Shown here: piece after piece, positions 1 through 64,000 of the stretch
Numbering within the stretch: position 1 is the stretch's first letter
Layout: each line of letters opens with the position of its first letter
NCBI GenBank assembly: GCA_900315095.1
Contig: OMXS01000001.1
Coordinates: forward strand, 124,001 to 188,000
Length of the DNA stretch: 64,000 bases
Source: an uncultured Prevotellaceae bacterium
GTDB taxonomy: Bacteria; Bacteroidota; Bacteroidia; Bacteroidales; Bacteroidaceae
Direction of reading: 5' to 3'
Translations under genes and position numbers: made by a program
The notes under the pieces: model-generated
What the model saw: the letters and a program-made list of their open reading frames with translations, nothing else
Told to the model about the DNA's origin: nothing
Databases searched by the model: none

Positions 1-2638
1 CCCATGATGGCCACTGAGCATCGCAAACGCTGCCCTCTTGTCCCAGACGCTCCCACAGCTCTTCTGCGATATGTGGTGCGAAAGGTGCTATGAGCACAGC
101 AAGTGTCTTCAGAACATCGCGGTTGGTGCACTTCTGTTGTGACAGTTCGTTCACGCAAATCATGAATGCCGAGATGCTGGTGTTGTAAGAGAAGAGCGGA
201 ATGTCTTGCGACACCTTCTTTATCAGCTTGTGCAGACTCTTCAGCGAGTCGTTGCTTGCTGGCTCGGAAGTCTCCTTTGAGAGAGCGTTGTCAAAGAGAT
301 TCCAGAACTTCTTCAGGAAACGGTGACAACCGTCGATGCCGTTTGTGTCCCAAGGTTTTGACTGCTCGACAGGTCCGAGGAACATTTCGTAGAGGCGAAG
401 AGTGTCGGCTCCGTACTTCTCTACAATCATGTCGGGGTTCACGACATTAAACATAGACTTCGACATCTTCTCTATTGCCCATCCGCAAACATATTTACCA
501 TCCTCCAGAACGAACTCGGCATCGTTGTATTCGGGGCGCCACGCCTTGAAGGCATCAATGTCCAGAACGTCGTTGCTCACGATGTTCACGTCCACATGAA
601 TAGGAGTTACGTCGGCATATTGTCCCTTCAGGCCGAGCGAAACGAACACGGGGTGGCCCTTAGAGTTGCTTGCCTCGTTGTCGCGATATACGAAGTTGGA
701 GCGTCCCTGAATCATTCCCTGGTTCACAAGTTTCTGGAATGGTTCTTCCTTGCACGACACTCCGAGGTCGAAGAGGAACTTGTTCCAGAAGCGAGAGTAT
801 ATCAAGTGGCCTGTGGCATGTTCCGTTCCGCCCACGTAGAGGTCAACATTCTGCCAGTAGTTGTCGGCTTCCTGGCTCACCAAAGCCTGCTCGTTCTTCG
901 GGTCCATATAGCGCAGATAGTATGCGCTTGAGCCCGCAAAGCCCGGCATAGTGTTAAGTTCGAGTGGGAAAACAGTCACGTTATCGATGTTGGCAACATC
1001 GACAACAGAGTTTGTTTTGGTGTCCCAAGCCCAGCGCTTAGCATGTCCCAGAGGCGGTTGTCCGTCCTCTGTTGGCTTGTATTTGTCTATCTCAGGCAGT
1101 TCGAGAGGCAGACATTCCTCAGGTATCATGTAAGGCATGTTGTCCTTATAGTACACAGGGAACGGCTCGCCCCAGTATCTCTGGCGTGAGAAGATGGCGT
1201 CGCGCAGACGGAAGTTCACCTTCACTCGTCCCAGCTGATGTTCGGTAACATATTTCTTTGTGGCAGCAATTGCCTCCTTAACGGTAAGTCCATTGAGCGA
1301 GAACTTCTTCGACTCAGAGTTGCAAACGATGCCTTCCTTTGCGTCATAACTTTCCTCCGACACGTCAGCCCCCTCAATAAGCGGGATGATAGGAAGGTTG
1401 AAATGGCGTGCGAAAGCATAGTCGCGAGAGTCGTGGGCAGGCACAGCCATAATGGCACCTGTGCCGTATCCTGCGAGCACATATTCGGAAATCCAGACAG
1501 GAATCTTCTCGTCGGTGAAGGGGTTGATGGCGTATGAGCCAGAGAAAACTCCCGTAACTTTCTTGTCGGAGATACGGTCGCGCTCGGTACGTTTCTTCAC
1601 ATAGGCGATGTACTCCTCCACTTCCTTCTTCTGCTCGTCGGTAGTCAGCTGGGCAACGAGTTCGCTCTCGGGTGCAAGAACCATGAAGGTGACGCCGAAC
1701 ATCGTGTCGGCGCGGGTGGTGAAGATAGTGAACGACTTGTCGCTGTCTGCCACATTGAACTCCACTTCTGTTCCTTCGCTACGTCCAATCCAGTTCTTCT
1801 GTGTCTCCTTCAGCGACTCTGTCCAGTCGATGGTGTCAAGTCCGTCGAGCAGACGCTGGGCGTATGCCGACACGCGAAGGCACCATTGGCGCATCTTCTT
1901 CTGAACAACGGGATAGCCGCCGCGCACGCTGACGCCGTCGACAACCTCGTCGTTGGCAAGCACGGTGCCAAGACCTGCGCACCAGTTGACCATCGTCTCG
2001 CCCAGATAAGCAATACGGTAGTTCATCAGAACTTCCTGCTGGCGCTTCTCGTCCCATGAGTTCCACTCGTCGGCGGTGAACGACAGTTCTTCAGAACATG
2101 CCACATCGATGATGCCGCCGTCGTCGCTCAGCGTTCCCTTTGTCTTGAAACGCTCGATGAGAGTCTCTATCGGGAGCGCCTTCTTCTGCTTGTTGCAATA
2201 GAAAGAGTTGAACATCTTCTGGAACGCCCATTGTGTCCACTTGTAATAGATGGGCTCACATGTGCGCACTTCACGCTCCCAGTCGAAGCAGAATCCAATC
2301 TTGTCGAGCTGCTCGCGGTAACGGTTGATGTTCGCCTCTGTGGTTATTGCGGGGTGCTGTCCTGTCTGTATGGCATACTGCTCGGCAGGAAGTCCGTAGG
2401 CATCATAGCCCATCGGGTTCAGCACATTAAATCCCTGAAGTCTCTTGAAGCGAGCGTAGATGTCGCTGGCAATATATCCTAAAGGGTGACCAACGTGCAA
2501 TCCGGCCCCTGAGGGGTAAGGAAACATGTTGAGCACATAGAACTTCTTCTTCTCCTTGTCTTCCACTACGCGGTAGGTTTTCTGCTCAACCCAACGCTGA
2601 TGCCATTTCTTTTCAATGGCTCTGAAATCGTATTCCAT
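1..2638 (-). CDS. leuS: leucyl-tRNA synthetase, 3' end missing
   Basis: Class I aminoacyl-tRNA synthetase that charges tRNA-Leu with leucine in the cytosol. About 879 codons are visible, starting with [12 protein letters not shown]. The HIGH-type motif HVGHPLG lies near residue 48 and the KMSKS signature (EKMSKSMFN) near the C-terminal third, with the editing domain between them. The frame stays open to the window edge, so the final anticodon-binding part is cut off by the window, not by mutation. The start is supported by a consensus promoter about 50 nt upstream. Transcribed alone, divergent from the secreted protein at 3091. Confidence 0.97.
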
Positions 2639-2686
2639 TCTTTACTTGTATGGTTTTAAATATTTGAAACTCTATACTTACGGGTG

Positions 2687-2716
2687 CAAAGATACTGCAA
2701 ATTAGGGGAATAACAA
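2687..2716 (-). promoter_or_regulatory. leuS promoter
   Basis: On the minus strand, TTG (2716-2714), a 19-nt spacer, then TATCTTTG (2694-2687). This fits the Bacteroidetes primary sigma consensus and leaves a leader of about 45 nt. Confidence 0.75.
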
Positions 2717-2795
2717 AAGATTTTCATTCTTAATTTTCCCCAGCCGCTCCCCCACTCCACACCTTTGATAACCCCGAAGCACGTCTTTCGTGTCC

Positions 2796-2905
2796 CAATC
2801 GTATACCTTTCACTTCTCAGTTGTATACCTTTCGCACCCTCAGTTGTATACCTTTCGCACTCTCAAAAGCCATCTCTTGCACCCTCAAAAGCCATCACTT
2901 GGAAG
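2796..2905 (+). repeat. degenerate 22-23-nt tandem repeats (GTATACCTTT family)
   Basis: About five units of 22-23 nt. Three contain GTATACCTTT and two are diverged (CAAAAGCCATC). The same GTATACCTTT-containing unit recurs in two better preserved arrays near 10.85 kb and 59.8 kb. The array lies between the divergent leuS and 3091 genes. The rest of the gap (2639-3090) holds only the two promoters. Confidence 0.7.
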
Positions 2906-3013
2906 CCGAGAGATAACACCTAGACATTCTTGTCATTCAAGTTAATATAGAAACCGGGGGCAAAGCACCTTCAAGAATAGGGAAAATCCCCTTACGAATT
3001 AGGAACTTTCCTA

Positions 3014-3044
3014 TTGCGGATGTTAAACTCTTTCTCTATCTTTG
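3014..3044 (+). promoter_or_regulatory. promoter of the 3091 gene
   Basis: TTG (3014-3016), 20 nt, TATCTTTG (3037-3044), with the start codon at 3091. Matches the Bacteroidetes -33/-7 consensus. Confidence 0.75.
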
Positions 3045-3090
3045 CATCAGAAAAAGGAACCGAATGTATAACATTTAAACGGAAACGATT

Positions 3091-3861
3091 ATGAAGAAGA
3101 TGTTACTCACGCTGGTTGCAATGATCGGGATGACATTCCCAGCACAGGCAATGACATACAATCAGGCAAGGACAGAGGCTCTCTTCCTTACTGACAAGAT
3201 GGCATATGAACTCGCACTCTCAAACGATCAGTATGAGGTTGTGTACGAAATAAACTTCGACTACTTCTATTCACTGGTTGGGCAGACCGACCTTTACGGA
3301 ATAGCATGGCAGCGTCGTGACAGCGATTTGAAATATGTGCTCACCGTGGCTCAGTACGAGCGCATGATTGCAAGAGACTATTTCTATCGTCCGGTCAACT
3401 GGAATTCTGGGTGGAACTTCACTATCTACACCCACTATACCAACCGCTACCACATGTACTACGCACGTCCGGTGGCATACGGAAGCTATCGCGGAGGCCA
3501 CAGCTGGCGCCACAATAACAACCAAAGCTACTACCAGACACGCTCGTACTACTACTCTAAGAACATTCGTCAGCACTCGGGGAATAAGAACCACTATGGT
3601 TACGTTCCGCCAAGGACGAACAATAAGCCTGCTACCTCTGGCCATAACAAGCCGTGGACAGGAAATCAAACGACAACAACCCATAACAACAACCATCAGA
3701 GCGGTGGCTCTACATGGCGCAACACCGGCAGCAACAACCGCAGCAACGGCAATGCTGGCCAGGGAAATCCAAGGCGCCAGCCATCCACTACTACCTCTCC
3801 GCGCTCGGCATCGGGCAAGACTGGTAACTCTGGTGGCGGTCATTTCGGAACTCGCAAATAA
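3091..3861 (+). CDS. secreted Asn/Gly/Ser-rich protein
   Basis: A 256-residue protein with a clear N-terminal signal peptide (MKKMLLTLVAMIGMTFPAQA) and no lipobox, so it should be exported to the periplasm or surface. Residues 22-110 form a globular, Tyr-rich helical region (motif LTDKMAYEL). From about residue 150 it becomes low-complexity, rich in Asn, Gly, Thr, Ser and Arg. I do not recognise a catalytic domain. It is a single gene with its own promoter and a terminator hairpin downstream. Its function is unknown. Confidence 0.8.
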   Translation: MKKMLLTLVAMIGMTFPAQAMTYNQARTEALFLTDKMAYELALSNDQYEVVYEINFDYFYSLVGQTDLYGIAWQRRDSDLKYVLTVAQYERMIARDYFYRPVNWNSGWNFTIYTHYTNRYHMYYARPVAYGSYRGGHSWRHNNNQSYYQTRSYYYSKNIRQHSGNKNHYGYVPPRTNNKPATSGHNKPWTGNQTTTTHNNNHQSGGSTWRNTGSNNRSNGNAGQGNPRRQPSTTTSPRSASGKTGNSGGGHFGTRK

Positions 3862-3944
3862 GAACATACCAGCATAAGCACAATAAACTAAATGATGACT
3901 GATGATTGATTATGATTAGGTTAGATTTCTCTTTTGATTCTGAA

Positions 3945-3979
3945 GGCGGCATCGACGGTGGTCGGTGCCGCCCGATTTT
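3945..3979 (+). terminator. intrinsic terminator after the 3091 gene
   Basis: Inverted repeat GGCGGCA (3945-3951) / TGCCGCC (3966-3972), followed by a T-rich run. It lies about 85 nt past the stop codon. Confidence 0.65.
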
Positions 3980-3992
3980 TTAGCGATTTATT

Positions 3993-4022
3993 TTGTATTA
4001 CGCCTAAATTACATTAACTTTG
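3993..4022 (+). promoter_or_regulatory. toxin-antitoxin operon promoter
   Basis: TTG (3993-3995), 19 nt, TAACTTTG (4015-4022). It lies inside the longer possible reading frame beginning at 3965, so it argues that translation starts at 4043. Confidence 0.75.
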
Positions 4023-4042
4023 CATGCGAAATACTAATTATC

Positions 4043-4348
4043 ATGAGCAGTAAGGAATGCATTTCTAAACTTTCAAAGGTATTGTTCTGGGACATGGATA
4101 TGGAGAGTGTAGATATGGATAAGTATCCACGCCACATCATTCAGCGTGTTCTGGAGTATGGAAACCTTGAAGATTGGATGCTGATAAAAGACTATTACGG
4201 CTTTGATAAAATAGTAGAAGAATGCAAGCAGATGAGAACGCTCGATCCGGTGTGTCTCTCTTTCATCTGCGCTAAGTCAAACACTAAAGAGGAAGAGTAC
4301 AGATGTTATCATTTCAGACAGTCGTTCCACACACTCTGGAACTCTTAA
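4043..4348 (+). CDS. DUF6922-type antitoxin-like protein
   Basis: A 101-residue acidic protein beginning MSSKECISKL. The frame is open from 3965, but the promoter at 3993-4022 lies within that extension, so I take the ATG at 4043. Motifs such as LFWDMD and YPRHIIQRVLEYG resemble small proteins (DUF6922) commonly found just upstream of AbiEii-type nucleotidyltransferase toxins in Bacteroidetes. Its last 46 nt overlap the start of the next gene, which implies translational coupling. An antitoxin role is inferred from context. Confidence 0.75.
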   Translation: MSSKECISKLSKVLFWDMDMESVDMDKYPRHIIQRVLEYGNLEDWMLIKDYYGFDKIVEECKQMRTLDPVCLSFICAKSNTKEEEYRCYHFRQSFHTLWNS

Positions 4349-4914
4349 CAGAATTGATGGATGTGCCTCTTTTCTCTGAAATGAGACTTGTAGGTGGTAC
4401 TGCCTTAGCCCTGCAATATGGACATAGGCAATCCGTTGACTTGGATTTTTTTGGCAAATTGTCGGCAGATGTTAGTGAAATACACGATGTTTTAGCGAAT
4501 ATTGGCTCGCATACTATTTACACCAACACTCAGAATATTAAGATATTTGAGGTCAATGGTGTAAAAGTGGATTTCGTTAATTATAAATACGATTGGATAG
4601 ATGATATCGTAACGGAGGGCAATCTCCGGCTTGCGTCGCCCAAAGACATAGCAGCAATGAAGGTTAATGCTATAGAAGGCAGAGGCTCGAGGAAAGATTT
4701 CATTGACATATATTTCCTTTTGAAGCATTTCACCTTAAATGAAATATTAGAGTTTTACAAACAAAAATACCCCGAGCATTCCGTGTTTAGAGCGCTGATG
4801 AGTCTCAACTATTTTGATGATGCAGAACAACAGGGGATGCCAAAGATGCTCGTTCCGTTTGATTGGGACGAGCTGAAAGAAAAGCTCAAACGAGAAGTTG
4901 ATAAGTTAACGTAG
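4303..4914 (+). CDS. AbiEii/AbiGii-family nucleotidyltransferase toxin
   Basis: A 203-residue member of the minimal nucleotidyltransferase fold used by type IV-like toxin-antitoxin and abortive-infection systems. The signature GGTALALQ (near residue 27) is followed by the metal-binding pair VDLDFF. The family's second block appears as KDFIDIYFLLKHF near residue 130. Known relatives transfer nucleotides to tRNA or other targets, but the substrate here is unknown. It overlaps the upstream antitoxin-like gene by 46 nt. The pair sits between a secreted protein and ychF, a typical small defence cassette position. Confidence 0.85.
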   Translation: MLSFQTVVPHTLELLTELMDVPLFSEMRLVGGTALALQYGHRQSVDLDFFGKLSADVSEIHDVLANIGSHTIYTNTQNIKIFEVNGVKVDFVNYKYDWIDDIVTEGNLRLASPKDIAAMKVNAIEGRGSRKDFIDIYFLLKHFTLNEILEFYKQKYPEHSVFRALMSLNYFDDAEQQGMPKMLVPFDWDELKEKLKREVDKLT

Positions 4915-4941
4915 AAGAATAATAAAAGAAAACATAACAAG

Positions 4942-6045
4942 ATGGCATTGAAATGTGGTATCGTAGGACTGCCAAACGTGGGCAAGTCGACACTATTTAA
5001 CTGTCTGTCGAGTGCTAAGGCACAGGCAGCGAATTTCCCCTTTTGCACAATTGAGCCTAATGTAGGTGTGATAACTGTGCCTGACGAGCGTCTGACAAAG
5101 CTCGCAGAGATAGTTCATCCTGGACGAATAGTGCCTGCAACATGCGAGATTGTTGACATCGCAGGACTCGTAAAGGGTGCATCGAAGGGTGAAGGACTGG
5201 GAAACAAGTTCCTCGGAAACATCCGTGAGACCGACGCTATAATACATGTGCTGCGCTGTTTCGATGATGACAATGTGGTGCGTGAGGGCGGAGTGCCCGT
5301 AAATCCCATTGAGGATAAAGAGATAATAGACACCGAGTTGCAGCTGAAAGACCTCGAGACAATAGAGGGACAGTTGGCTAAGACGCAGAAAACTGCCGCT
5401 GCTGGCAACAAGGATGCTAAGGTAGCGGTGACCGTTTTGGAAGCTTATAAGGAGGTGCTGGAGCAGGGTAAGAACGCCCGTTCGGTAACCTTTGAGAGCA
5501 AGGAAGAGCAGAAGGTGGCTCACGACCTTTTCTTGCTTACCGCGAAACCTGTGCTCTACGTCTGCAATGTGGATGAGGCATCGGCAAAGGATGGCAACGA
5601 CTATAGCCGCAAGATAGAGGAAATAGCACGTCAGGAAGGTGCTGAGGCAATGGTGATAGCGGCAAAGACCGAGGAGGATATTGCTTCTTTGGAGACCTAC
5701 GAGGACAAACAGATGTTCTTGGAGGAACTTGGACTTGAGGAGAGTGGTGTTAACCGACTCATCAAGAAGGCGTATGCCCTGCTCAACCTTGAGACCTTCA
5801 TCACCGCAGGAGAGATGGAAGTGAAGGCCTGGACGTATCATAAGGGATGGAAAGCACCGCAATGTGCCGGCGTGATTCATACCGACTTCGAGAAGGGTTT
5901 CATACGTGCTGAGGTGATAAAGTATGACGATTATATCAAGTATGGCTCTGAGGCAGCGGTGCGCGAGGCAGGAAAGATGGGCATCGAGGGCAAGGATTAT
6001 GTTGTGCAGGACGGCGATATAATGCACTTCAGGTTTAATGTATAA
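4942..6045 (+). CDS. ychF: redox-regulated ATPase YchF (Obg family)
   Basis: A 367-residue cytosolic P-loop NTPase of the OLA1/YchF group, which prefers ATP and binds ribosomes. The G1 motif GLPNVGKS is at residues 8-15. A switch region with DIAGLVKGASKGEGLG and a coiled-coil arm (residues about 130-200) follow. The C-terminal TGS domain ends with the conserved YVVQDGDIMHFRFNV. Length matches the family. It starts 27 nt after the toxin gene and is followed closely by lgt. Confidence 0.96.
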   Translation: MALKCGIVGLPNVGKSTLFNCLSSAKAQAANFPFCTIEPNVGVITVPDERLTKLAEIVHPGRIVPATCEIVDIAGLVKGASKGEGLGNKFLGNIRETDAIIHVLRCFDDDNVVREGGVPVNPIEDKEIIDTELQLKDLETIEGQLAKTQKTAAAGNKDAKVAVTVLEAYKEVLEQGKNARSVTFESKEEQKVAHDLFLLTAKPVLYVCNVDEASAKDGNDYSRKIEEIARQEGAEAMVIAAKTEEDIASLETYEDKQMFLEELGLEESGVNRLIKKAYALLNLETFITAGEMEVKAWTYHKGWKAPQCAGVIHTDFEKGFIRAEVIKYDDYIKYGSEAAVREAGKMGIEGKDYVVQDGDIMHFRFNV

Positions 6046-6095
6046 CCCTTAACCGTCAAAACTCCAATACTCATAAACTTAAAAACTCCTGATAA

Positions 6096-6944
6096 ATGAC
6101 CGAGATACTGAGTTACATAACATGGAATCCTGATGCCGAGATGATTCGTATCGGAGGGTTCGCCGTGCGCTGGTACTCCATGTGCTGGCTCGTAGGACTG
6201 GCTCTTGCCTACTTCCTCGTGAGAAAACTCTATAAGGAACAGAAGGTGAAAGATGGCCTTTTCGACCCTCTCTTCATCTATTGTTTCATCGGAATACTGC
6301 TTGGTGCGCGTCTCGGTCATTGCATCTTCTACGAGCCGGAGTACTGGCTCAGTTCGCCACAGCATGTTTTTGAGATATTCGTTCCCATACGTTTCATGCC
6401 CGATGGAAGCTGGAAGTTCACGGGATATGAGGGCCTTGCGAGTCATGGAGGCACAATAGGACTGACCGTAGCACTTATCATCTACTGGCTCAGAGTGCGC
6501 AAGCATGGGCTCGGGATATGGCAGATACTTGACAATATAGCCATCGCCACGCCTATCACAGCATGCTTTATACGACTCGGAAACCTTGTTAACTCAGAGA
6601 TTATAGGTAAGGTAACAGACGTGCCTTGGGCATTTATCTTCGAGCGAGTGGACATGTCTCCGCGCCACCCTGGGCAACTCTACGAGGCCATTGCATATGC
6701 AATCTTCTTCCCTATCGGCTGGTATCTCTATCGTAAACACCCCGAGCGAGTGGGTACGGGATTCTTCTTCGGTCTCTGCCTTGTGCTTATTTTCACCTTC
6801 CGTTTCTTCATCGAGTACACAAAGGACATACAGGTGGCGAAGGAAGCGGCCATGACCTTGAACATCGGCCAGATGCTTAGCATACCTTTTGTTCTTATCG
6901 GTCTCTATTGCATGTGGCGCAGTTTTAAGACCGCAAAGAAATGA
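6096..6944 (+). CDS. lgt: prolipoprotein diacylglyceryl transferase
   Basis: An inner-membrane enzyme that transfers diacylglycerol from phosphatidylglycerol to the lipobox Cys of prolipoproteins. The 282-residue protein has about seven membrane segments. The family signature is visible as GLASHGGTIG, RLGNLVNSEIIG and the essential Arg/His-rich MSPRHPGQLYEA. It lies 50 nt downstream of ychF on the same strand and is probably co-transcribed with the following secreted protein gene. Confidence 0.96.
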   Translation: MTEILSYITWNPDAEMIRIGGFAVRWYSMCWLVGLALAYFLVRKLYKEQKVKDGLFDPLFIYCFIGILLGARLGHCIFYEPEYWLSSPQHVFEIFVPIRFMPDGSWKFTGYEGLASHGGTIGLTVALIIYWLRVRKHGLGIWQILDNIAIATPITACFIRLGNLVNSEIIGKVTDVPWAFIFERVDMSPRHPGQLYEAIAYAIFFPIGWYLYRKHPERVGTGFFFGLCLVLIFTFRFFIEYTKDIQVAKEAAMTLNIGQMLSIPFVLIGLYCMWRSFKTAKK

Positions 6945-6979
6945 AATACTAACAATTAAATAAAAGGTAAGACAATATT

Positions 6980-8071
6980 ATGAAAAAGACATTGGCCATT
7001 TTGGCTGTTGCTATATTGACAGCAGTATGCGTTCAGGCGCAGAAGATACAGACGGTTGATACCGATGGCAATGCAATACCATTGGTAAGCGTGATGTCCG
7101 AGGACGGAGTGCTTATTGGCACCACCGATCTTAACGGTATATTGGCCGATGTGAAGGGTGCGTCGAAGGTTGGTGTTACCCATGTGGCATTCAAACCGCA
7201 ACTGGTGAGCGTGGCATCGTTGACAGATGGTCGCATCATTATGGAGGAAGTGGATTACGATTTGGATGAAATCGTGGTTAAGCCTAAGCCATATCTATAT
7301 ATAGAGTTTTATTTCCGAGGTTTCAGCTATATCGGCGACTCGCTACGCACATATGCTGCAGGCATTATACCTGTGGCTTACGAGATACAGAATAAGTACA
7401 ATAGTAAAACGCGAAGTATCTGGTCGTATGGAGGGGCAGCAAACAAGGCCTTGTCATGGAATACAATTAGTTTGTTATCAAATGCCGAAAAAGGTGTAAA
7501 AGGTGCGGTAAAAGCGATAGAGACATTGATCCGTGACAGCGAAAAGTTTAAAGATTACTACAAAGTAAGCATGGAACAGGATGGCGAGAACCGTTGGATA
7601 GTGAGGAATCCAGAAGAAGTTATAGGTAGTTTCCTGCATGATGACGGACTATATCGTGCCACCCTCGACGGCGGAAAGATGCAGTTGTATGCCAACAAAG
7701 TGAATGGTGAGGACCGGCAGAAAAAGGCCAGAGAGAACAGAAACTATGACTTTCAGTATTCAGAGGTGTTCGCTCTTGATGAAGACGGGAAAATCCAGCC
7801 CTTCAACTATGTGATGGAGGTGGCGAAGTGGGAATATAATTCATCAAAAGGAAGAAGGATTGAAATATTATATCTTTATGCTGCAGACCGCGGTTACATG
7901 GATGAGGCGGAGTTTAAGGCGCGCAGCAAGGAACTGAATAAGGGTTATGCAGGCGACATGTCACTTGAAGAACTGGCTGAATATGAGCGTGCTCACAACA
8001 TACCTGCTCTTGCTCCAACGCAGCTGAAGGCAATACAAGGGTTGACAAAGCAGACGGGAAAGAAGAAGTAA
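6980..8071 (+). CDS. secreted protein with carboxypeptidase-like regulatory domain
   Basis: A 363-residue protein with a Sec signal peptide (MKKTLAILAVAILTAVCVQA). The first roughly 75 mature residues (QTVDTDGNAIPLVSV... with SEDGVLIGTTDLNG) resemble the CarboxypepD_reg-like beta-sandwich found on Bacteroidetes outer-membrane proteins. The remainder has no recognisable catalytic motif. It ends 3 nt before the convergent mutS stop codon. Likely periplasmic or surface-exposed. Function unknown. Confidence 0.75.
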   Translation: MKKTLAILAVAILTAVCVQAQKIQTVDTDGNAIPLVSVMSEDGVLIGTTDLNGILADVKGASKVGVTHVAFKPQLVSVASLTDGRIIMEEVDYDLDEIVVKPKPYLYIEFYFRGFSYIGDSLRTYAAGIIPVAYEIQNKYNSKTRSIWSYGGAANKALSWNTISLLSNAEKGVKGAVKAIETLIRDSEKFKDYYKVSMEQDGENRWIVRNPEEVIGSFLHDDGLYRATLDGGKMQLYANKVNGEDRQKKARENRNYDFQYSEVFALDEDGKIQPFNYVMEVAKWEYNSSKGRRIEILYLYAADRGYMDEAEFKARSKELNKGYAGDMSLEELAEYERAHNIPALAPTQLKAIQGLTKQTGKKK

Positions 8072-8074
8072 TGC

Positions 8075-10702
8075 TTACTTTCCCTTCACAATTTTCTTAA
8101 TCTCGTTCAGCTTGTTGAGTGCTTCGAGCGGCGTGAGGTTGTTAACGTCGATGCCGAGGATTTCGTCTCGTACTTGCGATAGCACGGGGTCGTCGAGCTG
8201 GAAGAATGAAAGCTGGAAACCGTCGCGCCCTTGATTGAGTTGCTCTGCTGTCGGCTTGCCGACCGCTCCTACCCCACTATTGTCTGATTCCAGTTGTTTC
8301 AGAATGGAGTTGGCACGCTTCACGATGCTCTTTGGCATTCCCGCAATCTGCGCCACATGAATACCGAAGGAGTGCTCGGAGCCTCCTCGCTGTAGTTTTC
8401 TTAAGAAGATGACCTTGTTGTCCACCTCTTTCACGCTCACGTTATAGTTCTTTATGCGTGTGAAGTTCTTCTCCATCTCGTTCAGTTCGTGATAATGCGT
8501 GGCGAAGAGAGTGCGCGCCTGAGCCTTCTTATGTTCGTGCAGATACTCCACAATGGCCCATGCTATGCTGATGCCGTCGTATGTTGAGGTTCCGCGTCCA
8601 AGCTCGTCGAAGAGCACAAGGGAACGAGGCGTGACGTTATTGAGTATGTTTGACGCCTCCGTCATTTCCACCATGAACGTTGATTCGCCAAGAGAGATGT
8701 TGTCGGAAGCACCCACACGAGTGAACACCTTGTCAACAATGCCAATGCGAGCGCTCTCTGCCGGCACGAAGCATCCTATCTGTGCCATCAGCACTATGAG
8801 TGCAGTTTGGCGCAGCAAAGCCGACTTTCCGGCCATGTTTGGTCCGGTTATAATTATTATCTGCTGCTTTTCGGTGTCGAGATAGATATCGTTTGGCACG
8901 TAGCTTTCTCCCATAGGGAGCTGCGTTTCGATAACTGCGTGGCGCCCTTGGCGTATGTCCAAGACATCGCTTTGGTCGATTACGGGTCGCACGTAATGGT
9001 GCTCTTCAGCCGCCTTAGCAAACGAGAGGAGGCAGTCGAGACGTGCAACGAGATTGGCATCTATCTGTATTGCGGGGATGTATTCTTGCATCCAGAGCAC
9101 CAGTTCGTTATAAAGCTGTGTCTCAAGAGACAGTATCTTGTCCTCCGCACCGAGAATTTTCTCCTCGTATTCCTTCAGTTCCTGCGTGATGTATCGTTCT
9201 GCCTGAGCCAGCGTTTGCTTACGAACCCAGCTCTGAGGAACCTTGTCTTTGTAGGTGTTTCTTACCTCCAGATAGTATCCGAAGACGTTGTTATAACCTA
9301 TCTTAAGCGACGAAATGCCCGTCTCTTGAGTCTCTCTCTCTTGTATTTTAAGCAGGTAGTCCTTGCCGCTATACGCTATCTGGCGCAGCTCGTCGAGTTC
9401 GGCGTTAACGCCACTCTTTATCACTCCGCCCTTGTTCACCAGTTGCGGAGGGTCGTTCTCCACCTCTTTCTCGATGCGGCTGCTAAGTGTTTCGCAGAGA
9501 TTCATCTGCTCCCCTACCCTTCGCAGCGCCTCGTTTGACGACTGCATGCAAGCCTCTTTGACCGGCTGTAGCGATTGCAGAGCCACCTTCAGCTGTACTA
9601 TCTCGCGTGGAGAGACGCGCCCCACAGCCACCTTTGATATGATGCGCTCGAGGTCGCCCACTCGATGGAACTTCTCATCAACAAGCATCCGGAAATCAGG
9701 TTCGCGGAAGAAGTATTCCACGATGTCAAGACGCTCGTTGATTTGGCGCTCCTCTTTTAGAGGGAACACAGCCCATCGCTTCAGCAATCGGGCACCCATC
9801 GGCGACACGGTGCGGTCGATGACGTCCATCAGACTTTTCCCGTCGTCCTGCATCGGATAAAGAAGTTCGAGCGAACGGATGGTAAACTTGTCCAGCCGTA
9901 CATATCTCTCCTCCTCTATTCTCGCAAGAGACGTGATGTGGCTTATCTGCGTATGTTGCGTCAGTTCAAGGTATTGCAGTATCGCACCGCTTGCGATGAC
10001 GCCGTTGTGAAGGTGGTCTACGCCGAAGCCTTTTAGGTTTTTCACCTCGAAGTGGCGCAGAAGTTTTTGGCGTGCTGCCTGCTCTGTGAACACCCAGTCG
10101 TCCATCTCGAAGGTGAAATATTTTGTTCCGAAGGCGCGCTCGAAGTCTGCTTTGCGCCCGCGTTCATACAGAATCTCCTTTGGCTGGAAGTTTCCCAGCA
10201 GTTTCTCGATATGGTCTGCTGGCCCCTCTCCTGTGAGGAACTCGCCCGTAGAGATGTCAAGGAACGCCACACCGCAGCTGCCTTTGCCGAAATGAACTGC
10301 CGCCAGGAAGTTGTTCTCCTTATAGTTCAGCACGTTATCGGCCATCGCCACGCCTGGCGTCACAAGTTCTGTGATGCCTCGCTTCACCAGTTTTTTGGTG
10401 AGTTTAGGGTCTTCCAGCTGGTCGCAAATAGCCACTCGCCTACCCGCCCGGATAAGTTTCGGCAGATAGGTGTCGAGAGCATGATGTGGGAATCCAGCCA
10501 TTTCGGCATTCGTCTTGCCCTGTGCCCCGTTGTTGCGTCGTGTCAGCGTGATGCCCAAAATCTGACTTGCCGCTATAGCATCGTCGCAGTAGGTCTCGTA
10601 GAAGTCGCCGCAACGGAACAGCAAGAGTGCGTCTGGATGCTTCGCTTTCAACGAGAAGAACTGCTTCATCATGGGTGTCAGCTCTTCCTTTTTGGTAGCC
10701 AT
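8075..10702 (-). CDS. mutS: DNA mismatch repair protein MutS
   Basis: Recognises base mismatches and starts methyl-independent mismatch repair. The 875-residue form starts at [12 protein letters not shown]. The frame is open 84 nt further upstream, but the promoter -7 box (10725-10732) lies in that extension, so 10702 is preferred. The mismatch-reading FxE motif appears as CGDFYET near residue 35. The Walker A is TGPNMAGKS, Walker B is [10 protein letters not shown], and the dimer motif FATHYHEL follows. Length is normal for the family. Confidence 0.96.
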
Positions 10703-10724
10703 CGGTTGTGTTTTTTGTAAGATG

Positions 10725-10755
10725 CAAAGATACTTTTTTTCGTTGAGAATGCCAA
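10725..10755 (-). promoter_or_regulatory. mutS promoter
   Basis: TTG (10755-10753), 20 nt, TATCTTTG (10732-10725), about 23 nt upstream of the chosen mutS start. Confidence 0.75.
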
Positions 10756-10837
10756 ATAATTCAAAACATTTTTCTCCTTCAGGCATTCCCCGCTCCTAAA
10801 AACGTCCTCTATGCTACCAGTTGTATACCGATGGGTT

Positions 10838-10968
10838 TATGAAAGCATACAAGTGAGACGTCAAAGGTATACAAGTGGGATGCCAAAAGCATACAAGTGG
10901 GATGTCAAAGGTATACAAGTGAGGGAACAAAGTTAATAAGTTTGTTTAACAATGTTATTAACTTTGTC
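10838..10968 (-). repeat. intergenic repeat element: 22-nt tandem units plus 43-nt palindrome
   Basis: Read on the minus strand, a 43-nt near-palindrome (10968-10926, arms AACAAAGTTAATAA and TTATTAACTTTGT) is followed by four 22-nt units built on CACTTGTATACCTTTG or CACTTGTATGCTTT. An almost identical composite element is at 59756-59889. It fills the gap between mutS and the upstream propeller gene, and nothing coding is seen there. Confidence 0.85.
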
Positions 10969-11010
10969 TATCGTTTTGGTACAAGTTGAAAATCAAGGAG
11001 TTATGAGCGG

Positions 11011-12561
11011 TTATTTTTTACGCCTCGAACGGAGGAATAAAAAGGCGCCGGCGAGCACCGCAACGAGTGCTCCTCCGGCGTAATATAGGGTGTTGGATGT
11101 TGTCTGATTTGTACTGGCGGCAAGGTCATTGTTGTCTGATGAGGCGGCGGAGTCGTTCATCACGGTCATCCCCTCGTACTGAAGCTGGCACTTGGGGCAT
11201 TGCTTCATGTCCTCGGTTCGCGGCGCTCCGCAGGCAGGGCAGAAGCGTTCTGTGGGCGGGTTTTTATACTCCACCTCGTAGATGTTTACCGCGTTGCCTC
11301 CTCGGTTGCTGCGGCCTTGCGACGTAACGAAGACATAACGGCCGTCGGAAGACAAGTCGAGACCTACCGGATAACTGTCAACGGGGATGTTGCAGATGGT
11401 TTTCATCGTCTTGGTGTCAACCACATACACCTGACTCACGTTGTTGCAGGCTGCGAAGATGTAACGTCCATCAGGCGAGATACTTATCGTACGTGCGCCC
11501 GTTCCTACCTTGCAGTTCTCCCATCCCGTTGCCTGGGCGGTTTTCTTGGTTGTTCCGTTCATTGTCTTCGCTATGTCCATGAAGTCCTTCAGAGGCATGC
11601 GTTGCACCATTCCGCCGCCGTTGATGCTCAGATAGAGATAACCGTTGGAGATTACCAGATGTCGCACGTTGCTCATCATGCCAAGAACACGCCCTAGATA
11701 GCGCTGCTCCTGAATGTCGATAACGGCGATTCCGCCGCCACCACCCATACATCCCACGATGAGATAGCGGTTGTCTGGGGTGAAGACTGTGCCGCGAAGG
11801 GCATATCCAGAGCCGTTATCGCGGTCGACAGAGCGGTTGAGAGGGTAGTTGAGTTCGAGTTCCTTATCCACTACGAGAACCATCTTATGCTTCCATTCCT
11901 CGGGCTTGTCGGAGGATATGTCGATAAGACCAACGGTGTTGTTTCCCCAATGTGAGATGGCAACTGTTCGTCCGTCGGGCGACGTGCTCACCATTTTGGG
12001 CAGCGGACCAGTCTCCATCAGTCGCACAATCTTGTCGGTCTTGGTGTCAATAATGGCAACAGCCGAGGGGTCTTGGGCGTTGATGTCGAAGGTGCGGCGA
12101 TAGTAGGGCACCCACAGGTAGCGCCCGTTGTGACTGAAAGTGCTTTCCACCGGCTTTCCGGCGAAGGTGTTCAGGTTCTGATGGTAATGTCGCCAGGGGT
12201 AGAGACCTGATGGTTTCGACCACAACGCATCATCGCGTCCGTCCTTGAACTGATGGCGTATTACAGCCAGTTTTTTATGAGTTTTGAAGTCGTAACTAAT
12301 TGTGGTACAGCCCTCAAGCGAGTTAACGTAATACTTGGAGCCATCGGGATGGATGTTGATAGACTTGGGGCTGTTGATGTCGGTGTCGCGGGTGTCTGCC
12401 GTTCCGCCATAGTTTTGCTTCTTCGCTATCAGTTTCATGGTCAGCGAACCGTCGGTGGCCTGTGCCGTAGTGCCTATTTGAGGGTGGGATACAGGTGGCA
12501 CATCGGCAAATGAAAACATAGAAATAGCGAGTGCAAAGGCTGCTGTAAGGGTTCTTTTCAT
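11011..12561 (-). CDS. secreted YVTN-type beta-propeller protein with zinc ribbon and C-terminal membrane anchor
   Basis: A 516-residue protein. It has a signal peptide (MKRTLTAAFALAISMFSFA), then a seven-bladed-like propeller with repeated blade motifs such as SPDGRTVAI, TPDNRYLIV, SPDGRYIFAA and SSDGRYVFVT. A double CxxC zinc ribbon follows (FCPACGAP...CPKCQ, around residues 440-460), then a Ser/Asn/Thr linker, one transmembrane helix and a basic tail ending RSRRKK. Propellers of this family usually bind ligands or partner proteins. The role here is unknown. A cytosol-style zinc ribbon on an exported protein is odd. Confidence 0.8.
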   Translation of the reverse strand: MKRTLTAAFALAISMFSFADVPPVSHPQIGTTAQATDGSLTMKLIAKKQNYGGTADTRDTDINSPKSINIHPDGSKYYVNSLEGCTTISYDFKTHKKLAVIRHQFKDGRDDALWSKPSGLYPWRHYHQNLNTFAGKPVESTFSHNGRYLWVPYYRRTFDINAQDPSAVAIIDTKTDKIVRLMETGPLPKMVSTSPDGRTVAISHWGNNTVGLIDISSDKPEEWKHKMVLVVDKELELNYPLNRSVDRDNGSGYALRGTVFTPDNRYLIVGCMGGGGGIAVIDIQEQRYLGRVLGMMSNVRHLVISNGYLYLSINGGGMVQRMPLKDFMDIAKTMNGTTKKTAQATGWENCKVGTGARTISISPDGRYIFAACNNVSQVYVVDTKTMKTICNIPVDSYPVGLDLSSDGRYVFVTSQGRSNRGGNAVNIYEVEYKNPPTERFCPACGAPRTEDMKQCPKCQLQYEGMTVMNDSAASSDNNDLAASTNQTTSNTLYYAGGALVAVLAGAFLFLRSRRKK

Positions 12562-12608
12562 TGTGGTCAGAGTTTGGTGTTAGGTTTTCTTAATTCTCTG
12601 TCTACTAT

Positions 12609-12636
12609 GTTGCGACGACGTCGCAACATACTGAAC
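12609..12636 (-). repeat. TAT-hairpin element, host copy
   Basis: On the minus strand: GTTCAG, TAT, arm GTTGCGAC, loop GTC, arm GTCGCAAC. Same architecture as the 17 prophage copies but outside the prophage. It lies just downstream of the -7 box, inside the predicted 5' leader of the propeller gene at 11011-12561. Confidence 0.8.
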
Positions 12637-12644
12637 ATCAAATG

Positions 12645-12674
12645 CAAAAATATAGCAAAACGGCGAAAGGGCAA
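12645..12674 (-). promoter_or_regulatory. promoter of the propeller gene
   Basis: TTG (12674-12672), 19 nt, TATTTTTG (12652-12645). It gives a leader of about 75 nt that contains the hairpin element. Confidence 0.6.
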
Positions 12675-12747
12675 AATTTTTGGAGATAAATAATAGCAAA
12701 TACGTTTCTTTTTTGTAATTTTACACCCGCAAATCGTAAAAACCAAT

Positions 12748-13887
12748 ATGTTAATGAAGAATTTCTTATCCACAGCAATGCTCGCGGTGTTGCTCGTAAT
12801 GGCATCGGCTTGCATGTCGAAAGCACAGTCAAAGAGTGGGGTAGAGGCTACTCCCGAAGAAGATTCTGCCGAATACACCCTTTCCATTCTTGTCGCTGGA
12901 GACCTTATGCAGCATCAAGGACAGATAAACGCGGCGCGCAATAGCGATGGCACTTACAGCTACGACGAGACCTTCCGCTATGTAAAAGAGGAGGTGAGCA
13001 GCGCTGATTTGGCTATTGCAAACTTCGAGGTGACACTCGGAGGACAACCTTACAAGGGCTATCCGTGCTTCTCTGCTCCCGACGAATACCTGCAGGCGAC
13101 TATAGATGCGGGCTTCGACGTGCTGCTGACGGCCAACAACCACTGTCTTGACTCACGTCAGAAAGGACTAGAACGCACCATCGACATGATGGACAAAGCA
13201 AAGATTCCGCACCTCGGAACATATAAAAATATAGCAGAAAGAAACAAGAACTACCCGTTCTTGATAGAGAAGAACGGCTTCCGTGTGGTGATTTTGAACT
13301 TCACCTACGGCACCAATGGACTTCAGGTGCAGGCACCTAACGTGGTAAACTATATGGATACCACCGAGATAGCGCGCGACATAAAGAAGGCAAAGCAGAT
13401 GAAGCCCGACATCATATTAGCTATTCCTCATTGGGGAATAGAGTATGTCTTGCACCCCAACCAGCAGCAAAAGGACATCGCAGCATGGCTCTTGAAGAAG
13501 GGCGTTGACCATGTTATAGGTGGTCATCCGCATGTTTTGCAGCCTATGGAACGCCGAAACAAGGCGAAGAATGGTGGCAATGTGGTGGTTTATTCACTTG
13601 GAAACTACGTCAGCAATATGACGAAGGTGAATACCGATGGTGGCGCTATGGTGCGCATGGACTTTAAGAAAAAGGGTAGGGTAGTGACTCTTGAGGACTG
13701 TGGTTACAGTTTCGTGTGGGTGTCTCGTCCGCAAGTGTCGGGTCATAAGAACTTCCGCATCTACCCTGTTCACGTGTCCGACAGTCTGCTTAATGCCGCA
13801 GAGCGTGCAAAGCGCAACCTCTTCTATACTAATATGAAGAATCTCTACGACAAGTATAACATTGATGTGCCGGAAATAGAGTATTAA
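12748..13887 (+). CDS. CapA-family putative metallophosphatase lipoprotein
   Basis: A 379-residue protein related to the CapA/PgsA group, which has a calcineurin-like metallophosphoesterase fold and is linked to polyglutamate capsule synthesis. Family motifs are ILVAGDLMQH near residue 50, ADLAIANFEV, LTANNHCLD and the VIGGHPHVLQPME metal site near residue 255. The N-terminus has a hydrophobic segment ending VMASAC, a possible lipobox. It is a lone gene. No partner capB/C genes are present, so polyglutamate synthesis is not implied. Confidence 0.85.
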   Translation: MLMKNFLSTAMLAVLLVMASACMSKAQSKSGVEATPEEDSAEYTLSILVAGDLMQHQGQINAARNSDGTYSYDETFRYVKEEVSSADLAIANFEVTLGGQPYKGYPCFSAPDEYLQATIDAGFDVLLTANNHCLDSRQKGLERTIDMMDKAKIPHLGTYKNIAERNKNYPFLIEKNGFRVVILNFTYGTNGLQVQAPNVVNYMDTTEIARDIKKAKQMKPDIILAIPHWGIEYVLHPNQQQKDIAAWLLKKGVDHVIGGHPHVLQPMERRNKAKNGGNVVVYSLGNYVSNMTKVNTDGGAMVRMDFKKKGRVVTLEDCGYSFVWVSRPQVSGHKNFRIYPVHVSDSLLNAAERAKRNLFYTNMKNLYDKYNIDVPEIEY

Positions 13888-13898
13888 AAGACACGAAA

Positions 13899-13924
13899 AA
13901 CCTCCCTCGAAAGGGAGGTTTTTT
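13899..13924 (+). terminator. intrinsic terminator after the CapA-like gene
   Basis: Stem AACCTCCCT / AGGGAGGTT with loop CGAA, followed by a T run, 11 nt past the stop codon. Confidence 0.85.
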
Positions 13925-13952
13925 AGTGGTGACATACTAAAGAATTATGTCT

Positions 13953-14675
13953 TTATTTTGTTATAGAAGACTTTTCTTCTTCATATTTTTTCAAATATGA
14001 AATAGTGCTATTATCTGGGAATACAATCATTCTACGTTTTACCCATTTTATAAAATCAGATTCACTTGTAAATTGTATGTTGAAAATTCTTGCATTACTC
14101 ATATTATACATATTTTCAATATCAAGAATAACTCTATCTTTAATCCCATTTTGAAGATTAAATAAAGTTTCGTCACTTAATAAAATCATGTTAGTATCTT
14201 CATAGTATTTTCCATTTGCATATCCTCCAAGATTACCAATTATTTGATAAAAAACACTCATATCTATTCCAGGAATAGTTGGAACATATATTTCTTTTTG
14301 TGATATAGGATTAAGATTTCCCTCAGAATCATATTGTAGTGGCGATGAAACCCTTGATACAAAAGTATTTCCTTTAATGGTGGGAGCTGTCCAGTTATAA
14401 TAACTAATGTCTAGGTTTAATTGTTTTTCGATATCTTTAGGAACAATATCTTCTTGTGAAAAGTTTCCATTAAGATATTTGTATAGAGTCTCTTCATTAA
14501 TTATTTTTGGACGGAATCCGTCATGTACGTTAAGGGCAATTCTCTTCATCGTATCTTCTTTAGGATTATTACCTACAACGAAGAAGTTAATATATTTGGT
14601 AGGTTCAAATCTATAAATCTCCTCATCAGTATCTGTTTCTGATTTATCATTGTCTTTTCTTTTTCCTTTTGCTCC
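13953..14675 (-). pseudogene. BRCT-like protein, 3' part (split by the prophage)
   Basis: The 239 C-terminal codons of a host gene whose 44-codon start lies at 51609-51741. Joining the halves at the GGAG duplication gives one 283-codon frame, reading ...EELIAIG then AKGKRKDND.... The restored N-terminus (HVCLAGDF, then KYINFFVVGNNPKEDTMKRIAL) resembles a BRCT domain. The rest is an unassigned acidic region. The open frame runs on into the prophage as far as 14813, but that extension is phage end sequence and a terminator. The gene is more AT-rich than its neighbours. Confidence 0.85.
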
Positions 14676-14748
14676 TATAATCCGCAAAACGAAATGTTCC
14701 TGAAAAATTAAACGAAGCGTTCCGTTTCGCAAAACGAAAAGTTCTTTT
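14676..14748. other. prophage right end with three phased transposase-site-like repeats
   Basis: Three repeats with core AAAACGAA or TTAAACGAA, centred near 14690, 14713 and 14735, spaced 23 and 22 bp (two helical turns). The outermost shares 13 bp (AAAACGAAATGTT) with a site near the left end. They resemble the R1-R3 type binding arrays of Mu. Confidence 0.75.
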
Positions 14749-14768
14749 TCAGGGTTCCCTCCCCACAC

Positions 14769-14799
14769 AAAAAACGCCCCAGAGAAATCTGAGGCGTTT
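14769..14799 (-). terminator. terminator of the right-end operon
   Basis: Stem AACGCC(T)CAGA / TCTGGGGCGTT with a short loop, followed on the minus strand by six T residues. Lies 22 nt past the stop of the TS-like gene. Confidence 0.8.
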
Positions 14800-14820
14800 C
14801 TGTTTTCACTCACTACATTA

Positions 14821-15459
14821 TTAGGTATTCAACTCAAACCGCACATTCTCGTCGCCATCGAGCAACTGGCGCGTGCGCTCTATATTGTTCTCGTATATGT
14901 GTACGTTGCCGAGGTTCAGCGTGATTGACTTCAAAGGCAGGTCTATATGTCGCGCCATCAAGTACAGGTGGTATATGTCAGCCGGCAAGCCAAGGTTGGC
15001 ATCGCTGCTCCTCTGGTATGCGGATAGCACCAATTCCCCGTCGTCTATCTGGAACTGCACCAGACTGAGACAAGGCGCCTGATTACTCTCCGCCCCCGTC
15101 TCGCCCAGAAACAGCACATAGTTTTTGCTGTTGCGCTTTTCACGGTTTATCTTCGCAATGAGTGGCGGCAGCTTCTCAAAGTAGGTCGGATAGCTGTTCA
15201 CCAACACGCTCCCGCAGTAGTCCCACCAGTTGATGCCCACGTCGCGGTACCGTTCTACGTTCCGCTCACCCTGCATGAATAGTTGCAGCTCATTCTTCAG
15301 TTTCTTTCTCGCAATGCCGTGACTCTCGAAGATGTCGAGCAAGTCAGCCGGAGTCAATGACAGCTGCTCATTCAGCAGGTAGCGGATGTTTCCTTTTTTG
15401 TTGGTCTGGGTCTTCCCATGTTCGAGAACCTTGCCCAGTATCTGATAGTATTTGTTCAT
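14821..15459 (-). CDS. thymidylate-synthase-family protein, possible dCMP hydroxymethylase
   Basis: A 212-residue member of the thymidylate synthase / dCMP hydroxymethylase superfamily, shorter than ThyA (264). The catalytic Cys is C130 in QAPCLSLVQF. Then come Q149-R150-S151-D153 (YQRSSD) with exactly ThyA spacing, and H187/Y189 in NVHIYENNIE. At the position of ThyA Asn177, which selects dUMP, there is Asp161 (LPADIYHL). Asp at this position is known in T4 dCMP hydroxymethylase and switches engineered TS towards dCMP. The His after the catalytic Cys and the paired phosphate-binding Arg residues are not conserved. It lies downstream of an adenine methylase at the phage right end. The reaction is inferred. 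Confidence 0.75.
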   Translation of the reverse strand: MNKYYQILGKVLEHGKTQTNKKGNIRYLLNEQLSLTPADLLDIFESHGIARKKLKNELQLFMQGERNVERYRDVGINWWDYCGSVLVNSYPTYFEKLPPLIAKINREKRNSKNYVLFLGETGAESNQAPCLSLVQFQIDDGELVLSAYQRSSDANLGLPADIYHLYLMARHIDLPLKSITLNLGNVHIYENNIERTRQLLDGDENVRFELNT

Positions 15460-15484
15460 CGTTTTAATGGCATTAGAATGTTGT

Positions 15485-16315
15485 TCAAGCGGCTTTCGTA
15501 TATAGCATAATGTCCGTGTAGGACGCGCTGTAATTCATGTGGGCGTTGAACTCGCGACGCTGGCAGTTCTCAAATGGATTTCCAAGTTCCGGATGCCTTC
15601 CCATCCAATCGCACAGTTCAATGATAGAAGATTTGTTCGAGGTGAAATAGATAAACCTGTGACCAGCAAGCACCGTCAGCACATCGAGGTAGTCAGATAG
15701 TTTCCAGTACATCTTGTAGGTCTTGGAATCTGTGCTCAGATAAGGAGGGTCAACCAGGAACACCACGCCTGGCACATCCTTGTATTGATTGAATACCTCC
15801 CTGTAGTCGCAGGAGGTAATAGTCAGACCGTCGAGATAGTCCAGGCATGGCTCATAGTCTGTTGTCCTTATATTATTATATAATGTCTCCTTTTCCAGAT
15901 CCGCGAACTCATTGGCATATTTCATGGAAAACATAACCGACGAAGACAGCGTGATATAGTCAATGTAACCGTAGTCGTGCTCATACTTGCGGACGCATGA
16001 AAGCACACGCTCTTTGACCTCTCCCAATATGGGCTTGTGGCGTGGCACGTCAACTATCTCCCTCAGTTCTGCCAGCAGTGCGTTGGTGACGGGCAGGGCT
16101 TCCAAGCGCTGGCGGTAACCGTCAAAGTCATTATACACTACAGTGGAATGCGGCTTCTGGCACTTGGCTATGTGTGATAATAAACCAGAGCCGCCGAATA
16201 GGTCCACGAAGGTCGTGCCGTCAGGGAACTGCCGGAGCACCTTGATGTACTCCTTGGCAAACATCCGCTTCTGTCCCTGGAAGGGAAGTGGTGCCGATAA
16301 GTATTGTTTTCTCAT
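15485..16315 (-). CDS. D12-class DNA adenine methyltransferase
   Basis: A 276-residue phage methylase starting MRKQYLSAPLPFQGQKR. A longer frame from 16447 adds residues that overlap the upstream gene and are not family-like. The AdoMet motif I is FVDLFGGSGLLSH near residue 35, and the catalytic DPPY box is VVFLVDPPYLSTDS near residue 185. The N-terminal PFQGQKR matches the YxGxK-type first block of Dam-like enzymes. It probably N6-methylates adenine in phage DNA, protecting it from host restriction, and sits at the right end like the Mu mom modification gene. Target site unknown. Confidence 0.9.
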   Translation of the reverse strand: MRKQYLSAPLPFQGQKRMFAKEYIKVLRQFPDGTTFVDLFGGSGLLSHIAKCQKPHSTVVYNDFDGYRQRLEALPVTNALLAELREIVDVPRHKPILGEVKERVLSCVRKYEHDYGYIDYITLSSSVMFSMKYANEFADLEKETLYNNIRTTDYEPCLDYLDGLTITSCDYREVFNQYKDVPGVVFLVDPPYLSTDSKTYKMYWKLSDYLDVLTVLAGHRFIYFTSNKSSIIELCDWMGRHPELGNPFENCQRREFNAHMNYSASYTDIMLYTKAA

Positions 16316-16382
16316 TTTCTCGCTGGTTTTGTTTTTGCAAAGGTTGCCACTTTCAGCGAGACAAAAGAAAGTTTGCAGCAAA

Positions 16383-16625
16383 TCACACTGCACCAGCCGT
16401 GCAGTTAGTCTCAAACTTTTTGATGATGTTATACACTTTGCGCTCACTCACCTTGTATCTGTCAGAGAGAACGGTCACGATACACGTTACCTTCTCACCA
16501 CGTCTGCGCATCTTCATATAGTCTGCGTAAAGTGTCACATAACGGCAATCGTCGAGCTTTACCCCCACCGAAATCAGCCTGTCAATTAATTCTTTGTTAA
16601 AATTTAATATCTCAAATAGTGTCAT
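16383..16625 (-). CDS. small helix-turn-helix protein of the right-end operon
   Basis: An 80-residue basic protein starting MTLFEILNFNKELID. The ATG at 16625 is preferred over 16658. A C-terminal HTH is suggested by VLSDRYKVSERKVYNIIKKFE. The last block resembles the recognition-helix region of Mor/C-type activators, but similarity is too weak to assign. It is the first gene of the modification module, so a role as late or modification regulator is plausible and unproven. Confidence 0.65.
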   Translation of the reverse strand: MTLFEILNFNKELIDRLISVGVKLDDCRYVTLYADYMKMRRRGEKVTCIVTVLSDRYKVSERKVYNIIKKFETNCTAGAV

Positions 16626-16641
16626 TTTCAATTTAAAATAG

Positions 16642-16786
16642 TACCTTTGTACCGCCAATCATTTATTAGACAAAAAAAACGCAATAGTGCGACGAAGGAT
16701 TTAACCCCCAGTTGTGCACTATTGCGGTGTCGTTGTTAATAAATGATTGGCGTCTATATTAACAGGCTGGGGGCTTTTTTATGCCC
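16642..16786 (+). ncRNA. candidate structured small RNA with nested inverted repeats
   Basis: TACCTTTG (16642-16649) could act as a -7 box, though the -33 is only GTG. Perfect 16-bp arms follow at 16653-16668 and 16737-16752. Inside them are 11-bp arms at 16680-16690 and 16716-16726. CCCCCAG in the inner loop (16705-16711) can pair with CTGGGGG (16767-16773), which precedes six T residues. This would make a pseudoknot with terminator-like ending, about 125 nt long. It lies antisense to the tail-to-modification junction. The 14-nt GTACCTTTGTACCG also occurs at the repressor promoter. Confidence 0.55.
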
Positions 16787-16805
16787 GCCCCCGAGGGCAT
16801 CATAT

Positions 16806-17111
16806 TTATGTTTTCGCTTCCGCCTTGCACTGCTCACAATAAGCGTACCATGTGGCATATTCATCAGCCTTTGTTTCTTTCTGCCGTAGAATGGCTATCT
16901 CATCGTCAATGGAATATCGCTGACGAATCAATTCAACCACCCTTTCCTCGTAGGTAGGCTGATATTCTTCACTCGGCTCAGGGGTGTACTCTTCCCAACC
17001 TGCTGCCTTGATTTGTTCCTCTGACGGATTAAAGATTTGTTTTCCGTCCAGGACTAACGGATCTTGGTAGAATACCGTAGTCCCGTTTACTGTCTTTCTG
17101 TACTGTTTCAT
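16806..17111 (-). CDS. small phage tail-region protein, possible fibre chaperone
   Basis: A 101-residue acidic protein ending the receptor-binding cluster. The N-terminal half (MKQYRKTVNG...FYQDPLVLDGKQIFNPSEEQI) is followed by a predicted coiled-coil helix (EERVVELIRQRYSIDDEIAILRQK). Small proteins at this position next to fibre genes often help fibre assembly, which is inference from position. No family assigned. Confidence 0.6.
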   Translation of the reverse strand: MKQYRKTVNGTTVFYQDPLVLDGKQIFNPSEEQIKAAGWEEYTPEPSEEYQPTYEERVVELIRQRYSIDDEIAILRQKETKADEYATWYAYCEQCKAEAKT

Positions 17112-17121
17112 ATCTTACATA

Positions 17122-17772
17122 TTAAAATTTTATTCCATATCTCTTGCGGTCTTGCTCTTGATTGAACAGAATTTCCGTAGCACTTAATTTTCGATTGTAT
17201 ATGCGTATTTGGTATATATCTCCCATTAAAGCATATGCAAAATTGCCTCTTGAGCCGAGGAATGTTCCCGAACCTTGATACCCCCATGAATCGTTGACCA
17301 TAAATCCTGTTAATTTGCCATTAAGAATACTTCTGTCCATATTAATGCTATGGGTTACAATCTTATTTACATTTTGAGTGATGACATTAACACGTTTACC
17401 TGCTTCACCATGTGTAAAATTTACTGGACCATTACCTTGAATATAGCATATTCCCACTGGGGTTCTTCCTTCTGCAACGAAGACAAATCCGCTTTGCTGT
17501 CTCTTATGAATTACAACTTCAATGGTCGATGTTCTGTAGTCATAGTTTACATTTGTTGATGTGTGTCCCCTGCTTGATGACGCTCCTTTGAAATATACAC
17601 CTTTGCCATCACAAACAACATTACTCATATCAAACACAACTCCACCTACTCTATCTACCCATGTGGTGTCAGTCGCATCTGCTCCATCCAAGTGGAACAC
17701 AAGCCCGTCGCTAATATATGGCTTTACTCTTGCTTCTTCCATCATCAGTTGCCTTCTTGTATAGATTTTCAT
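17122..17772 (-). CDS. receptor-binding-type tail protein with LamG-like lectin domain
   Basis: A 216-residue protein. The first 11 residues (MKIYTRRQLMM) are shared with the two upstream genes. From about residue 22 (ISDGLVFHLDGADATDTTWVDRVGG) to the end (LMGDIYQIRIYNRKLSATEI) it has the pattern of a concanavalin A/LamG beta-sandwich as in carbohydrate-binding phage and surface proteins. It has a strong Shine-Dalgarno (GGAGGG) and a 10-G tract 57 nt upstream of the start. Probably binds host glycans at the tail tip. Confidence 0.75.
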   Translation of the reverse strand: MKIYTRRQLMMEEARVKPYISDGLVFHLDGADATDTTWVDRVGGVVFDMSNVVCDGKGVYFKGASSSRGHTSTNVNYDYRTSTIEVVIHKRQQSGFVFVAEGRTPVGICYIQGNGPVNFTHGEAGKRVNVITQNVNKIVTHSINMDRSILNGKLTGFMVNDSWGYQGSGTFLGSRGNFAYALMGDIYQIRIYNRKLSATEILFNQEQDRKRYGIKF

Positions 17773-17829
17773 AATGCCCTCCTTTCTTGGAGTGCATTTT
17801 CTCCACTTAAATTATTAAGTGTATTTTTA

Positions 17830-17839
17830 CCCCCCCCCC
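17830..17839 (-). repeat. homopolymeric G10 tract upstream of the LamG-like gene
   Basis: Ten consecutive C on the plus strand (G on the coding strand) in the 128-nt gap between two fibre genes, 57 nt before the ATG. With ten G, a 16-codon mini-frame (MKQNSNKPITPIKGGG, stop) ends exactly at the tract. A hotspot for slipped-strand mispairing. Confidence 0.8.
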
Positions 17840-17900
17840 TTAATTGGGGTTATGGGTTTGTTACTGTTTTGTTTCATATTCTTATGTTTTTTTAAATTAA

Positions 17901-18365
17901 TTATCCGTATGCTTTTAGTCTCGCAACCCTCTCTGGCCAAAAGAGTGTACTTCCATTATTGCAGAAATATATTTTCATGTAATCGTATCCCTCTGGAACT
18001 GTTATAACTCTTTCTTCTCCCGCCGCAACATAATACGGAACTATGGGTTGTATAGTTTTTCTTGTCGCAAACACTCGGTCTTTACAGAACACTATGGTGG
18101 TTGTCTGTTGAGCATTTGCTTTAATCTTATATTTTTGACCCACCTTAACATCAAAAGTCTTATGATGTCCAGTATAGGAAGTCGCCCAGCAAGTAAATTT
18201 GTTCCCAGATACATTCCCCCATATCTGTTCACACCAAAATTTTTGTCCTCCAAGCGCACTGACTGTATAATTAACATTATCATATTCCCATCTGACAAAT
18301 CCGTCGTACACTTCTTCTTCTGCTGTCATCATCAACTCTCTCCTTGTATATATTTTCTGACTCAT
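17901..18365 (-). CDS. tail receptor-binding-cluster protein
   Basis: A 154-residue protein starting MSQKIYTRREL. The frame is open ten codons further up, but the ATG at 18365 has the strong site AAAGGAGG and a 4-nt overlap with the previous stop. The N-terminal KIYTRRELMM is shared with both neighbours, and the rest (VRWEYDNVNYTVSALGG...EERVITVPEGYDYMKIYF) looks like a beta-rich domain of unknown family. Likely an alternative or additional tail-tip adhesin. Confidence 0.7.
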   Translation of the reverse strand: MSQKIYTRRELMMTAEEEVYDGFVRWEYDNVNYTVSALGGQKFWCEQIWGNVSGNKFTCWATSYTGHHKTFDVKVGQKYKIKANAQQTTTIVFCKDRVFATRKTIQPIVPYYVAAGEERVITVPEGYDYMKIYFCNNGSTLFWPERVARLKAYG

Positions 18366-19039
18366 GCCGCCCTCCTTTCTCCGAAGAAACGGCATAAGTT
18401 ATTGATACTTAGGCATTTACCCCCCCCCACAACTTTTACGTCAGGTCCGAGGATAAAGTTTCCTGTACCTGCGTTGCCGAAGAGTTTGTGGGAATTTTTA
18501 TCGTAAAAATATCCCACATCGCCTTTACGAACTGGTATTAAATCCAAATTACCTATTTTAAAATAATAGATAGGTAAGCCTATAAGCCTGTTACCATGAA
18601 GTCCAGCAGGAGTTTTGCAAGCAAATACAGTAATAGGTAACGGTGTCGTATATGTGGTATTTGGAAAAGTGGTTTTTTTACTACCATTAACATATACATT
18701 AAGACCTACTTTTTTTACAACTAATGGGCTTTCCGCCTCGGCAGCAGAAAATGTAAAATTTCTTTCATCTACTCCATTATTAACAATTAAAGTATGATTA
18801 GCCCATGATGAAATCATTAAAGAAAATCTTCGTTGCTTTTCCGCTTGCTGGGCACCAAAAATATACGGATACCCACTAACCATCTTATATCCGAATTTTA
18901 CTTCATAATTCAAATTTGTGTTGCCTGTTATTCCCGTATCTATATAGGGACCTGCTGTATTGACTTGAAGATACTCAATCTCTGTATCATAAGGTTTAAC
19001 GGCCATCAACTTTCTTCTTGAATAAACTTTCATACTCAT
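18362..19039 (-). CDS. tail receptor-binding-cluster protein with phase-variable C-terminus
   Basis: A 225-residue protein starting MSMKVYSRRKLM, a variant of the KIYTRR-type N-terminus of the next two genes. The body (IEYLQVNTAGPYIDTGI, YPYIFGAQQ...) resembles LamG/jelly-roll phage adhesins. A G9 tract at 18420-18428 lies near the 3' end. With nine G the protein ends with 18 extra residues (KCLSINNL...RRAA); with ten G it would stop directly after VVGGG; with eight it would end VVGGVNA. The stop overlaps the next start by 4 nt. Confidence 0.7.
   Translation of the reverse strand: MSMKVYSRRKLMAVKPYDTEIEYLQVNTAGPYIDTGITGNTNLNYEVKFGYKMVSGYPYIFGAQQAEKQRRFSLMISSWANHTLIVNNGVDERNFTFSAAEAESPLVVKKVGLNVYVNGSKKTTFPNTTYTTPLPITVFACKTPAGLHGNRLIGLPIYYFKIGNLDLIPVRKGDVGYFYDKNSHKLFGNAGTGNFILGPDVKVVGGGKCLSINNLCRFFGERRAA
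18420..18428 (-). repeat. homopolymeric G9 tract inside the 225-residue fibre gene
   Basis: Nine G on the coding strand, 55 nt before the next fibre gene's ATG, nearly the same spacing as the G10 tract before the LamG-like gene. Length changes alter the C-terminus as described for the host gene. Confidence 0.8.
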
Positions 19040-19054
19040 AAATACCTCCTTTCC

Positions 19055-19576
19055 TTAATCTCTCGCCCAACCCACTATAATGCCATAATAAGCATCATCA
19101 TTGCTATTGTACACAATATTGCACTCATAGTGCATGTTAGCCTCGATAGTCAGAGTTGAAGTCCACACGATGCCGCTCGGAACGGAGAATGTTGTCGCCG
19201 TTGCGCCACTATCGAAACTAAACTGATACTCGTTGAGTTCGTTGGCAATAGGTGTCGCCAAGGTGATGTCAAGACTTGCCATCTCTGGAAACTCATACAT
19301 CTTATTGGGAGACAGAGTGACCGATGTGTCCGTTGACTCCATTTCCTCAATAATCTTTTTCGTGGCCTCGTCAACCGCAGTCTCACAGTCCATGATGCAC
19401 TCCCACTTCGTAGCGTCTGTGAGCAGATTGCCTTCGTTGTTGTCCACCTTCGACACATACACTTTGGTTCTTTTCTCATTAGTCACCGTAGCAAGAATGG
19501 AGTATTTAGTGCTGTCGCTATAGACTCCATCTATCGTGATTCTTACTTTGCCGATTCTGAAAGTTGTTTTACTCAT
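19055..19576 (-). CDS. phage tail-region structural protein
   Basis: A 173-residue protein. The first part (FRIGKVRITIDGVYSDSTKYSILATVT) resembles a short carbohydrate-binding/anchor motif common in Bacteroidetes phage tails. The C-terminal half is a beta-rich region (SFDSGATATTFSVPSGIVWTSTLTIEANMHYEC). It lies directly upstream of the adhesin-like genes. No specific family recognised. Probably part of the baseplate-to-fibre connector. Confidence 0.65.
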   Translation of the reverse strand: MSKTTFRIGKVRITIDGVYSDSTKYSILATVTNEKRTKVYVSKVDNNEGNLLTDATKWECIMDCETAVDEATKKIIEEMESTDTSVTLSPNKMYEFPEMASLDITLATPIANELNEYQFSFDSGATATTFSVPSGIVWTSTLTIEANMHYECNIVYNSNDDAYYGIIVGWARD

Positions 19577-19590
19577 ATCTATATAATATT

Positions 19591-20109
19591 TTAAGGTTCG
19601 TTATTTTCAAATATTAGGTAGCCGTCATCGTCAACGGAAAGGTTCCCCGCAAGGTGGCTTGCGAGGTCAGCCTTCTGGCCTTCCGTCATGTCGTCGTAAG
19701 TCATGGGGTCACCCTTGATATACATATTGGCTATCATTTCCAGGTCCTCCGACGAGAACTCCGCATCAGCAGGTATGCCAGCCTCGTCATCGTAACGTAC
19801 AACCGATAGTTGCCACCGCTTGCGAGAAACATAAGTGTCCTCGCCACGCACAACACCGACCTCTACCTCATAGTCGCCAACGGTAAGTTCTGTGCCAATC
19901 CTAAACGACAGCACGTTGCCTTCTATCTTAGGGGTGTACCAGTTTGACTTGACCGCACACTTGATATTAACTGTCACCTCGTCGCTGCCTTGAACATTAA
20001 AGGGAGCGGTCTCGCCTGTCTCTATATCGACGAGTTCTTTTAATATGATGGCAACGTTCCGCGTGTTGCCGTACACCAATTTAACTTTTGCTTCATTATT
20101 CTCACTCAT
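19591..20109 (-). CDS. BppU-like baseplate protein
   Basis: A 172-residue protein. The domain at residues 8-105 (VKLVYGNTRNVAIILKELVDIETGE...VTVNIKC...LTVGDYEVEVGVVRG) follows the pattern of the N-terminal domain of phage baseplate upper proteins, an Ig-like fold. The C-terminus NLSVDDDGYLIFE resembles the end of the 53-residue protein encoded just upstream (FSVDDEGYLCI). It is preceded by a strong AAAGGAGG site. Confidence 0.7.
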   Translation of the reverse strand: MSENNEAKVKLVYGNTRNVAIILKELVDIETGETAPFNVQGSDEVTVNIKCAVKSNWYTPKIEGNVLSFRIGTELTVGDYEVEVGVVRGEDTYVSRKRWQLSVVRYDDEAGIPADAEFSSEDLEMIANMYIKGDPMTYDDMTEGQKADLASHLAGNLSVDDDGYLIFENNEP

Positions 20110-20128
20110 ATCTTTGTCCTCCTTTCTT

Positions 20129-20290
20129 TTAGGTTGTTGTTATACATAAGTACCCTTCATCATCAACGCTGAAATCAAGTTCGGCATCAATGCTTTGGTT
20201 GGCTATCTCGTCAAGTACTTCTTGTACTATTTCGGGTACTACTTCTTGTACTACCTCCTCTACTATCTCTTGCTTTTCTTCTGGTGTCAT
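20129..20290 (-). CDS. 53-residue coiled-coil phage protein
   Basis: A small frame, ATG at 20290 and TAA at 20129. The protein has a highly acidic Val/Glu heptad stretch (EEKQEIVEEVVQEVVPEIVQEV) then LDFSVDDEGYLCITTT. The last block matches the C-terminus of the next protein. It lies between the tail-tip and BppU-like genes with tight spacing. Perhaps a small trimerisation or connector subunit; function unproven. Confidence 0.7.
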   Translation of the reverse strand: MTPEEKQEIVEEVVQEVVPEIVQEVLDEIANQSIDAELDFSVDDEGYLCITTT

Positions 20291-20305
20291 ATCTTGTCTC
20301 TCCTA

Positions 20306-23300
20306 TTAATTATTATCGCCGCTAAGTTCTATAACGTTTGTTCCCAAGTTAACAACGCACCACTCATAGTGACCCGCCGTGCTACTCGGCATACATTGCA
20401 GTTCCACAATGCCATCGCAGAACAAAATCTCATATACGGGGTCGTATTGATTGATAAGCACAGGGTCGGTTGTGCTCACAGGAATACCCACGCCACGAAT
20501 AACCTCTTTTCCTCCTGTAATTCCACCCGTATCTATCTCGCCAGCGCATACTTTTGTGGCATGACTCGCTTGAAGATAACCGATGTACGGATTATATATA
20601 ACCACCCGCTGACCTACGTTGTTAATGTTAGTCGGGAGCCATATTTCCATACCAACTGCACCAACACGGAAACACCAAATGCCTTTAATGTCAACTTCAT
20701 TGCCGTTAGCATCGTACATTTTATCGTTAAAACCGGGGGCGCAGAATAAATCGGCAGGCCTTGCACCTCTATCACAATAGCAATACGTTTCCAAATCAGC
20801 GAACTGCGTTTGGTAACTCTTAGCATTCAGAGTTCCCTCAAAAATACCATCAACTGCATGTAATGTTCCCGTAGCAGGATCTATGCTTATCTTCTCCGTC
20901 TCTCCCGTAGGTGGAATAAAACTTACTTTGCCAGCAATTAGTCGTATCTCCGAATTATCTCCATCAATATGCACTCCTGCGGTTTCAAGGTCGTCTTTCT
21001 TTGCGGACAAAGACACACCGTGGCTATTCTGTGTTATCGCCGTTGACAACTCTTGTGTTGTTAGATGTCCGTCCTCGTCATATACCGCCACTTGCATTCT
21101 TGACACCGACTCCATAGTGTCATTTCGCACTGACATCTTCCACGTTCCTAACAAGTTCGCCGCCCAGTTAAAGGTAAGAGTGGTGTCGGGAGTCTGACTC
21201 GTCGATGTTGGGTCAAGCCACACACCGAGAACAACACTACCGTTTGGATAGTAAACGCCTTGACCGTCCTGACCTAATGTCAGCGAGGTAATCTGATTGC
21301 CCGCCGTCGTAGCGGTACAATTAGTGGAAGATTGTATTGCCACCTTGTAACTGTTCGGTGCAAGAGGTGTCGTGCCTTTCCACACGTTCACCGTTGCCAC
21401 AAAACTGCTTGGAGAAGGCGTAAAGGTGTCTGTATTGTCCTCATTCTGCTCGAAGATAACTGTGGCAGGGTCTAACGTCACACTAATGCCGTCAACTCCG
21501 TCAGCACCTTGTATCACACCCAAGTCAGCCCATGCGGAAGAACTTCCGTCAGCATTCCATAGGTGTCCGTCTTCGTTGTTGTCGGCATCTTTAGCAAGGT
21601 AGTTTACCTCGTTAAGAATAGCAACTTGTGCCATCCTACTCCCATCATAGTTCCACAATGTAGCGAGAGGATTACCGCTATCATCCTCATCACACAAATA
21701 ATAACCAACAACAGGACTTGGTGTGTCCGAAATATAGTCATTAAGGTCATCCCACGACTCGTAATGTGCAACTCCTCTCTCAAACTCTATCGACTTTCCC
21801 ACAATCCTTATCTTGTCAGTCCATGTAGTGCCGCCGTCATAAGAGTAGTGAACGTAGATATGTCCGTGACTTTCTTTGAAAGCATTTTCCCATGTGATGC
21901 CGTCGGCAGAGTATTGAGCAAGCACACTCGCGGCGGCTTTCTGCACTATCATAGGTATGGTAGCATCGGCATACTTCGTCTCGCCGTTATGAGTAAACTC
22001 TACATGTACTACAATGTCGGTAGGGTTAATAACAGGATGGAATGTTCTCTGCCCTTCTATGGTTATTTGTCTCTCTGGAACATATTCCCATGTTACCCCA
22101 ACACTGTTTGTGTTTGGCGTTACATCATCCACAACAATGCCGAAAGCGTATGTGTACATCTGCCCCGTAAGGTTAAGCCAGTTGTTATACCACCTAATCC
22201 TGCTATTTACCAAGTTCCAATTAGCGACAGGTATCTGCTCGCCGTCAACATACACCTCGATAGTCGTAGGCAGACCTGTGGCGGCACTGATGTTCCTTAT
22301 CTTGCCCTCGTAGTTGGCACTAACAACGGCATTGGCACTATCCACCTCTAACTGTGGAGTGCTTGCACCACGACGGGCATATACTTGCCATATCGTAGGA
22401 ACACTTTCCGAGGGTTCTACCTGCGTTGTCGTTCCAACGGCAACAACACACAACCAAGTGGAGCCGTGATGCTGCACAATGTCGTTATGTCCGTAGAATT
22501 GATTGCTTTGCCATGCGCCTCTCTCGCAAGTGAGAGTAGAACTGCCCGTTCCGCTTGCTGATAGTATCTCGAACTTGTCTGCCCTAACAAACACACCTCT
22601 TGGCGACTGCTTTTGGATAACATATCTTTCGAGGTCGTATGGGTAATCCACATCACCACCGATGCCCGAATACATCTTAACACATGGAACGCCCGAACTT
22701 TGAGGGTCGCTTGCGTTGGGGTCGTAAGTGATGTATTGCAATGCACCACCTCTTTCCTCAGGAATAATCTGATTGCCGAGGCATGCAACATCATCACCTG
22801 CCTCTGGCGCGTCATTTAGATTCTGCCCTTCACTTGTCTCGTAACCCTTACAGTTCTTTGTTATACCGTCAACGGTCAAGGTTATCAATGGTCTGTTTGA
22901 CAAGTCGATGTAAGCATACTCCGTTCCCTCGATAGTGTCATATCCCGTAGCCTCCACGATACGCCAATATCTCTTGTTAGAGGTGTAACCGCTCATAGTA
23001 TGCCCGTCCTTATCGTGGGTGCGCAGGTTAAAGGTCTGGCAGAATGCTTGGTCGCCAACCTTCCAGTTATTCTCAACGGCTTTCTTCGCTTCCTTGTCAT
23101 CCGCAGTCCAGTAGCAGCGGTAATATGCCACCTCTGCCGTCTCGTCCTCCTTCCACACACCGAAGAACCGACCCGCAGCATGCACCAGCTTATATCCCCA
23201 CGACAGACCGAAGCCGTAACGTCGCGCATGCCACTTGTCTTTTATCTCTTCATCGTCGGCATTGAACTTCTTGACCAAGGCAAGCGTATTGCCAGCAGGA

Positions 23301-25162
23301 CTCTCTATCCTGTTGCCGGCCGAATGCTCTATCTTCCGTATCTCCAGAGAGGCAAAGAACGCCTTAACGCGAGCAGAGAAGTAATCGGTAATCAAATGAC
23401 TCTTTCCCTCGCTGTCCTCCCATACCTTGAAACCCTTGTCCGTGATGATGTCCGTGCCGCTATAGCCCTCCGACTGCGTGCTTTGCATCCTGATGTCACG
23501 GAGCGAGGCATCCCCGTCCTCTGTTATGCCATGACTGCCGTCCCCAAACAATACGCCCTTCACAAAGGTTATCACCTCGAGGGCTTTGTCTGCTATCCTT
23601 TTATTCAAAAAATGGCGATGAGACGCCCGGGCGCTGTAAAGATTGTTGTCTGTAGGTTCTGTGCCTTCCCAACTCTTGATAACGTCTGGTAGATTAATGC
23701 TATTAACTTGGGTACGAGTGTCATTTCTCACGCCGTTGATGGCATCATCTATTTTTTCCAGTGAACGCGTCGAGAGGGCATCACTGATTTCCAAATCCAT
23801 CTGGCTCGGAAGCGTCACATGGCGGATGATTTTCGTTATGCGGCTTGCACGGTAGCCCGTGTCAGGGAAATACTCCTGGCTCACCAGACGGATTCTGCGG
23901 CCTATATACAACTCCACGTCCTCATCTTCTATCCACACATGATCAGTAGGTGCCTTGTAGCACGACACATCCAGTGCGTGCTTCGAGTTGTACTCATTCA
24001 CAGCACTCTCGAATTCCTGCTCCGCCAAACCATAGTACTCGTCAGGCATCCTGATGTTCCATAGAATATATCGGTCACCCACCTTGGGCACCAGCGTACC
24101 ACCAGGCAACTGCGTGTCGTCATCGTATGGCCATATAGTGATAATCTCAAACTCCCTCGTCTCACTGTTGTAGTTCACCTCGAAATAGTGATCCTCGTCA
24201 GCACCCAGACCGGCAAGTTCACTCCCCTCCTGAAAACTCACGTGCTTCACCAGACCGCCTATTTCATAGTCATTGGGGTCAAACGTCAGATTATCGTCTT
24301 TGAAATAATAAATGGTGAAAGGGTTGCCGTCGCTGTCCTGCACGTTCTCACTGCGAACAGAGCTCACCACACCCACACGTCGCGGATAGATGCCTGAGAA
24401 GGCCTCCTGCTCGTAGTGGTGGATAACTCCGTAACGCTCTGCGTTCACGTCCACATACTTCACGCCTCCGGGCAACTGCAAACGGCTCGCACCGTATCGT
24501 TCGGGGTCAATGTTCCTGCTGCTGCCTATTGGGAACAGACGCGTGTAGAACTTCGCATTGTCGGCCACGTCCCTGTCAAGGCTGGTCAGACCGGCACCGT
24601 AGGCCAGCGTCAGCTCCTCACCGTGCTCACAGCGGCATAGGTTTACAGTCTCGCCCTCTATCCACCACTCCGCACCAACCTTCTCTGCAAGTTCTTTAAG
24701 ACCCTCGTCGCAGTATTTCCCGAAGTAGTCTATCACAACATTGTCCGTGCCCTCCACCGTACCAACCTTCCAGTCGCTCGTGTTCATACCGGAATTGATA
24801 CTCTGAACAATCAGACGCATGTGATCGATCGGACGGGCAGTCAGCGTGAACACCGCTTCATTCTCACCGTCCACCGTCTTCAGCACCAGGAAACGCTTAA
24901 TCAGGCTCTCTATGCCGTACAGCTTCACGTTGTACTCCCATTCCACAGTGCTCTTCTCATTCGGCAGGTATTTCTCCACAGCCCAGTAACGCTCACCCTC
25001 AAAGTCCACGTAGTCGTTCACGTCTATGCCTACATACTCGTAGAGAGTGAACGAAAGGCTCAGCACGTTGTCGCCCTGGATCTCCTTGTCCTGGGTGCTC
25101 GTGTCGTTCGGCGAGAGCGTCGCCTTCACACTCCCCGTTTGGTCGTATAGCGTCAGAAGCAT
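20306..25162 (-). CDS. large tail-tip / central fibre protein
   Basis: A 1618-residue protein following tape measure and distal tail genes, the position of the siphovirus tail-associated lysin or central fibre. Residues 1-450 (starting MLLTLYDQTGSVKATLS, with WAVEKYLPNEKSTVEWEYNVKLYGIESL) look like the tail hub domain. The middle has conserved fibre text (ASHRHFLNKRIADKALEVITFVKGVLFG). A GADGVDG collagen-like turn near residue 1200 is followed by beta-rich tandem domains. No obvious peptidase motif. It connects the tail tube to receptor-binding proteins. Confidence 0.85.
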   Translation of the reverse strand: MLLTLYDQTGSVKATLSPNDTSTQDKEIQGDNVLSLSFTLYEYVGIDVNDYVDFEGERYWAVEKYLPNEKSTVEWEYNVKLYGIESLIKRFLVLKTVDGENEAVFTLTARPIDHMRLIVQSINSGMNTSDWKVGTVEGTDNVVIDYFGKYCDEGLKELAEKVGAEWWIEGETVNLCRCEHGEELTLAYGAGLTSLDRDVADNAKFYTRLFPIGSSRNIDPERYGASRLQLPGGVKYVDVNAERYGVIHHYEQEAFSGIYPRRVGVVSSVRSENVQDSDGNPFTIYYFKDDNLTFDPNDYEIGGLVKHVSFQEGSELAGLGADEDHYFEVNYNSETREFEIITIWPYDDDTQLPGGTLVPKVGDRYILWNIRMPDEYYGLAEQEFESAVNEYNSKHALDVSCYKAPTDHVWIEDEDVELYIGRRIRLVSQEYFPDTGYRASRITKIIRHVTLPSQMDLEISDALSTRSLEKIDDAINGVRNDTRTQVNSINLPDVIKSWEGTEPTDNNLYSARASHRHFLNKRIADKALEVITFVKGVLFGDGSHGITEDGDASLRDIRMQSTQSEGYSGTDIITDKGFKVWEDSEGKSHLITDYFSARVKAFFASLEIRKIEHSAGNRIESPAGNTLALVKKFNADDEEIKDKWHARRYGFGLSWGYKLVHAAGRFFGVWKEDETAEVAYYRCYWTADDKEAKKAVENNWKVGDQAFCQTFNLRTHDKDGHTMSGYTSNKRYWRIVEATGYDTIEGTEYAYIDLSNRPLITLTVDGITKNCKGYETSEGQNLNDAPEAGDDVACLGNQIIPEERGGALQYITYDPNASDPQSSGVPCVKMYSGIGGDVDYPYDLERYVIQKQSPRGVFVRADKFEILSASGTGSSTLTCERGAWQSNQFYGHNDIVQHHGSTWLCVVAVGTTTQVEPSESVPTIWQVYARRGASTPQLEVDSANAVVSANYEGKIRNISAATGLPTTIEVYVDGEQIPVANWNLVNSRIRWYNNWLNLTGQMYTYAFGIVVDDVTPNTNSVGVTWEYVPERQITIEGQRTFHPVINPTDIVVHVEFTHNGETKYADATIPMIVQKAAASVLAQYSADGITWENAFKESHGHIYVHYSYDGGTTWTDKIRIVGKSIEFERGVAHYESWDDLNDYISDTPSPVVGYYLCDEDDSGNPLATLWNYDGSRMAQVAILNEVNYLAKDADNNEDGHLWNADGSSSAWADLGVIQGADGVDGISVTLDPATVIFEQNEDNTDTFTPSPSSFVATVNVWKGTTPLAPNSYKVAIQSSTNCTATTAGNQITSLTLGQDGQGVYYPNGSVVLGVWLDPTSTSQTPDTTLTFNWAANLLGTWKMSVRNDTMESVSRMQVAVYDEDGHLTTQELSTAITQNSHGVSLSAKKDDLETAGVHIDGDNSEIRLIAGKVSFIPPTGETEKISIDPATGTLHAVDGIFEGTLNAKSYQTQFADLETYCYCDRGARPADLFCAPGFNDKMYDANGNEVDIKGIWCFRVGAVGMEIWLPTNINNVGQRVVIYNPYIGYLQASHATKVCAGEIDTGGITGGKEVIRGVGIPVSTTDPVLINQYDPVYEILFCDGIVELQCMPSSTAGHYEWCVVNLGTNVIELSGDNN

Positions 25163-25185
25163 ATTCTAATGATATTATAATGTCG

Positions 25186-25659
25186 TTAAATGATCGGGCT
25201 AGGTTCCCTGAACTTCACCTTGTAGCGGCTCGCTTGCACACCCTCCTTCCAGAGGTACGTCAGTGGACGGTAGGCGCCGCTCTCTACATAGAACACGCGC
25301 AAAGTCAGGTTCAGTTCAGTGAACGTGATATTTAGCCAGCCGTTAGTGCCAGCCTTCAGGAACTGGATAAAATCCATGTAGTTCTGAAGCCAGTCGGCTT
25401 TTGTGGCAGCATACTGCGCGAAGTGGAGCGTCACGTCGCGTTCCTCGTTCGCCACAACCAGACTTTGGGAATAGCGTTTGCCGTTCTGCTCCCTGATATT
25501 CACGCCGACGTGACTTTTCACCTTGCTCGCCGTCATGATGGCGGTCAGGTTCTCCCTGCCGCCTTTCTTCTCCTCTGTCAGAAACACGCCGTATCGCTGC
25601 CAGATGTCGATGCCGTTCACCAGCACCAGACCGTTCAGTATATGTTGTTGCTGTGCCAT
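25186..25659 (-). CDS. distal-tail-like protein
   Basis: A 157-residue protein between tape measure and tail-tip genes. The N-terminus (LNGLVLVNGIDIWQRYGVFLTEEKKGG) and C-terminus (WKEGVQASRYKVKFREPSPII) fit small Dit-like or tail-hub adaptor proteins of Bacteroidetes siphophages. It starts 1 nt after the tape measure stop codon, implying coupled translation. Assigned mainly from position. Confidence 0.65.
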   Translation of the reverse strand: MAQQQHILNGLVLVNGIDIWQRYGVFLTEEKKGGRENLTAIMTASKVKSHVGVNIREQNGKRYSQSLVVANEERDVTLHFAQYAATKADWLQNYMDFIQFLKAGTNGWLNITFTELNLTLRVFYVESGAYRPLTYLWKEGVQASRYKVKFREPSPII

Positions 25660-25660
25660 G

Positions 25661-28600
25661 TCACTTCACTTTGAGTCCGTCACGTTTGATAATCTTGATG
25701 TCGTTCTTTATCTCGTCAAGGCTCGATGCGCTGCTGCCAGTATGCTCCTCTATCTTTTTCAGAGTGTCACCGGCGGCACCTATCTGGACTGATACGTCGG
25801 TCATTTTGTCGTCCATGCTCGCCCAGTGCATCTGGCCGCTAACAAACAATCCCTCCAGTTTTGTACCCTGGTCCTGGCTCATCGTAGTGAACGCACCGGC
25901 CTTGCCGCTCTGCGTCACACCGCTGTTCTCACCAGTCGCCTGGATGATGCCCTCGGAGCGCAGCGTCTCGATATCCTTCTTTGCACTCTCCACATAGCCT
26001 TCATATTCGGCTTTCAGCGCATCCAGACGCTGGCGGTATTCCTCGTCGGTAATATCGTTGTTGGTCCGTTCCTCGTTCAGCTTCGCCAGGTTCTCATACC
26101 AGTCCTCCAGATTCTTCTGGAACTTCGCACCCACAAGGTTGTTCACCGCCATCTTGTTCACCATCTTCTGCCAGTTCTCGGCAATGTCGTCCATCACGTC
26201 CTCGCTGCCGTCGGCCAACTCATACAGCGAGTTAAGGAAGTCGTCAAACACGTTGTCCTTCGTCGTGGTCGTCAGGTTCTCATACAGGGCATCCGTGATT
26301 TCCTCCAACTTGCCCGCCTGCTCGATGTAGTCGTTAAGCTTCTCTGCAACACGACCACCGTAGTCGCCCTTGCCCGTCGTTAGAATCTGTTCCCACATAT
26401 CGACATTGCTGCGCAGCATCTTCATCTCCTCCGGACTCAGGCTCCACAAGTCACCGTTCCACTGACGGCCTATCTGCCCGCTAAGGCGGTCTATCTGTTC
26501 CTGACTGTAGCCGCCCCAGTAGTAGTTCCAACTGTGGTGCGCACTGTGATACCCCGCTTGGGCCTGCGCTATAGCCTTGTAGTTGGCATTAGTCTCCTCC
26601 TGCAACTGGCGGGCTCGGGTCGATGCATCAATGGCACTGGCACCGCGGGCACTCTTCATCTCGTCCGTCAGGTCTTCAATGGCCTGCTCCAGCAACTCGT
26701 TCCTTTTCGTCAGGCGGTCTATTGTCTCAGCAACCTCCTCCGCATTAGAGTTCGTGAACCAGTCGCTTGCAGAACTGCTCAGCGCACCAAAGGTGAGGAT
26801 GTTGCCGATGCGACCGATAACACCGTCCAGCAAACCGCCCACACCGTTCACTACTATAGCCTTCAGAACATGATACAGGTTCTCCGGCAAGTCGAAAATG
26901 GCATCAATTAAGTTGCCAACAGCGTCCAATATGCTCACCACAAGGTCGTCAATCCATCGTAGGCTGATAAGTTCCGTCGCTCTATCCAAGATACCTGTCA
27001 CAAAGTTCTTGATGCCGTTAGCCAAGTCCAGTATCAGTTTCGGGATTTGTGCCACAATACCTATAATACTGCCCATACCACTCGACAGCAAGCCTCCTAT
27101 GCCGTTGCCAATACTGCCAAGTGTACTGCCTATCCCACTGCTCAGCGTAGTACCTATCGTTTTCGCCATGCCGTCGCCCATCTGGGGAAGCAGCGAGTCA
27201 AGCGTACCCTTCAACTTATCAATGTTGCCAACTGCACTCTGAATGCCACCGAAACCGTCAGCACCCGTCCAGCCCTTGGCGTTGTTCAGGGCGGTAGTCA
27301 GACCGCTCGTGAAGTTCGCAACCTCCTCACTCGTACGGTTCAGGGCATTGCCGAAAGCCTCCATGTCCTCACGAGCCCTCGCGGTGGCGTCACCAAGTTC
27401 CATAGCACGGGCTTCCAGCTTCTTGTATTCTTCTGCCGTTATCTCACCGGCAGCCAGACGTTTCTTCCCTTCTTCACGCGCTCGCACGGCAGCATCCTCT
27501 TCCTTCTTCGCCTTGTCATAGGCGGCAACGGCAGCCGTGAAGTCTTTGATGGCCTTATCCAGGCTCTGCCACGTCACGCTCTGGTCGGTACCGACATATT
27601 TCCGCATCTCCTGGATCAGTTCCGTCACCTTCTGCTGGGTCTCGGCATCGGCATTTCTGTAGTCGTCCGTCTTCACAAACGCCTCCAGCTGCTCCATCAT
27701 CGGAACCATCATCTCCTTCGTCAGGTCACCGACACCGCTGAATAGGGCGTGCCAGTCAATACCACGCGATATATTCTCGAAGGTCAGGCTCGCTTCTTTC
27801 TGCAGCCTTTCCTTATTCAATTTCTTCTTTTGCCATTGCTTGGTGGCTTCGTCTGCTTCCGACACCTCCACGTCAGCAATCTTTTGTGCGTATTCCTCGG
27901 CTATCGCCAGTTTCTGTTGCTGGTAGGAACCGTATTCTTTCAGGTACTCAACCATAGCCTGGATTTCAGCCCTGCGACGCACACGCTCCTGTTCTGCCTC
28001 CTCCTTGGCTATCTCTGCCTCTCCAGCATCGAACTTGGATTTGGCAAGTTTCCGGGCATCATCCAGTGCGGCTTCCTGATCCTGGCTTAACTCTCCTTTT
28101 TGAGCAGCACGCCATTTCTTCTCAAGGTCACTGAGTTCTTTTATCTCCCTGTCGTAGTTAGCTTTCAACTGGAGTCTCTTCTTCTCAAAACCATCAGACT
28201 TCAGGTCCAACTCTGCCTGAAGGTTCTTTTCCTGTAGTTTCGATAGTTCGCTGGCACGTTGTTCCTCCTTTTTCAAATCATCAGACTTGCCAGTTTTATC
28301 AGACTTGCCAGATCCTTGATTAGAGCGGACATTGGCTGCAGTCAATAACTTCGCAGCCTCTTCCTTCAATTCACGTTCCCTATCCAAAGCGTCTTCTGCG
28401 GCACGCTCTGCAACACTCGCTGCAGTAGCCAAATGGTCGGCTTCCATGTTTGCCTCCCTTTTGATACTACGGCTAAAGTCAAAGTCCCAACCAACACCGA
28501 GAATACCTGCCACATAGTCACCTGTCGTAGGATTAGAGCGACGCTGCGACGCCTGCTCACGGTTCGTTAATGCTTCCTGATATTTCTGTGTCGCCAAAGC

Positions 28601-29842
28601 AGCATAGGCAGCTGCTTTCGCACGCAATTTCATGCTCTCTATTACAACTTCTGTATTGCGGGCAAAGACATTTTCTGCATCCCTGACATCATCAATAGAG
28701 ATACCCAGTTGTTTGAACTCCTCCTTGTTGGCTTCTACCCATTTACGTTTCTCGTCATTATTAGTCAGGCGGTCCCATTCCTCCTTAAGACGCGAAAGAC
28801 GAGCATGATTTTCACCATATTCCCTACTGGCACCCTGAAGGGCTTCAATATACTCCTTGGTCTTCTGAGATGCACGTTCCTGAGATTCCGAGAAACGGTT
28901 CCACAACACTATGAGGCCTGTCACAACAAGCGACAAGCCCATAGTCAGGGCGGCCGTAAGTGCTGTTGCTGCTGTGGTCGAGATACCAAGGGCAGCAGCA
29001 AGTCTGCCGTTAGCGGCAGTAAGCAGGTCTTTCGCCTTGGTTACCGTAACAAGCCTGAAGGCGGAATCTTTATTAAGAGCATTGAAAGCCTGTTGAAGAC
29101 CCATCGTGATAGCCATAACACTCTGGACACGGGCCTGGACCTTCTGCAGGTTCTCATTCTCTGACGCAAATAGTGATACTGCACCGGTGGCAGCCGTGAA
29201 AGCTCCAGACAAGCCATTAACACCGGCTGTAAAACCCTTAAGGCTGGCATCATCATCTGACAATATCTGGGTCTGGCGCCTTACGTCACCAATGGTGTCG
29301 GCAAGACGAGCAGCTTCGGCAGACATATCTTCATATTCTTTAGTGTTCTGCTGGCCAGTCAAGCGCATTCGCGTCAACTGGTCGTTCAGCAAACGCAAAC
29401 GACCAGACAAACGCTCAACACCATCACCTCCCTTGTTAGATAGGGAATTCATGGCATCCTCAAAACTTCTCTCACCTTCGTCAGTAAGAGACATGAAAGA
29501 GGATGTCATGTCATCAACACCCTTCTTGGAAGTTTGAAGGCGGGACTCAAGTTGGAGAAGTTCTGCTTCGGCTCCATCAAGTTCTTCCTTGCAAAGGCTA
29601 ATAGAGTTTGAAAGGGTTGTCCATTGAGCGGTACCACGTGACAGACCTGCAAGATCTGACTCCATTTTACCCAGCGAAGAGCGTAAGCCATCAATGACCT
29701 TCTGTTGGGATATTATATCCTGTTCCAATTGTTCAACACCGCGACGGGCAACGGAAAGGAGTTGCTCTATAGCACTTTTTCCCTTGTCTATTCCTGGCGT
29801 AAGTCGGTCCTTCATCAGGAACTCTATCTCTACGGGTTTCAT
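25661..29842 (-). CDS. tail tape measure protein
   Basis: A 1393-residue protein that sets tail length and is injected with the DNA. Long coiled coils rich in Lys/Glu/Ala (residues about 20-230 and 500-620) flank hydrophobic segments (TAALTMGLSLVVTGLIVLW near residue 305, and MGSIIGIVAQIPKLILDL near 925). The final third is again helical. At roughly 1.5 angstrom per residue this predicts a tail near 200 nm, that is, a siphovirus. It starts 3 nt after the frameshifted chaperone frame ends. Confidence 0.93.
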   Translation of the reverse strand: MKPVEIEFLMKDRLTPGIDKGKSAIEQLLSVARRGVEQLEQDIISQQKVIDGLRSSLGKMESDLAGLSRGTAQWTTLSNSISLCKEELDGAEAELLQLESRLQTSKKGVDDMTSSFMSLTDEGERSFEDAMNSLSNKGGDGVERLSGRLRLLNDQLTRMRLTGQQNTKEYEDMSAEAARLADTIGDVRRQTQILSDDDASLKGFTAGVNGLSGAFTAATGAVSLFASENENLQKVQARVQSVMAITMGLQQAFNALNKDSAFRLVTVTKAKDLLTAANGRLAAALGISTTAATALTAALTMGLSLVVTGLIVLWNRFSESQERASQKTKEYIEALQGASREYGENHARLSRLKEEWDRLTNNDEKRKWVEANKEEFKQLGISIDDVRDAENVFARNTEVVIESMKLRAKAAAYAALATQKYQEALTNREQASQRRSNPTTGDYVAGILGVGWDFDFSRSIKREANMEADHLATAASVAERAAEDALDRERELKEEAAKLLTAANVRSNQGSGKSDKTGKSDDLKKEEQRASELSKLQEKNLQAELDLKSDGFEKKRLQLKANYDREIKELSDLEKKWRAAQKGELSQDQEAALDDARKLAKSKFDAGEAEIAKEEAEQERVRRRAEIQAMVEYLKEYGSYQQQKLAIAEEYAQKIADVEVSEADEATKQWQKKKLNKERLQKEASLTFENISRGIDWHALFSGVGDLTKEMMVPMMEQLEAFVKTDDYRNADAETQQKVTELIQEMRKYVGTDQSVTWQSLDKAIKDFTAAVAAYDKAKKEEDAAVRAREEGKKRLAAGEITAEEYKKLEARAMELGDATARAREDMEAFGNALNRTSEEVANFTSGLTTALNNAKGWTGADGFGGIQSAVGNIDKLKGTLDSLLPQMGDGMAKTIGTTLSSGIGSTLGSIGNGIGGLLSSGMGSIIGIVAQIPKLILDLANGIKNFVTGILDRATELISLRWIDDLVVSILDAVGNLIDAIFDLPENLYHVLKAIVVNGVGGLLDGVIGRIGNILTFGALSSSASDWFTNSNAEEVAETIDRLTKRNELLEQAIEDLTDEMKSARGASAIDASTRARQLQEETNANYKAIAQAQAGYHSAHHSWNYYWGGYSQEQIDRLSGQIGRQWNGDLWSLSPEEMKMLRSNVDMWEQILTTGKGDYGGRVAEKLNDYIEQAGKLEEITDALYENLTTTTKDNVFDDFLNSLYELADGSEDVMDDIAENWQKMVNKMAVNNLVGAKFQKNLEDWYENLAKLNEERTNNDITDEEYRQRLDALKAEYEGYVESAKKDIETLRSEGIIQATGENSGVTQSGKAGAFTTMSQDQGTKLEGLFVSGQMHWASMDDKMTDVSVQIGAAGDTLKKIEEHTGSSASSLDEIKNDIKIIKRDGLKVK

Positions 29843-29845
29843 TGG

Positions 29846-30187
29846 CTATTGTTTTAACCTGCTCTGGAAAAAGCCTACTATGTCTCCAGCTTCCTCCTCG
29901 GCACTTCTGTTGTCGTTATCTTTTTTCTTCTGGTCCACATAGCGAGGAGCGTCAGCTATCATCATGATCAGCGTCTGGTAGTTCACACCGTGAAGGATAT
30001 ACTCCACACTCCAGCCTGTCGCACTCGCTATCTGCCAGATAAATCCGAAAGGGCTATGGGAGCCTTCCCAGCGGCTCTTTAACTCCCCTTCTTTCTGCGG
30101 CTCAGTCTCAGCTTCATCGGATTCGCTATCTCGGCTGATCTGATAATAGGCGTAAAAGACTCCGTACCCATTAGGGTCACGAACTTC
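29846..30187 (-). CDS. -1 frame extension of the tail assembly chaperone (gpGT-like)
   Basis: A 113-codon frame without a usable start codon, lying -1 relative to the end of the gene at 30079-30558 and ending 3 nt before the tape measure ATG. It encodes EVRDPNGYGVFYAYYQ, then an acidic linker (SRDSESDEAETEPQKEGE) and a conserved-looking domain (SHSPFGFIWQIASATGW...LIMMIADAPRY). This is the layout of gpG/gpGT chaperones made by -1 frameshifting. No canonical slippery heptamer was found; TCT TTT ACG and AGA AAG AAG are the best candidates. Confidence 0.6.
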   Translation of the reverse strand, partial: EVRDPNGYGVFYAYYQISRDSESDEAETEPQKEGELKSRWEGSHSPFGFIWQIASATGWSVEYILHGVNYQTLIMMIADAPRYVDQKKKDNDNRSAEEEAGDIVGFFQSRLKQ

Positions 30188-30558
30188 TCAAAAGCGCCTT
30201 TCTGATACTCCCACTTCATGAAGTGGCGGATAAACCACGACAAGACACAAGTGGGCAACCACCAGTGGGGCATCGTCAGCGCAATCATGCGGCTCAGTTT
30301 CATACCGTGCTTCGCCAGGAACTGCATCTGACCGTCGTAGTCCAGACCCTCAAATTCCTCCAGCGTCATGCCGACACTCAGCCAAGTCCGGGCTATCTGT
30401 ATCTGACAGGCCATCGTGGGGCGGTGCATCGTAAGCCTCAAACGCAAAGGCTCCTTCCTGAAAGGCAACTTCAAATCCTTGAGAGGGAGGGAAACGCCCA
30501 CGTTCAGCAAGGCTTCCGCTCCCTCTCTTTGGATTTGTCGGATGATACGCGCGTCCAT
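30079..30558 (-). CDS. tail assembly chaperone
   Basis: A 159-residue protein between tail tube and tape measure, the standard place for the gpG-type chaperone that keeps the tape measure soluble during tail assembly. Mostly helical (TMHRPTMACQIQIARTWLSVG, MIALTMPHWWLPTCVLSWFIRHFM). The last residues (MKLRLSRRKKGS) are strongly basic and may be an out-of-frame tail used only by the short product. Start ATG overlaps the tail tube stop (ATGA). Confidence 0.7.
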   Translation of the reverse strand: MDARIIRQIQREGAEALLNVGVSLPLKDLKLPFRKEPLRLRLTMHRPTMACQIQIARTWLSVGMTLEEFEGLDYDGQMQFLAKHGMKLSRMIALTMPHWWLPTCVLSWFIRHFMKWEYQKGAFEKFVTLMGTESFTPIIRSAEIANPMKLRLSRRKKGS

Positions 30559-31058
30559 CAGCCTTCACCCGGGGTGTCGTTGATTTCGTATGGAGCGCCA
30601 CCATTAGTAGGCTTGTTCACCTTCAACTGGCATTCCACTTTCGACACTTCGGTCAAGGTCAGCTTGCCGCCAAGGTTCGCCAGGATAGTGCCGTTCGGAA
30701 TGGTCATCGTCTGACCGCTCACGAAGTCGATGGTCCACTGGCCGTTCTTCTCGACGAGGCTCGTCGGAGCTTTCCAACCGGTGACGATGGCGTTCTGGCC
30801 CTCTCCAGTAGTTACCAAAGTGCCACCGAGGATGTTGTGAAGGTTCTCGTAGTCCAACTGAATCAGGTTGAACGTCGGGCTGATCTGACCGTTCTTCTGA
30901 ATCAAGGTCAACACAGGGGCGTCGGGCACCTGCTCAGCCTCTACGTCAGTGGTCTCGGGCTTTGTGCCGCCCCAGTCCCAGCTGCCTTTCTCGATGTAAC
31001 CGATGGTGTCGTTACCAAATTTCACGGCTGCTATGCCGTAGATAAAATTCTTGTTCAT
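30558..31058 (-). CDS. major tail tube protein
   Basis: A 166-residue protein starting MNKNFIYGIAAVKFGNDTIGYIEKGSW. A longer frame from 31121 runs into the upstream gene and is not preferred, because the ATG at 31058 overlaps the upstream stop (ATGA). The beta-rich sequence with LTLIQKNGQISPTFNLIQLDYENL and the end NKPTNGGAPYEIND fits siphovirus tail tube subunits. Position just before the chaperone and tape measure supports this. Confidence 0.75.
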   Translation of the reverse strand: MNKNFIYGIAAVKFGNDTIGYIEKGSWDWGGTKPETTDVEAEQVPDAPVLTLIQKNGQISPTFNLIQLDYENLHNILGGTLVTTGEGQNAIVTGWKAPTSLVEKNGQWTIDFVSGQTMTIPNGTILANLGGKLTLTEVSKVECQLKVNKPTNGGAPYEINDTPGEG

Positions 31059-31693
31059 TTTTTCAGTTTTATAAAGATGATTGTTGCTAATATACCGGAC
31101 AATAGTCCGTAAAAATACCATTCCAATGCCGTTAAAACACCGTTAGGAGGCTTCTCCTTTTGTTCGCTATGCTGCGACGCTGTCGCGGCAAAAGAGCGGC
31201 ACGCCTCCGACAGAAGATCAGCGTAGTCTTGGTGAAGGGTCCTGATGCTGCGCTCGTAGCGCTCGCATTGCAGTTCCAGACTGTCACACGACGCATAAAC
31301 GTAGAGATACTCCGGCTCTGTCGGCGTGGCGGCGAGACGGCTCACCTTAATGCTCGCCTGGCCGTTGCGGTCTGAGTAGCTCGCACCGGGCGGGAGACTA
31401 CGCAGACTGTCCGTCGCTATCGTCAGACTCACCTCCGACTTCGGAACCCGCAACGGCACCGTACGTACCTCCACCAACTCGCTTGCGCTGTCCCGCGCGA
31501 GATGGCGGCCGAGCACGCTCTGGTGCTGTGTCAACGTCTGTTCCCCTCTCTCCGTTACGCTCTTTCGGCGTGTCGCGCATCCGCTCAAGAACAGGGCACT
31601 CATCGCTATAACGGCAACTGTTTGCACTGTCAACAGCCTTGCGGAAACGCGCAACCTCACGCTTGAGAGCGCATAGTTCCTTTCTCGTCTCAT
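31055..31693 (-). CDS. spanin-like lipoprotein with C-terminal membrane helix
   Basis: A 212-residue protein. An Arg-rich start and hydrophobic segment end in the lipobox LFLSGC (Cys near residue 39), so it should be lipidated and go to the outer membrane. The middle has a helical stretch (LELQCERYERSIRTLHQDYADLL). A single transmembrane helix (WYFYGLLSGILATIIFI) lies at the C-terminus. Lipobox plus C-terminal membrane span is the architecture of unimolecular spanins, which disrupt the outer membrane at lysis. Its first 296 nt overlap the upstream gene in another frame, as in Rz/Rz1. Contains one hairpin element (31162-31189). Confidence 0.65.
   Translation of the reverse strand: MRRERNYALSSVRLRVSARLLTVQTVAVIAMSALFLSGCATRRKSVTERGEQTLTQHQSVLGRHLARDSASELVEVRTVPLRVPKSEVSLTIATDSLRSLPPGASYSDRNGQASIKVSRLAATPTEPEYLYVYASCDSLELQCERYERSIRTLHQDYADLLSEACRSFAATASQHSEQKEKPPNGVLTALEWYFYGLLSGILATIIFIKLKK
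31162..31189 (+). repeat. TAT-hairpin element (in the spanin-like gene)
   Basis: GTTCGC, TAT, arm GCTGCGAC, loop GCT, arm GTCGCGGC (one G-T pair). Inside a minus-strand coding sequence; element on the plus strand. Confidence 0.8.
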
Positions 31694-31910
31694 TCAACTC
31701 TTGTTTTAACGGGTCAACAATGTTCTCAATCAATATACGGGTGGCGTTCTCAGTGTTCGTGATCTTCACAGTGTCACTCTCAGCCAATGCCTTCTCCGCC
31801 TCCGCACGAGCCTTCTTCAACGCGCTGCGGATGGTCACAATGCTGATAACGGCACCTACAAGGCTGCCGCCCAACACAACGTTCAATATCTCACTGAGCT
31901 CCATTTCCAT
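31398..31910 (-). CDS. membrane-anchored coiled-coil lysis-region protein (Rz-like or DUF2730-like)
   Basis: A 170-residue protein with an N-terminal transmembrane helix (LNVVLGGSLVGAVISIVTI) and a long coiled coil (KARAEAEKALAESD to LCALKREVARF). A CRYSDECPVLERM motif follows. The last 60 residues are low-complexity and coincide with the overlapping start of the spanin-like gene. It could be an i-spanin partner of that lipoprotein, or a Mu gp25 (DUF2730)-type protein. Lies just downstream of the endolysin gene. Confidence 0.65.
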   Translation of the reverse strand: MEMELSEILNVVLGGSLVGAVISIVTIRSALKKARAEAEKALAESDTVKITNTENATRILIENIVDPLKQELNETRKELCALKREVARFRKAVDSANSCRYSDECPVLERMRDTPKERNGERGTDVDTAPERARPPSRAGQRKRVGGGTYGAVAGSEVGGESDDSDGQSA

Positions 31911-31921
31911 TTCAGTTTCAT

Positions 31922-31949
31922 GTTCACTATGCTGCGACGCCGTCGCAGC
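31922..31949 (+). repeat. TAT-hairpin element
   Basis: GTTCAC, TAT, arm GCTGCGAC, loop GCC, arm GTCGCAGC. It lies 12 nt upstream (minus strand) of the 31910 start codon. Confidence 0.9.
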
Positions 31950-31968
31950 CCTGTCTCTTCAGTTCCCT

Positions 31969-31996
31969 GTCATGTGTGCTGCGACGCCGTCGCAGC
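31969..31996 (+). repeat. TAT-hairpin element (5' part diverged)
   Basis: GTCATG, TGT, arm GCTGCGAC, loop GCC, arm GTCGCAGC. Second of two tandem copies between the endolysin stop and the 31910 gene. Confidence 0.8.
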
Positions 31997-31997
31997 A

Positions 31998-32468
31998 CTA
32001 TTGATTGATTCCTATCTCCTTAAGCCACTTCTGAACGTCAAAGCTCGGACAGGCCTTAGGCGCAACCTCCCTGTGGCCGATGATCTTCACCTTCGGGAAA
32101 CGCTTGTGGAAGTCCAGCACATATTTCTTCAGGGCTTCCTTCTGCGCTGGTGTCCGGGTGTCTTTCGCCTTCTTCGCGTCGTTGGCGTCAACACCGCCTA
32201 CATACACCACATGACGGCTGATGGCGTTGTACCCCTTCGCGCCGTTGGTGATCTCCCAAGGGTCCACCTGGGCGTCCTCGTTGTTCTTTACCAGACGCTC
32301 AACACGGCCGTCCAGGTGGATCATGTCCGTGTAACCCACCTGCTTCCAGCCACGACCACCCTTCTCCACAGGGTCTGTGTGCCATCGGCGTATCTCCGCA
32401 GAGCTTACCTCACGGCCTGGTTTCGTGGCTGTGCAGTGGATTACAAGATATTGAAGAGGCTTGCTCAT
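31998..32468 (-). CDS. N-acetylmuramoyl-L-alanine amidase endolysin
   Basis: A 156-residue amidase_2/PGRP-fold enzyme that cuts the amide bond between muramic acid and the stem peptide, releasing progeny phage. Zinc ligand candidates are His in LVIHCTATKPG (residue 10), and His and Cys in IIGHREVAPKACPSFDVQKWL near the end. The catalytic region includes GYTDMIHLDGRVERL. No signal peptide, so export needs a holin or another route. Start overlaps the preceding stop (ATGA). Placed between head and tail genes. Confidence 0.92.
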   Translation of the reverse strand: MSKPLQYLVIHCTATKPGREVSSAEIRRWHTDPVEKGGRGWKQVGYTDMIHLDGRVERLVKNNEDAQVDPWEITNGAKGYNAISRHVVYVGGVDANDAKKAKDTRTPAQKEALKKYVLDFHKRFPKVKIIGHREVAPKACPSFDVQKWLKEIGINQ

Positions 32469-32722
32469 TTCTTCTCGACTTTAGACGCCTCACCTTCAGC
32501 AGGAGCTTCAGGTGCCGGCTCCTCTGCAGGGGCCTCCTCTGCAGGAGCTTCCACGCCAAGGGTCACGGTGGCGGCCTTCTTGCCTTTGTACTCGGCGCAC
32601 AGGCCACGGTTAACGAGGTCCGCTGCACGCTCTTTGTCCTTCACGTCCAGGATGGTGCCCGGCTCATATACCGTCACATGGTCCTCCTTGTCACGGAAGG
32701 TCTTCTTTACTATCTGTTTCAT
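32465..32722 (-). CDS. gp35-like small head protein
   Basis: An 85-residue protein right after the capsid gene. The N-terminal 45 residues (KKTFRDKEDHVTVYEPGTILDVKDKERAADLVNRGLCAEYKG) match the pattern of small proteins following capsid genes in many transposable and siphoviral phages. The tail is a Pro/Ala/Glu repeat (PAEEAPAEEPAPEAP) likely to be disordered. Probably a capsid accessory protein. Confidence 0.65.
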   Translation of the reverse strand: MKQIVKKTFRDKEDHVTVYEPGTILDVKDKERAADLVNRGLCAEYKGKKAATVTLGVEAPAEEAPAEEPAPEAPAEGEASKVEKK

Positions 32723-32762
32723 AATTTATTAATTTTCAATTTTCAATTCTCAATTGTCAATT
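32723..32762. repeat. AT-rich TTCAATT intergenic repeat
   Basis: Tandem AATTTTC/AATTCTC/AATTGTC heptamers filling the gap between the capsid and gp35-like genes. Similar runs occur at 33836, 34866 and 37488. Confidence 0.7.
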
Positions 32763-33843
32763 ATCCCTCAGGAACAGTAGCTGACGCCTGGTAGCCGCTT
32801 CTGATCACACCGCCCGCATCGGCCTTCTTAGGCAGACACACGAACATGTGGCGGAAGTTTATCTTGTTGCGCTGGTACTCGGGGTCGGTGGCTGCCTCGC
32901 TGAAGTACATCTTCGTAGAGCCTGTGGCCTTGAACACACGGGGAACATAGAACGCAAACGAGCACTGGAACTCTCCCGTAGAAGCTGTTGCGCCAACGGC
33001 CTTCTTCACACCGGCAGTGGTGTACAGCGGGTTGTTCGCAAACTCGTAGATGTTGAAGCCGAACAGCTTGCCTACGGTACCGTCGGCGCGGTTGATGTTG
33101 TACTGCTCCTTGAACACCTGGCTCGTCTCCAGCAGGTCGTTCACATGGTCGGTGCACAATACCAGACGGCGGTTGTCGGCTGGAACCTTCAGCTTGTCCA
33201 GCGCACGCTTCAGGTTGATGATGTCCTGAACGCACAACTTCAAGCGCCCGGTGTCCGCATCGCGCTCGCCGGTGGTCACCAGTACCGGGGTAGTGGCACT
33301 GTTCTGCTGGGCACACAGGGCATGGGCGGCCTTCGCAAACTTCGAGTCGTTGATAGCATTGCCGTGACTCTCCTTCACACGCTGCATCTTGTCATACGAG
33401 ATGGCATACAGCTCGTCGTCGGTCACAGGCGTCACCTTCGTCTGGAACTTGTCCAGCTGGATGGCGATGTCGGCGTCATCAAGGGCCTGCAAAGGAATTG
33501 GATAGGTAGTGTTGTTGATAAGAACGTCAGGGTCAACACCTACCTCCACCAGGTGAATCACGTCGTTGTTCACAATACTCGAACTGTCGGGGATGCCGTC
33601 AAGCCACGTGGCTTCCAAACCACGACGAAGGTACTTCACAAGCTCGCCTGTCCAAATCTCGGTATACACACCGGAAAGGAGACTGCCGGAAGGGACTACG
33701 CTGCCAATGGTGGCGGCAACAACATTTAGACCGACAGCACCCACGGTGGGGTCAACGCCGACCACGGCAGCCATGGTGCTGCCCATCACGCAGTTCACAA
33801 GAACCGCTACGATCATTCCAATAAATCTTTTCATAATTATCAA
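32761..33843 (-). CDS. major capsid protein
   Basis: A 360-residue (357 if starting at MKRFIG) coat protein following the protease/scaffold. After a hydrophobic N-terminal arm, conserved blocks are VYTEIWTGELVKYLRRGLEATWLDGIPD (residues about 60-87), DVIHLVEVGVDPDVLINN and the C-terminal YFSEAATDPEYQRNKINFRHMFVCLP. Size and position fit an HK97-fold capsid of a transposable phage. The N-terminal hydrophobic stretch is a family trait of the arm rather than a secretion signal. Confidence 0.88.
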   Translation of the reverse strand: MIIMKRFIGMIVAVLVNCVMGSTMAAVVGVDPTVGAVGLNVVAATIGSVVPSGSLLSGVYTEIWTGELVKYLRRGLEATWLDGIPDSSSIVNNDVIHLVEVGVDPDVLINNTTYPIPLQALDDADIAIQLDKFQTKVTPVTDDELYAISYDKMQRVKESHGNAINDSKFAKAAHALCAQQNSATTPVLVTTGERDADTGRLKLCVQDIINLKRALDKLKVPADNRRLVLCTDHVNDLLETSQVFKEQYNINRADGTVGKLFGFNIYEFANNPLYTTAGVKKAVGATASTGEFQCSFAFYVPRVFKATGSTKMYFSEAATDPEYQRNKINFRHMFVCLPKKADAGGVIRSGYQASATVPEG

Positions 33844-33864
33844 TTATCAATTTTCAATTATCAA
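33836..33864. repeat. AT-rich TTCAATT intergenic repeat
   Basis: Repeated AATTATC/AATTTTC heptamers between the protease/scaffold and capsid genes, directly upstream of the capsid start. Confidence 0.7.
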
Positions 33865-34866
33865 TTAAAGAATACACTCCATACCGTACTCAGCCTTGTA
33901 CAGTTTCTTGTACTGAGCGGGGTTCTCCTCGCGCAGCTTCGCCAGTTCTTCACTCGGAACGTCACTCAGCTTCTTCCACTGTCCACTTTGCTGCGACGAT
34001 GTCGCTGCACCGCCACTTACAAGGTTACTCAGCTTCACCTGAGCCGACATCGCGCCAAAGGTCTTCTCCAACTCATCGGCACCGATCTTCTTACCGAGGT
34101 CCATGAACTGCTGCTTCTTGTCCTCGCCGATTTTCTTCTCGGCAATGGCAGCGTCAACAATACTCTCAATACGAGCGGCACGCAGCGTGTCGCGTTCCTG
34201 GCGCAGGGTCTCTGCCTCTGCACCGTCTGCCTGAAGCTTTGCCAGCGCAGCCTCGATGGTCGCTTCGTCGGCATCTTTAGGCAAGCCCAACTGAAGGGCT
34301 AACTTCTCTTGATCCATTTGCTTTGGTTTTTGATTTTTGTTAATAATGGTTCCGTATGCTGCGACGCCGTCGCAGCCAAGCAACGGCAACGCCGTCACCT
34401 TTTCAAATCGCATAACTCTCCCCTCGCCCTTTGGAGAGGGGTTAGGGGTGAGGCTCTTCCTTAGCACGATAGCATCGTCGTTAGCGCCGATGTCAACAAG
34501 CGACACCTCAAACAGCTTGCTCTTGCTGATAGTAGGACAGGTCTGACCCTGCACAAGGTGCTTCGGGTCCTCGCTCAGTTCCAGAATGTCAATGCCTACG
34601 CTCACCATCTTCAGACTACCGAACTCCCACTGCTTCTTGCAGCGCTGGCTAAGTTCCGTGGCCTCGTCAAACATCAGTTCGCCGGTAACCTCGGCACCTT
34701 CAACCCTCAGGTCTTTAACATAGCCGATCACCTGACCGCGCTCGTGCATATACAATAGTACAGGGTTACGGTTGTACTGATCCACGTTCATGCCGCTCGT
34801 CAGCACCCTCGTGCCGTAACTGTTCAGACTCTCATTGCTGATTCTTACTCTCTTCGTCTTGCTCAT
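33865..34866 (-). CDS. Mu I-like prohead protease fused to scaffold domain
   Basis: A 333-residue protein starting MSKTKRVRIS (a longer form adds three residues). The N-terminal half is the prohead protease domain, with LLYMHERGQVIGYV (His candidate), GELMFDEATELSQRC and KLFEVSLVDIGAN. The C-terminal half is helical scaffold with KLQADGAEAETLRQERDTLR. It cleaves scaffold and capsid arms during prohead maturation. Three repeat insertions lie in frame: a GC-rich element (LTPNPSPKGEG) and two hairpin elements (GCDGVAAYGT, AATSSQQSG), mostly in the linker between domains. Confidence 0.87.
   Translation of the reverse strand: MSKTKRVRISNESLNSYGTRVLTSGMNVDQYNRNPVLLYMHERGQVIGYVKDLRVEGAEVTGELMFDEATELSQRCKKQWEFGSLKMVSVGIDILELSEDPKHLVQGQTCPTISKSKLFEVSLVDIGANDDAIVLRKSLTPNPSPKGEGRVMRFEKVTALPLLGCDGVAAYGTIINKNQKPKQMDQEKLALQLGLPKDADEATIEAALAKLQADGAEAETLRQERDTLRAARIESIVDAAIAEKKIGEDKKQQFMDLGKKIGADELEKTFGAMSAQVKLSNLVSGGAATSSQQSGQWKKLSDVPSEELAKLREENPAQYKKLYKAEYGMECIL
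33981..34008 (+). repeat. TAT-hairpin element, degenerate
   Basis: GTCCAC, TTT, arm GCTGCGAC, loop GAT, arm GTCGCTGC (one mismatch). Inside the scaffold coding sequence. Confidence 0.65.
34349..34376 (+). repeat. TAT-hairpin element
   Basis: GTTCCG, TAT, arm GCTGCGAC, loop GCC, arm GTCGCAGC. In frame inside the protease/scaffold linker, antisense to it. Confidence 0.9.
34414..34453 (+). repeat. GC-rich CTCCCCTC...GAGGGG element
   Basis: An inverted repeat of CTCCCCT and AGAGGGG followed by GTTAGGGGTGAGG, inside the protease/scaffold gene. It encodes LTPNPSPKGEGR in frame on the minus strand. Confidence 0.8.
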
Positions 34867-34894
34867 AAAGTTCAATGTTCAATGTCAATTATCC

Positions 34895-34922
34895 GTTACC
34901 TATGCTGCGATGCCATCGCAGC
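34895..34922 (+). repeat. TAT-hairpin element
   Basis: GTTACC, TAT, arm GCTGCGAT, loop GCC, arm ATCGCAGC. It lies 29 nt upstream of the protease start; the paired arm change (C-G to T-A) is compensatory. Confidence 0.9.
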
Positions 34923-34942
34923 TGCATGTTTTCTTCGCAAAA

Positions 34943-35012
34943 TTGCGCATTTTATGTCAACCCGCAAAAAAAGTGTGAAACCGTTGCGCACTTCTCTGAA
35001 ACCCTTGCGCAC
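34943..35012. promoter_or_regulatory. phased TTGCGCA repeats in the divergent late promoter region
   Basis: TTGCGCA at 34943, 34984 and 35005. The last two are part of the 16-bp direct repeats TGAAACCGTTGCGCAC and TGAAACCCTTGCGCAC, 21 bp apart. The spacings of 41 and 21 bp keep them on one helix face. The 235-nt gap separates the two divergent late operons, so these are candidate activator sites. Confidence 0.55.
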
Positions 35013-35056
35013 ATTTTTCTCTTAATCGCTGAAAATAGCCAACTTTGCAGAAAACA

Positions 35057-35084
35057 GTCACGTATGTTATGGCTCTGCCATAAC
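35057..35084 (+). repeat. TAT-hairpin element, fully recoded arms
   Basis: GTCACG, TAT, arm GTTATGGC, loop TCT, arm GCCATAAC. Same architecture with changed arm sequence that keeps full pairing, 17 nt upstream of the small terminase start. Confidence 0.8.
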
Positions 35085-35101
35085 TAAAACAACAAAGAAA
35101 C

Positions 35102-35569
35102 ATGAAAAAAACAGAAACAAAAAAATCACTCGCACGCTCTCTCTATATGTCTGGAATGGAGATACAGGAGATCGCAGCACAGGTGGAAACGTCAAGACAG
35201 ACACTGTCCAAATGGTGCGCAGAGGGGGCGTGGAAGGAGGCACGAGCTGCCAAGAACATCTCACGACCGGAACTCGTCAACAAACTGCTCCTCGCAATCG
35301 ACAACCTCATCGCACAGGTCAACGAGTCCGGAGACCCAGAGGCTATCGGGGCTCTCGCAGACAAACTGTCCAAACTCTCGTCAACCATCGAGAAACTCGA
35401 CAAAAAGGCGAACGTCATCGACGCCATAGAGGTATTCATGGCGTTCAACCGATGGATTCAGGACCAGGCATGCTACGACCCGGAGATCACACCGGAACTC
35501 ATCAAGGCAATCAACAAGTACCAGAACAAGTTCCTCATGGAGAAGATGTCTTCACCATCATCTTTATAA
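35102..35569 (+). CDS. terminase small subunit
   Basis: A 155-residue DNA-packaging protein. The N-terminal HTH is visible as LYMSGMEIQEIAAQVETSRQTLSKWCAEGAW (residues 14-44), followed by helical oligomerisation segments (LLLAIDNLIAQVNE, ALADKLSKLSSTIEKLDKKANVIDA). It resembles the DUF1804-type small terminases of Mu-like phages. First gene of the plus-strand head operon. Confidence 0.85.
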   Translation: MKKTETKKSLARSLYMSGMEIQEIAAQVETSRQTLSKWCAEGAWKEARAAKNISRPELVNKLLLAIDNLIAQVNESGDPEAIGALADKLSKLSSTIEKLDKKANVIDAIEVFMAFNRWIQDQACYDPEITPELIKAINKYQNKFLMEKMSSPSSL

Positions 35570-35570
35570 T

Positions 35571-35598
35571 GTCCAGTATGCTGCGACACTGTCGCAGC
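35571..35598 (+). repeat. TAT-hairpin element
   Basis: GTCCAG, TAT, arm GCTGCGAC, loop ACT, arm GTCGCAGC. It lies 22 nt before the large terminase start. Confidence 0.9.
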
Positions 35599-35620
35599 CA
35601 CAATCTCAAAAGGAAACACC

Positions 35621-37216
35621 ATGCCTACAATCAGCGATTTAAAGAAAATACAGGAGGAGTGGAGAGAGCATTGCCGGCAGATACAATCACTCACCGACAC
35701 CAAAAGTCTACAGCGCGAGAACGCCACACAGAAGGAGCAGCGCATACGACGACTCCAGCGTGACTATGCAGCGTTCTGCGAGTATTACTTCCCGCATTTC
35801 CTCACACTGCGCGACAAGGTGACGGGCGAGGCCATACGAACCGTACACAATGCGCCGTTCCACAACGCGGCTGCCAGACTCGTAAAGAACACGCCAAACC
35901 TCAAGGCGGTATTCAAGTGGCCGCGAGGACACGCCAAGTCCACCCACTTCGATATCTTCATGCCGCTCTGGCTCATGTTCCAGCCCAAACGCCTGATTAA
36001 CTTCATGGTCATAGTAGGCAAGTCCGAGGACTCTGCCGACCGTCTCCTGGGCGACATCCAGGCGGAACTCCAGTATAACAAACGCATCATTGCCGACTTC
36101 GGGGTTAAACGCCCGACGGGTCAGTGGACCGAAGGTGAGTTCTCATGTTTCATCTCCCCTCCATACGGGGGAGGGGCTGGGGGTGGGGCTGTCTCCTTCC
36201 TGGCGTGTGGACGTGGGCAGTCACCGCGTGGTCTCCGTAAGCGGGAGGCGCGTCCTGACTATATCGTCATCGACGACCTCGACGACGACGAGCTATGCCG
36301 CAACGAGCGACGTGTCCGTGAACTTACCGACTGGGTGAAGGAGGCACTTTTCGGTGCGCTGGATGTAGGACGTGGCCGCTTCCTCATGGTCGGCAACCTC
36401 ATCTCCAAGACTTCTGTCCTGGCGAATATCTGTGCCACACCAGGAGTGCACGTCTCGACGGTTTATGCCGTCGACAGCGAGGGAAACCCTGTCTGGAAAG
36501 AAAAATGGACCAAGGAGGAGGCACGCGAGTACATGGAGTTCGTGGGCTATCGCGCCTGGAACAAGGAGATGATGCACAACCCCATCGTCGAGGGCACAGT
36601 CTTCCGTCAGGAGTGGATTCGCTGGGCGAAGCGTCCGGCGTGGAAGGAATTTACCGAATTCGTCCTCTACATCGACCCGTCCTGGAAAAGCAAGAAGACC
36701 AACGACACCAAGGCGGCCAAACTATGGGCAAAGCGCAAGACGGAGCTCTGGCACCTCCGCGCTTTCGTGCGCAAGGCATCGGTAGCGGAACTGGTGCGTT
36801 GGTGTTACGACCTCTACGAGTGGAGCCAGGAAGTAGGTATTGCAATACGCTTTGCGATGGAGGCCTCATTCATGCAGGATATGATACTCGACGACTTTAC
36901 TGAGGAGGGCAATCTGCGTGGCTACCAACTCCCCATCACAGGCGACACACGAAAGAAACCGGACAAGTTCCAGCGCATAGAGGCAATCAGCCCGCTATGG
37001 GAGCGCGGCTTCGTGTTCTACGACAAATCGCAAAAGGAAGACCCCGACATGCAAGCGGGACTCGACCAGCTGCTGGCGTTCGAGAAGGGTATGTCAGGAA
37101 ACGACGACGCACCCGACGCCGACGAGGGGGCCATCTATATCCTCCAGAAATCAACCCGGCAACAAACCTATCAACCCAGGTTCGGCAAACGACCAACCTC
37201 AAAAAACATCTGGTAG
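35621..37216 (+). CDS. terminase large subunit
   Basis: A 531-residue DNA-packaging motor. ATPase Walker A is FKWPRGHAKSTH (near residue 93) and Walker B is DYIVIDDLDDDE (near residue 213). The C-terminal nuclease domain includes FVLYIDPSWKSKKTNDTKA and later FAMEASFMQD, acidic metal-site candidates. Between the two ATPase motifs a GC-rich repeat is inserted in frame (ISPPYGGGAGGGAVSFL), which may lengthen a loop. Fits the transposable-phage terminase family (gp28-like). Confidence 0.92.
   Translation: MPTISDLKKIQEEWREHCRQIQSLTDTKSLQRENATQKEQRIRRLQRDYAAFCEYYFPHFLTLRDKVTGEAIRTVHNAPFHNAAARLVKNTPNLKAVFKWPRGHAKSTHFDIFMPLWLMFQPKRLINFMVIVGKSEDSADRLLGDIQAELQYNKRIIADFGVKRPTGQWTEGEFSCFISPPYGGGAGGGAVSFLACGRGQSPRGLRKREARPDYIVIDDLDDDELCRNERRVRELTDWVKEALFGALDVGRGRFLMVGNLISKTSVLANICATPGVHVSTVYAVDSEGNPVWKEKWTKEEAREYMEFVGYRAWNKEMMHNPIVEGTVFRQEWIRWAKRPAWKEFTEFVLYIDPSWKSKKTNDTKAAKLWAKRKTELWHLRAFVRKASVAELVRWCYDLYEWSQEVGIAIRFAMEASFMQDMILDDFTEEGNLRGYQLPITGDTRKKPDKFQRIEAISPLWERGFVFYDKSQKEDPDMQAGLDQLLAFEKGMSGNDDAPDADEGAIYILQKSTRQQTYQPRFGKRPTSKNIW
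36151..36190 (+). repeat. GC-rich CTCCCCTC...GAGGGG element
   Basis: CTCCCCTCC / GGGGGAGGGG inverted repeat followed by CTGGGGGTGGGG, in frame inside the large terminase gene (encodes PPYGGGAGGGA). Confidence 0.8.
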
Positions 37217-37243
37217 TTCACTATGCTGCGACGCCGTCGCAGC
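37216..37243 (+). repeat. TAT-hairpin element
   Basis: GTTCAC, TAT, arm GCTGCGAC, loop GCC, arm GTCGCAGC. Starts at the last base of the terminase gene and ends 15 nt before the next ATG. Confidence 0.9.
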
Positions 37244-37258
37244 CAAAAATAGAAAACA

Positions 37259-37489
37259 ATGCTACAACTCATTAAAGACATCATCTTCGGATTCCGCTTC
37301 AAAAGGGCCGTCAAGAAAGCAGACCGCTTGCACCATCTAACGCACCGAAAATACATGGTGCTAGTCATTAACCATAAACTCGAGGTCCTCTCAAAGCAGG
37401 AGCTCAGAAAGTTCGTCGCTAACGGCATATTCCGCAAGGGAACAACCGTTCAGAACATCGAACAGAAGGCTCTCTACATCACCCTGTAA
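37259..37489 (+). CDS. small basic phage protein
   Basis: A 76-residue, strongly basic protein (FRFKRAVKKADRLHHLTHRKYMVLVINHKLEVLSKQEL...). No family recognised. It sits between terminase and gp36, flanked by a hairpin element and an AT-rich repeat. Positive charge suggests nucleic-acid contact; this is only an inference. Confidence 0.6.
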   Translation: MLQLIKDIIFGFRFKRAVKKADRLHHLTHRKYMVLVINHKLEVLSKQELRKFVANGIFRKGTTVQNIEQKALYITL

Positions 37490-37526
37490 ATTGTAAATTG
37501 AAAATTGTCAAATTGTAAATTATCCA
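37488..37526. repeat. AT-rich AATTGTAAATTG intergenic repeat
   Basis: Tandem AAATTG/AAATTGTAAATT units between two head genes, of the same kind as the runs near 32.7 and 33.8 kb. Confidence 0.7.
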
Positions 37527-37527
37527 T

Positions 37528-37941
37528 ATGTTTATCACAGACCAAGACTATAAGGTAGTCATAGGAGAACAGGCACTCAAGGTTATCTCGCAGGTAAGCG
37601 AGAATAACAGAATAAATGCCGAGCAAGAGGCAATAGAGGAGATAAGCTCTTACCTCAGACCAAAATACGACACCAATGCCGTATTCACAAACATAGACAG
37701 AAACAGTCTCATCGTCATGTACGCATGCGACATCGCTCTGTACCACATGGCAGCATCCGCACCGCAGAAAATGGGAATGGAGATACGAAAGGAACGGTAC
37801 GAACGGGCCATCAAGTGGCTCGAGGGAGTACAGGCAGGGAAAATAGTGCCCGACCTGCCACTCGCAACAGACCAAGAAGGAGAACTCATAGGGGGGACTA
37901 TAGTGTGCGGCTCGCAGAAACCGCTAAGACATAACTGGTAG
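37528..37941 (+). CDS. Mu gp36-like protein (DUF1320)
   Basis: A 137-residue protein with the DUF1320 pattern: ITDQDYKVVIGEQAL at the start, AEQEAIEEISSYLRPKYD near residue 30, ...MYACDIALYHMA near 70 and ERYERAIKWLEGVQAGKIVPDLP near 110. In Mu-like phages this family lies next to capsid genes and is a probable head-completion or connector protein. Followed within 45 nt by the portal gene, with one hairpin element between. Confidence 0.85.
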   Translation: MFITDQDYKVVIGEQALKVISQVSENNRINAEQEAIEEISSYLRPKYDTNAVFTNIDRNSLIVMYACDIALYHMAASAPQKMGMEIRKERYERAIKWLEGVQAGKIVPDLPLATDQEGELIGGTIVCGSQKPLRHNW

Positions 37942-37968
37942 TTCACTATGCCGCGACGCCGTCGCAGC
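37941..37968 (+). repeat. TAT-hairpin element
   Basis: GTTCAC, TAT, arm GCCGCGAC, loop GCC, arm GTCGCAGC (one mispair). It lies 17 nt before the portal start. Confidence 0.85.
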
Positions 37969-37985
37969 CATAAATATATATAAAT

Positions 37986-39281
37986 ATGAAAAGAAAAAAT
38001 AACAAAACACTCGTACATACACCGTACGGAACAATACGCCTCGCACGAAAGGATGAGCAGCGATTCAAAAAGACGGTCATGCAGCTGCAGCGAATCACAG
38101 ACTCGCTAACACGGAAGGATATAGGCGACTGGAGAAACGCATGGCAGCTGGCAATAAACATCGACAACCCAAACCGCCAACGCCTATACGACATATACCG
38201 AGACGTAGAAATCGACCTACACCTCTCAGGATGCATACAGCAGCGAGAGGGATTCGTCATGGCAAGGTCTTTCAAACTCGTCAACGAACACGGAGACGAG
38301 GACATAGAAGCCGCTAAATACTTCGACAACGTTTGGTTCAAACAGCTCTTGAAACTCGCACTCGACGCCAACTACTGGGGACACTCGCTCATAGAACTGG
38401 GAAATGTCATAGGACAGGAGGGGGCTCTCGCCTACGACGGCGTACGCCTCATTCCGCGCAAGCATGTCATACCGGAATACCACCGCGTCATCACCGACCT
38501 CTCGCAGGACTGGCACTCGGGCATCGACTACCACGAGACACCATTCAACGACTGGCTCATCGAGGTGGGACAGCCAGACAGCCTCGGACTCTACCTCAAA
38601 GCGGCAACGCAGACGATACCCAAAAAGAACGCACTGGCGTTCTGGGACACTTTCGCCGAGATATTCGGAATGCCTATGCGTATCGCACGAACCACCACAC
38701 GGGACGAGAAGGAGAGAAGAATACTCGAAGAGATGCTCGAAAAGTCGGGAACTGCTGGATATATGCTCGCTGACCAGGGAACGGAACTCGAGTTCGTCGA
38801 GTCTTCCAAGGGCGACGCCTTCAACGTCTATGACAGACGCATCGACAGAGCTAACTCCGAACTATCCAAACTCATCATCGGACAGACAATGACCATAGAG
38901 GACGGCTCCAGCCTCTCACAGTCTGAAACACACCTCGAGGTCTTCCAGAACCTCGTCGAGGCGGACTGCGACAACCTGCGAGACATCGTCAATAACCAAC
39001 TCCTGCCACGAATGATACGACACGGATTCCCACTCAAAGGCATCCGCTTCGAATGGGACTACAGCGTCGACTACACGCCAGAGCAGCAGGCGGCATACGA
39101 GCAACTCGTACTCGACAACTACGAGGTCGACCCAGCATACTTCCAGGAGAAATACAATATGCCCGTAGGCGAAAGAAGACAACAGGGATTACTAGGAAAT
39201 CCGGATAGTCCGACTAACCACCAGCAAAACTCCCTCCCTATGGGGGAGGGACGGGGAGGGGCTTCACCTTTTTTCGACTGA
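37986..39281 (+). CDS. portal protein, DUF935 (Mu gp29-like)
   Basis: A 431-residue portal that forms the DNA entry ring. Conserved blocks are HLSGCIQQREGFVMA near residue 80, LDANYWGHSLIELG near 125, LIPRKHVIPEYH near 157 and AFWDTFAEIFGMPMRIARTT near 220, then ...IGQTMTIEDGSSLSQSETHLEVF. The C-terminus is replaced by a GC-rich repeat (NSLPMGEGRGGASPFFD). Two codons before its stop lies T TTT TTC with a hairpin downstream, so part of the product is probably extended into the MuF frame. Confidence 0.92.
   Translation: MKRKNNKTLVHTPYGTIRLARKDEQRFKKTVMQLQRITDSLTRKDIGDWRNAWQLAINIDNPNRQRLYDIYRDVEIDLHLSGCIQQREGFVMARSFKLVNEHGDEDIEAAKYFDNVWFKQLLKLALDANYWGHSLIELGNVIGQEGALAYDGVRLIPRKHVIPEYHRVITDLSQDWHSGIDYHETPFNDWLIEVGQPDSLGLYLKAATQTIPKKNALAFWDTFAEIFGMPMRIARTTTRDEKERRILEEMLEKSGTAGYMLADQGTELEFVESSKGDAFNVYDRRIDRANSELSKLIIGQTMTIEDGSSLSQSETHLEVFQNLVEADCDNLRDIVNNQLLPRMIRHGFPLKGIRFEWDYSVDYTPEQQAAYEQLVLDNYEVDPAYFQEKYNMPVGERRQQGLLGNPDSPTNHQQNSLPMGEGRGGASPFFD
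39227..39266 (+). repeat. GC-rich CTCCCTCC...GGGAGGG element
   Basis: CTCCCTCCC / GGGGGAGGGA inverted repeat with GGGGAGGGGC after it, forming the last codons of the portal gene. Confidence 0.8.
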
Positions 39282-39303
39282 GCCCCTCCCACTATGAGGG
39301 GCT
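39269..39303 (+). promoter_or_regulatory. -1 programmed ribosomal frameshift signal (portal to MuF)
   Basis: Slippery heptamer T TTT TTC (39269-39275) in the correct portal phase, a 5-nt spacer, then a perfect 8-bp hairpin AGCCCCTC (39281-39288) / GAGGGGCT (39296-39303). The portal stop TGA (39279-39281) lies in the spacer. A -1 slip reads straight into the open MuF frame. Confidence 0.75.
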
Positions 39304-40612
39304 GCACAAACGCTATGCCCAATGGCTCGGCGGTTCTGTATGTTGCGATGCCATCGCAACCTTCGCCCGGGAAGAAGAAATCCGCCAACAGCTCACCAGC
39401 CTCTTCAATGGCATGATGAAAGCCCTCTTCAAAGAAAAGGGCGCAAACCTCCGCATCGATATCCTCACCGAACAGCCGGCACAGGACTTCATCAATGCGC
39501 ATGCTGCAGCACTCGACTCCAGCTTCCAGCAGGTCTCCATGTCTGAGGCCATGCGACAGCGACTCCAGCGTTCCGACTACATCTTCTCTGGCATCAAGAC
39601 CTTCCACGAACTCAATGAGGCATTCCCGTCATTGCTCGATTCTAACGGCAATAGAAAGCCGTTCGAACAGTTCCTCAACGACGTTCAAAAAATCGACCAG
39701 ACATACAACCAGAACTACCTGCGCGCGGAATACAACTTCGTCCACGCATCGGCAACAATGGCGGCTAAGTGGGAGGAGTTCCAGGAAGACGGCGACCGAT
39801 ACAACCTACAGTACCGAACGGCAAACGACGACCGCGTGCGTCCCGAACATGCTGCACTCGACCGCGTCACACTCCCCATGTCTGACCCCTTCTGGGCGGA
39901 ATACTACCCACCAAACGGATGGAACTGCCGCTGCACCGTCGTACAGGTCCGCAAGTCCAAATACCCTGAGACACCACACGACGAAGCAATGGCACTCGGA
40001 GAGGAGGCTACAGGAAAGGACACAAAGGGCATCTTCCACTTCAATCCAGGAATACAGCAAAAGGCCGTTCCAGACTACAACCCATACACCATACGTCGAT
40101 GCCGTGACTGCGACATTGCCAAAGGGAAAGCAACATTAGCTTTCGTACCCGAAAACGAACTATGTGCAGCGTGCCGGCTAATCCATCAAATGGAAAAGGA
40201 CAAAGAACCATCGCCAAGCACACGTTCACGAGTAAAGAGAGCTCAAAAGGATTTGACAAATTGGTATAAACAAGAACTGCCACACGTCATGGATGGAAAG
40301 TTCCCTGCGAGGCGTTTTGAAAGAGACACGAAAGATGGGATAAGGGTAATTATCAATAGAAATTTTTATGATGAGACTATAAACAAGCATCAAGAGGATA
40401 TTCTTTATTCTTTGAAATTAGCCTATGCAAAAAAAGCCCACGAGTTAATCTCTGATGCGGAACTGACAAATCCAAACGAACCGAGTTCAGACCATCCAGG
40501 GCAAATATTCAGGGTTTATGAATATATAGACGACTGCTATCGGGTGGAAATGAAGGTCAGATGCAACAGGGACGGCAACTTCATGCACATTATAAGAGTA
40601 TATAAAAAATAA
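39275..40612 (+). CDS. MuF head-morphogenesis domain with C-terminal nuclease-like domain, read by -1 frameshift
   Basis: A frame with no ATG before 39413 but coding-like sequence from the portal stop on (SHYEGLHKRYAQWLGG, FAREEEIRQQLTSLF). It is best explained as a 445-residue extension of the portal, about 875 residues in all. From 39413 (MMKALFKEKG) it carries the SPP1 gp7/Mu gp30 fold with DDRVRPEHAALDRV and YYPPNGWNCRCTVVQV. A hairpin element lies in frame at 39333-39360. The last 120 residues (ARRFERDTKDGIRVIINRNFYDE...NRDGNFMHIIRVYKK) are AT-richer and resemble barnase/RelE-like toxin domains attached to MuF proteins. Confidence 0.8.
   Translation, partial: RLSPSHYEGLHKRYAQWLGGSVCCDAIATFAREEEIRQQLTSLFNGMMKALFKEKGANLRIDILTEQPAQDFINAHAAALDSSFQQVSMSEAMRQRLQRSDYIFSGIKTFHELNEAFPSLLDSNGNRKPFEQFLNDVQKIDQTYNQNYLRAEYNFVHASATMAAKWEEFQEDGDRYNLQYRTANDDRVRPEHAALDRVTLPMSDPFWAEYYPPNGWNCRCTVVQVRKSKYPETPHDEAMALGEEATGKDTKGIFHFNPGIQQKAVPDYNPYTIRRCRDCDIAKGKATLAFVPENELCAACRLIHQMEKDKEPSPSTRSRVKRAQKDLTNWYKQELPHVMDGKFPARRFERDTKDGIRVIINRNFYDETINKHQEDILYSLKLAYAKKAHELISDAELTNPNEPSSDHPGQIFRVYEYIDDCYRVEMKVRCNRDGNFMHIIRVYKK
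39333..39360 (+). repeat. TAT-hairpin element
   Basis: GTTCTG, TAT, arm GTTGCGAT, loop GCC, arm ATCGCAAC. In frame within the MuF region (encodes SVCCDAIAT). Confidence 0.9.
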
Positions 40613-40695
40613 AAGCGTTATTTCCGTCACCTCCCCAGTGTGTCTCATGCTGAGCATGGACGTGGGATAACTTGAAAAACGCCTTTATTTGTTTG

Positions 40696-40725
40696 CAAAG
40701 ATACAAAAAAATCCGTTACTTCCAA
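40696..40725 (-). promoter_or_regulatory. possible antisense promoter
   Basis: TTG (40725-40723), 19 nt, TATCTTTG (40703-40696) on the minus strand, overlapping the terminator and pointing into the 3' end of the MuF gene. No open frame follows; an antisense RNA is possible. Confidence 0.4.
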
Positions 40726-40745
40726 CAAAAGTAGCGGATTTTTTT
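40704..40745. terminator. bidirectional terminator between convergent phage operons
   Basis: Stem AATCCGTTACTT (40710-40721) / AAGTAGCGGATT (40729-40740), with an A run before and a T run after, so it can stop transcripts from both sides. Confidence 0.85.
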
Positions 40746-40769
40746 CATTCTAAGGCTGTTTTTCTTGCT

Positions 40770-41267
40770 TTATAGGCTTTTTATCGCCACGCACTGGTAG
40801 GTTTCTATGTTCTCAATAATCTCCTCGTGGTTGTGGTTGGTGCTGCTTCCCACAAGGTCAAACTCCAGAAACGTCTTGCCTCTCCTGCAAGCCAACTGCT
40901 GGTGTATTGCCTCCAGTAAGTCGAACACCTTCAGGCTCTGTTCACGGAACTCACTGTCTGCAGAACTGCTGCCCTGCCAGTCCGTCACCACATGAAGGTG
41001 CACTATGGGCTCGGCACGGTACTCCGCTCCTGGCTGTATGGCGTTCCACTGGATGGGCTGGAACTCCACGAACACCGCCGGACGCTCCCAGTTCTCTTCC
41101 TGCTCTATGAACTCCACGTTGTGGTTCCACAGGTCGATGTGCTTGATGGCACGTTCCCAGCCTTCAGGAACGTCGTCTTCAGTTTCTGCTACACCGTAGT
41201 CACCTTCTGGTGTCGCATATAGTTTGGAGAGTTGCTCTATGAGCATCTGATATACTTCTTTTCTCAT
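40770..41267 (-). CDS. putative tail terminator / neck protein
   Basis: A 165-residue protein, last gene of the early-to-neck minus-strand unit. Pattern: MRKEVYQMLIEQLSKL, then AVFVEFQPIQWNAI, IVHLHVVTDWQ and VFDLLEAIHQQL, resembling small gp37/tail-terminator folds that cap the tail tube. Assigned from fold-like pattern and position next to the virion morphogenesis gene. Overlaps the upstream gene by 4 nt. Confidence 0.6.
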   Translation of the reverse strand: MRKEVYQMLIEQLSKLYATPEGDYGVAETEDDVPEGWERAIKHIDLWNHNVEFIEQEENWERPAVFVEFQPIQWNAIQPGAEYRAEPIVHLHVVTDWQGSSSADSEFREQSLKVFDLLEAIHQQLACRRGKTFLEFDLVGSSTNHNHEEIIENIETYQCVAIKSL

Positions 41268-41827
41268 TTCTCGTGTATTTCAAAATTGATGGATTCTTCA
41301 ATATATCCGCTCAGGTTCTCCTCGATGATGGTCCGCACCGCTTGCTCCACCTCCGGGCTGGTACCGAGGAAACGACGGCGCGGGATCTTGATGGTGGTAC
41401 CGGCTTTCTTCAGTGCCATAAACTTCCAGAACTCGGCTTCGTCGCTCAGTTGCACCGTCCGTTTGTCATTTCGCCGGCTGCCGTCTTTCTTGCGTCCAAA
41501 GGAGCCGGTCGCCTCGTAGTATTTGTGCCAGAAGTATTTCTTCATCCGTGTGGTCACTACTATCTCGCCACCCTCATTGTGAATGGCTGCGTAGGGCAGG
41601 TCAGTGTAGAATGTGATGCTGTTCTCGGTCGTCCGGCTCTGGATGCTGCGGCGCAACTGACCCGTATCGACGAGGATATGACCGTCTGGACGCATCGGGC
41701 TACGCCTGCGCTGCCATGCCTCGCTAAAGAATGCCTCACGCTCAAAGTTCTGGTCGAACTCGTCGGACATCTCCACTTGTATGTCCTTAAGGATTCTTCT
41801 TAAAATAGCCAGGGTCTCTGATTTCAT
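41264..41827 (-). CDS. phage virion morphogenesis protein (tail completion, gpG/gpS-like)
   Basis: A 187-residue protein of the Mu gpG/P2 gpS family, needed to complete or join tails. Recognisable text: WQRRRSPMRPDGHILVDTGQLRRSIQSR (residues about 40-66), FYTDLPYAAIHNEGG, and the Pro/Arg motif IPRRRFLGTSPEVE. Its first 41 nt overlap the upstream gene in another frame. Confidence 0.85.
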   Translation of the reverse strand: MKSETLAILRRILKDIQVEMSDEFDQNFEREAFFSEAWQRRRSPMRPDGHILVDTGQLRRSIQSRTTENSITFYTDLPYAAIHNEGGEIVVTTRMKKYFWHKYYEATGSFGRKKDGSRRNDKRTVQLSDEAEFWKFMALKKAGTTIKIPRRRFLGTSPEVEQAVRTIIEENLSGYIEESINFEIHEK

Positions 41828-42077
41828 CTTCGGGGAATAATAGCTCAGGGAACAAAAAGCCCTCTGCCGAAAGCGACGAACGCTCCTCGAACAGAGGATT
41901 GGACGATGCCTTCAGCAGATTGTAGAAGGTACGCTCGCAGATGCCGTATCGAGGATATACATAACGCTTCCAGATCTCACGGTTAGGCAGACCTGTCTTA
42001 ACGTAGGTGTCGTATATCTGGTTTATGTCGGCTACGCGCTTCGCATAACTCTTGCCTTTACACTTCTTCGATCCCAT
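41787..42077 (-). CDS. small HTH-like phage protein
   Basis: A 96-residue protein. KSYAKRVADINQIYDTYVKTGLPNREIWKRYVYPRYGICERTFYNLLKA has an HTH-like helical layout (resolvase/terminase-small type). The C-terminal tail (FLFPELLFPEDEIRDPGYF) is acidic. It overlaps the tail completion gene by 41 nt. A regulatory or packaging accessory role is possible but not shown. Confidence 0.6.
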   Translation of the reverse strand: MGSKKCKGKSYAKRVADINQIYDTYVKTGLPNREIWKRYVYPRYGICERTFYNLLKASSNPLFEERSSLSAEGFLFPELLFPEDEIRDPGYFKKNP

Positions 42078-42100
42078 GATGCTTTATTAGACTTATCGGG

Positions 42101-42128
42101 GTTCTGTATGTTGCGATGCCATCGCAAC
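42101..42128 (+). repeat. TAT-hairpin element
   Basis: GTTCTG, TAT, arm GTTGCGAT, loop GCC, arm ATCGCAAC. In the gap 24 nt upstream of the 42077 start (minus strand). Confidence 0.9.
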
Positions 42129-42130
42129 AA

Positions 42131-42316
42131 TCACTTCTCTCCTTTATACGGACGAATGTCAAGTGTCATACGGCAACTGACATACACCCGGCCGCTGCCC
42201 TCACAGTGAGGACAACAGACTTGTTCCTTAAATAACTTGCCGACTGTCAGCTTGCCTGTGCCGCGACACTCACGGCACAAGGCAATCTTCTCAGGCTTAC
42301 TCACTTTCTTTTCCAT
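42131..42316 (-). CDS. small DnaJ-type zinc-finger protein
   Basis: A 61-residue protein with two CxxCxGxG motifs (CRECRGTG and CPHCEGSG), the zinc-binding pattern of DnaJ cysteine-rich domains, separated by KLTVGKLFKEQVC. It is part of the early operon. Such mini zinc fingers may act in translation or DNA binding (Mu Com is another small zinc protein); the role is unknown. Confidence 0.7.
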   Translation of the reverse strand: MEKKVSKPEKIALCRECRGTGKLTVGKLFKEQVCCPHCEGSGRVYVSCRMTLDIRPYKGEK

Positions 42317-42371
42317 AATCTATAACCTTTCGCTCGGCTCCGCCGCTTGGCCTCGCCAAGAATGTTCAAAG

Positions 42372-42935
42372 TCAATCCGCCTCCTCCTTCTTGGGCTCAA
42401 CATAGAAGGTCTCCTCTTGCACCACCTGGATGCCGCACACAGCCATCGCCTCCGGCATCTTCACCGTACGAGGGTCGCCGGTCGGAGTGTCGTAAACCTC
42501 AACCTCCTCCAGCTCACGGTCGGCAAGTATCTTGTCCTTAGCAATATCCTCCGACTGGCGGATATAGGTCATGGGCAGGAACTTCTTCACCAGCGTCAGC
42601 GCACTCGCCCAGGTGAAGCCCTTCAGGGTCTTCAGCTTCGGCGTGCCGGTCCTGAAGCCGATGGTGCCATGTGCCATGTCGAGGCTCTTCTTCTTCACGA
42701 ACAGCTCGGCCTGGTTCTCGGTGGCGAAACTCTGAAGCACGTCGAAGGCATTGTCCCTCTCTGCGCCCAGAACTGTCAGTTTGTCGGCGTACTTCTCACG
42801 GATCTTGGCGCACTGCAGTTCTATCTCTGCATTGATCTTCTGAATCTGTGCGTCACTCTTCGCATAGGTTGCGAAGGCTTCATCGGCGGCCTCTCGGCTC
42901 ACACCGCTGATAATGGTCTTTTTCTGTCTTCCCAT
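42372..42935 (-). CDS. gam: host-nuclease inhibitor Gam (Mu Gam-like)
   Basis: A 187-residue DNA-end-binding protein related to Ku that shields linear phage DNA from exonucleases. Family features are the N-terminal coiled coil (DAQIQKINAEIELQCAKIREKYADKL) and the DMAHGTIGFRTGTPKLKTLKGFTW block (residues 94-117), then ILADRELEEVEV. Length is close to Mu Gam (174). Member of the early operon. Confidence 0.9.
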   Translation of the reverse strand: MGRQKKTIISGVSREAADEAFATYAKSDAQIQKINAEIELQCAKIREKYADKLTVLGAERDNAFDVLQSFATENQAELFVKKKSLDMAHGTIGFRTGTPKLKTLKGFTWASALTLVKKFLPMTYIRQSEDIAKDKILADRELEEVEVYDTPTGDPRTVKMPEAMAVCGIQVVQEETFYVEPKKEEAD

Positions 42936-42946
42936 TGTCTTGTTGT

Positions 42947-43237
42947 TTATTGGTTATTACTTGGAGTTGTATAGCAGGGGCAACGTTCAATAGTTTCCTG
43001 CTTGCATATACTGCGGTAGCCGCAGGTCATTGTGCCGCATTGCTTTGATGCCTCACTGTCTGGACGCTCATTCGCAGGGATGTCCTTCTCCACGCAGATG
43101 TGCTTGCCGCCTGCCAGTATCAACTTCACGCAGTTGGCACCCTTTGCGTCGTTTTCACAGGTCTCGCACTTTGGGACGTCGGTGTAGATTACACGACTAC
43201 CCTGTAAATCACTCATGTTCTTAATCTCATGTTTCAT
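42947..43237 (-). CDS. cysteine-rich early phage protein
   Basis: A 96-residue protein with nine Cys (KCETCENDAKGANC, CGTMTCGYRSICKQ, RCPCY), probably binding metal. No family recognised. Lies 11 nt upstream of gam in the same operon. Confidence 0.6.
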   Translation of the reverse strand: MKHEIKNMSDLQGSRVIYTDVPKCETCENDAKGANCVKLILAGGKHICVEKDIPANERPDSEASKQCGTMTCGYRSICKQETIERCPCYTTPSNNQ

Positions 43238-43283
43238 GTTTTAATTGTCTGATTGATTGTTATTACTTTGGTGAACTGTTATC

Positions 43284-43736
43284 TTAAGCATTACCCATCG
43301 CTGCCAATGGGATCACAACTCCTCCCCTCGGGGAGGTTGGGAGGGGGCTTCTCAACCCGCCCTTCCCCAGAATGGCACGCATCTTCACCTGCAGCGCGTC
43401 GAGGTCTTTCACGCCCAGCTGCGCGAACGCCTTGCCGGCAATCTTAGGGTTCCTGCAGAAGTCATTGATGCGCTGCCAGTCAGTGGTATCTACACCGGCC
43501 TTCTGCATCAGCTTCAGACACAGGCTGCGCTTCTTCTTCAACTGCTCCTTCCAGCCTGTACGCTCTTCCAGAGAGGAGCACATGGCATCGTACTCCTTAC
43601 GCGTCATTTCCCTCAGATGGGTCGTCCTACCGTCGGTGAAACTCCACACAAGGGACTCCTTTGCCTCGTCACGGTCTACAGTGTAAAGCCGACCGAGCAA
43701 AGCATAGAAGCGGTGGTAATTGCTAACCTCTTTCAT
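43284..43736 (-). CDS. GemA-like regulator (Mu gp16, DUF1018)
   Basis: A 150-residue early protein of the GemA family, which alters host gene expression and DNA supercoiling in Mu. Pattern: NYHRFYALLGRLYTVDRDEAKESLVWSFTDGRTTHLREMTRKEYDAMC and LMQKAGVDTTDWQRINDFCRNPKIAGKAFAQL. The last 24 residues (GLRSPLPTSPRGGVV...) derive from an in-frame GC-rich repeat. Confidence 0.85.
   Translation of the reverse strand: MKEVSNYHRFYALLGRLYTVDRDEAKESLVWSFTDGRTTHLREMTRKEYDAMCSSLEERTGWKEQLKKKRSLCLKLMQKAGVDTTDWQRINDFCRNPKIAGKAFAQLGVKDLDALQVKMRAILGKGGLRSPLPTSPRGGVVIPLAAMGNA
43317..43352 (+). repeat. GC-rich CTCCCCTC...GAGGTTGGGAGGGGG element
   Basis: CCTCCCCTC / GGGGAGG inverted repeat followed by TTGGGAGGGGG; encodes the C-terminal tail of the GemA-like protein in frame. 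Confidence 0.85.
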
Positions 43737-44065
43737 ACGCGCATCGTCCTGATGGAACTCTCATAATACACGGTCAGACCGCACGTGCTCGCAATGTCAT
43801 GCTCAAGCTTCGCGCCCTTTGACTCCTCCCAGCCGTCCATCATACAGATGGCATCGCAATCCAGCAGCATCTTCAAATCCTCTTTCATGTGCAAACGCCA
43901 GTCGGCACTGTCGCCAACACCACGGCGGTGAAGCACATTCTCAAAAGGATTCACACTCTCGAAACCGCAGAGCTCACAAAACTCGGCAGTAGCCTTGAAA
44001 GCGGCCTTCCGCTCCTCCATGTCATGGTGCGATATCGCACCGCTGATGTAAACTTTCTTGCTCAT
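43733..44065 (-). CDS. DUF4406-type nucleoside-deoxyribosyltransferase-like protein
   Basis: A 110-residue Rossmann-like protein. KVYISGAISHHDMEERKAAF at the start and CDAICMMDGWEESKGAKLEHDIA near residue 75 match the DUF4406 / nucleoside 2-deoxyribosyltransferase pattern. A role in nucleotide metabolism is plausible and may connect with the right-end TS-like gene; unproven. Overlaps the GemA start by 4 nt. Confidence 0.8.
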   Translation of the reverse strand: MSKKVYISGAISHHDMEERKAAFKATAEFCELCGFESVNPFENVLHRRGVGDSADWRLHMKEDLKMLLDCDAICMMDGWEESKGAKLEHDIASTCGLTVYYESSIRTMRV

Positions 44066-44077
44066 TGTCTCGCTATT

Positions 44078-44281
44078 TTATTGTTTTACTATGTTCACTT
44101 TCTCGGCGGCTCGAAGGTAGTTGAGTATTCTCGCTGCATACAGAGGGTCGGTGGTCTCTATCACACGGCAGCCCTTGGTCTTGGCCATCCGTAGGGTGAG
44201 GTCGCACTTGCCGCTGTACATCCAGTCGTCAATCACCATCCCGACATTGTCGCCTTTCACTAATAACTGGTACTTATCCAT
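44078..44281 (-). CDS. small early phage protein
   Basis: A 67-residue protein (MDKYQLLVKGDNVGMVIDDWMYSGKCDLTLRMAK...). No family recognised. Part of the early operon, 4 nt from the upstream ATPase gene. Confidence 0.6.
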   Translation of the reverse strand: MDKYQLLVKGDNVGMVIDDWMYSGKCDLTLRMAKTKGCRVIETTDPLYAARILNYLRAAEKVNIVKQ

Positions 44282-44285
44282 AGCC

Positions 44286-44906
44286 TCATACGTTATTGGT
44301 TGTTCTTAACACGCCTTCTTCCCATACTACGAAACTGTTGCCGGCATCGGGATTGAAACGCCCTTGGCAATAGGCTCGGAAACCTTGCACTCTGACCTTC
44401 ACGTCTGCCAGATAGCGGAGCCTTCGTGCTGGCTTGCCTGTCGGCTGTCCTTTTTCTTCCTGGCTGATGAAGATGAAGCATTTTTTCGGGAACATCTTCA
44501 CGAGTGTCTCGGTCTCTGGATAGCCCCAATATGCCAACTGGAAAGAGTCCACGATGATAAACTTCGCGCTATGCCTTTTCTTCAGTCGTGCTGTCAAGTC
44601 ATCCAAAGTGTCATTCGGAACGACTCTGAACCAGCCTTGTCGTTTGTCAAGGTCAAACCGCAGCATACGCTCTTGGAAACTCTGGTTCAAGCCTTCCTCG
44701 TAACTCAGGTAGAGCACCTGCCCGTAGTGGGTCAGTTCGTAGGCCAGTTGCATCACGAAAGAACTTTTGCCGCTGGCAGACGCGCCGCTGATAAACCAGG
44801 TGGCACGTTCCTCCGGCAAACCGAAGGCTTCTTCCCACCTGCCACCCCACGGCAGCGTCTTGTAGGTCTTCTTGGCTATTTCTTTCGGACTGTAGGCTCG
44901 TTTCAT
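44286..44906 (-). CDS. RecA/DnaB-like P-loop ATPase
   Basis: A 206-residue ATPase. Walker A is FISGASASGKSS (residues 38-49), Walker B is KFIIVDSFQLAYWG (near 115), with FIFISQEEKG after it as sensor-like strand. The fold resembles the RecA core of DnaB/RadA proteins. It lies in the transposition operon two genes after the MuB-like ATPase. It may help replicative transposition; function inferred. Confidence 0.75.
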   Translation of the reverse strand: MKRAYSPKEIAKKTYKTLPWGGRWEEAFGLPEERATWFISGASASGKSSFVMQLAYELTHYGQVLYLSYEEGLNQSFQERMLRFDLDKRQGWFRVVPNDTLDDLTARLKKRHSAKFIIVDSFQLAYWGYPETETLVKMFPKKCFIFISQEEKGQPTGKPARRLRYLADVKVRVQGFRAYCQGRFNPDAGNSFVVWEEGVLRTTNNV

Positions 44907-45145
44907 TTCTTTGGCTCCTTTTCTTTTCTGATAGATACAACTTTGTACTTCAAAAAGCCCCGAATGATATTGGGATATTTGTGTATTGGGCAGGGGCTCC
45001 CTACCTCAACCAGCCAAAGCGGAATATAGGCATCCTTCCATATTTCATTTTGAAACGGACCGGCTTCCTCGACAAGCCCTCCTTCGTTCACCCGTAACCA
45101 GAGAAGGTCCTGCCCAACATCTTCTAAGTTTATTCTTGTTATCAT
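44903..45145 (-). CDS. small early phage protein
   Basis: An 80-residue protein (MITRINLEDVGQDLLWLRVNEGGLVEEAGPFQNEIW...) of unknown family. It overlaps the downstream ATPase by 4 nt and starts 1 nt after the MuB-like stop, so the three are translationally coupled. Confidence 0.65.
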   Translation of the reverse strand: MITRINLEDVGQDLLWLRVNEGGLVEEAGPFQNEIWKDAYIPLWLVEVGSPCPIHKYPNIIRGFLKYKVVSIRKEKEPKK

Positions 45146-45146
45146 A

Positions 45147-46022
45147 TCAGGCTCCTTTCTTTAGTTTCTCAATCTCCGTATAGACTCGCCTCAAACCGCC
45201 TTGGCTCCGTCGCACAATCTGACCGATATCGGTCCCCTCAGGTGCATTCACCTTCGCAACAACTCGAGCCTGCTCCAGCAGGAACGCCTTGCGGTCGTCT
45301 TCATGGTCAGGGGTCACACGGCTGTACTTGCCGCCATAGCGTGAGAAGATTTCGGCATAGCCCACCTTCTGGTTCTCCACCATCCTGTCGATCTTAGCCC
45401 TCAGACCGTCGGCGCCCATCATATACCACCCACAGCACATCTCGGTGGCGTTCCACAGGGCTTTCAGTTCCAGGAAGGCCTCATACTGCAGGTCGCCGGC
45501 TTCGTCTAAGACCACCAGCGGACGCTCCATCGAGCGAAGGTAGTAAACCAAGTCCTCGTAGGTGTCCTGATACTTGCCGGTGGCGCCCACACCAAACTCC
45601 TTGGCGATCTTCCGCACCAGCGCACGCTTCGTCTTCACCTGACTGCAGTCGATATAAGCGGCATTCCGGTGCTCTTTCACATACCAACGGGCTGTGTAGG
45701 TCTTGCCGATATTGGGCAGGTCGCACAAAATCACGCTCAGGCTTCGCTCCTGACAAGCCTCCAGCTGTGTGGTGATATAGTCGAAGGTCGCGGTCCTTGC
45801 ACCCTTCCACTCGATAGAGTCGCGCAGGTTCACGTCCAGACGGCGGGCAATGTTCACCCAGTTGGCATCACTCAGAGCCTTATCCGTCTGACCCTTCTTC
45901 AACATGTTGTACACGCTTGCACTGATGCCCAACGCTGCCGCGTGTTTCGCATCGCTGGGATAGTTCTGGCGGTTGGCGGCTATCGCCTCCAGTATCCGCT
46001 GTTTCTGCCAATCTTTAATCAT
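45147..46022 (-). CDS. MuB-like transposition ATPase
   Basis: A 291-residue AAA+ target-selection ATPase that works with the transposase. The N-terminal 60 residues hold an HTH (DAKHAAALGISASVYNMLKKGQTD). The ATPase core has an atypical Walker A (CDLPNIGKTYTA, first Gly replaced) near residue 100 and Walker B PLVVLDEAGDLQ near 172. A C-terminal helical domain with IVRRSQGGLRRVYTEIEKLK follows. Same order as MuA-MuB. Confidence 0.88.
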   Translation of the reverse strand: MIKDWQKQRILEAIAANRQNYPSDAKHAAALGISASVYNMLKKGQTDKALSDANWVNIARRLDVNLRDSIEWKGARTATFDYITTQLEACQERSLSVILCDLPNIGKTYTARWYVKEHRNAAYIDCSQVKTKRALVRKIAKEFGVGATGKYQDTYEDLVYYLRSMERPLVVLDEAGDLQYEAFLELKALWNATEMCCGWYMMGADGLRAKIDRMVENQKVGYAEIFSRYGGKYSRVTPDHEDDRKAFLLEQARVVAKVNAPEGTDIGQIVRRSQGGLRRVYTEIEKLKKGA

Positions 46023-46066
46023 ATTCTAACGGCGTTTTAATACTACTATAATCTTATTCAATTCCT

Positions 46067-46127
46067 TAGAATATCTAGGCTGCCTAGAATATCTAGAATA
46101 TCTAGAACATCTAGAATATCTAGAATC
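46067..46127. repeat. TCTAGAATA iterons between the transposase and MuB-like genes
   Basis: Six imperfect 9-10-bp units on TCTAGAATA/TCTAGAACA, including an inverted pair CCTAGAATATC / GATATTCTAGG around CTGC. They fill the gap between the two transposition genes and look like protein-binding iterons. Confidence 0.75.
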
Positions 46128-46134
46128 GCCTATC

Positions 46135-48171
46135 CTATATATCTCCTATCGGGTCAAAATGCCCATTAACCTCATTAAACCCATCAGACACTTGTCCCGT
46201 CTCTTGAGATGCCATCGCAACTACCTCCAGTTCCTCAGGTTCCGTATGCTGCGACGGTGTCGCAGAACTCTTCATCACACCCAACTCCTCGATAGCATTC
46301 TCCTTCACCCACTTACCGAACTTCGCAATCTTCTTGCGCTGCTCGATATAGTTCACGGTGTCCTCCTCGGTCTGCTCGGCCATCACACGGTTGTAGGTCT
46401 GCACACGCTCGCAGGTGTCAATATACTTGTCACCCTGGAACAGGTATATCTCCTCAGGAAGCACAGGCTCCTCCCCTCGGGGAGGTTGGGAGGGGGTCAA
46501 ATAGTAGGCGGTCACCTGGTAGTCATTCGGCCTGAGCTTCTCCAGCACACTTGTGTCACTCAGCCACCAGTCCTCGTAGCAAACCCTCACCGTCGAGTTC
46601 CTCCTGATACTGGTCTCCACTCGCTCACCGATATAGCGCGCCAGCGTCAGCTTGTCAAGGGGACGCAGCGTCGGATTGATGCGCTCACACAGAACGTCCC
46701 ACCTGGTCATGCCGGGGAACTTCTTCTGGTTGGGGTGCAGCTGGTGGTTCCACTCATAACTGTCACGTCGGTCTTCTGCCACCAGCTGGTCCCAACTGAA
46801 GTATTCCTTGTCTTCGTAGAGTTCGTTGGTCTCGTCGCTCACTTTCTTGTACTCCTGGCGCCACTTGCCCTTGCCGTAGAAACGGCCAATGCCCTCGTGG
46901 TTCTTATGGATCACACTGCGCTTCTTCGCACCGTTCAATGGCTCGGCATACTTCTCCTGTGAGTTCTGGGGGGCGCAGAAGTGAACGAATGGGAAAGCGA
47001 CACCGGCTTGCAGGAAACCGTCTTTGTACTGGGTCATCAAGTGGTTCTCCACCTCGATACCTGCAGGCATTCCCCAACCTTGCTTCTCGATCAGACGGAA
47101 CATGTCGCGGAAGCAATCTACCACCAGACCTTCGTCCTTCTTACGGGCGTAACTGGCACCGACAACGCACTGGCTCACTACGTCGTAGGCATAGTAGGCA
47201 TGGACGCGCTGCTTCGTGTCCTTCAGCTTTCTCGTCAGGTCCACGTCGTCCATCGTAATCTGTGACAAAGAGAAGTCACCGCCGTGACGGTGAACGTGTG
47301 GCATCTGCTCGTGCATGAACGTGGTCCAGCTCATAAGCGAATGCTCTATCAAGGTCTTGTTGGCTGGCTTGTTCAGGTAGTTCGCAATGGTGCTCTCGCT
47401 CAGTTCCTTCGGCTCACCTGTCCGCTTATCCACAAAGTCATCGGGATTCATCAGCTCACCGGTCTTTGGGTCGTAAACGTCCAGTTCACCACACACGAAC
47501 ATATTGTACATTTCCGCAATGTTCGTGTTGAAGGGCTTGTTGGGCAGTATAGCCAGACCGAGTATCAGACGTTCGGTCTTCATGTCCACCTTCCTCGCGC
47601 TCTGGTTGCCGAACTTGCCGCTGATAAGACAGACGTAGCCCTCCTTCTTGTACTCGTTCACCTTCTGACGGAAACGCAACGTACTCGCCGGCAACGTGTG
47701 GCCGTACTCTTCACGCAGGGCTTCAATGGCTTTCGCCATCTGCTCCCAGTTGTACTTGCCGCCAAACAGCTTCTGGGCGGTGGCTGCACGCTCATACAAC
47801 TTGATGCAAGTGTTCAGCACCGAGGCGTTCACCACATACTCCCTGATCTTCTCAGGAGGCAGGTCCCAACCGGCTTGCTCACGGCTGTGGAAAAAACACA
47901 TCGCCTGCTGGTCAACCTCATAGTTCGAGCACACCCAACCCTTCAGATGGGTCAGGTCACCGTCGGGATAGAGGGCTTGGACCTTGGCTCTGTAGTCGCG
48001 CGGAAGACTTTCAACGGCAACAAGCGCATACTGACCAACAGCACCACCGCCACGGCGCACCACGTCGATGCGCTTACGGTTCACCCAGTTCTGGTAGTTG
48101 GATTGGCTTACAATACCACCGTCCACCAATTCCCTGGCGCTTATGCACAACCTGTTTCCGTAATACTCCAT
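46135..48171 (-). CDS. MuA-like transposase
   Basis: A 678-residue (680 from 48177) DDE transposase. The N-terminal DNA-binding domain (LCISARELVDGGIVSQSNYQNW) is MuA-like. The catalytic core has ITMDDVDLTRKLKD (first Asp), AYYAYDVVSQCVVG, IEVENHLM and the Glu of QEKYAEPLNGAKKRSVIHK. The C-terminal domain contains a GC-rich repeat (YLTPSQPPRGEEPV) and two hairpin elements (SATPSQHTEP, VAMASQETG) in frame. It cuts and joins phage ends during replicative transposition and starts the early operon with two small genes upstream. Confidence 0.92.
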   Translation of the reverse strand: MEYYGNRLCISARELVDGGIVSQSNYQNWVNRKRIDVVRRGGGAVGQYALVAVESLPRDYRAKVQALYPDGDLTHLKGWVCSNYEVDQQAMCFFHSREQAGWDLPPEKIREYVVNASVLNTCIKLYERAATAQKLFGGKYNWEQMAKAIEALREEYGHTLPASTLRFRQKVNEYKKEGYVCLISGKFGNQSARKVDMKTERLILGLAILPNKPFNTNIAEMYNMFVCGELDVYDPKTGELMNPDDFVDKRTGEPKELSESTIANYLNKPANKTLIEHSLMSWTTFMHEQMPHVHRHGGDFSLSQITMDDVDLTRKLKDTKQRVHAYYAYDVVSQCVVGASYARKKDEGLVVDCFRDMFRLIEKQGWGMPAGIEVENHLMTQYKDGFLQAGVAFPFVHFCAPQNSQEKYAEPLNGAKKRSVIHKNHEGIGRFYGKGKWRQEYKKVSDETNELYEDKEYFSWDQLVAEDRRDSYEWNHQLHPNQKKFPGMTRWDVLCERINPTLRPLDKLTLARYIGERVETSIRRNSTVRVCYEDWWLSDTSVLEKLRPNDYQVTAYYLTPSQPPRGEEPVLPEEIYLFQGDKYIDTCERVQTYNRVMAEQTEEDTVNYIEQRKKIAKFGKWVKENAIEELGVMKSSATPSQHTEPEELEVVAMASQETGQVSDGFNEVNGHFDPIGDI
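46194..46221 (+). repeat. TAT-hairpin element, degenerate
   Basis: GTCCCG, TCT, arm CTTGAGAT, loop GCC, arm ATCGCAAC (two arm changes). Inside the transposase 3' end. Confidence 0.6.
46239..46266 (+). repeat. TAT-hairpin element
   Basis: GTTCCG, TAT, arm GCTGCGAC, loop GGT, arm GTCGCAGA. In frame in the transposase C-terminus. Confidence 0.85.
46468..46497 (+). repeat. GC-rich CTCCCCTC...GAGGTTGGGAGGGGG element
   Basis: Nearly identical to the copy at 43317; in frame in the transposase (TPSQPPRGEE). Confidence 0.85.
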
Positions 48172-48188
48172 AATCAATACTGTTTAAT

Positions 48189-48216
48189 GTCCCCTATGTT
48201 GCGATGTCATCGCAAC
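48189..48216 (+). repeat. TAT-hairpin element
   Basis: GTCCCC, TAT, arm GTTGCGAT, loop GTC, arm ATCGCAAC. It lies about 18 nt upstream of the transposase start (minus strand). Confidence 0.9.
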
Positions 48217-48401
48217 CTTAAAACACACTTGATGCGCTCATACAGCGGCACCATCAGAATGAAATAAACCACTCCCGCCGCTGCCTCAGCCACGGTCATC
48301 TCTTCTGCACTCCAAGCAAAGCTCAGCACAAACCACATGCACACCAAGCCAAGTACCAAGGCAACCGACATCTTCAATGTCTCTGAATAAATCTTCTTCA
48401 T
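48207..48401 (-). CDS. small two-span membrane protein of the early operon
   Basis: A 64-residue protein with two transmembrane helices (MSVALVLGLVCMWFVLSF and AAAGVVYFILMVPLY) and basic ends. It could be a holin-like or superinfection-related protein; no family recognised. The hairpin element at 48189 overlaps its last codons. Confidence 0.65.
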   Translation of the reverse strand: MKKIYSETLKMSVALVLGLVCMWFVLSFAWSAEEMTVAEAAAGVVYFILMVPLYERIKCVLRLR

Positions 48402-48418
48402 AACTCCACCTTATTAAT

Positions 48419-48446
48419 GTTATGTATGTCGCTATGCCATAGCGAC
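48419..48446 (+). repeat. TAT-hairpin element
   Basis: GTTATG, TAT, arm GTCGCTAT, loop GCC, arm ATAGCGAC. Compensated arms; 18 nt upstream of the 48401 start. Confidence 0.9.
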
Positions 48447-48449
48447 CCC

Positions 48450-48626
48450 TTATCTACTACCTATCTCCATACCGCCATACTGCGACTTCGCAACATGACG
48501 AATCCGACGGGCAAGGTCAGTGTCCTTCTTGAAGTTCAACGCCTTGCTCACCATCTCACGGGTGCAGTGCATCGATGCAGCCAACTTCACCGCATCACCA
48601 CGATCCATTACAATCCTCTTCTTCAT
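48450..48626 (-). CDS. 58-residue early HTH-like protein
   Basis: A small frame, ATG at 48626 and TAA at 48450: MKKRIVMDRGDAVKLAASMHC..., with TREMVSKALNFKKDTDLARRIRHVA. The layout suggests a small DNA-binding protein in the position of Mu Ner, the first gene of the early operon, which represses early transcription. Preceded by AAGGAG. The Ner-like role is inferred from position and size. Confidence 0.7.
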   Translation of the reverse strand: MKKRIVMDRGDAVKLAASMHCTREMVSKALNFKKDTDLARRIRHVAKSQYGGMEIGSR

Positions 48627-48660
48627 AATCTGTTTCTCCTTATTTTTAATAATGTATTTC

Positions 48661-48691
48661 TTGCATTTGTCGCTTTTTTTTCGTACCTTTG
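48661..48691 (+). promoter_or_regulatory. repressor promoter
   Basis: TTG (48661-48663), 20 nt, TACCTTTG (48684-48691), transcribing rightwards to the repressor. Its predicted start (about 48698) lies to the left of the start of the opposing early transcript, so the two RNAs overlap. Confidence 0.7.
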
Positions 48692-48718
48692 TACCGCGTT
48701 CACAATTTAAACACGCCG

Positions 48719-48749
48719 CAAAGATAGTGATTTCTCACGAAACCACCAA
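48719..48749 (-). promoter_or_regulatory. early lytic promoter
   Basis: TTG (48749-48747), 20 nt, TATCTTTG (48726-48719), reading into the 58-residue gene and the transposase operon. The spacer contains GTGATTTCTCAC, an operator-like palindrome. Confidence 0.75.
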
Positions 48750-48762
48750 ATAAAAATCGAAA
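48726..48762. repeat. 37-bp operator repeat, copy at the early promoter
   Basis: Covers the early promoter from its -7 box past its -33. Contains GTGATTTCTCACGAAACC. An exact copy lies inside the repressor gene at 49010-49046. Confidence 0.9.
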
Positions 48763-48775
48763 TAAATCACGATAT

Positions 48776-49492
48776 ATGGCAAAAAATAACGAAACAGCCG
48801 CAACAATTCACGATAGAATAGCCCTTTGTGTTCAAAAATACGGAGAGGGTAAAAATACTGTATTTGCTGAGAAATTAGGAGTTAGCGAAGGAAATATCCG
48901 CGGATATATTAAAGGTGTTGTTCCTAAAGCAGATGTTTTGGAGAATATCGTGAGAACTTACGATATTTCACCTGAATGGCTCTTGACAGGTAGGGGAGAT
49001 ATCGCTATAAGTGATTTCTCACGAAACCACCAAATAAAAATCGAAAAAAATGATGAAGAGGACTCTCATTTTATAGCAAAACCCGCAAAAGACTCTAAAG
49101 AAGGCATCCCACTCATACCTCTCAGCGCAATGGCAGGGGCACTCAAAGGGGAACAAACAGTGCTCGAGTATGAGTGCGAGCGGTATGTGGTACCAGCATT
49201 CACAGGGGCAGACTTCCTCATGCCCGTAAAGGGAGACAGCATGAGCCCAACATATCTCTCCGGAGACATCGTGGCATGCCAGAGAGTACCCATGAGCGAC
49301 ATCTTCTTCCAATGGAACAAACCATACGTCCTCGACACCAAACAGGGCGCCATCATCAAACGCATCAAACCAGGATCCGACAAACAACACGTCCTCATCG
49401 TGTCAGACAACACACAATACGACCCCTTCGAGCTCACATACTCCGAAATCTATGCCGTCGCACTCGTCATCGGAATCATCCGCCTCGAATAG
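48776..49492 (+). CDS. S24-family (CI/LexA-like) phage repressor
   Basis: A 238-residue lysogeny regulator. N-terminal HTH: TVFAEKLGVSEGNIRGYIKG (residues 29-48), and YDISPEWLLTGRG at 62-74. The C-terminal self-cleaving domain has the Ala120-Gly121 site (LSAMAGAL), nucleophile Ser155 (VKGDSMSPTYLSGD) and Lys195 (GAIIKRI), so it should be inactivated by RecA after DNA damage. Residues 79-92 (SDFSRNHQIKIEKN) are encoded by an exact 37-bp copy of the early promoter region, in the hinge. Confidence 0.92.
   Translation: MAKNNETAATIHDRIALCVQKYGEGKNTVFAEKLGVSEGNIRGYIKGVVPKADVLENIVRTYDISPEWLLTGRGDIAISDFSRNHQIKIEKNDEEDSHFIAKPAKDSKEGIPLIPLSAMAGALKGEQTVLEYECERYVVPAFTGADFLMPVKGDSMSPTYLSGDIVACQRVPMSDIFFQWNKPYVLDTKQGAIIKRIKPGSDKQHVLIVSDNTQYDPFELTYSEIYAVALVIGIIRLE
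49010..49046. repeat. 37-bp operator repeat, copy inside the repressor gene
   Basis: Identical to 48726-48762, 284 bp downstream, within the hinge-coding part of the repressor. Confidence 0.9.
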
Positions 49493-49517
49493 TTTACTTA
49501 TCAAAATATTCTGTAAC

Positions 49518-50453
49518 ATGTCAAAACCTAAAAAAATCATACTTAGGGCTTTCAAAGTAGAAAATAACGATCCCAATTACGGGAAAAGTCCGATCCTTAA
49601 TTTGCTTGGGACAAAACTTGAGAATAGCCAAATGGCGGAGGAAAGGCGAATCTTGCTCAATCAAGATGATCCTAATGAGGAATCTGACTTGATTGCTGAT
49701 TTTGACGTCTCTCGCAAAGATGTGTTTATATTTGGAACTATGATAAGGGTAATGGCATCGAAAGGTACTCCCAATCTTCCCGACGACTTATTCAATCAAA
49801 AGAAAATTCCTTTTAATAATCTAAGCAAATTGGAACTGAAAGAGAAATTTATCTATAAATCTCATTTCTATTTTGCTACTGATGGAAACTTCCTAATAGT
49901 TAACCTCCCTTCAAATAGAACAATAACGGCATTTCAAGCATATATAAATGAATACCTAAAAGCAGAAAGGAAAAAACATCTATTTGAGTTCACTCCCCTG
50001 ATTGTCGCAACGCCCGATACCAAAGTGTCCAACATCAAGACCATTAAATTTAGGGACTCTGAAGTAAGGTTGCCGGCAAAGGAAAACACTTCTGTTTCAC
50101 AAAGTTCATTTAGAGCAAAAGTGAAGAATTTTAAGGAGGAACTGCTAAGAGAACTGCTTGGCGATGCCCCTGATTTTGATAAAATATTAGAAGAAGATTT
50201 GGTTTCTGCAGAACTTTTAATTAAATTTGCATCGAAAAAGACTGATGACCCACAAAAGTATTTGGGAGCAATATTAAAACCTATTGCCGATACTGATAAC
50301 ATTGAAATAAAAACCAATTCAGGAGGAACCATTAAAGGATCCACTTTGCAAAAGACAAAAGAGGTTGAAATAAGTATTACAGAATCTGATATGATTTCTG
50401 AACCGGAATTGTTCCAAGCCATGGAGACTTTCCTGAATGAATTGAATAATTGA
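49518..50453 (+). CDS. soluble component of a Rex-like lysogen-expressed pair
   Basis: A 311-residue protein starting MSKPKKIILRAF (the frame is open 22 codons further up, overlapping the repressor). Acidic and Lys-rich, without signal peptide or membrane span. Text such as IFGTMIRVMASKGTPNLPDDL and IVNLPSNRTITAFQAYINEYL gives no family I can name with certainty. It follows the repressor in the same direction and is coupled (1-nt gap) to a four-span membrane protein, like RexA with RexB in lambda. More AT-rich than the phage core. Confidence 0.65.
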   Translation: MSKPKKIILRAFKVENNDPNYGKSPILNLLGTKLENSQMAEERRILLNQDDPNEESDLIADFDVSRKDVFIFGTMIRVMASKGTPNLPDDLFNQKKIPFNNLSKLELKEKFIYKSHFYFATDGNFLIVNLPSNRTITAFQAYINEYLKAERKKHLFEFTPLIVATPDTKVSNIKTIKFRDSEVRLPAKENTSVSQSSFRAKVKNFKEELLRELLGDAPDFDKILEEDLVSAELLIKFASKKTDDPQKYLGAILKPIADTDNIEIKTNSGGTIKGSTLQKTKEVEISITESDMISEPELFQAMETFLNELNN

Positions 50454-50454
50454 C

Positions 50455-50877
50455 ATGAAACCGGTTTACATATATGCCGTCTGCATAGTGATAACAATTG
50501 TCTTATCTGTGCTTTTCCCTGATTTCCATATTGGGGAAAGTGCAGCTAATACTTTGTATTCGATCACCGGCATTATGTTTTCTATCGGCTTAAGTCTGAC
50601 AGTCATTTCAAATACTGCAGGAGTAAAAAATAAAGATACGAAAAAAAGCATCAGGAGAGACATTAAAACAACAAGAAACCATTTCATTGTGTCTTTTTTG
50701 TTGGCATCTGTCACTTTCTTCATGTATCTTGTAATTCCTCCACTGAACCTGTCTTTTTTGAACAGAAGTTGTGGTATATTAGTCATCCAAGGGGTGTTCA
50801 TTGCATACTTTGTATATAACTTTATCAATATACAAAAATTCAATGAGCGAATCGAAGACGCTACTACAAGTATTTAA
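50455..50877 (+). CDS. RexB-like four-span membrane protein
   Basis: A 140-residue protein with four transmembrane helices (residues about 4-20, 34-51, 76-98, 104-123) and a basic loop (KNKDTKKSIRRDIKTTRN). RexB is a 144-residue four-span inner-membrane protein encoded with RexA after cI in lambda. The match here is in arrangement and topology, not proven sequence homology. Probably mediates superinfection exclusion through membrane depolarisation. Confidence 0.6.
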   Translation: MKPVYIYAVCIVITIVLSVLFPDFHIGESAANTLYSITGIMFSIGLSLTVISNTAGVKNKDTKKSIRRDIKTTRNHFIVSFLLASVTFFMYLVIPPLNLSFLNRSCGILVIQGVFIAYFVYNFINIQKFNERIEDATTSI

Positions 50878-50923
50878 AAACTGCCACGGCAAAGGACTGT
50901 AGGCGCACTCCCGCTTTCTCATG

Positions 50924-50951
50924 GTTAGGTATGTCGCGATGCCATCGCGAC
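50924..50951 (+). repeat. TAT-hairpin element
   Basis: GTTAGG, TAT, arm GTCGCGAT, loop GCC, arm ATCGCGAC. Compensated arms; in the non-coding left-end region. Confidence 0.9.
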
Positions 50952-51170
50952 CCATCGAAACGTCCCCTCCACGCACCCTCCATGTACCCCGTGGGGTACC
51001 TCCCCCCCCCCTTTTTTCGCACCCCAAACACCAGAAACCCCCATAAACAGGGACTTTCCGCAATAAAACACCCCCTTGAAACTTGCACGAAAAGTGTCAG
51101 TTTCCTATACTTATCCCCCTTTTTTTGGCTCGTTCCCCCCCCTCTATACGGTATGCTCGGGCAAGAGTTT

Positions 51171-51227
51171 TGAATATCCAGTTTTCCGAAAATGAATATC
51201 CAGTTTGAATAACCACCTGAATATCCA
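51171..51227 (+). repeat. three TGAATATCCA direct repeats
   Basis: Copies start at 51171, 51193 and 51218 (spacing 22 and 25 bp), about 400 bp inside the left end. The shared GAATATC core also occurs in the iterons at 46067-46127. Confidence 0.7.
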
Positions 51228-51464
51228 CCTCCCATTTTCCGCCTTTCATTAGCCATCCTTCCCATTCATCTCATCACTCCCACAAATCCCATTTAAATGC
51301 CATGCCAACAACGTTCCAACATAGGCGCAACGCAGCCCCACAGACGCCCGAAACGCCCGCAGACAAAGGATTTACCCACCCACAAACAAAAAAGGCCACA
51401 CGCGTAAACGTGCAGCCCTCTCTGCGTCAATCGTATGTCGTATCAACGTAAACGAATTAACCCC

Positions 51465-51608
51465 AAATGTAAACCAAATGTAAACCTATGTAAACATTTC
51501 GTTTTGTGTCGACCTCACAGCCTCAACCCTCGCAACCCCTTGTAAATAAACGCCTTTCGGTGCTTTCCGTCCCCTCTCTCCCTTATACGCTTCGTTCTGT
51601 GCCCCATA
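51465..51608. other. prophage left end with transposase-site-like repeats
   Basis: Outermost site near 51589-51602 (inward reading CAGAACGAAGCG) and a stronger inner site at 51493-51508 (CACAAAACGAAATGTT inward). These match the right-end repeats. Three AAATGTAAACC-type repeats lie next to the inner site. Confidence 0.7.
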
Positions 51609-51741
51609 CTCCAATTGCAATTAATTCTTCATATAATTGTTTGGTAGGAATACGAAAATCACCAGCTAAACAAACATGTCTATCTTTTAGCGGATTGGGT
51701 AAATTTGTCTGTGCAAATAAATCTAATTGTTGATTATTCAT
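51609..51741 (-). pseudogene. BRCT-like protein, 5' part (split by the prophage)
   Basis: The first 44 codons of the host gene whose remainder is at 13953-14675. MNNQQLDLFAQTNLPNP, then the BRCT-like HVCLAGDFRIPTKQLYEELIAIG, where the prophage enters within the next codon. It starts 21 nt after the DnaQ-BRCT exonuclease stop, so the two formed an operon. Confidence 0.88.
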
Positions 51742-51762
51742 AAGTGTGTATTTTATTGATAT

Positions 51763-52695
51763 TTAAATTCTTTCTAGGAACTCTGACTCACTTAATATTT
51801 CTATGTTTTGTCCTTTTTCCAGTAGGCAAAGTGCTTTCTTTTGTTTGCTGCTCATACCATCAGCTCCAACGACTCTGTAATCTTGTTGGCCAACAACCAA
51901 TACATCCGTGTTTTTAGTTACAGAATCCATAGGTATTCCACCAACATCTTTGACCATTTGTAGCATCCTTTTTCTGACGGCAAATCTGGTTGTTCCAGTA
52001 AAGCAAACAGATTTGCCATAAAAGTAATTACCTTTATCATTTAATTCTAGATGATCTTCCAAATCTTTTATGATAGAGGCATAATTATATTGTTTCTCAT
52101 GTTTTAAATGAGCTACAAATGTGTTTGGAGAAAAATGACCTCTATGGAAGTTGTATTTTTCTTCTAATTCATCAAGTTTACTTCCTTCCATTTCAAGGCA
52201 CTTTAGCAAAACTAACGCACATCCTAAAGAGTCACTGTCTGCCTTATGATGAACTCCAAATTCAAGTCCAAGATGATTTGCAACAACGTTCAGCGAATAA
52301 CTATAGCATCCTTTTACGATACATCTTGCAATACGTAAAGAACAGAAATAATCAAATGTGGGATATTCTATTCCATACTTATTAAAAGAATCTCTAAGTG
52401 CATACATATCGAAAGATGTATTATGGGCAACTACAATTTTGTTCTGTAAATATGGTTGGACTTCTTTCCATACTTCAGGAAAAGAAGGACTATTCTTGGT
52501 ATCTTCAGGTGTAATACCATGAATCCATATATTCATTGAATCATAGATGTTTCCATCTGGTTGTACAAGCCAGCTTTTTGGTTCAAGAGGCTTACCATCA
52601 ACAACCTCTGTAATACCAATTTGGCATATGCTACTTCTGTCAGAAGTTGCTGTTTCCAAATCAATTGCTATGAAATTCTCATTGATAGTTGCCAT
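51763..52695 (-). CDS. DnaQ-family 3'-5' exonuclease with C-terminal BRCT domain
   Basis: A 310-residue protein. DEDDh exonuclease motifs are FIAIDLETATS (residues 8-18), VVAHNTSFDMYALRD near 90 and HHKADSDSLGCA near 150. The C-terminal 90 residues (YFYGKSVCFTGTTRF...NTDVLVVGQQDYRVVG) form a BRCT domain like that of NAD-dependent ligase. Probably a DNA repair or proofreading exonuclease. Located between polA and the disrupted BRCT gene. Confidence 0.9.
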   Translation of the reverse strand: MATINENFIAIDLETATSDRSSICQIGITEVVDGKPLEPKSWLVQPDGNIYDSMNIWIHGITPEDTKNSPSFPEVWKEVQPYLQNKIVVAHNTSFDMYALRDSFNKYGIEYPTFDYFCSLRIARCIVKGCYSYSLNVVANHLGLEFGVHHKADSDSLGCALVLLKCLEMEGSKLDELEEKYNFHRGHFSPNTFVAHLKHEKQYNYASIIKDLEDHLELNDKGNYFYGKSVCFTGTTRFAVRKRMLQMVKDVGGIPMDSVTKNTDVLVVGQQDYRVVGADGMSSKQKKALCLLEKGQNIEILSESEFLERI

Positions 52696-52707
52696 ATATT
52701 TATTGTT

Positions 52708-55700
52708 TTAATGGGCTTCAAGCCAGTTTTTTCCAAAGCCAGAGTCGGCAACGAGAGGTACCTTCATTGTTAATGCATTTTGCATTTCTTCAATAACAAT
52801 ATTCTTTACAATATCTTTTTCTTCTGGATAAACACTAAAGTTGAGTTCATCATGTACTTGAAGAATCATTTTTGACCTTATATTTTCTTTTTTGAAACGA
52901 TAGAAGATGCGAATCATTGCAACTTTAATAATATCTGCAGCCGTTCCTTGAATTGGAGCGTTAATAGCATTTCGTTCAGCAAAACCACGAACGGTTGCAT
53001 TATGAGAATTAATATCTTTGAGATATCTGCGACGTCCAAAAAGGGTTTCTACATATTCTTTTTGTCTGGCTTCTTCAATAGCCCTGTCCATGTAATCTTT
53101 TACTTTTGGGAAAGTGTCGAAAAAACCATCAATAAGAAGCTTTGCTTCATCACGAGGAATGTCAAGTCGCTCAGCTAAACCGAATGTGGTAATTCCATAT
53201 ATAATTCCAAAGTTAGCTCTCTTTGACTTTGTTCTCTCGTCTTTACTTACTGTTTCTATAGGTTTTTTATATATGTTTGCTGCTGTGGCTGCGTGTAAGT
53301 CTTTATTATCTTGAAATACTTTTATCATATTATCATCACCAGATAAGTGGGCCATTACTCGTAATTCTATTTGGCTGTAATCTGCTGAGAAAAACATGCA
53401 TCCTGGTTCAGGTATAAAAGCCTTTCGGATTTCTTTTCCGTCTTCCCCTCTTATGGGAATATTTTGAAGGTTTGGTTCACTTGAACTCAAGCGTCCAGTA
53501 GCAGTAATTGTTTGATTGAATGAAGTATGTATGTGGCCAGTTCGTTTATTTATAAGTAAAGGAAGGGCGTCAACATATGTTCCAACTAGTTTTTCTATTT
53601 CTCTATGGGTGAGAATTAACTCAACAATTCTGTGTTTTCCTTTCAGTTGTTGTAATATTTCCTCATTTGTAACATATTGCCAAGTCTCTGTTTTTTTAGG
53701 GTTTTCAACGATTTTGAGCTTGTCGAAAAGTATGTGCCCAACTTGTTTTGGAGACATAATTTTGAACTTTTCTCCTGCAATTTTGTAAATCTCATTTTCA
53801 ACCTGAACCATTTGTTTTGATATATCAAGATGGTTCATTTTTTCTATTCTGTTTTCGACATCATTATCATTAATAAATGAGTCAAATAGATTGCGTTGTG
53901 TCGTATCGATTTGTTTGCCTTTGGTTCTTTTAGATAAAACACTATTTAGCTTTCTATATTCAAGTATTTTTCTTACAATAATATGGCTATCTTTTATTGA
54001 TTCCAGTTCCTTTTCATTAGTAACATATTGCCATGATTTTGTCTTCTTTGGATTCTCTATAATCTTTAACTTTCCAAATAGTATTTCTCCAACTTGTTTG
54101 GGTGATGATATGTTGAATTCTTCACCGGCAATTTCAAATATTTCCTTTTCAATACCCTGTAATCTTTTATTGAATATTATGGAGGTTTCTTTTAATGAGT
54201 CTAAATCTATTAGTACGCCATTCATTTCCATCTCGGCAAGGACTTTAACTAATGGCATTTCTATATTATAAAAAAGCTCTTTGCAACCTTGTAAATCTAA
54301 TAAAGGTTCTAGTTTATCTTTTAATTGTAATGCTATATCAGCGTCTTCGCAGCCATACTTGTATATTTTTCTAGGCGGAAGATCTCTCATAGAAAGTTGG
54401 TTTTTCCCTTTCTTGCCAATTAAATCTTCTGTATGTATTTTCTCATAATTTAACAAGGTTTCTGCCATGTAGTCTATGTTGTGACGAAGTTCGGGTTGGA
54501 TGAGATAGTGGGCTATCATGGTGTCCCACATATCACCTTTCAGAGTGACACCATAGTTGGCTAACACCTCAAGATCATACTTTATGTTCTGTCCGATTTT
54601 AAGAATCGATGAGTTTTCGTACAAAGGTTTAAAAATGTTAACAAGCCTCTGGGCCTTTTCTTGGTCTTCGGGTATGGCGACATAAAATGCCTTATGAGGT
54701 TCCACAGAGAAGCTCAGACCCACTAATTCTGCCTCAATGGGGTTGGTAGAGGTCGTTTCTGTGTCTAAACTTAGAATTTTATTTGTCAATAAAAAGTCAC
54801 AAATACGCTGTGCTTCTTCCTCATTCTCAATAAGTTGGTATTCGAAATTAACGGAATTTAACTGCGATTTTGGCGATATTTTTTCGTCTTCCGAGGTTTC
54901 GGTCGTGAAATCTCCAAATAAATCTAACTGTAAATCGACTTTTTTTTCTTGTTTTTTTTGGTTTTTCAAAAATTTGTCTGAGAGAGAGCGGAACTCCAAC
55001 TCGTTGAACAACTTGCGAAGTTCTGTCTCGTTGGGTGCCGCCATCTTCAAACTGTCAAGATTCAACTCGACGGGTACATCGGTACGAATGGTGGCGAGAA
55101 ACTTCGACATGCGGATGTCATCTACTGCCGATTCCACTTTTCGTTTCAATGCACCTTTAAGTTCATCGGTGCGTTCCAACAGTTGCTCTACGTTGCCAAA
55201 CTCATTTATAAGTTTAACGGCTGTCTTCTCGCCAACACCAGGACAGCCAGGAAAATTGTCAGCACTATCGCCCATAAGTGCCAGCAAGTCGATGACCTGG
55301 AGTGGGGAAGTGATGCCATATTTCTGGCAAACGGCAGCAGGATCCATCACCTCATAGCCTCCCCCATGTCGCGGACGATATATGAAAACATTGTTTCTCA
55401 CCAGCTGGCCGTAGTCCTTATCGGGAGTCAACATATATGTAGAAACGCCCATTTCACCGCTCTTTAGCGCCAAAGTTCCTATCACATCGTCGGCCTCGAA
55501 GCCGTCTGCCTGAAGTATAGGGATGTTCATTGCCTTGAGAATGTCCTTTATAATAGGCACCGATGCACGTATATCCTCGGGTGTGGCCTCACGTTGTGCC
55601 TTGTATTCGGGGTAGGCATCCGAGCGGAATGTTGGCCCGTGAGGGTCGAAAGCCACACCGAGATATGTGGGCTTCTCCTTTTCTATCACCTCGTGAAGTG

Positions 55701-55824
55701 TGTTGCAGAACCCCAAAATGGCAGAAGTGTTAAGTCCTTTCGAGTTTATTCTCGGGTTTTTAATAAAGGCATAATAAGCCCGATAAATAAGAGCGTAAGC
55801 GTCTAAAAGAAACAATTTCTCCAT
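52708..55824 (-). CDS. polA: DNA polymerase I with internal tandem duplication
   Basis: A 1038-residue enzyme starting MEKLFLLDAYAL; the frame extends upstream but the canonical start and promoter box support 55824. The 5' nuclease domain is at residues 1-300. The 3'-5' exonuclease (ILSLDTETTSTNPIEAEL) keeps its acidic pair. The polymerase has DYSQIELRVMAHLS, FGIIYGITTFG and LQVHDELNF. Residues about 561-626 and 678-743 are homologous (both with SPKQVG, ENPKKT, WQYVTNE), a repeat with 117-residue period in the thumb region. Without it the length (about 921) is normal. Confidence 0.95.
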   Translation of the reverse strand: MEKLFLLDAYALIYRAYYAFIKNPRINSKGLNTSAILGFCNTLHEVIEKEKPTYLGVAFDPHGPTFRSDAYPEYKAQREATPEDIRASVPIIKDILKAMNIPILQADGFEADDVIGTLALKSGEMGVSTYMLTPDKDYGQLVRNNVFIYRPRHGGGYEVMDPAAVCQKYGITSPLQVIDLLALMGDSADNFPGCPGVGEKTAVKLINEFGNVEQLLERTDELKGALKRKVESAVDDIRMSKFLATIRTDVPVELNLDSLKMAAPNETELRKLFNELEFRSLSDKFLKNQKKQEKKVDLQLDLFGDFTTETSEDEKISPKSQLNSVNFEYQLIENEEEAQRICDFLLTNKILSLDTETTSTNPIEAELVGLSFSVEPHKAFYVAIPEDQEKAQRLVNIFKPLYENSSILKIGQNIKYDLEVLANYGVTLKGDMWDTMIAHYLIQPELRHNIDYMAETLLNYEKIHTEDLIGKKGKNQLSMRDLPPRKIYKYGCEDADIALQLKDKLEPLLDLQGCKELFYNIEMPLVKVLAEMEMNGVLIDLDSLKETSIIFNKRLQGIEKEIFEIAGEEFNISSPKQVGEILFGKLKIIENPKKTKSWQYVTNEKELESIKDSHIIVRKILEYRKLNSVLSKRTKGKQIDTTQRNLFDSFINDNDVENRIEKMNHLDISKQMVQVENEIYKIAGEKFKIMSPKQVGHILFDKLKIVENPKKTETWQYVTNEEILQQLKGKHRIVELILTHREIEKLVGTYVDALPLLINKRTGHIHTSFNQTITATGRLSSSEPNLQNIPIRGEDGKEIRKAFIPEPGCMFFSADYSQIELRVMAHLSGDDNMIKVFQDNKDLHAATAANIYKKPIETVSKDERTKSKRANFGIIYGITTFGLAERLDIPRDEAKLLIDGFFDTFPKVKDYMDRAIEEARQKEYVETLFGRRRYLKDINSHNATVRGFAERNAINAPIQGTAADIIKVAMIRIFYRFKKENIRSKMILQVHDELNFSVYPEEKDIVKNIVIEEMQNALTMKVPLVADSGFGKNWLEAH

Positions 55825-55844
55825 AAATATTCTATTTTTCCGCT

Positions 55845-55852
55845 CAAAATTA
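55845..55852 (-). promoter_or_regulatory. polA -7 box
   Basis: TAATTTTG on the minus strand, 21 nt upstream of the polA start. No clear -33 TTG was found at the right distance. Confidence 0.4.
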
Positions 55853-55909
55853 CAAAAAGTTTTCCATAAATGCGATAAAAACATTAATTTTGTCACAAAA
55901 TTCAGATGT

Positions 55910-56887
55910 ATGGACTTTTTGTCAATCATAAAACAACCTATAAGCAACGAGCTGGCCGCTTTTGTCGACCTCTTTAACTCAACGCTTGAACACGAGTACG
56001 GATTGTTGCAGAACGTGCTTGACCACATACGCCAGCGTGGCGGCAAACGCATGCGTCCGATGCTTATCTTGCTGATAGCTAAGAACTATGGCGAGGTAAA
56101 TATGACGACACAAAACGCTGCTGTGGGACTTGAACTTCTGCATACCGCGAGTCTTGTTCATGATGATGTGGTTGACGAGAGCGATGAGCGTCGCGGTCAG
56201 GCATCAGTTAATGCCTCTTATAATAATAAGGTGGCGGTGCTTGTAGGCGACTTTATATTGTCATCGGCGCTGCTTCGTGTTTCTGAATCGAACAACAAAA
56301 GCATTATCAGAAATCTCGCCCGACTGGGACAGACATTATCGGCTGGTGAGGTGTTACAACTTACCAATATTGACAACGAAGACATATCAGAAGATGTTTA
56401 TTATCAGGTGATTAAGCAAAAAACCGCCGCTTTGTTCGAGTCTTGCTGTGAGATGGGCGCGTTGTCGGTAGGAGTGGCAGAAGAGGACATAGCTGAGGTG
56501 CGTGAGTTTGGCTCGAATATCGGTCTTGCTTTTCAGATACGTGATGATATCTTCGATTATTATGACTCGTCAGAGATAGGAAAACCCACAGGGAATGATA
56601 TGGCAGAGGGCAAACTTACCTTGCCCGTTATCTACGCACTCAACACTACTGGCGACAAGAGAATGATAGAGTTGGCCCGTAAAGTGAAAAAACGCGTCAT
56701 CACTCCCGATGAAATCGCCGAATTAGTGGCTTTCACTAAGGCTAACGGAGGTATAGAATACGCCGAGCAGAAGATGCGTTATTTCCATGATTTGGGTGTC
56801 GCCTTCGTTGAGAAGAACGTGAAGAAGGACGACGTGAAGCAAGCGTTGATGGCTTATCTTGATTACATAGTGCTGCGCAACAAATAG
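55910..56887 (+). CDS. ispB: polyprenyl diphosphate synthase
   Basis: A 325-residue trans-prenyltransferase that elongates isoprenoid chains with IPP, for the quinone side chain. First Asp-rich motif LVHDDVVDESDERRG near residue 82; second FQIRDDIFDYYD near 211; GGKRMRPML substrate site near 45. Divergent from polA with a TAATTTTG box (55885-55892) upstream. The chain length cannot be fixed from this sequence alone. Confidence 0.9.
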   Translation: MDFLSIIKQPISNELAAFVDLFNSTLEHEYGLLQNVLDHIRQRGGKRMRPMLILLIAKNYGEVNMTTQNAAVGLELLHTASLVHDDVVDESDERRGQASVNASYNNKVAVLVGDFILSSALLRVSESNNKSIIRNLARLGQTLSAGEVLQLTNIDNEDISEDVYYQVIKQKTAALFESCCEMGALSVGVAEEDIAEVREFGSNIGLAFQIRDDIFDYYDSSEIGKPTGNDMAEGKLTLPVIYALNTTGDKRMIELARKVKKRVITPDEIAELVAFTKANGGIEYAEQKMRYFHDLGVAFVEKNVKKDDVKQALMAYLDYIVLRNK

Positions 56888-56983
56888 GGTAGGGGCTTTC
56901 AATAACGCCCCTTTTCTATTTCTGAAAATATCTATAATAGCGTCATTTTGTAGTTATTAATTGCAAAATCTTTTGTTTTCGCA

Positions 56984-57013
56984 TTGCTGTTTTGCGAAAA
57001 TTATCTATCTTTG
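56984..57013 (+). promoter_or_regulatory. promoter of the 57032 gene
   Basis: TTG (56984-56986), 19 nt, TATCTTTG (57006-57013), start codon 18 nt further on. Confidence 0.75.
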
Positions 57014-57031
57014 CGCCACTTATTTGACTGA

Positions 57032-57634
57032 ATGATAGTAACTAGGAACATAAAGATTTGGCGCTTTATAACGGTTGTTATAGCCCTTTGTTGTGTGCTG
57101 GCATGTGGAATGATGTATATATATTTCCGTCCTGACACGCTGAAAATGTTCCATTTCTTCAAGTACATCGGCGTTCTCGACATTCTGGAGAACATGAAAA
57201 GCGACCCTTCCATCGTCTCTTTGTGGGTGTTGTACAACCTTCCCGACGGCGTGTGGCTGTTCGCTTACAGCATACTTATTGGCTGTATATGGAACTTTAA
57301 GATAAAAGACTGCTGGATGTTCATCCTTGTGATGCCTTTCATTTGTATCCCTCACGAGATTTTGCAGGGACTTGGAGTGATGCACGGAACCTACGATCCC
57401 AATGATATTTTTGCTTATATAATGGCCCTTATCGCAGGATTCACCTATATTTTCATCGTCGATAAAATCGCGTTTCAGCGCGTCGAAAGGGTAGAGCGGC
57501 GACGTACTAGTTCTGCGAAACTTATGCTTACTATGATAAGTTTTGCCCTTTTTGTTCTCCTTGCTATAGGAAGTGACGACACAGTTGGCCGAATCAGCGC
57601 CAATACTGGTGATTCATACGAGTCAAATGAATAA
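57032..57634 (+). CDS. integral membrane protein of unknown function
   Basis: A 200-residue protein with five predicted membrane helices (residues about 12-34, 66-88, 92-112, 126-150, 170-188). A conserved-looking segment IPHEILQGLGVMHGTYDPNDI lies before the fourth helix. No family named. It has its own promoter and convergently faces deoC. Confidence 0.75.
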   Translation: MIVTRNIKIWRFITVVIALCCVLACGMMYIYFRPDTLKMFHFFKYIGVLDILENMKSDPSIVSLWVLYNLPDGVWLFAYSILIGCIWNFKIKDCWMFILVMPFICIPHEILQGLGVMHGTYDPNDIFAYIMALIAGFTYIFIVDKIAFQRVERVERRRTSSAKLMLTMISFALFVLLAIGSDDTVGRISANTGDSYESNE

Positions 57635-57635
57635 A

Positions 57636-57669
57636 AGAGTTAAGGAGTAGCTCGTAACTCCTTAACTCT
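57636..57669. terminator. hairpin between convergent genes
   Basis: A 13-bp perfect stem AGAGTTAAGGAGT / ACTCCTTAACTCT with an 8-nt loop, between the 57032 gene and deoC. No strong T run, so termination is likely but not certain. Confidence 0.6.
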
Positions 57670-57684
57670 AAGCAATAATATTCT

Positions 57685-58575
57685 TTAGAAGAACTTCACC
57701 TCTTTGCCTTCAATCTCGCTAAGCAGAAGGTTAGCAAGACGGCTCGTTCCGAGGCGGAACCACTTGTTAGTGAGCCACTTTTCTCCTAAAACTTCCTTAA
57801 CGATAGTATAGTAGATCATCGCATCCATCACGCTATTGATGCCGCCAGCGGGTTTAAAACCAATCTGAATGCCCGTTTCATCGTAGTATTCCTTGATAGC
57901 CTGGCACATCACATAGGCAGCCTCTGGCGTTGCCGAAATCTTCTCCTTACCTGTTGAAGTCTTGATGTAGTCAGCGCCGGCATACATCGATAAAATGGAC
58001 GCTTTTTTGATGTTAGAAGCCGTTACGAGGTCGCCCGTCTCCAAGATTACCTTCATAGCCTTCTCGCCGCACACGTTCTTCAGCTCCTGAATGTCGTCAC
58101 ATACTCCTTCATAGTCGCCCGAGAGGAACTTGCCAACAGGCATCACGATGTCTATTTCGGTTGCGCCGTCTTTCACAGCAAGTGCCGTTTCGGCCACTTT
58201 CACCTCGATAAGCGCCTGTGAAGAGGGGAAACTGCCGCTGACGCATGCTATCTCCACACCGTCTATTTCAAGCGTCTCGGCCACCGTTTTTGCAAAGCAT
58301 GGATAAACGCAGATGGTAGCAACGTGTGGCAGGTCGCCGTATTGCTCGTCAAACTGGTTCACTTTTTCCGTGAATGCCATCACGCTTTCCTCTGAGTCTG
58401 TGGTCTTCAGCGTAGTCAATTCGATGCTTCCAAAGAGGAATTTCTTTACCTCCAGCGTGTCGTTTTCATGCACTTTCTCGGCAATAATTTTCTTTACTGC
58501 CTCCTTCACTTGGGCATCGTCGAGGTCACAATTATACTTCGCCAATGCCTGCTCATATTTGCTAAGTTCAGCCAT
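57685..58575 (-). CDS. deoC: deoxyribose-phosphate aldolase
   Basis: Cleaves 2-deoxyribose 5-phosphate to glyceraldehyde 3-phosphate and acetaldehyde in deoxynucleoside breakdown. The 296-residue TIM barrel has the Schiff-base Lys in GADYIKTSTGKE (near residue 203), the general Lys/Asp region IQIGFKPAGGINS and EIDIVMPVGKFLSGDY. The Bacteroidales-type N-terminal extension makes it longer than E. coli DeoC (259). Clustered with the MazG-like gene and dtd. Confidence 0.95.
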   Translation of the reverse strand: MAELSKYEQALAKYNCDLDDAQVKEAVKKIIAEKVHENDTLEVKKFLFGSIELTTLKTTDSEESVMAFTEKVNQFDEQYGDLPHVATICVYPCFAKTVAETLEIDGVEIACVSGSFPSSQALIEVKVAETALAVKDGATEIDIVMPVGKFLSGDYEGVCDDIQELKNVCGEKAMKVILETGDLVTASNIKKASILSMYAGADYIKTSTGKEKISATPEAAYVMCQAIKEYYDETGIQIGFKPAGGINSVMDAMIYYTIVKEVLGEKWLTNKWFRLGTSRLANLLLSEIEGKEVKFF

Positions 58576-58621
58576 AGTATTATGTTTTTAAGTTATTGAT
58601 ATGTTGTTCTTTATCGTTTTG

Positions 58622-58945
58622 TTATTTCAGTTTCGGGTTATTCTTATGCCTATCAGCGTCTCTTGAGGTCTTTTTAGCGATGCTTTTTTGCAGTTCCTCG
58701 GTCAGATCGACGCCAGTCTGGTTGGCAAGGCAGATAAGTACCCACAGCACATCGGCCATTTCCTCGCCCAGATTAGGCTCTTCGCCAGGCTTAAAGCTTT
58801 GGTCGCCGTATTTGCGTGCTATCACCCGAGCCAGTTCTCCCACCTCTTCAGTAAGGCAAGCCATATTTGTAAGTTCAGAGAAATAGCGCACGCCATACTC
58901 TCTAATCCATTCATCTACAGCCTGTTGTGCTTCCTTTATTGTCAT
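58622..58945 (-). CDS. MazG-like nucleotide pyrophosphohydrolase
   Basis: A 107-residue all-alpha NTP pyrophosphohydrolase, probably cleaning the nucleotide pool. Metal-binding ExxE and ExxD motifs are CLTEEVGELARVI near residue 30 and NLGEEMADVLWVLICLA near 62. Same strand and cluster as deoC and dtd. Confidence 0.88.
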   Translation of the reverse strand: MTIKEAQQAVDEWIREYGVRYFSELTNMACLTEEVGELARVIARKYGDQSFKPGEEPNLGEEMADVLWVLICLANQTGVDLTEELQKSIAKKTSRDADRHKNNPKLK

Positions 58946-58963
58946 ATTCCTATTTCTTTGTAT

Positions 58964-59200
58964 TTATATTAAGATGAGAAAGATTGCTAATGCAACTAAT
59001 GCGATGATAGAAATCAATATTCCTTTTCTCTCCTCCTTAAAATAATATGCCTCATATATGGAAGCCCCAAGCCACGCAATGCATCCGAGTATCTGAATGA
59101 CGAAAAATATGTCGTAGTTCAGGTAATGCCATGCTATACTGCTAATGAGCATCATGCATAGTCCAACATATTCTATGCAATTAATTGTTCTTTCTTTCAT
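58964..59200 (-). CDS. small membrane protein
   Basis: A 78-residue protein with three short hydrophobic helices (YVGLCMMLISSIAWHYL, FVIQILGCIAWLGASIY, GILISIIALVALAIFLILI). Unknown function, in the dtd-mazG-deoC gene run. Confidence 0.7.
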   Translation of the reverse strand: MKERTINCIEYVGLCMMLISSIAWHYLNYDIFFVIQILGCIAWLGASIYEAYYFKEERKGILISIIALVALAIFLILI

Positions 59201-59214
59201 TATCCTCTTACTTC

Positions 59215-59667
59215 TTATTCCTTGTTTTTCGTATCCATGCAGATGGTTACAGGACCATCGTTCAACAGTTCCACATCCATCATCGCACCGAACTCTCCTG
59301 TGCCTATTTCCTTGCCCGTTTCTTCCTGCAAACGACGGCAGAAATACTCATAGAGAGGCACTGAAATCTCGTGTCTTGCGGCACGAAGCCACGACGGGCG
59401 GTTGCCCTTCTTATAGCTTGCAAAGAGCGTAAACTGGCTGACTACCAGCATATCACCGCCTACCTGACTGATGTTGAGGTTCATAACGCCGTTCTCATCG
59501 TCGAAAACTCTGAGGCCTATGACTTTCTTCACCAGCCACTCTGCATCGCTCTCAGTGTCGCTTTCCTCCACTCCTAAGAGTATCAGGAAACCCTTTCCTA
59601 TGGCAGACTTCACGTTTCCGCCTATCGTGACGCTTGCTCTGCTCACTCGTTGTATAACAATTCTCAT
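59215..59667 (-). CDS. dtd: D-aminoacyl-tRNA deacylase
   Basis: Removes D-amino acids (and Gly from tRNA-Ala) from mischarged tRNAs. The 150-residue protein starts with the canonical MRIVIQRVSRASVTI. It has the SQFTLFASYKKGNRPSW motif and the cross-subunit NDGPVTI (Gly-cisPro). A complete promoter (TTG, 20 nt, TATCTTTG at 59679-59672) ends 5 nt before the ATG, so the mRNA may be leaderless. Confidence 0.95.
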   Translation of the reverse strand: MRIVIQRVSRASVTIGGNVKSAIGKGFLILLGVEESDTESDAEWLVKKVIGLRVFDDENGVMNLNISQVGGDMLVVSQFTLFASYKKGNRPSWLRAARHEISVPLYEYFCRRLQEETGKEIGTGEFGAMMDVELLNDGPVTICMDTKNKE

Positions 59668-59755
59668 GCTGCAAAGATAGCAAATATTCTGCTAAAAACC
59701 AATGAAAAAAACGTACTTTGTAACTATCTGGTATTCAGATGGTCATAAATAACCG

Positions 59756-59889
59756 AACAAAGTTAATAACATTGTTCAACAAAGTTATTAACTTTGTCTC
59801 CTCACTTGTATACCTTTGGCGTCTCACTTGTATACCTTTGACACCTTGCTTGTATACCTTTGGCACCTCATTTATATGCTTTTGGCATC
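59756..59889 (+). repeat. intergenic repeat element: 43-nt palindrome plus 22-nt tandem units
   Basis: Palindrome at 59756-59798 (arms AACAAAGTTAATAA / TTATTAACTTTGT), then four 22-nt units from 59802 with CACTTGTATACCTTTG-type cores. The fourth unit overlaps the last codons and stop of uvrC. Nearly the same as the element at 10838-10968. Confidence 0.85.
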
Positions 59890-61713
59890 TGAGGGATGAA
59901 AATATGTGTAGAGAATAGTGGCTTTCTGTTCGCCAAGAATTCCTTTTAGAGTGTCTAAATCGGCTGCTTTTATCTGCTTAACGCTCTTTAACCTCTTGAT
60001 TAACAGGTCTTTAGACTTTTGTCCGATGCCTTTAATGTTGTCCAGTTCTGAGTGTAATGCGTGCTTCGATCGTTTGTCTCTGTGGAACGTGATGGCATAT
60101 CTGTGCACCTCATCCTGTATGTGTGTGAGGATGTGGAATAGTTCGGAGTCGGTCTTCATGCCAATAACCATAGGCGGGAAACCATAAAGCAGCTCGTTCG
60201 TTCGATGCTTGTTGTCCTTCGCGAGACCAGCAATAGCGATGTCAAGATGCAATTCGTCTTCCACAACTTGTCTCACTACTTCCATTTGTCCCTTTCCACC
60301 GTCGGTAATGATGAGGTCGGGTAGGGGTTGCTCTTCTTCAATCATGCGGCTGTAACGACGATAAACCACCTCTTTCATTGAGGCGTAGTCGTCAGGTCCG
60401 ACCACAGTTTTGATGTTGTATTTCCTATAGTCTTTTTTGCTCGGTTTCATCCCTTTGAACACCACGCAACCAGCAACGGCATCAGTACCCGATATGTTTG
60501 AATTGTCGAAACACTCGATGTGATATGGCATTTTTTCCATCCCAAGAGCCTTCTGGAGTTCCTTCATCAGTCGTGTTTGTTTCTGCTCGGGATTCAGTTT
60601 CTCTGCTTGTTTCAGCCGGTCGAAACGGTATTGCTTGCCGTTCATTGCCGATAGTTCCAGCAGATGCTTCTTGTCGCCTCGTTGAGGCACCGTTATAGTA
60701 ACTCCAGGTATTGGTGTTTCGGGTTCAAAAGGCACAATTATCTCGGTTGCATCGCTATTTACTTGCTCTCTTATTTGTATGATTCCGAGTGTCAGAATGT
60801 CGTCTTCTGTCTCGTCAAGTTTCTTCTTAAACTCGTATGTAAATGCCTGATTTATAGCGCCATTCGTGACGTGCATGTAGTTGATATATGCCCTTGTGTC
60901 GTCATCGGTCAGAGTAAATACATCCACGTTAGTGATAGTGTGGCTTACAACCTCACTCTTAGAAGCGAAGTTTTCGAGCAGGACATAGCGTCGTTTCAGC
61001 ATTTCTGCATCCTCAAAACGCAGTTCTTCTGATGCTTTCATCATCATTTCGAACAGGCGTTTCTGCACTTCTCGCGTGTTACCTTTTAGTATTTCGCGTG
61101 CTTGATTGATGTTTTGCTGATACTCTTCAATGCTTTGTTTCCCTATGCATGGTGCCCCGCAGTTGTGAATGTGATACTCTAGGCAAGGCTTATATTTGCC
61201 TTCTTTTATCCCTTCTTCTGTGATTGGGAAACGGCAGGTGCGAGGATGGTAGAGTTCTTTGATTATATCCAGCAAACCATACATTGTACCGATGTTGGAG
61301 TAGGGGCCAAAATACTGTCCCCATTTCTTATTGATATTCCTTGTCGAAAATATCCTCGGAAGATATTCTTTAGTAACACAAATGCTCGGATATGTCTTTC
61401 CATCCTTCAGCAGGATGTTGTATTTTGGCTGGTATTTCTTTATTAATGAGTTCTCAAGAAGCAACGCATCCTCTTCAGTTTTGACAACAGTATAAGTGAT
61501 GTTCCATATCTTGCTGACTAGAACTTTTGTCTTGTAGCGGTCAACTTCTTTATGGAAATAAGACGAGACACGGTTTTTTAGGTTCTTTGCCTTACCTACA
61601 TATATAATAGTTCCCTCCCTGTCGTAATACTGGTAACTGCCAGGTTGCGACGGGAGAGATGCTACTATTCTTTTCAGATGGGCTAATCGAGCCTCGTTTT
61701 CTTCCTTTGTCAT
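59872..61713 (-). CDS. uvrC: excinuclease ABC subunit C
   Basis: Makes the two incisions in nucleotide excision repair. The 613-residue protein has the GIY-YIG nuclease at the N-terminus (PGSYQYYDREGTIIYVGKAKNL), a UVR domain (ASEELRFEDAEMLKRR near residue 212), the RNase H-like C-terminal nuclease (IECFDNSNISGTDAVAG) and a HhH pair (IKGIGQKSKDLLIKRL). The last residues (DAKSI) and stop are encoded by a dispersed 22-nt repeat. Confidence 0.95.
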   Translation of the reverse strand: MTKEENEARLAHLKRIVASLPSQPGSYQYYDREGTIIYVGKAKNLKNRVSSYFHKEVDRYKTKVLVSKIWNITYTVVKTEEDALLLENSLIKKYQPKYNILLKDGKTYPSICVTKEYLPRIFSTRNINKKWGQYFGPYSNIGTMYGLLDIIKELYHPRTCRFPITEEGIKEGKYKPCLEYHIHNCGAPCIGKQSIEEYQQNINQAREILKGNTREVQKRLFEMMMKASEELRFEDAEMLKRRYVLLENFASKSEVVSHTITNVDVFTLTDDDTRAYINYMHVTNGAINQAFTYEFKKKLDETEDDILTLGIIQIREQVNSDATEIIVPFEPETPIPGVTITVPQRGDKKHLLELSAMNGKQYRFDRLKQAEKLNPEQKQTRLMKELQKALGMEKMPYHIECFDNSNISGTDAVAGCVVFKGMKPSKKDYRKYNIKTVVGPDDYASMKEVVYRRYSRMIEEEQPLPDLIITDGGKGQMEVVRQVVEDELHLDIAIAGLAKDNKHRTNELLYGFPPMVIGMKTDSELFHILTHIQDEVHRYAITFHRDKRSKHALHSELDNIKGIGQKSKDLLIKRLKSVKQIKAADLDTLKGILGEQKATILYTYFHPSDAKSI

Positions 61714-61731
61714 CTGCTATTAGATGCCGTT

Positions 61732-61747
61732 TGTTTCACGTGAAACA
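61732..61747. promoter_or_regulatory. parS: parS site
   Basis: Perfect 16-bp palindrome TGTTTCACGTGAAACA, matching the widely conserved ParB-binding consensus, in the uvrC-apt gap. A second copy is at 62369. Confidence 0.92.
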
Positions 61748-61792
61748 ATGCATGATGCTTCCTAAGTTGCTGTTATGCAAGGCGTCCCGTGA

Positions 61793-62323
61793 TTATACTT
61801 GAATCAAAGTGCTTACTTCGATGTCCTTGTCGAAGATGTTACGTCCTTCGAAACCTTCGTTCACTAGTTCTATGATGAAGTTGATGTACACCTTCTTGGG
61901 GCCGAATTTCTTTACGAGATTGCATGCCGCCTTCATCGTTCCGCCTGTTGCGAGGAGGTCGTCGTGAAGGAGTACTACATCGTCTGTTGTGATGGCGTCC
62001 TTGTGAATCTCAATGGTGTCGGTTCCATACTCCTTTTCGTAACTCTCCTGAACGGTTTCTGCAGGCAGCTTTCCTGGCTTTCGGCAGAGTATTACGCCTG
62101 CACCGAGGCGGACGGCAAGTGCTGACGCCATTACGAATCCTCGACTCTCGATGCCTACAACCTTTGTGATGCCCTTGTCTTTGTATAGTTCATAGAGCTC
62201 GTCTATCATTTCTTGAAGACATTCTCCGTTCTTAAACAGGGTGGTAACGTCACGGAAGTTGACTCCCTTTACTGGGAAATCTGGAATGCATCTCAGATTA
62301 TCCATTAACAGTTTGTTGTTCAT
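61793..62323 (-). CDS. apt: adenine phosphoribosyltransferase
   Basis: Salvages adenine with PRPP to AMP. 176 residues from MNNKLLMDNL; 170 if it starts at the second Met (62305), which aligns better with other Apt proteins (IPDFPVKGVNFRDVTTLF). PRPP motif: VVLLHDDLLATGGTMKAAC near residue 120. A TAACTTTG box (62334-62327) ends 3 nt before the first ATG, so either a leaderless start or the 62305 ATG is used. Confidence 0.94.
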   Translation of the reverse strand: MNNKLLMDNLRCIPDFPVKGVNFRDVTTLFKNGECLQEMIDELYELYKDKGITKVVGIESRGFVMASALAVRLGAGVILCRKPGKLPAETVQESYEKEYGTDTIEIHKDAITTDDVVLLHDDLLATGGTMKAACNLVKKFGPKKVYINFIIELVNEGFEGRNIFDKDIEVSTLIQV

Positions 62324-62368
62324 ACGCAAAGTTATATTTTGTTGATTTTTAATTAATTGCACATCAAT

Positions 62369-62384
62369 TGTTTCACGTGAAACA
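62369..62384. promoter_or_regulatory. parS: parS site
   Basis: Second perfect TGTTTCACGTGAAACA, upstream of apt, 637 bp from the first. Confidence 0.92.
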
Positions 62385-62448
62385 ATGTATTATTCTCCTT
62401 CTTTTTCCCTCTTCGCTCACTACTCAACCATCAACCCTCAGCCTTCTT

Positions 62449-64000
62449 TCATCTTCCCATCAGCACGAGCAGCACATTGATGTCGCTCGGAGATACTCCT
62501 GGGATGCGCGATGCTTGCGCAAGTGTCTCTGGGTTGATGCGTGAGAGTTTCTGACGTGCCTCGATGGAGATGTGGTTCATGGACATGTAGTCGAATCTTC
62601 CTTTAATCTTGATGTTCTCCAGTCGGTGCATCTTGTCGGCCACCTCACGTTCCCTTTCGATATAGCCGGCATATTTCATTCTCACCTCTGCCGCCTCTGC
62701 AATCTCCTCTTTTCTGTTGTCGGGTGCGTCAAGCGCCTCTTTCAGTTCGGGGATAAGTGTTGCCAGTTTGTAGATATCTATCTGTGGACGGCCTAGAAGT
62801 TCAATAGCCTTGCAGCCTGTGCGTAGTGGGGTAGTGCCGAAAGATTCGAGGGCGCTTGCCGTTTCTTTTGGTTTCATCGACGTCTTGCGACAGATCTCAA
62901 TTATATGTTCTATGTGGCGGCTTTTCTCCTCCCACCAGTCGAGTCTTTCGCGTTTGGCAATTCCTAGTTCGTATGCTTTTCTGGTAAGTCGTGCGTCAGC
63001 ATCGTCTTGTCTTAGAAGGATGCGATATTCGGCTCTTGAAGTGAACATTCGGTACGGTTCGTCCACACCTTTTGTCACTAAATCATCGATGAGAACGCCA
63101 ATATACGACTCGTCTCGATGCATGATAAACTGGGTGTTGGGCGTTGGGTGTTGTGCATCGGCTCCCGCGAAAAGTGCCGCATTTGCTCCTGCTACTAATC
63201 CTTGTCCTGCTGCCTCTTCATAACCCGTTGTTCCGTTCACTTGACCCGCGAAGAACAGTCCTTTGATTTTCTTCGATTCCAACGAATGATTCAGTTGCGT
63301 AGGGTCGAAGAAATCGTACTCTATAGCATAGCCAGGACGGTACACTTTCATATCTCTGAGTGCGGGAATTCGTTTAAGTGCCTCTATCTGAACATCAATA
63401 GGCATGCTCGAAGAGAAACCGTTGAGATACATTTCGTTGGTGTCTGTGCCTTCAGGTTCTAAGAAGAGAGGGTGACTTTCACGGTCAGGGAAGGTCATCA
63501 GTTTTGTCTCTATCGAAGGGCAATAACGAGGACCGATACTGTGTATTTGTCCGTTGTAGAGTGGGGAATCGGCCAATCCTGAGCATAACACCTCATGAAC
63601 CTCAGCATTAGTTGAGAAAGTCCAACAGGGGAGTTGTGGCAGTTGGCGTGCCTCGCCCATGTAAGAGAACTTGTGGAAATCGGTCTCTCCCGGTTGAATC
63701 TCTGCATCCTCGAAATGTACCGAGCGACGGTCAATGCGAACAGGGGTGCCTGTTTTCATTCTCGCTGATGTAATCCCGTGACGTGTTATGCTTTCTGTGA
63801 AATGCTCAACTGCAGGTTCTGCTATCCTGCCTCCTGGCACCATCTTGCGTCCAACATGCATAAGTCCGTTGAGGAAGGTGCCTGCGGTGATAATAACGGC
63901 TTTGGCATGAAGTTCAACTCCCCATATTGTGCGGACACCTATAACGCTTTTTGCGTTGTCTCTGGATATTTCAGAATCTCCTGTTTGCTCGGATTCTGCT
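62449..64000 (-). CDS. mnmG: tRNA uridine-5-carboxymethylaminomethyl modification enzyme, 5' end missing
   Basis: FAD-dependent partner of MnmE that modifies U34 of several tRNAs. About 517 C-terminal residues are visible. The frame runs to the window edge (TGDSEISRDNAKSVIGV), followed by VIITAGTFLNGLMHVGRKMVPGGRIAEPAVE and later GLFFAGQVNGTTGYEEAAGQG. The C-terminal MnmE-binding region ends at GVSPSDINVLLVLMGR. The N-terminal FAD motif is outside the window. Confidence 0.96.
   Translation of the reverse strand, partial: AESEQTGDSEISRDNAKSVIGVRTIWGVELHAKAVIITAGTFLNGLMHVGRKMVPGGRIAEPAVEHFTESITRHGITSARMKTGTPVRIDRRSVHFEDAEIQPGETDFHKFSYMGEARQLPQLPCWTFSTNAEVHEVLCSGLADSPLYNGQIHSIGPRYCPSIETKLMTFPDRESHPLFLEPEGTDTNEMYLNGFSSSMPIDVQIEALKRIPALRDMKVYRPGYAIEYDFFDPTQLNHSLESKKIKGLFFAGQVNGTTGYEEAAGQGLVAGANAALFAGADAQHPTPNTQFIMHRDESYIGVLIDDLVTKGVDEPYRMFTSRAEYRILLRQDDADARLTRKAYELGIAKRERLDWWEEKSRHIEHIIEICRKTSMKPKETASALESFGTTPLRTGCKAIELLGRPQIDIYKLATLIPELKEALDAPDNRKEEIAEAAEVRMKYAGYIEREREVADKMHRLENIKIKGRFDYMSMNHISIEARQKLSRINPETLAQASRIPGVSPSDINVLLVLMGR

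Follow-up and report, generated by a model that had tools for sequence, protein, structure and literature searches.

A dispersed family of tagged hairpins in a Prevotellaceae prophage, locked to one strand and probably spread by a host RAYT-like protein

Seventeen short hairpins in a prophage of an uncultured Prevotellaceae bacterium are supported as members of a dispersed mobile-hairpin family, and we consider it probable that these are REP-type mobile hairpins spread in trans, on single-stranded DNA at replication forks, by a host RAYT-like HUH/Tyr protein. The family itself, its distribution, its association with a gene, the variability of its sites and its locking to one strand are supported directly by the analysis.

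Results

Seventeen hairpins of one architecture

The window, by which we mean the whole stretch of 64,000 nucleotides that was analysed, had been predicted from its letters to carry 17 copies of one hairpin architecture with compensatory arms. All 17 are present at the predicted starts and are confined to 31-51 kb of the window. The element comprises 28 nt: a tag, GT(T/C)C-N-(G/C)TAT, an 8-bp stem and a 3-nt loop. The copies and the principal prophage genes are as follows.

31162..31189, +, hairpin copy 1, 7/8 pairs; within a - strand ORF
31922..31949, +, hairpin copy 2, 8/8; intergenic
31969..31996, +, hairpin copy 3, 8/8, TGT for TAT; intergenic, 47 bp past copy 2
33981..34008, +, hairpin copy 4, 7/8; within an ORF similar to prohead protease (S78)
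34349..34376, +, hairpin copy 5, 8/8; shares the prohead protease (S78)-like ORF of copy 4, where it lies in frame
34895..34922, +, hairpin copy 6, 8/8; intergenic
35057..35084, +, hairpin copy 7, 8/8, divergent arms GTTATGGC; a + ORF begins 17 nt on
35571..35598, +, hairpin copy 8, 8/8; the terminase ORF begins 22 nt on
37216..37243, +, hairpin copy 9, 8/8; first base overlaps the final base of the terminase stop codon; missing in several relatives
37941..37968, +, hairpin copy 10, 7/8; first base overlaps the final base of a stop codon; precedes the portal ORF
39333..39360, +, hairpin copy 11, 8/8; lies ahead of the head-morphogenesis ORF or close to its start
42101..42128, +, hairpin copy 12, 8/8; 29 bp here, missing in five related loci
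46194..46221, +, hairpin copy 13, degenerate, 6/8; within the MuA-like ORF
46239..46266, +, hairpin copy 14, 7/8; within the MuA-like ORF
48189..48216, +, hairpin copy 15, 8/8; intergenic, adjoins the MuA-like ORF start
48419..48446, +, hairpin copy 16, 8/8, arms GTCGCTAT; intergenic
50924..50951, +, hairpin copy 17, 8/8, arms GTCGCGAT; within a - strand ORF without assigned function
12600..12636, no strand assigned, host copy outside the prophage; tags at both sides
46135..48177, -, MuA-like transposase (phrog_310, E=1.3e-49)
45147..46022, -, MuB-like DNA transposition protein (phrog_296, E=1.4e-46)
48776..49492, +, phage repressor (phrog_4, E=6.2e-29)
35621..37216, +, terminase large subunit (homologues annotated terminase)

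The MuA-like transposase and the repressor are taken to mark a Mu left end, and the terminase large subunit served as the anchor for comparing phages. Arm pairing is complete in twelve copies and reaches 7/8 in four; the degenerate copy at 46194, with 6/8 pairs and TCT replacing TAT, was missed by a scan of both strands (its own pairing was read by eye). All 17 copies lie on the + strand, while neighbouring genes run in both directions. The both-strand scan of the window returned a single extra good copy, at 12600, beyond the prophage and with a tag on each side, its remaining matches being reverse echoes or 6-pair matches only. A tagged-hairpin finder identified 15 copies in 13901-51300, every one on the + strand, and none in the prophage tail half (13.9-31.1 kb); each of 60 Markov-1 shuffles gave 0, which shows the motif to be commoner than chance.

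Comparison of the arms across 23 distinct sequences from the window, the host and one relative shows that 97.3% of arm cells pair, a figure conditioned, like the other pairing values, on copies having been picked partly for hairpin formation. Two-sided change is seen at 7 of the 8 pair positions, and 28 cells are altered on both sides versus 1 on one side; the covariation score was reached by 0 of 500 shuffles. The compensatory arms are thereby borne out. This pattern fits selection acting on a folded single strand, and the scarcity of one-sided (G-U) changes suits DNA better than RNA.

The element is dispersed within one genus and varies between related phages

A model search of the host and its relatives, proposed along with the original prediction, reveals a dispersed repeat of one genus only. 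The host's own genome gives 38 matches at E<=1e-3, a total in which two sites count twice, once per strand. The element occurs in 17 of 61 genomes, every one of them from the host's genus, to which 37 of the 61 belong; the model search found it in 0 of the 24 genomes of other genera. Under stricter filters, 95 of 201 genus genomes carry the element, with none reported in the other 106. Some host-chromosome copies lie in frame within genes. A short hairpin, a conserved 5' tag and many dispersed copies place the element in the REP/RAYT (REPtron) class, broadly drawn.

Related prophages, whose comparison had also been proposed, differ in which sites are filled. A match to the element model is present in 19 of 79 terminase-related phage loci, and 15 of the 16 loci L177-L192, whose terminases are 80-86% identical, are without a tagged hairpin; that of L192 is not of the element's type, and L182 has one weak model match. 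At 42101, the loci show a clean +29 bp difference, and GTT is present even where the site is empty; at the remaining sites, divergence is too great to place the insertion junction exactly. After the terminase, hairpins with different arms occupy one orthologous position in four phages, a persistence for which conserved function could be an alternative explanation.

Viral hairpin orientation follows GC skew

Examination of strand placement indicates that the orientation of viral hairpins tracks GC skew, not transcription. Within the 79 related phage loci, 59 of 60 model matches fall on the terminase strand, the sixtieth being a reverse echo, and orientation is uniform in 62 of 63 multi-copy viral loci. 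In the skew set of 136 viral loci, 195 of 196 copies lie on the C-rich strand at |skew|>0.05, as do 48 of 49 clusters; a tag-only control gave 54:34. Mu-family viral copies divide 62:1, with one opposite, and at locus L556 the hairpin orientation flips where the skew flips. GC skew and Mu polarity suggest that the tag strand serves as template for the leading strand.

Host copies fall 29:7 toward the C-rich strand at |skew|>=0.02, 7:4 at |skew|>0.04 and 19:14 under 0.02, with 48:21 for all 69 copies of the enlarged set; a first set had given 29:15 by local skew, and a hand reading of contig skew gave 7:1. We treat host polarity as weak evidence, because host skew is mostly below 0.03 and the replichore calibration, made on one complete relative, was only fair. 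Placement on one strand, copies in the host chromosome and the tie to replication polarity are all points absent from the original prediction.

Near-perfect polarity, together with compensatory arms and the hairpins of differing arms retained after the terminase in four phages, would also be expected of a polar replication or packaging motif (for primosome or primase loading, or KOPS- or Chi-like) that selection maintains in a single orientation with respect to the fork. Against such a motif, presence across related replicons was not found, given the 19 of 79 loci with a model match and the 106 of 201 genomes with none reported; nearly all of L177-L192 lack a tagged hairpin, relatives differ in their sites, host copies sit in frame within genes, and the distribution follows a host RAYT-like gene (below). 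We therefore judge this explanation unlikely.

A second explanation, control of flanking phage genes at the RNA level through translation, termination or mRNA stability, draws on the placement of the copies relative to genes. Translation control had been the original prediction's own alternative, offered with the claim that most copies lie 10-30 nt before a start codon. On a mechanical ORF list this holds for nine of the 17, of which five face against the downstream mRNA; the count of about six in-frame copies inside genes stands as six within ORFs, with 39333 perhaps a seventh. Viral copies also show a sense excess overall (163:106 of 269) and in one-direction loci (62:32), but mixed-gene-direction loci at |skew|>0.05 hold 57 sense and 55 antisense copies, which disfavours translation control. 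Moreover, 116 of the 269 viral copies fall within mechanical ORFs, no Rfam match was obtained at E<=0.1 within 30-52 kb, and one-sided arm changes are all but absent beside two-sided ones. RNA-level control is accordingly very improbable.

A host RAYT-like protein co-occurs with the element

The search for a RAYT or Y1 transposase, again a check proposed at the outset, led to a family we call A4. Among 20 weak Y1 regions examined, none contained a hairpin; one group led, via profile A3, to the A4 subfamily. A4 is a divergent Y1/HUH protein of ~345 aa with a RAYT-like N-terminus and an unnamed conserved C-terminal stretch of ~150 aa. It has a HUH and single-Tyr Y1 domain related to TnpA_REP: alignment to RAYT by hhalign gives E=1e-8, spanning the HUH and Tyr motifs, and four of four sequences match NF047646 at E 2.8e-8 to 2.6e-12, below the curated cut-off. 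The A4 motifs are DHxH and YLxDNP, with no WQ pair, and the catalytic Tyr is kept in 7 of 8 sequences, being missing in the protein of L310. A PDB sequence search returned five transposase entries (E 0.35-1.2), and PADLOC gave zero matches for 3 proteins.

Across the 201 genus genomes, A4 (E<=1e-60) was detected in 91 and co-occurs with the element (both, 67; A4 only, 24; element only, 28; neither, 82; odds ratio 8.2, p=1e-11), such that 28 of 95 element-bearing genomes are without an A4 match and 24 of 91 A4 genomes without the element. For the core subfamily, defined by a cut-off of E<=1e-140 chosen after the list was seen, the element is present in 35 of 40 genomes, with a mean of 10.8 copies as against 1.4 in genomes without A4.

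Inspection of the A4 loci reveals that the enzyme gene contains, or is flanked by, its own hairpin. Of 30 returned loci, 25 have an in-frame hairpin (relaxed tag) in the HUH-Y linker, and 27 have a hairpin within the gene or <=300 bp away; the same rule scored 79 of 2335 random 1650-base host windows (about 3%) and 16 of 2597 windows of 240 bases. In an earlier locus set, all nine core loci had a hairpin inside the gene or no more than ~150 bp from it; of the 11 loci from other subfamilies, none had one of the element's type within 300 bp. The in-gene tags are frequently degenerate. In genome G036, the in-gene arms are common to 8 of 10 sampled dispersed copies, and the 5' arm of the in-gene hairpin of G000 is that of 8 of the 17 prophage copies; in G009 and G001, the in-gene arms are unlike the sampled dispersed arms, and in G175 they are unlike 5 of 5 sampled copies, while two copies of another sample do match.

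The host has one A4 match at E<=1e-60, and its hairpins are dispersed apart from that gene, observations that tend to argue against an IS200/IS605 insertion sequence, whose enzyme gene would move as a unit between paired ends. No A4 relative was confirmed in viral contigs (34 candidate stretches) or found among 50,697 phage records, and phages would for this reason be colonised in trans. Dispersal, variable phage sites, a RAYT-like gene with its hairpin and co-occurrence together uphold the proposal of a REP-like element moved by a RAYT/IS200-type enzyme, and on this sequence evidence a host-encoded, DNA-cutting A4 enzyme probably spreads the hairpins.

The host's other Y1 protein, the classical RAYT L020, is most unlikely to be the mobiliser: it gives the host's sole PF01797 match at E<=1e-3 and passes the NF047646 cut-off (80.2 vs 80), but it is tied to a different inverted repeat beginning GTAGGGGCG, which flanks it and also adjoins its 83%-identical relative, and PF01797 presence in the genus shows no association with the element (11 of 17 genomes with it, 10 of 20 without), so this candidate was rejected.

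Discussion

In the mechanism that we favour, REP-type mobility driven in trans from the host, the A4 enzyme would recognise the hairpin in single-stranded DNA form and would cut near the tag, after which the cut hairpin strand would be joined, at replication forks, to single-stranded DNA elsewhere. Since a fork is polar, the copies that arise or persist would all face the same way with respect to it, and in phages the outcome would be a near-perfect strand lock that puts the tag on the C-rich strand. The count of 17 in the Mu-like prophage would follow from the replication of its DNA in hosts of this kind. The enzyme's activity, its cutting site, the strand used and the coupling to forks are inferred, as is the step that sets the lock, be it insertion itself or the loss of copies facing the other way.

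A wider proposal, which we put forward tentatively, is that a host RAYT, once domesticated, works on any DNA replicating in the cell and so defines a REPtron class of its own, with phages of many kinds keeping a permanent record of fork direction; the tag strand would lie on the leading template, the lock would come from insertion or from continual excision or breakage of copies whose active strand is on the lagging template, and the in-frame hairpin would perhaps be a cis-regulator or sequence reference. If the lock reflects loss of lagging-template copies, the RAYT would be a strand-selective force on phage genomes.

The comparisons that follow draw on portions of the cited reports. The mechanisms of REP dissemination have been called poorly understood (PMC8266576). 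Filled sites that vary, orientation that matches skew in 48 of 49 informative phage clusters and a single co-occurring candidate enzyme family make replication-coupled, single-strand REP mobility directly testable, with phage genomes as a dense natural record. Judged by titles and abstract openings, none of the papers listed in literature searches reports REP/RAYT elements in Prevotella phages. PINSR of Prevotella intermedia is likewise a dispersed Prevotella repeat, set apart by description only as 188 bp without terminal inverted repeats (PMC4755523). REPSm of Stenotrophomonas maltophilia shares the perfect 8-bp stem, the 3-nt loop and a tetranucleotide at the foot, which is GTAG there and (G/C)TAT plus upstream GTYC here (PMC8266576). 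GTAG/CGTC REPs, whose tags also differ, resemble the element in being both intergenic and in-gene, some giving stop codons or in-frame insertions (PMC3733652); the text of that report, so far as drawn on here, names Bacteroidetes once, and Prevotella, Bacteroides and phage not at all. IS200/IS605 elements such as IS608 share a HUH/Tyr enzyme, a hairpin with a guide tetranucleotide and a replication-strand preference (PMC6006769). IS608, however, favours the lagging template, the opposite of the leading template on which the tag strand appears to lie here if the tag strand is the active one, and no IS unit was seen.

The closest parallels lie with the REP/TnpA_REP (RAYT) REPtrons, which have a 5'-tagged short hairpin, many dispersed copies and an enzyme gene flanked by its hairpins (PMC6006769). 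REPtrons mostly have a GT[AG]G foot; the classical GTAG/GTGG foot is not that of the element, which has mostly (G/C)TAT with upstream GTYC. By the abstract of the same report, RAYT subclasses with a large C-terminal domain are not REP-associated. A4, at about 340-355 aa versus apparently 194 for subclass 2.4, has an extra C-terminal stretch that this subclass lacks, and its DHxH and YLxDNP stand in place of NH[IFV]H and YIxNNP, with no WQ. A4 is best explained as a new RAYT subclass, for which we found no published description, and would add to the RAYT-like proteins a subclass whose C-terminal stretch has no name and whose tag is new. Subclass 2.4 has 'double foot' REPs and also REPs inserted in frame in the interval separating its HuH and Y motifs (PMC6006769), and both arrangements occur here.

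Tagged hairpins in the prophage

All 17 hairpins of the original prediction are present where it placed them in the prophage, every one on the forward strand, and a scan of both strands of the window revealed, beyond the prophage, one more good copy (12600) with a tag on both sides. The element follows the consensus GT(T/C)C-N-(G/C)TAT, then an 8-bp stem, mostly beginning with G, and a 3-nt loop. The motif exceeds chance expectation: a tagged-hairpin finder run on 13901-51300 returned 15 copies, which all lie in 31-51 kb; in each of 60 Markov-1 shuffles it returned none. Paired arms with compensatory change were likewise borne out, with 97.3% of cells pairing and 28 two-sided changes versus one one-sided change across 27 aligned copies (23 distinct), a pairing figure that is no independent test of the fold because the copies were partly picked for pairing.

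The carrier is Mu-like (PHROGs matches to MuA-, MuB- and Gam-like proteins, repressor, portal, capsid and tape measure), with its repressor/MuA end near 48-51 kb and a GC skew of -0.122. ORFs run forward at 35.1-40.6 and 48.8-50.9 kb and mostly in reverse elsewhere; the prophage elements are all forward nonetheless. The tail half (window 13900-31100) holds no hairpins and the other half (31-51 kb) holds 17; this difference may reflect either recent recombination or greater exposure near the Mu left end.

Distribution in the host genus

The element is no phage invention. The host genome has 19 matches to an exact main-arms pattern (14 forward, 5 reverse, two sites matching on both strands), the reversed control gave none there, and the covariance-model search that had been proposed found 38 host matches at E<=1e-3. 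Among 61 genomes the same kind of search found the element in 17, every one of the same genus (17/37), and in 0 of 24 from other genera. Arm sequences differ between species and the architecture is kept. Some host copies are intragenic and are translated in frame to VCCDAIAA, as in a gene that we take, from its sequence, to be hutI-like. Same-frame copies in or near genes also yield VCCDAIA(A/T) in unrelated sequences (fetched loci L018, L006 and L007, and window 39333). Tandem arrangements occur in another genome (six hairpins, spacing 66 bp, G009:C23:52511-52868) and in the host (a pair, 73 bp, G000:C26:107915).

A divergent Y1 family accompanies the hairpins

The suggested search for a RAYT or Y1 gene led, via weak Y1 matches in relatives, to a divergent Y1 family, the core subfamily of which has a member in the host:

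G000:C26:71497-72522, core-subfamily enzyme gene of the host, match to the divergent Y1 family

These proteins carry the motifs MPDH(L/F)H and YLxDNPRR (Tyr kept in 7 of 8 aligned members) and about 150 more conserved residues beyond the Y1 motifs. Pfam Y1_Tnp matched three of four enzyme proteins at E 0.02-0.09, the only other Pfam match in the four being CbiG_C in one protein (E 0.18); the NCBIfam REP transposase model scored 34-47 bits in all four, under its cut-off of 80; and hhalign aligned the family with the host's classical RAYT across HUH and Tyr (E=1e-8). A WQ pair, tied to GTAG recognition in one study (PMC6006769), is not conserved in the family (W in 2/8, Q in 0/8 aligned members). 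Viral contigs gave 0 confirmed relatives, 50,697 phage records none, and a plasmid search one distant match.

Enzyme gene and hairpin tend to lie together. In the first 20 loci, a hairpin lies in the gene or within ~150 bp in 9/9 core members (one a fragment), and one of core type lies within 300 bp in 0/11 non-core loci. A 201-genome search returned 30 loci, 27 with a relaxed-tag hairpin in the gene or <=300 bp away and 25 with a hairpin in frame between HUH and Tyr; by the same rule, random host windows were positive in 79/2335 (1650-base) and 16/2597 (240-base) cases. Of the 11 non-core loci, L308 and L322 have a CCGCGGAT hairpin and L316 an unlike one. Across the 201 genomes, 67 had both enzyme and element, 24 the enzyme alone, 28 the element alone and 82 neither (odds ratio 8.2, p=1e-11); the element was present in 35/40 genomes with the core subfamily, at a cut-off chosen post hoc. 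Mean copies per genome were 10.8 with a core enzyme, 3.4 with other family members and 1.4 with none. Dispersed arms match the in-gene arms in 8/10 sampled copies of genome G036 and are similar to them in G169; in G175 the in-gene arms match 0/5 copies in one sample and two copies in another, and in G009 and G001 the sampled dispersed arms differ from them.

The simplest account is that hairpins and enzyme form a REPtron. Its main rival, a polar motif maintained by selection, is opposed by the majority of terminase-related phage loci, which lack the element: related phages differ in copies, and only 19/79 terminase-related viral loci have a model match (E<=0.01). At 42101 the window is 29 bp longer than five related loci, three of them one lineage, and after the terminase stop, hairpins with different arms stand in four phages and none in four listed relatives.

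Orientation follows GC skew and probably replication polarity

The 79 terminase-related loci include several near-duplicates. Of their 60 model matches, 59 share the strand of the terminase gene, and the remaining one is the reverse echo of a copy already counted. Searching viral contigs by pattern gave at least 120 stretches, and 21 came from a second arm pattern; from these, 136 new loci were read. Among the matches listed, 107 of these loci lack homology to any of 13 proteins of the window prophage (other terminases, portals and an integrase are among 19 proteins sampled from the new loci), copies in the 29 homologous loci run 62:1 in the window's phage frame, and loci with at least two oriented copies are uniform in 62/63 cases (193 copies).

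Again among the matches listed, the C-rich strand carries 255/269 copies overall, with the window's 17 counted in, and 212/213 at |GC skew|>0.05; in mixed-gene-direction loci above that skew it carries 112/112, 57 sense and 55 antisense, the sense excess across all listed copies being 163:106. Clustering the listed matches (76 clusters) places 48/49 informative clusters and 195/196 copies on the C-rich strand, and listed copies of unambiguous orientation alone give 192:1; control tags without a hairpin give 54:34 (C-rich first). The single G-rich-strand copy in 196 at |skew|>0.05 among the matches listed is L543:3871. In L556, the sole mixed locus listed, skew changes from about -0.15 to +0.28 at the point where orientation turns; the turn (L556:4606-7179) adjoins a phage integrase gene and may be the site of an origin or of a junction between phage and host.

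Host copies were sampled from seven genomes, in 60 windows no longer than 20 kb, some of them possibly prophage. They run 19:14 (C-rich first) at |skew|<0.02, 22:3 at 0.02-0.04 and 7:4 above 0.04. At |skew|>=0.02, a post hoc cut-off on what is a weak marker there, copies divide 29:7 (p=3e-4) and loci 22:5 (p=0.0015).

On the assumption that the G-rich strand is leading and that Mu replication begins at the repressor end, skew and Mu polarity both put the fork moving towards low coordinates, making the tag strand the leading-strand template. In the REPtron reading, the host-encoded RAYT-like candidate enzyme would act on the hairpin as single-stranded DNA at replication forks. IS608-type enzymes, by contrast, use the lagging template (PMC6006769); hence either the active strand would be the complement of the tag strand, or copies so oriented that the lagging template exposes them would get lost. 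PMC6006769 also describes in-gene and double-foot REPs for subclass 2.4, and its abstract reports REPs absent from subclasses with large C-terminal domains; a REP with an 8-bp stem and 3-nt loop is described in PMC8266576. Literature listings and partial texts yielded no earlier account of the element's tag, the enzyme subclass or the phage strand lock.

Other hairpin systems

The host's sole PF01797 match is its classical RAYT, which carries its own GTAGGGGCG-type repeat and has its best named match, 83% identical, in a Prevotella record.

L020:1220-1350, inverted repeat GTAGGGGCGTACC...GTGCGCCC, upstream of the host's classical RAYT (REP_Tyr_transpos)

With its inverted repeat, this RAYT gives the host genome a second REP system, of the GTAG type; several GTAGGGGCGTACC...GTGCGCCC-type copies also flank the 83%-identical relative (L021). 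In another subfamily of the divergent Y1 family (L308 and L322, in genomes G022 and G028), CCGCGGAT/ATCCGCG hairpins lie within the gene or next to it and may represent a third type of tag and hairpin.
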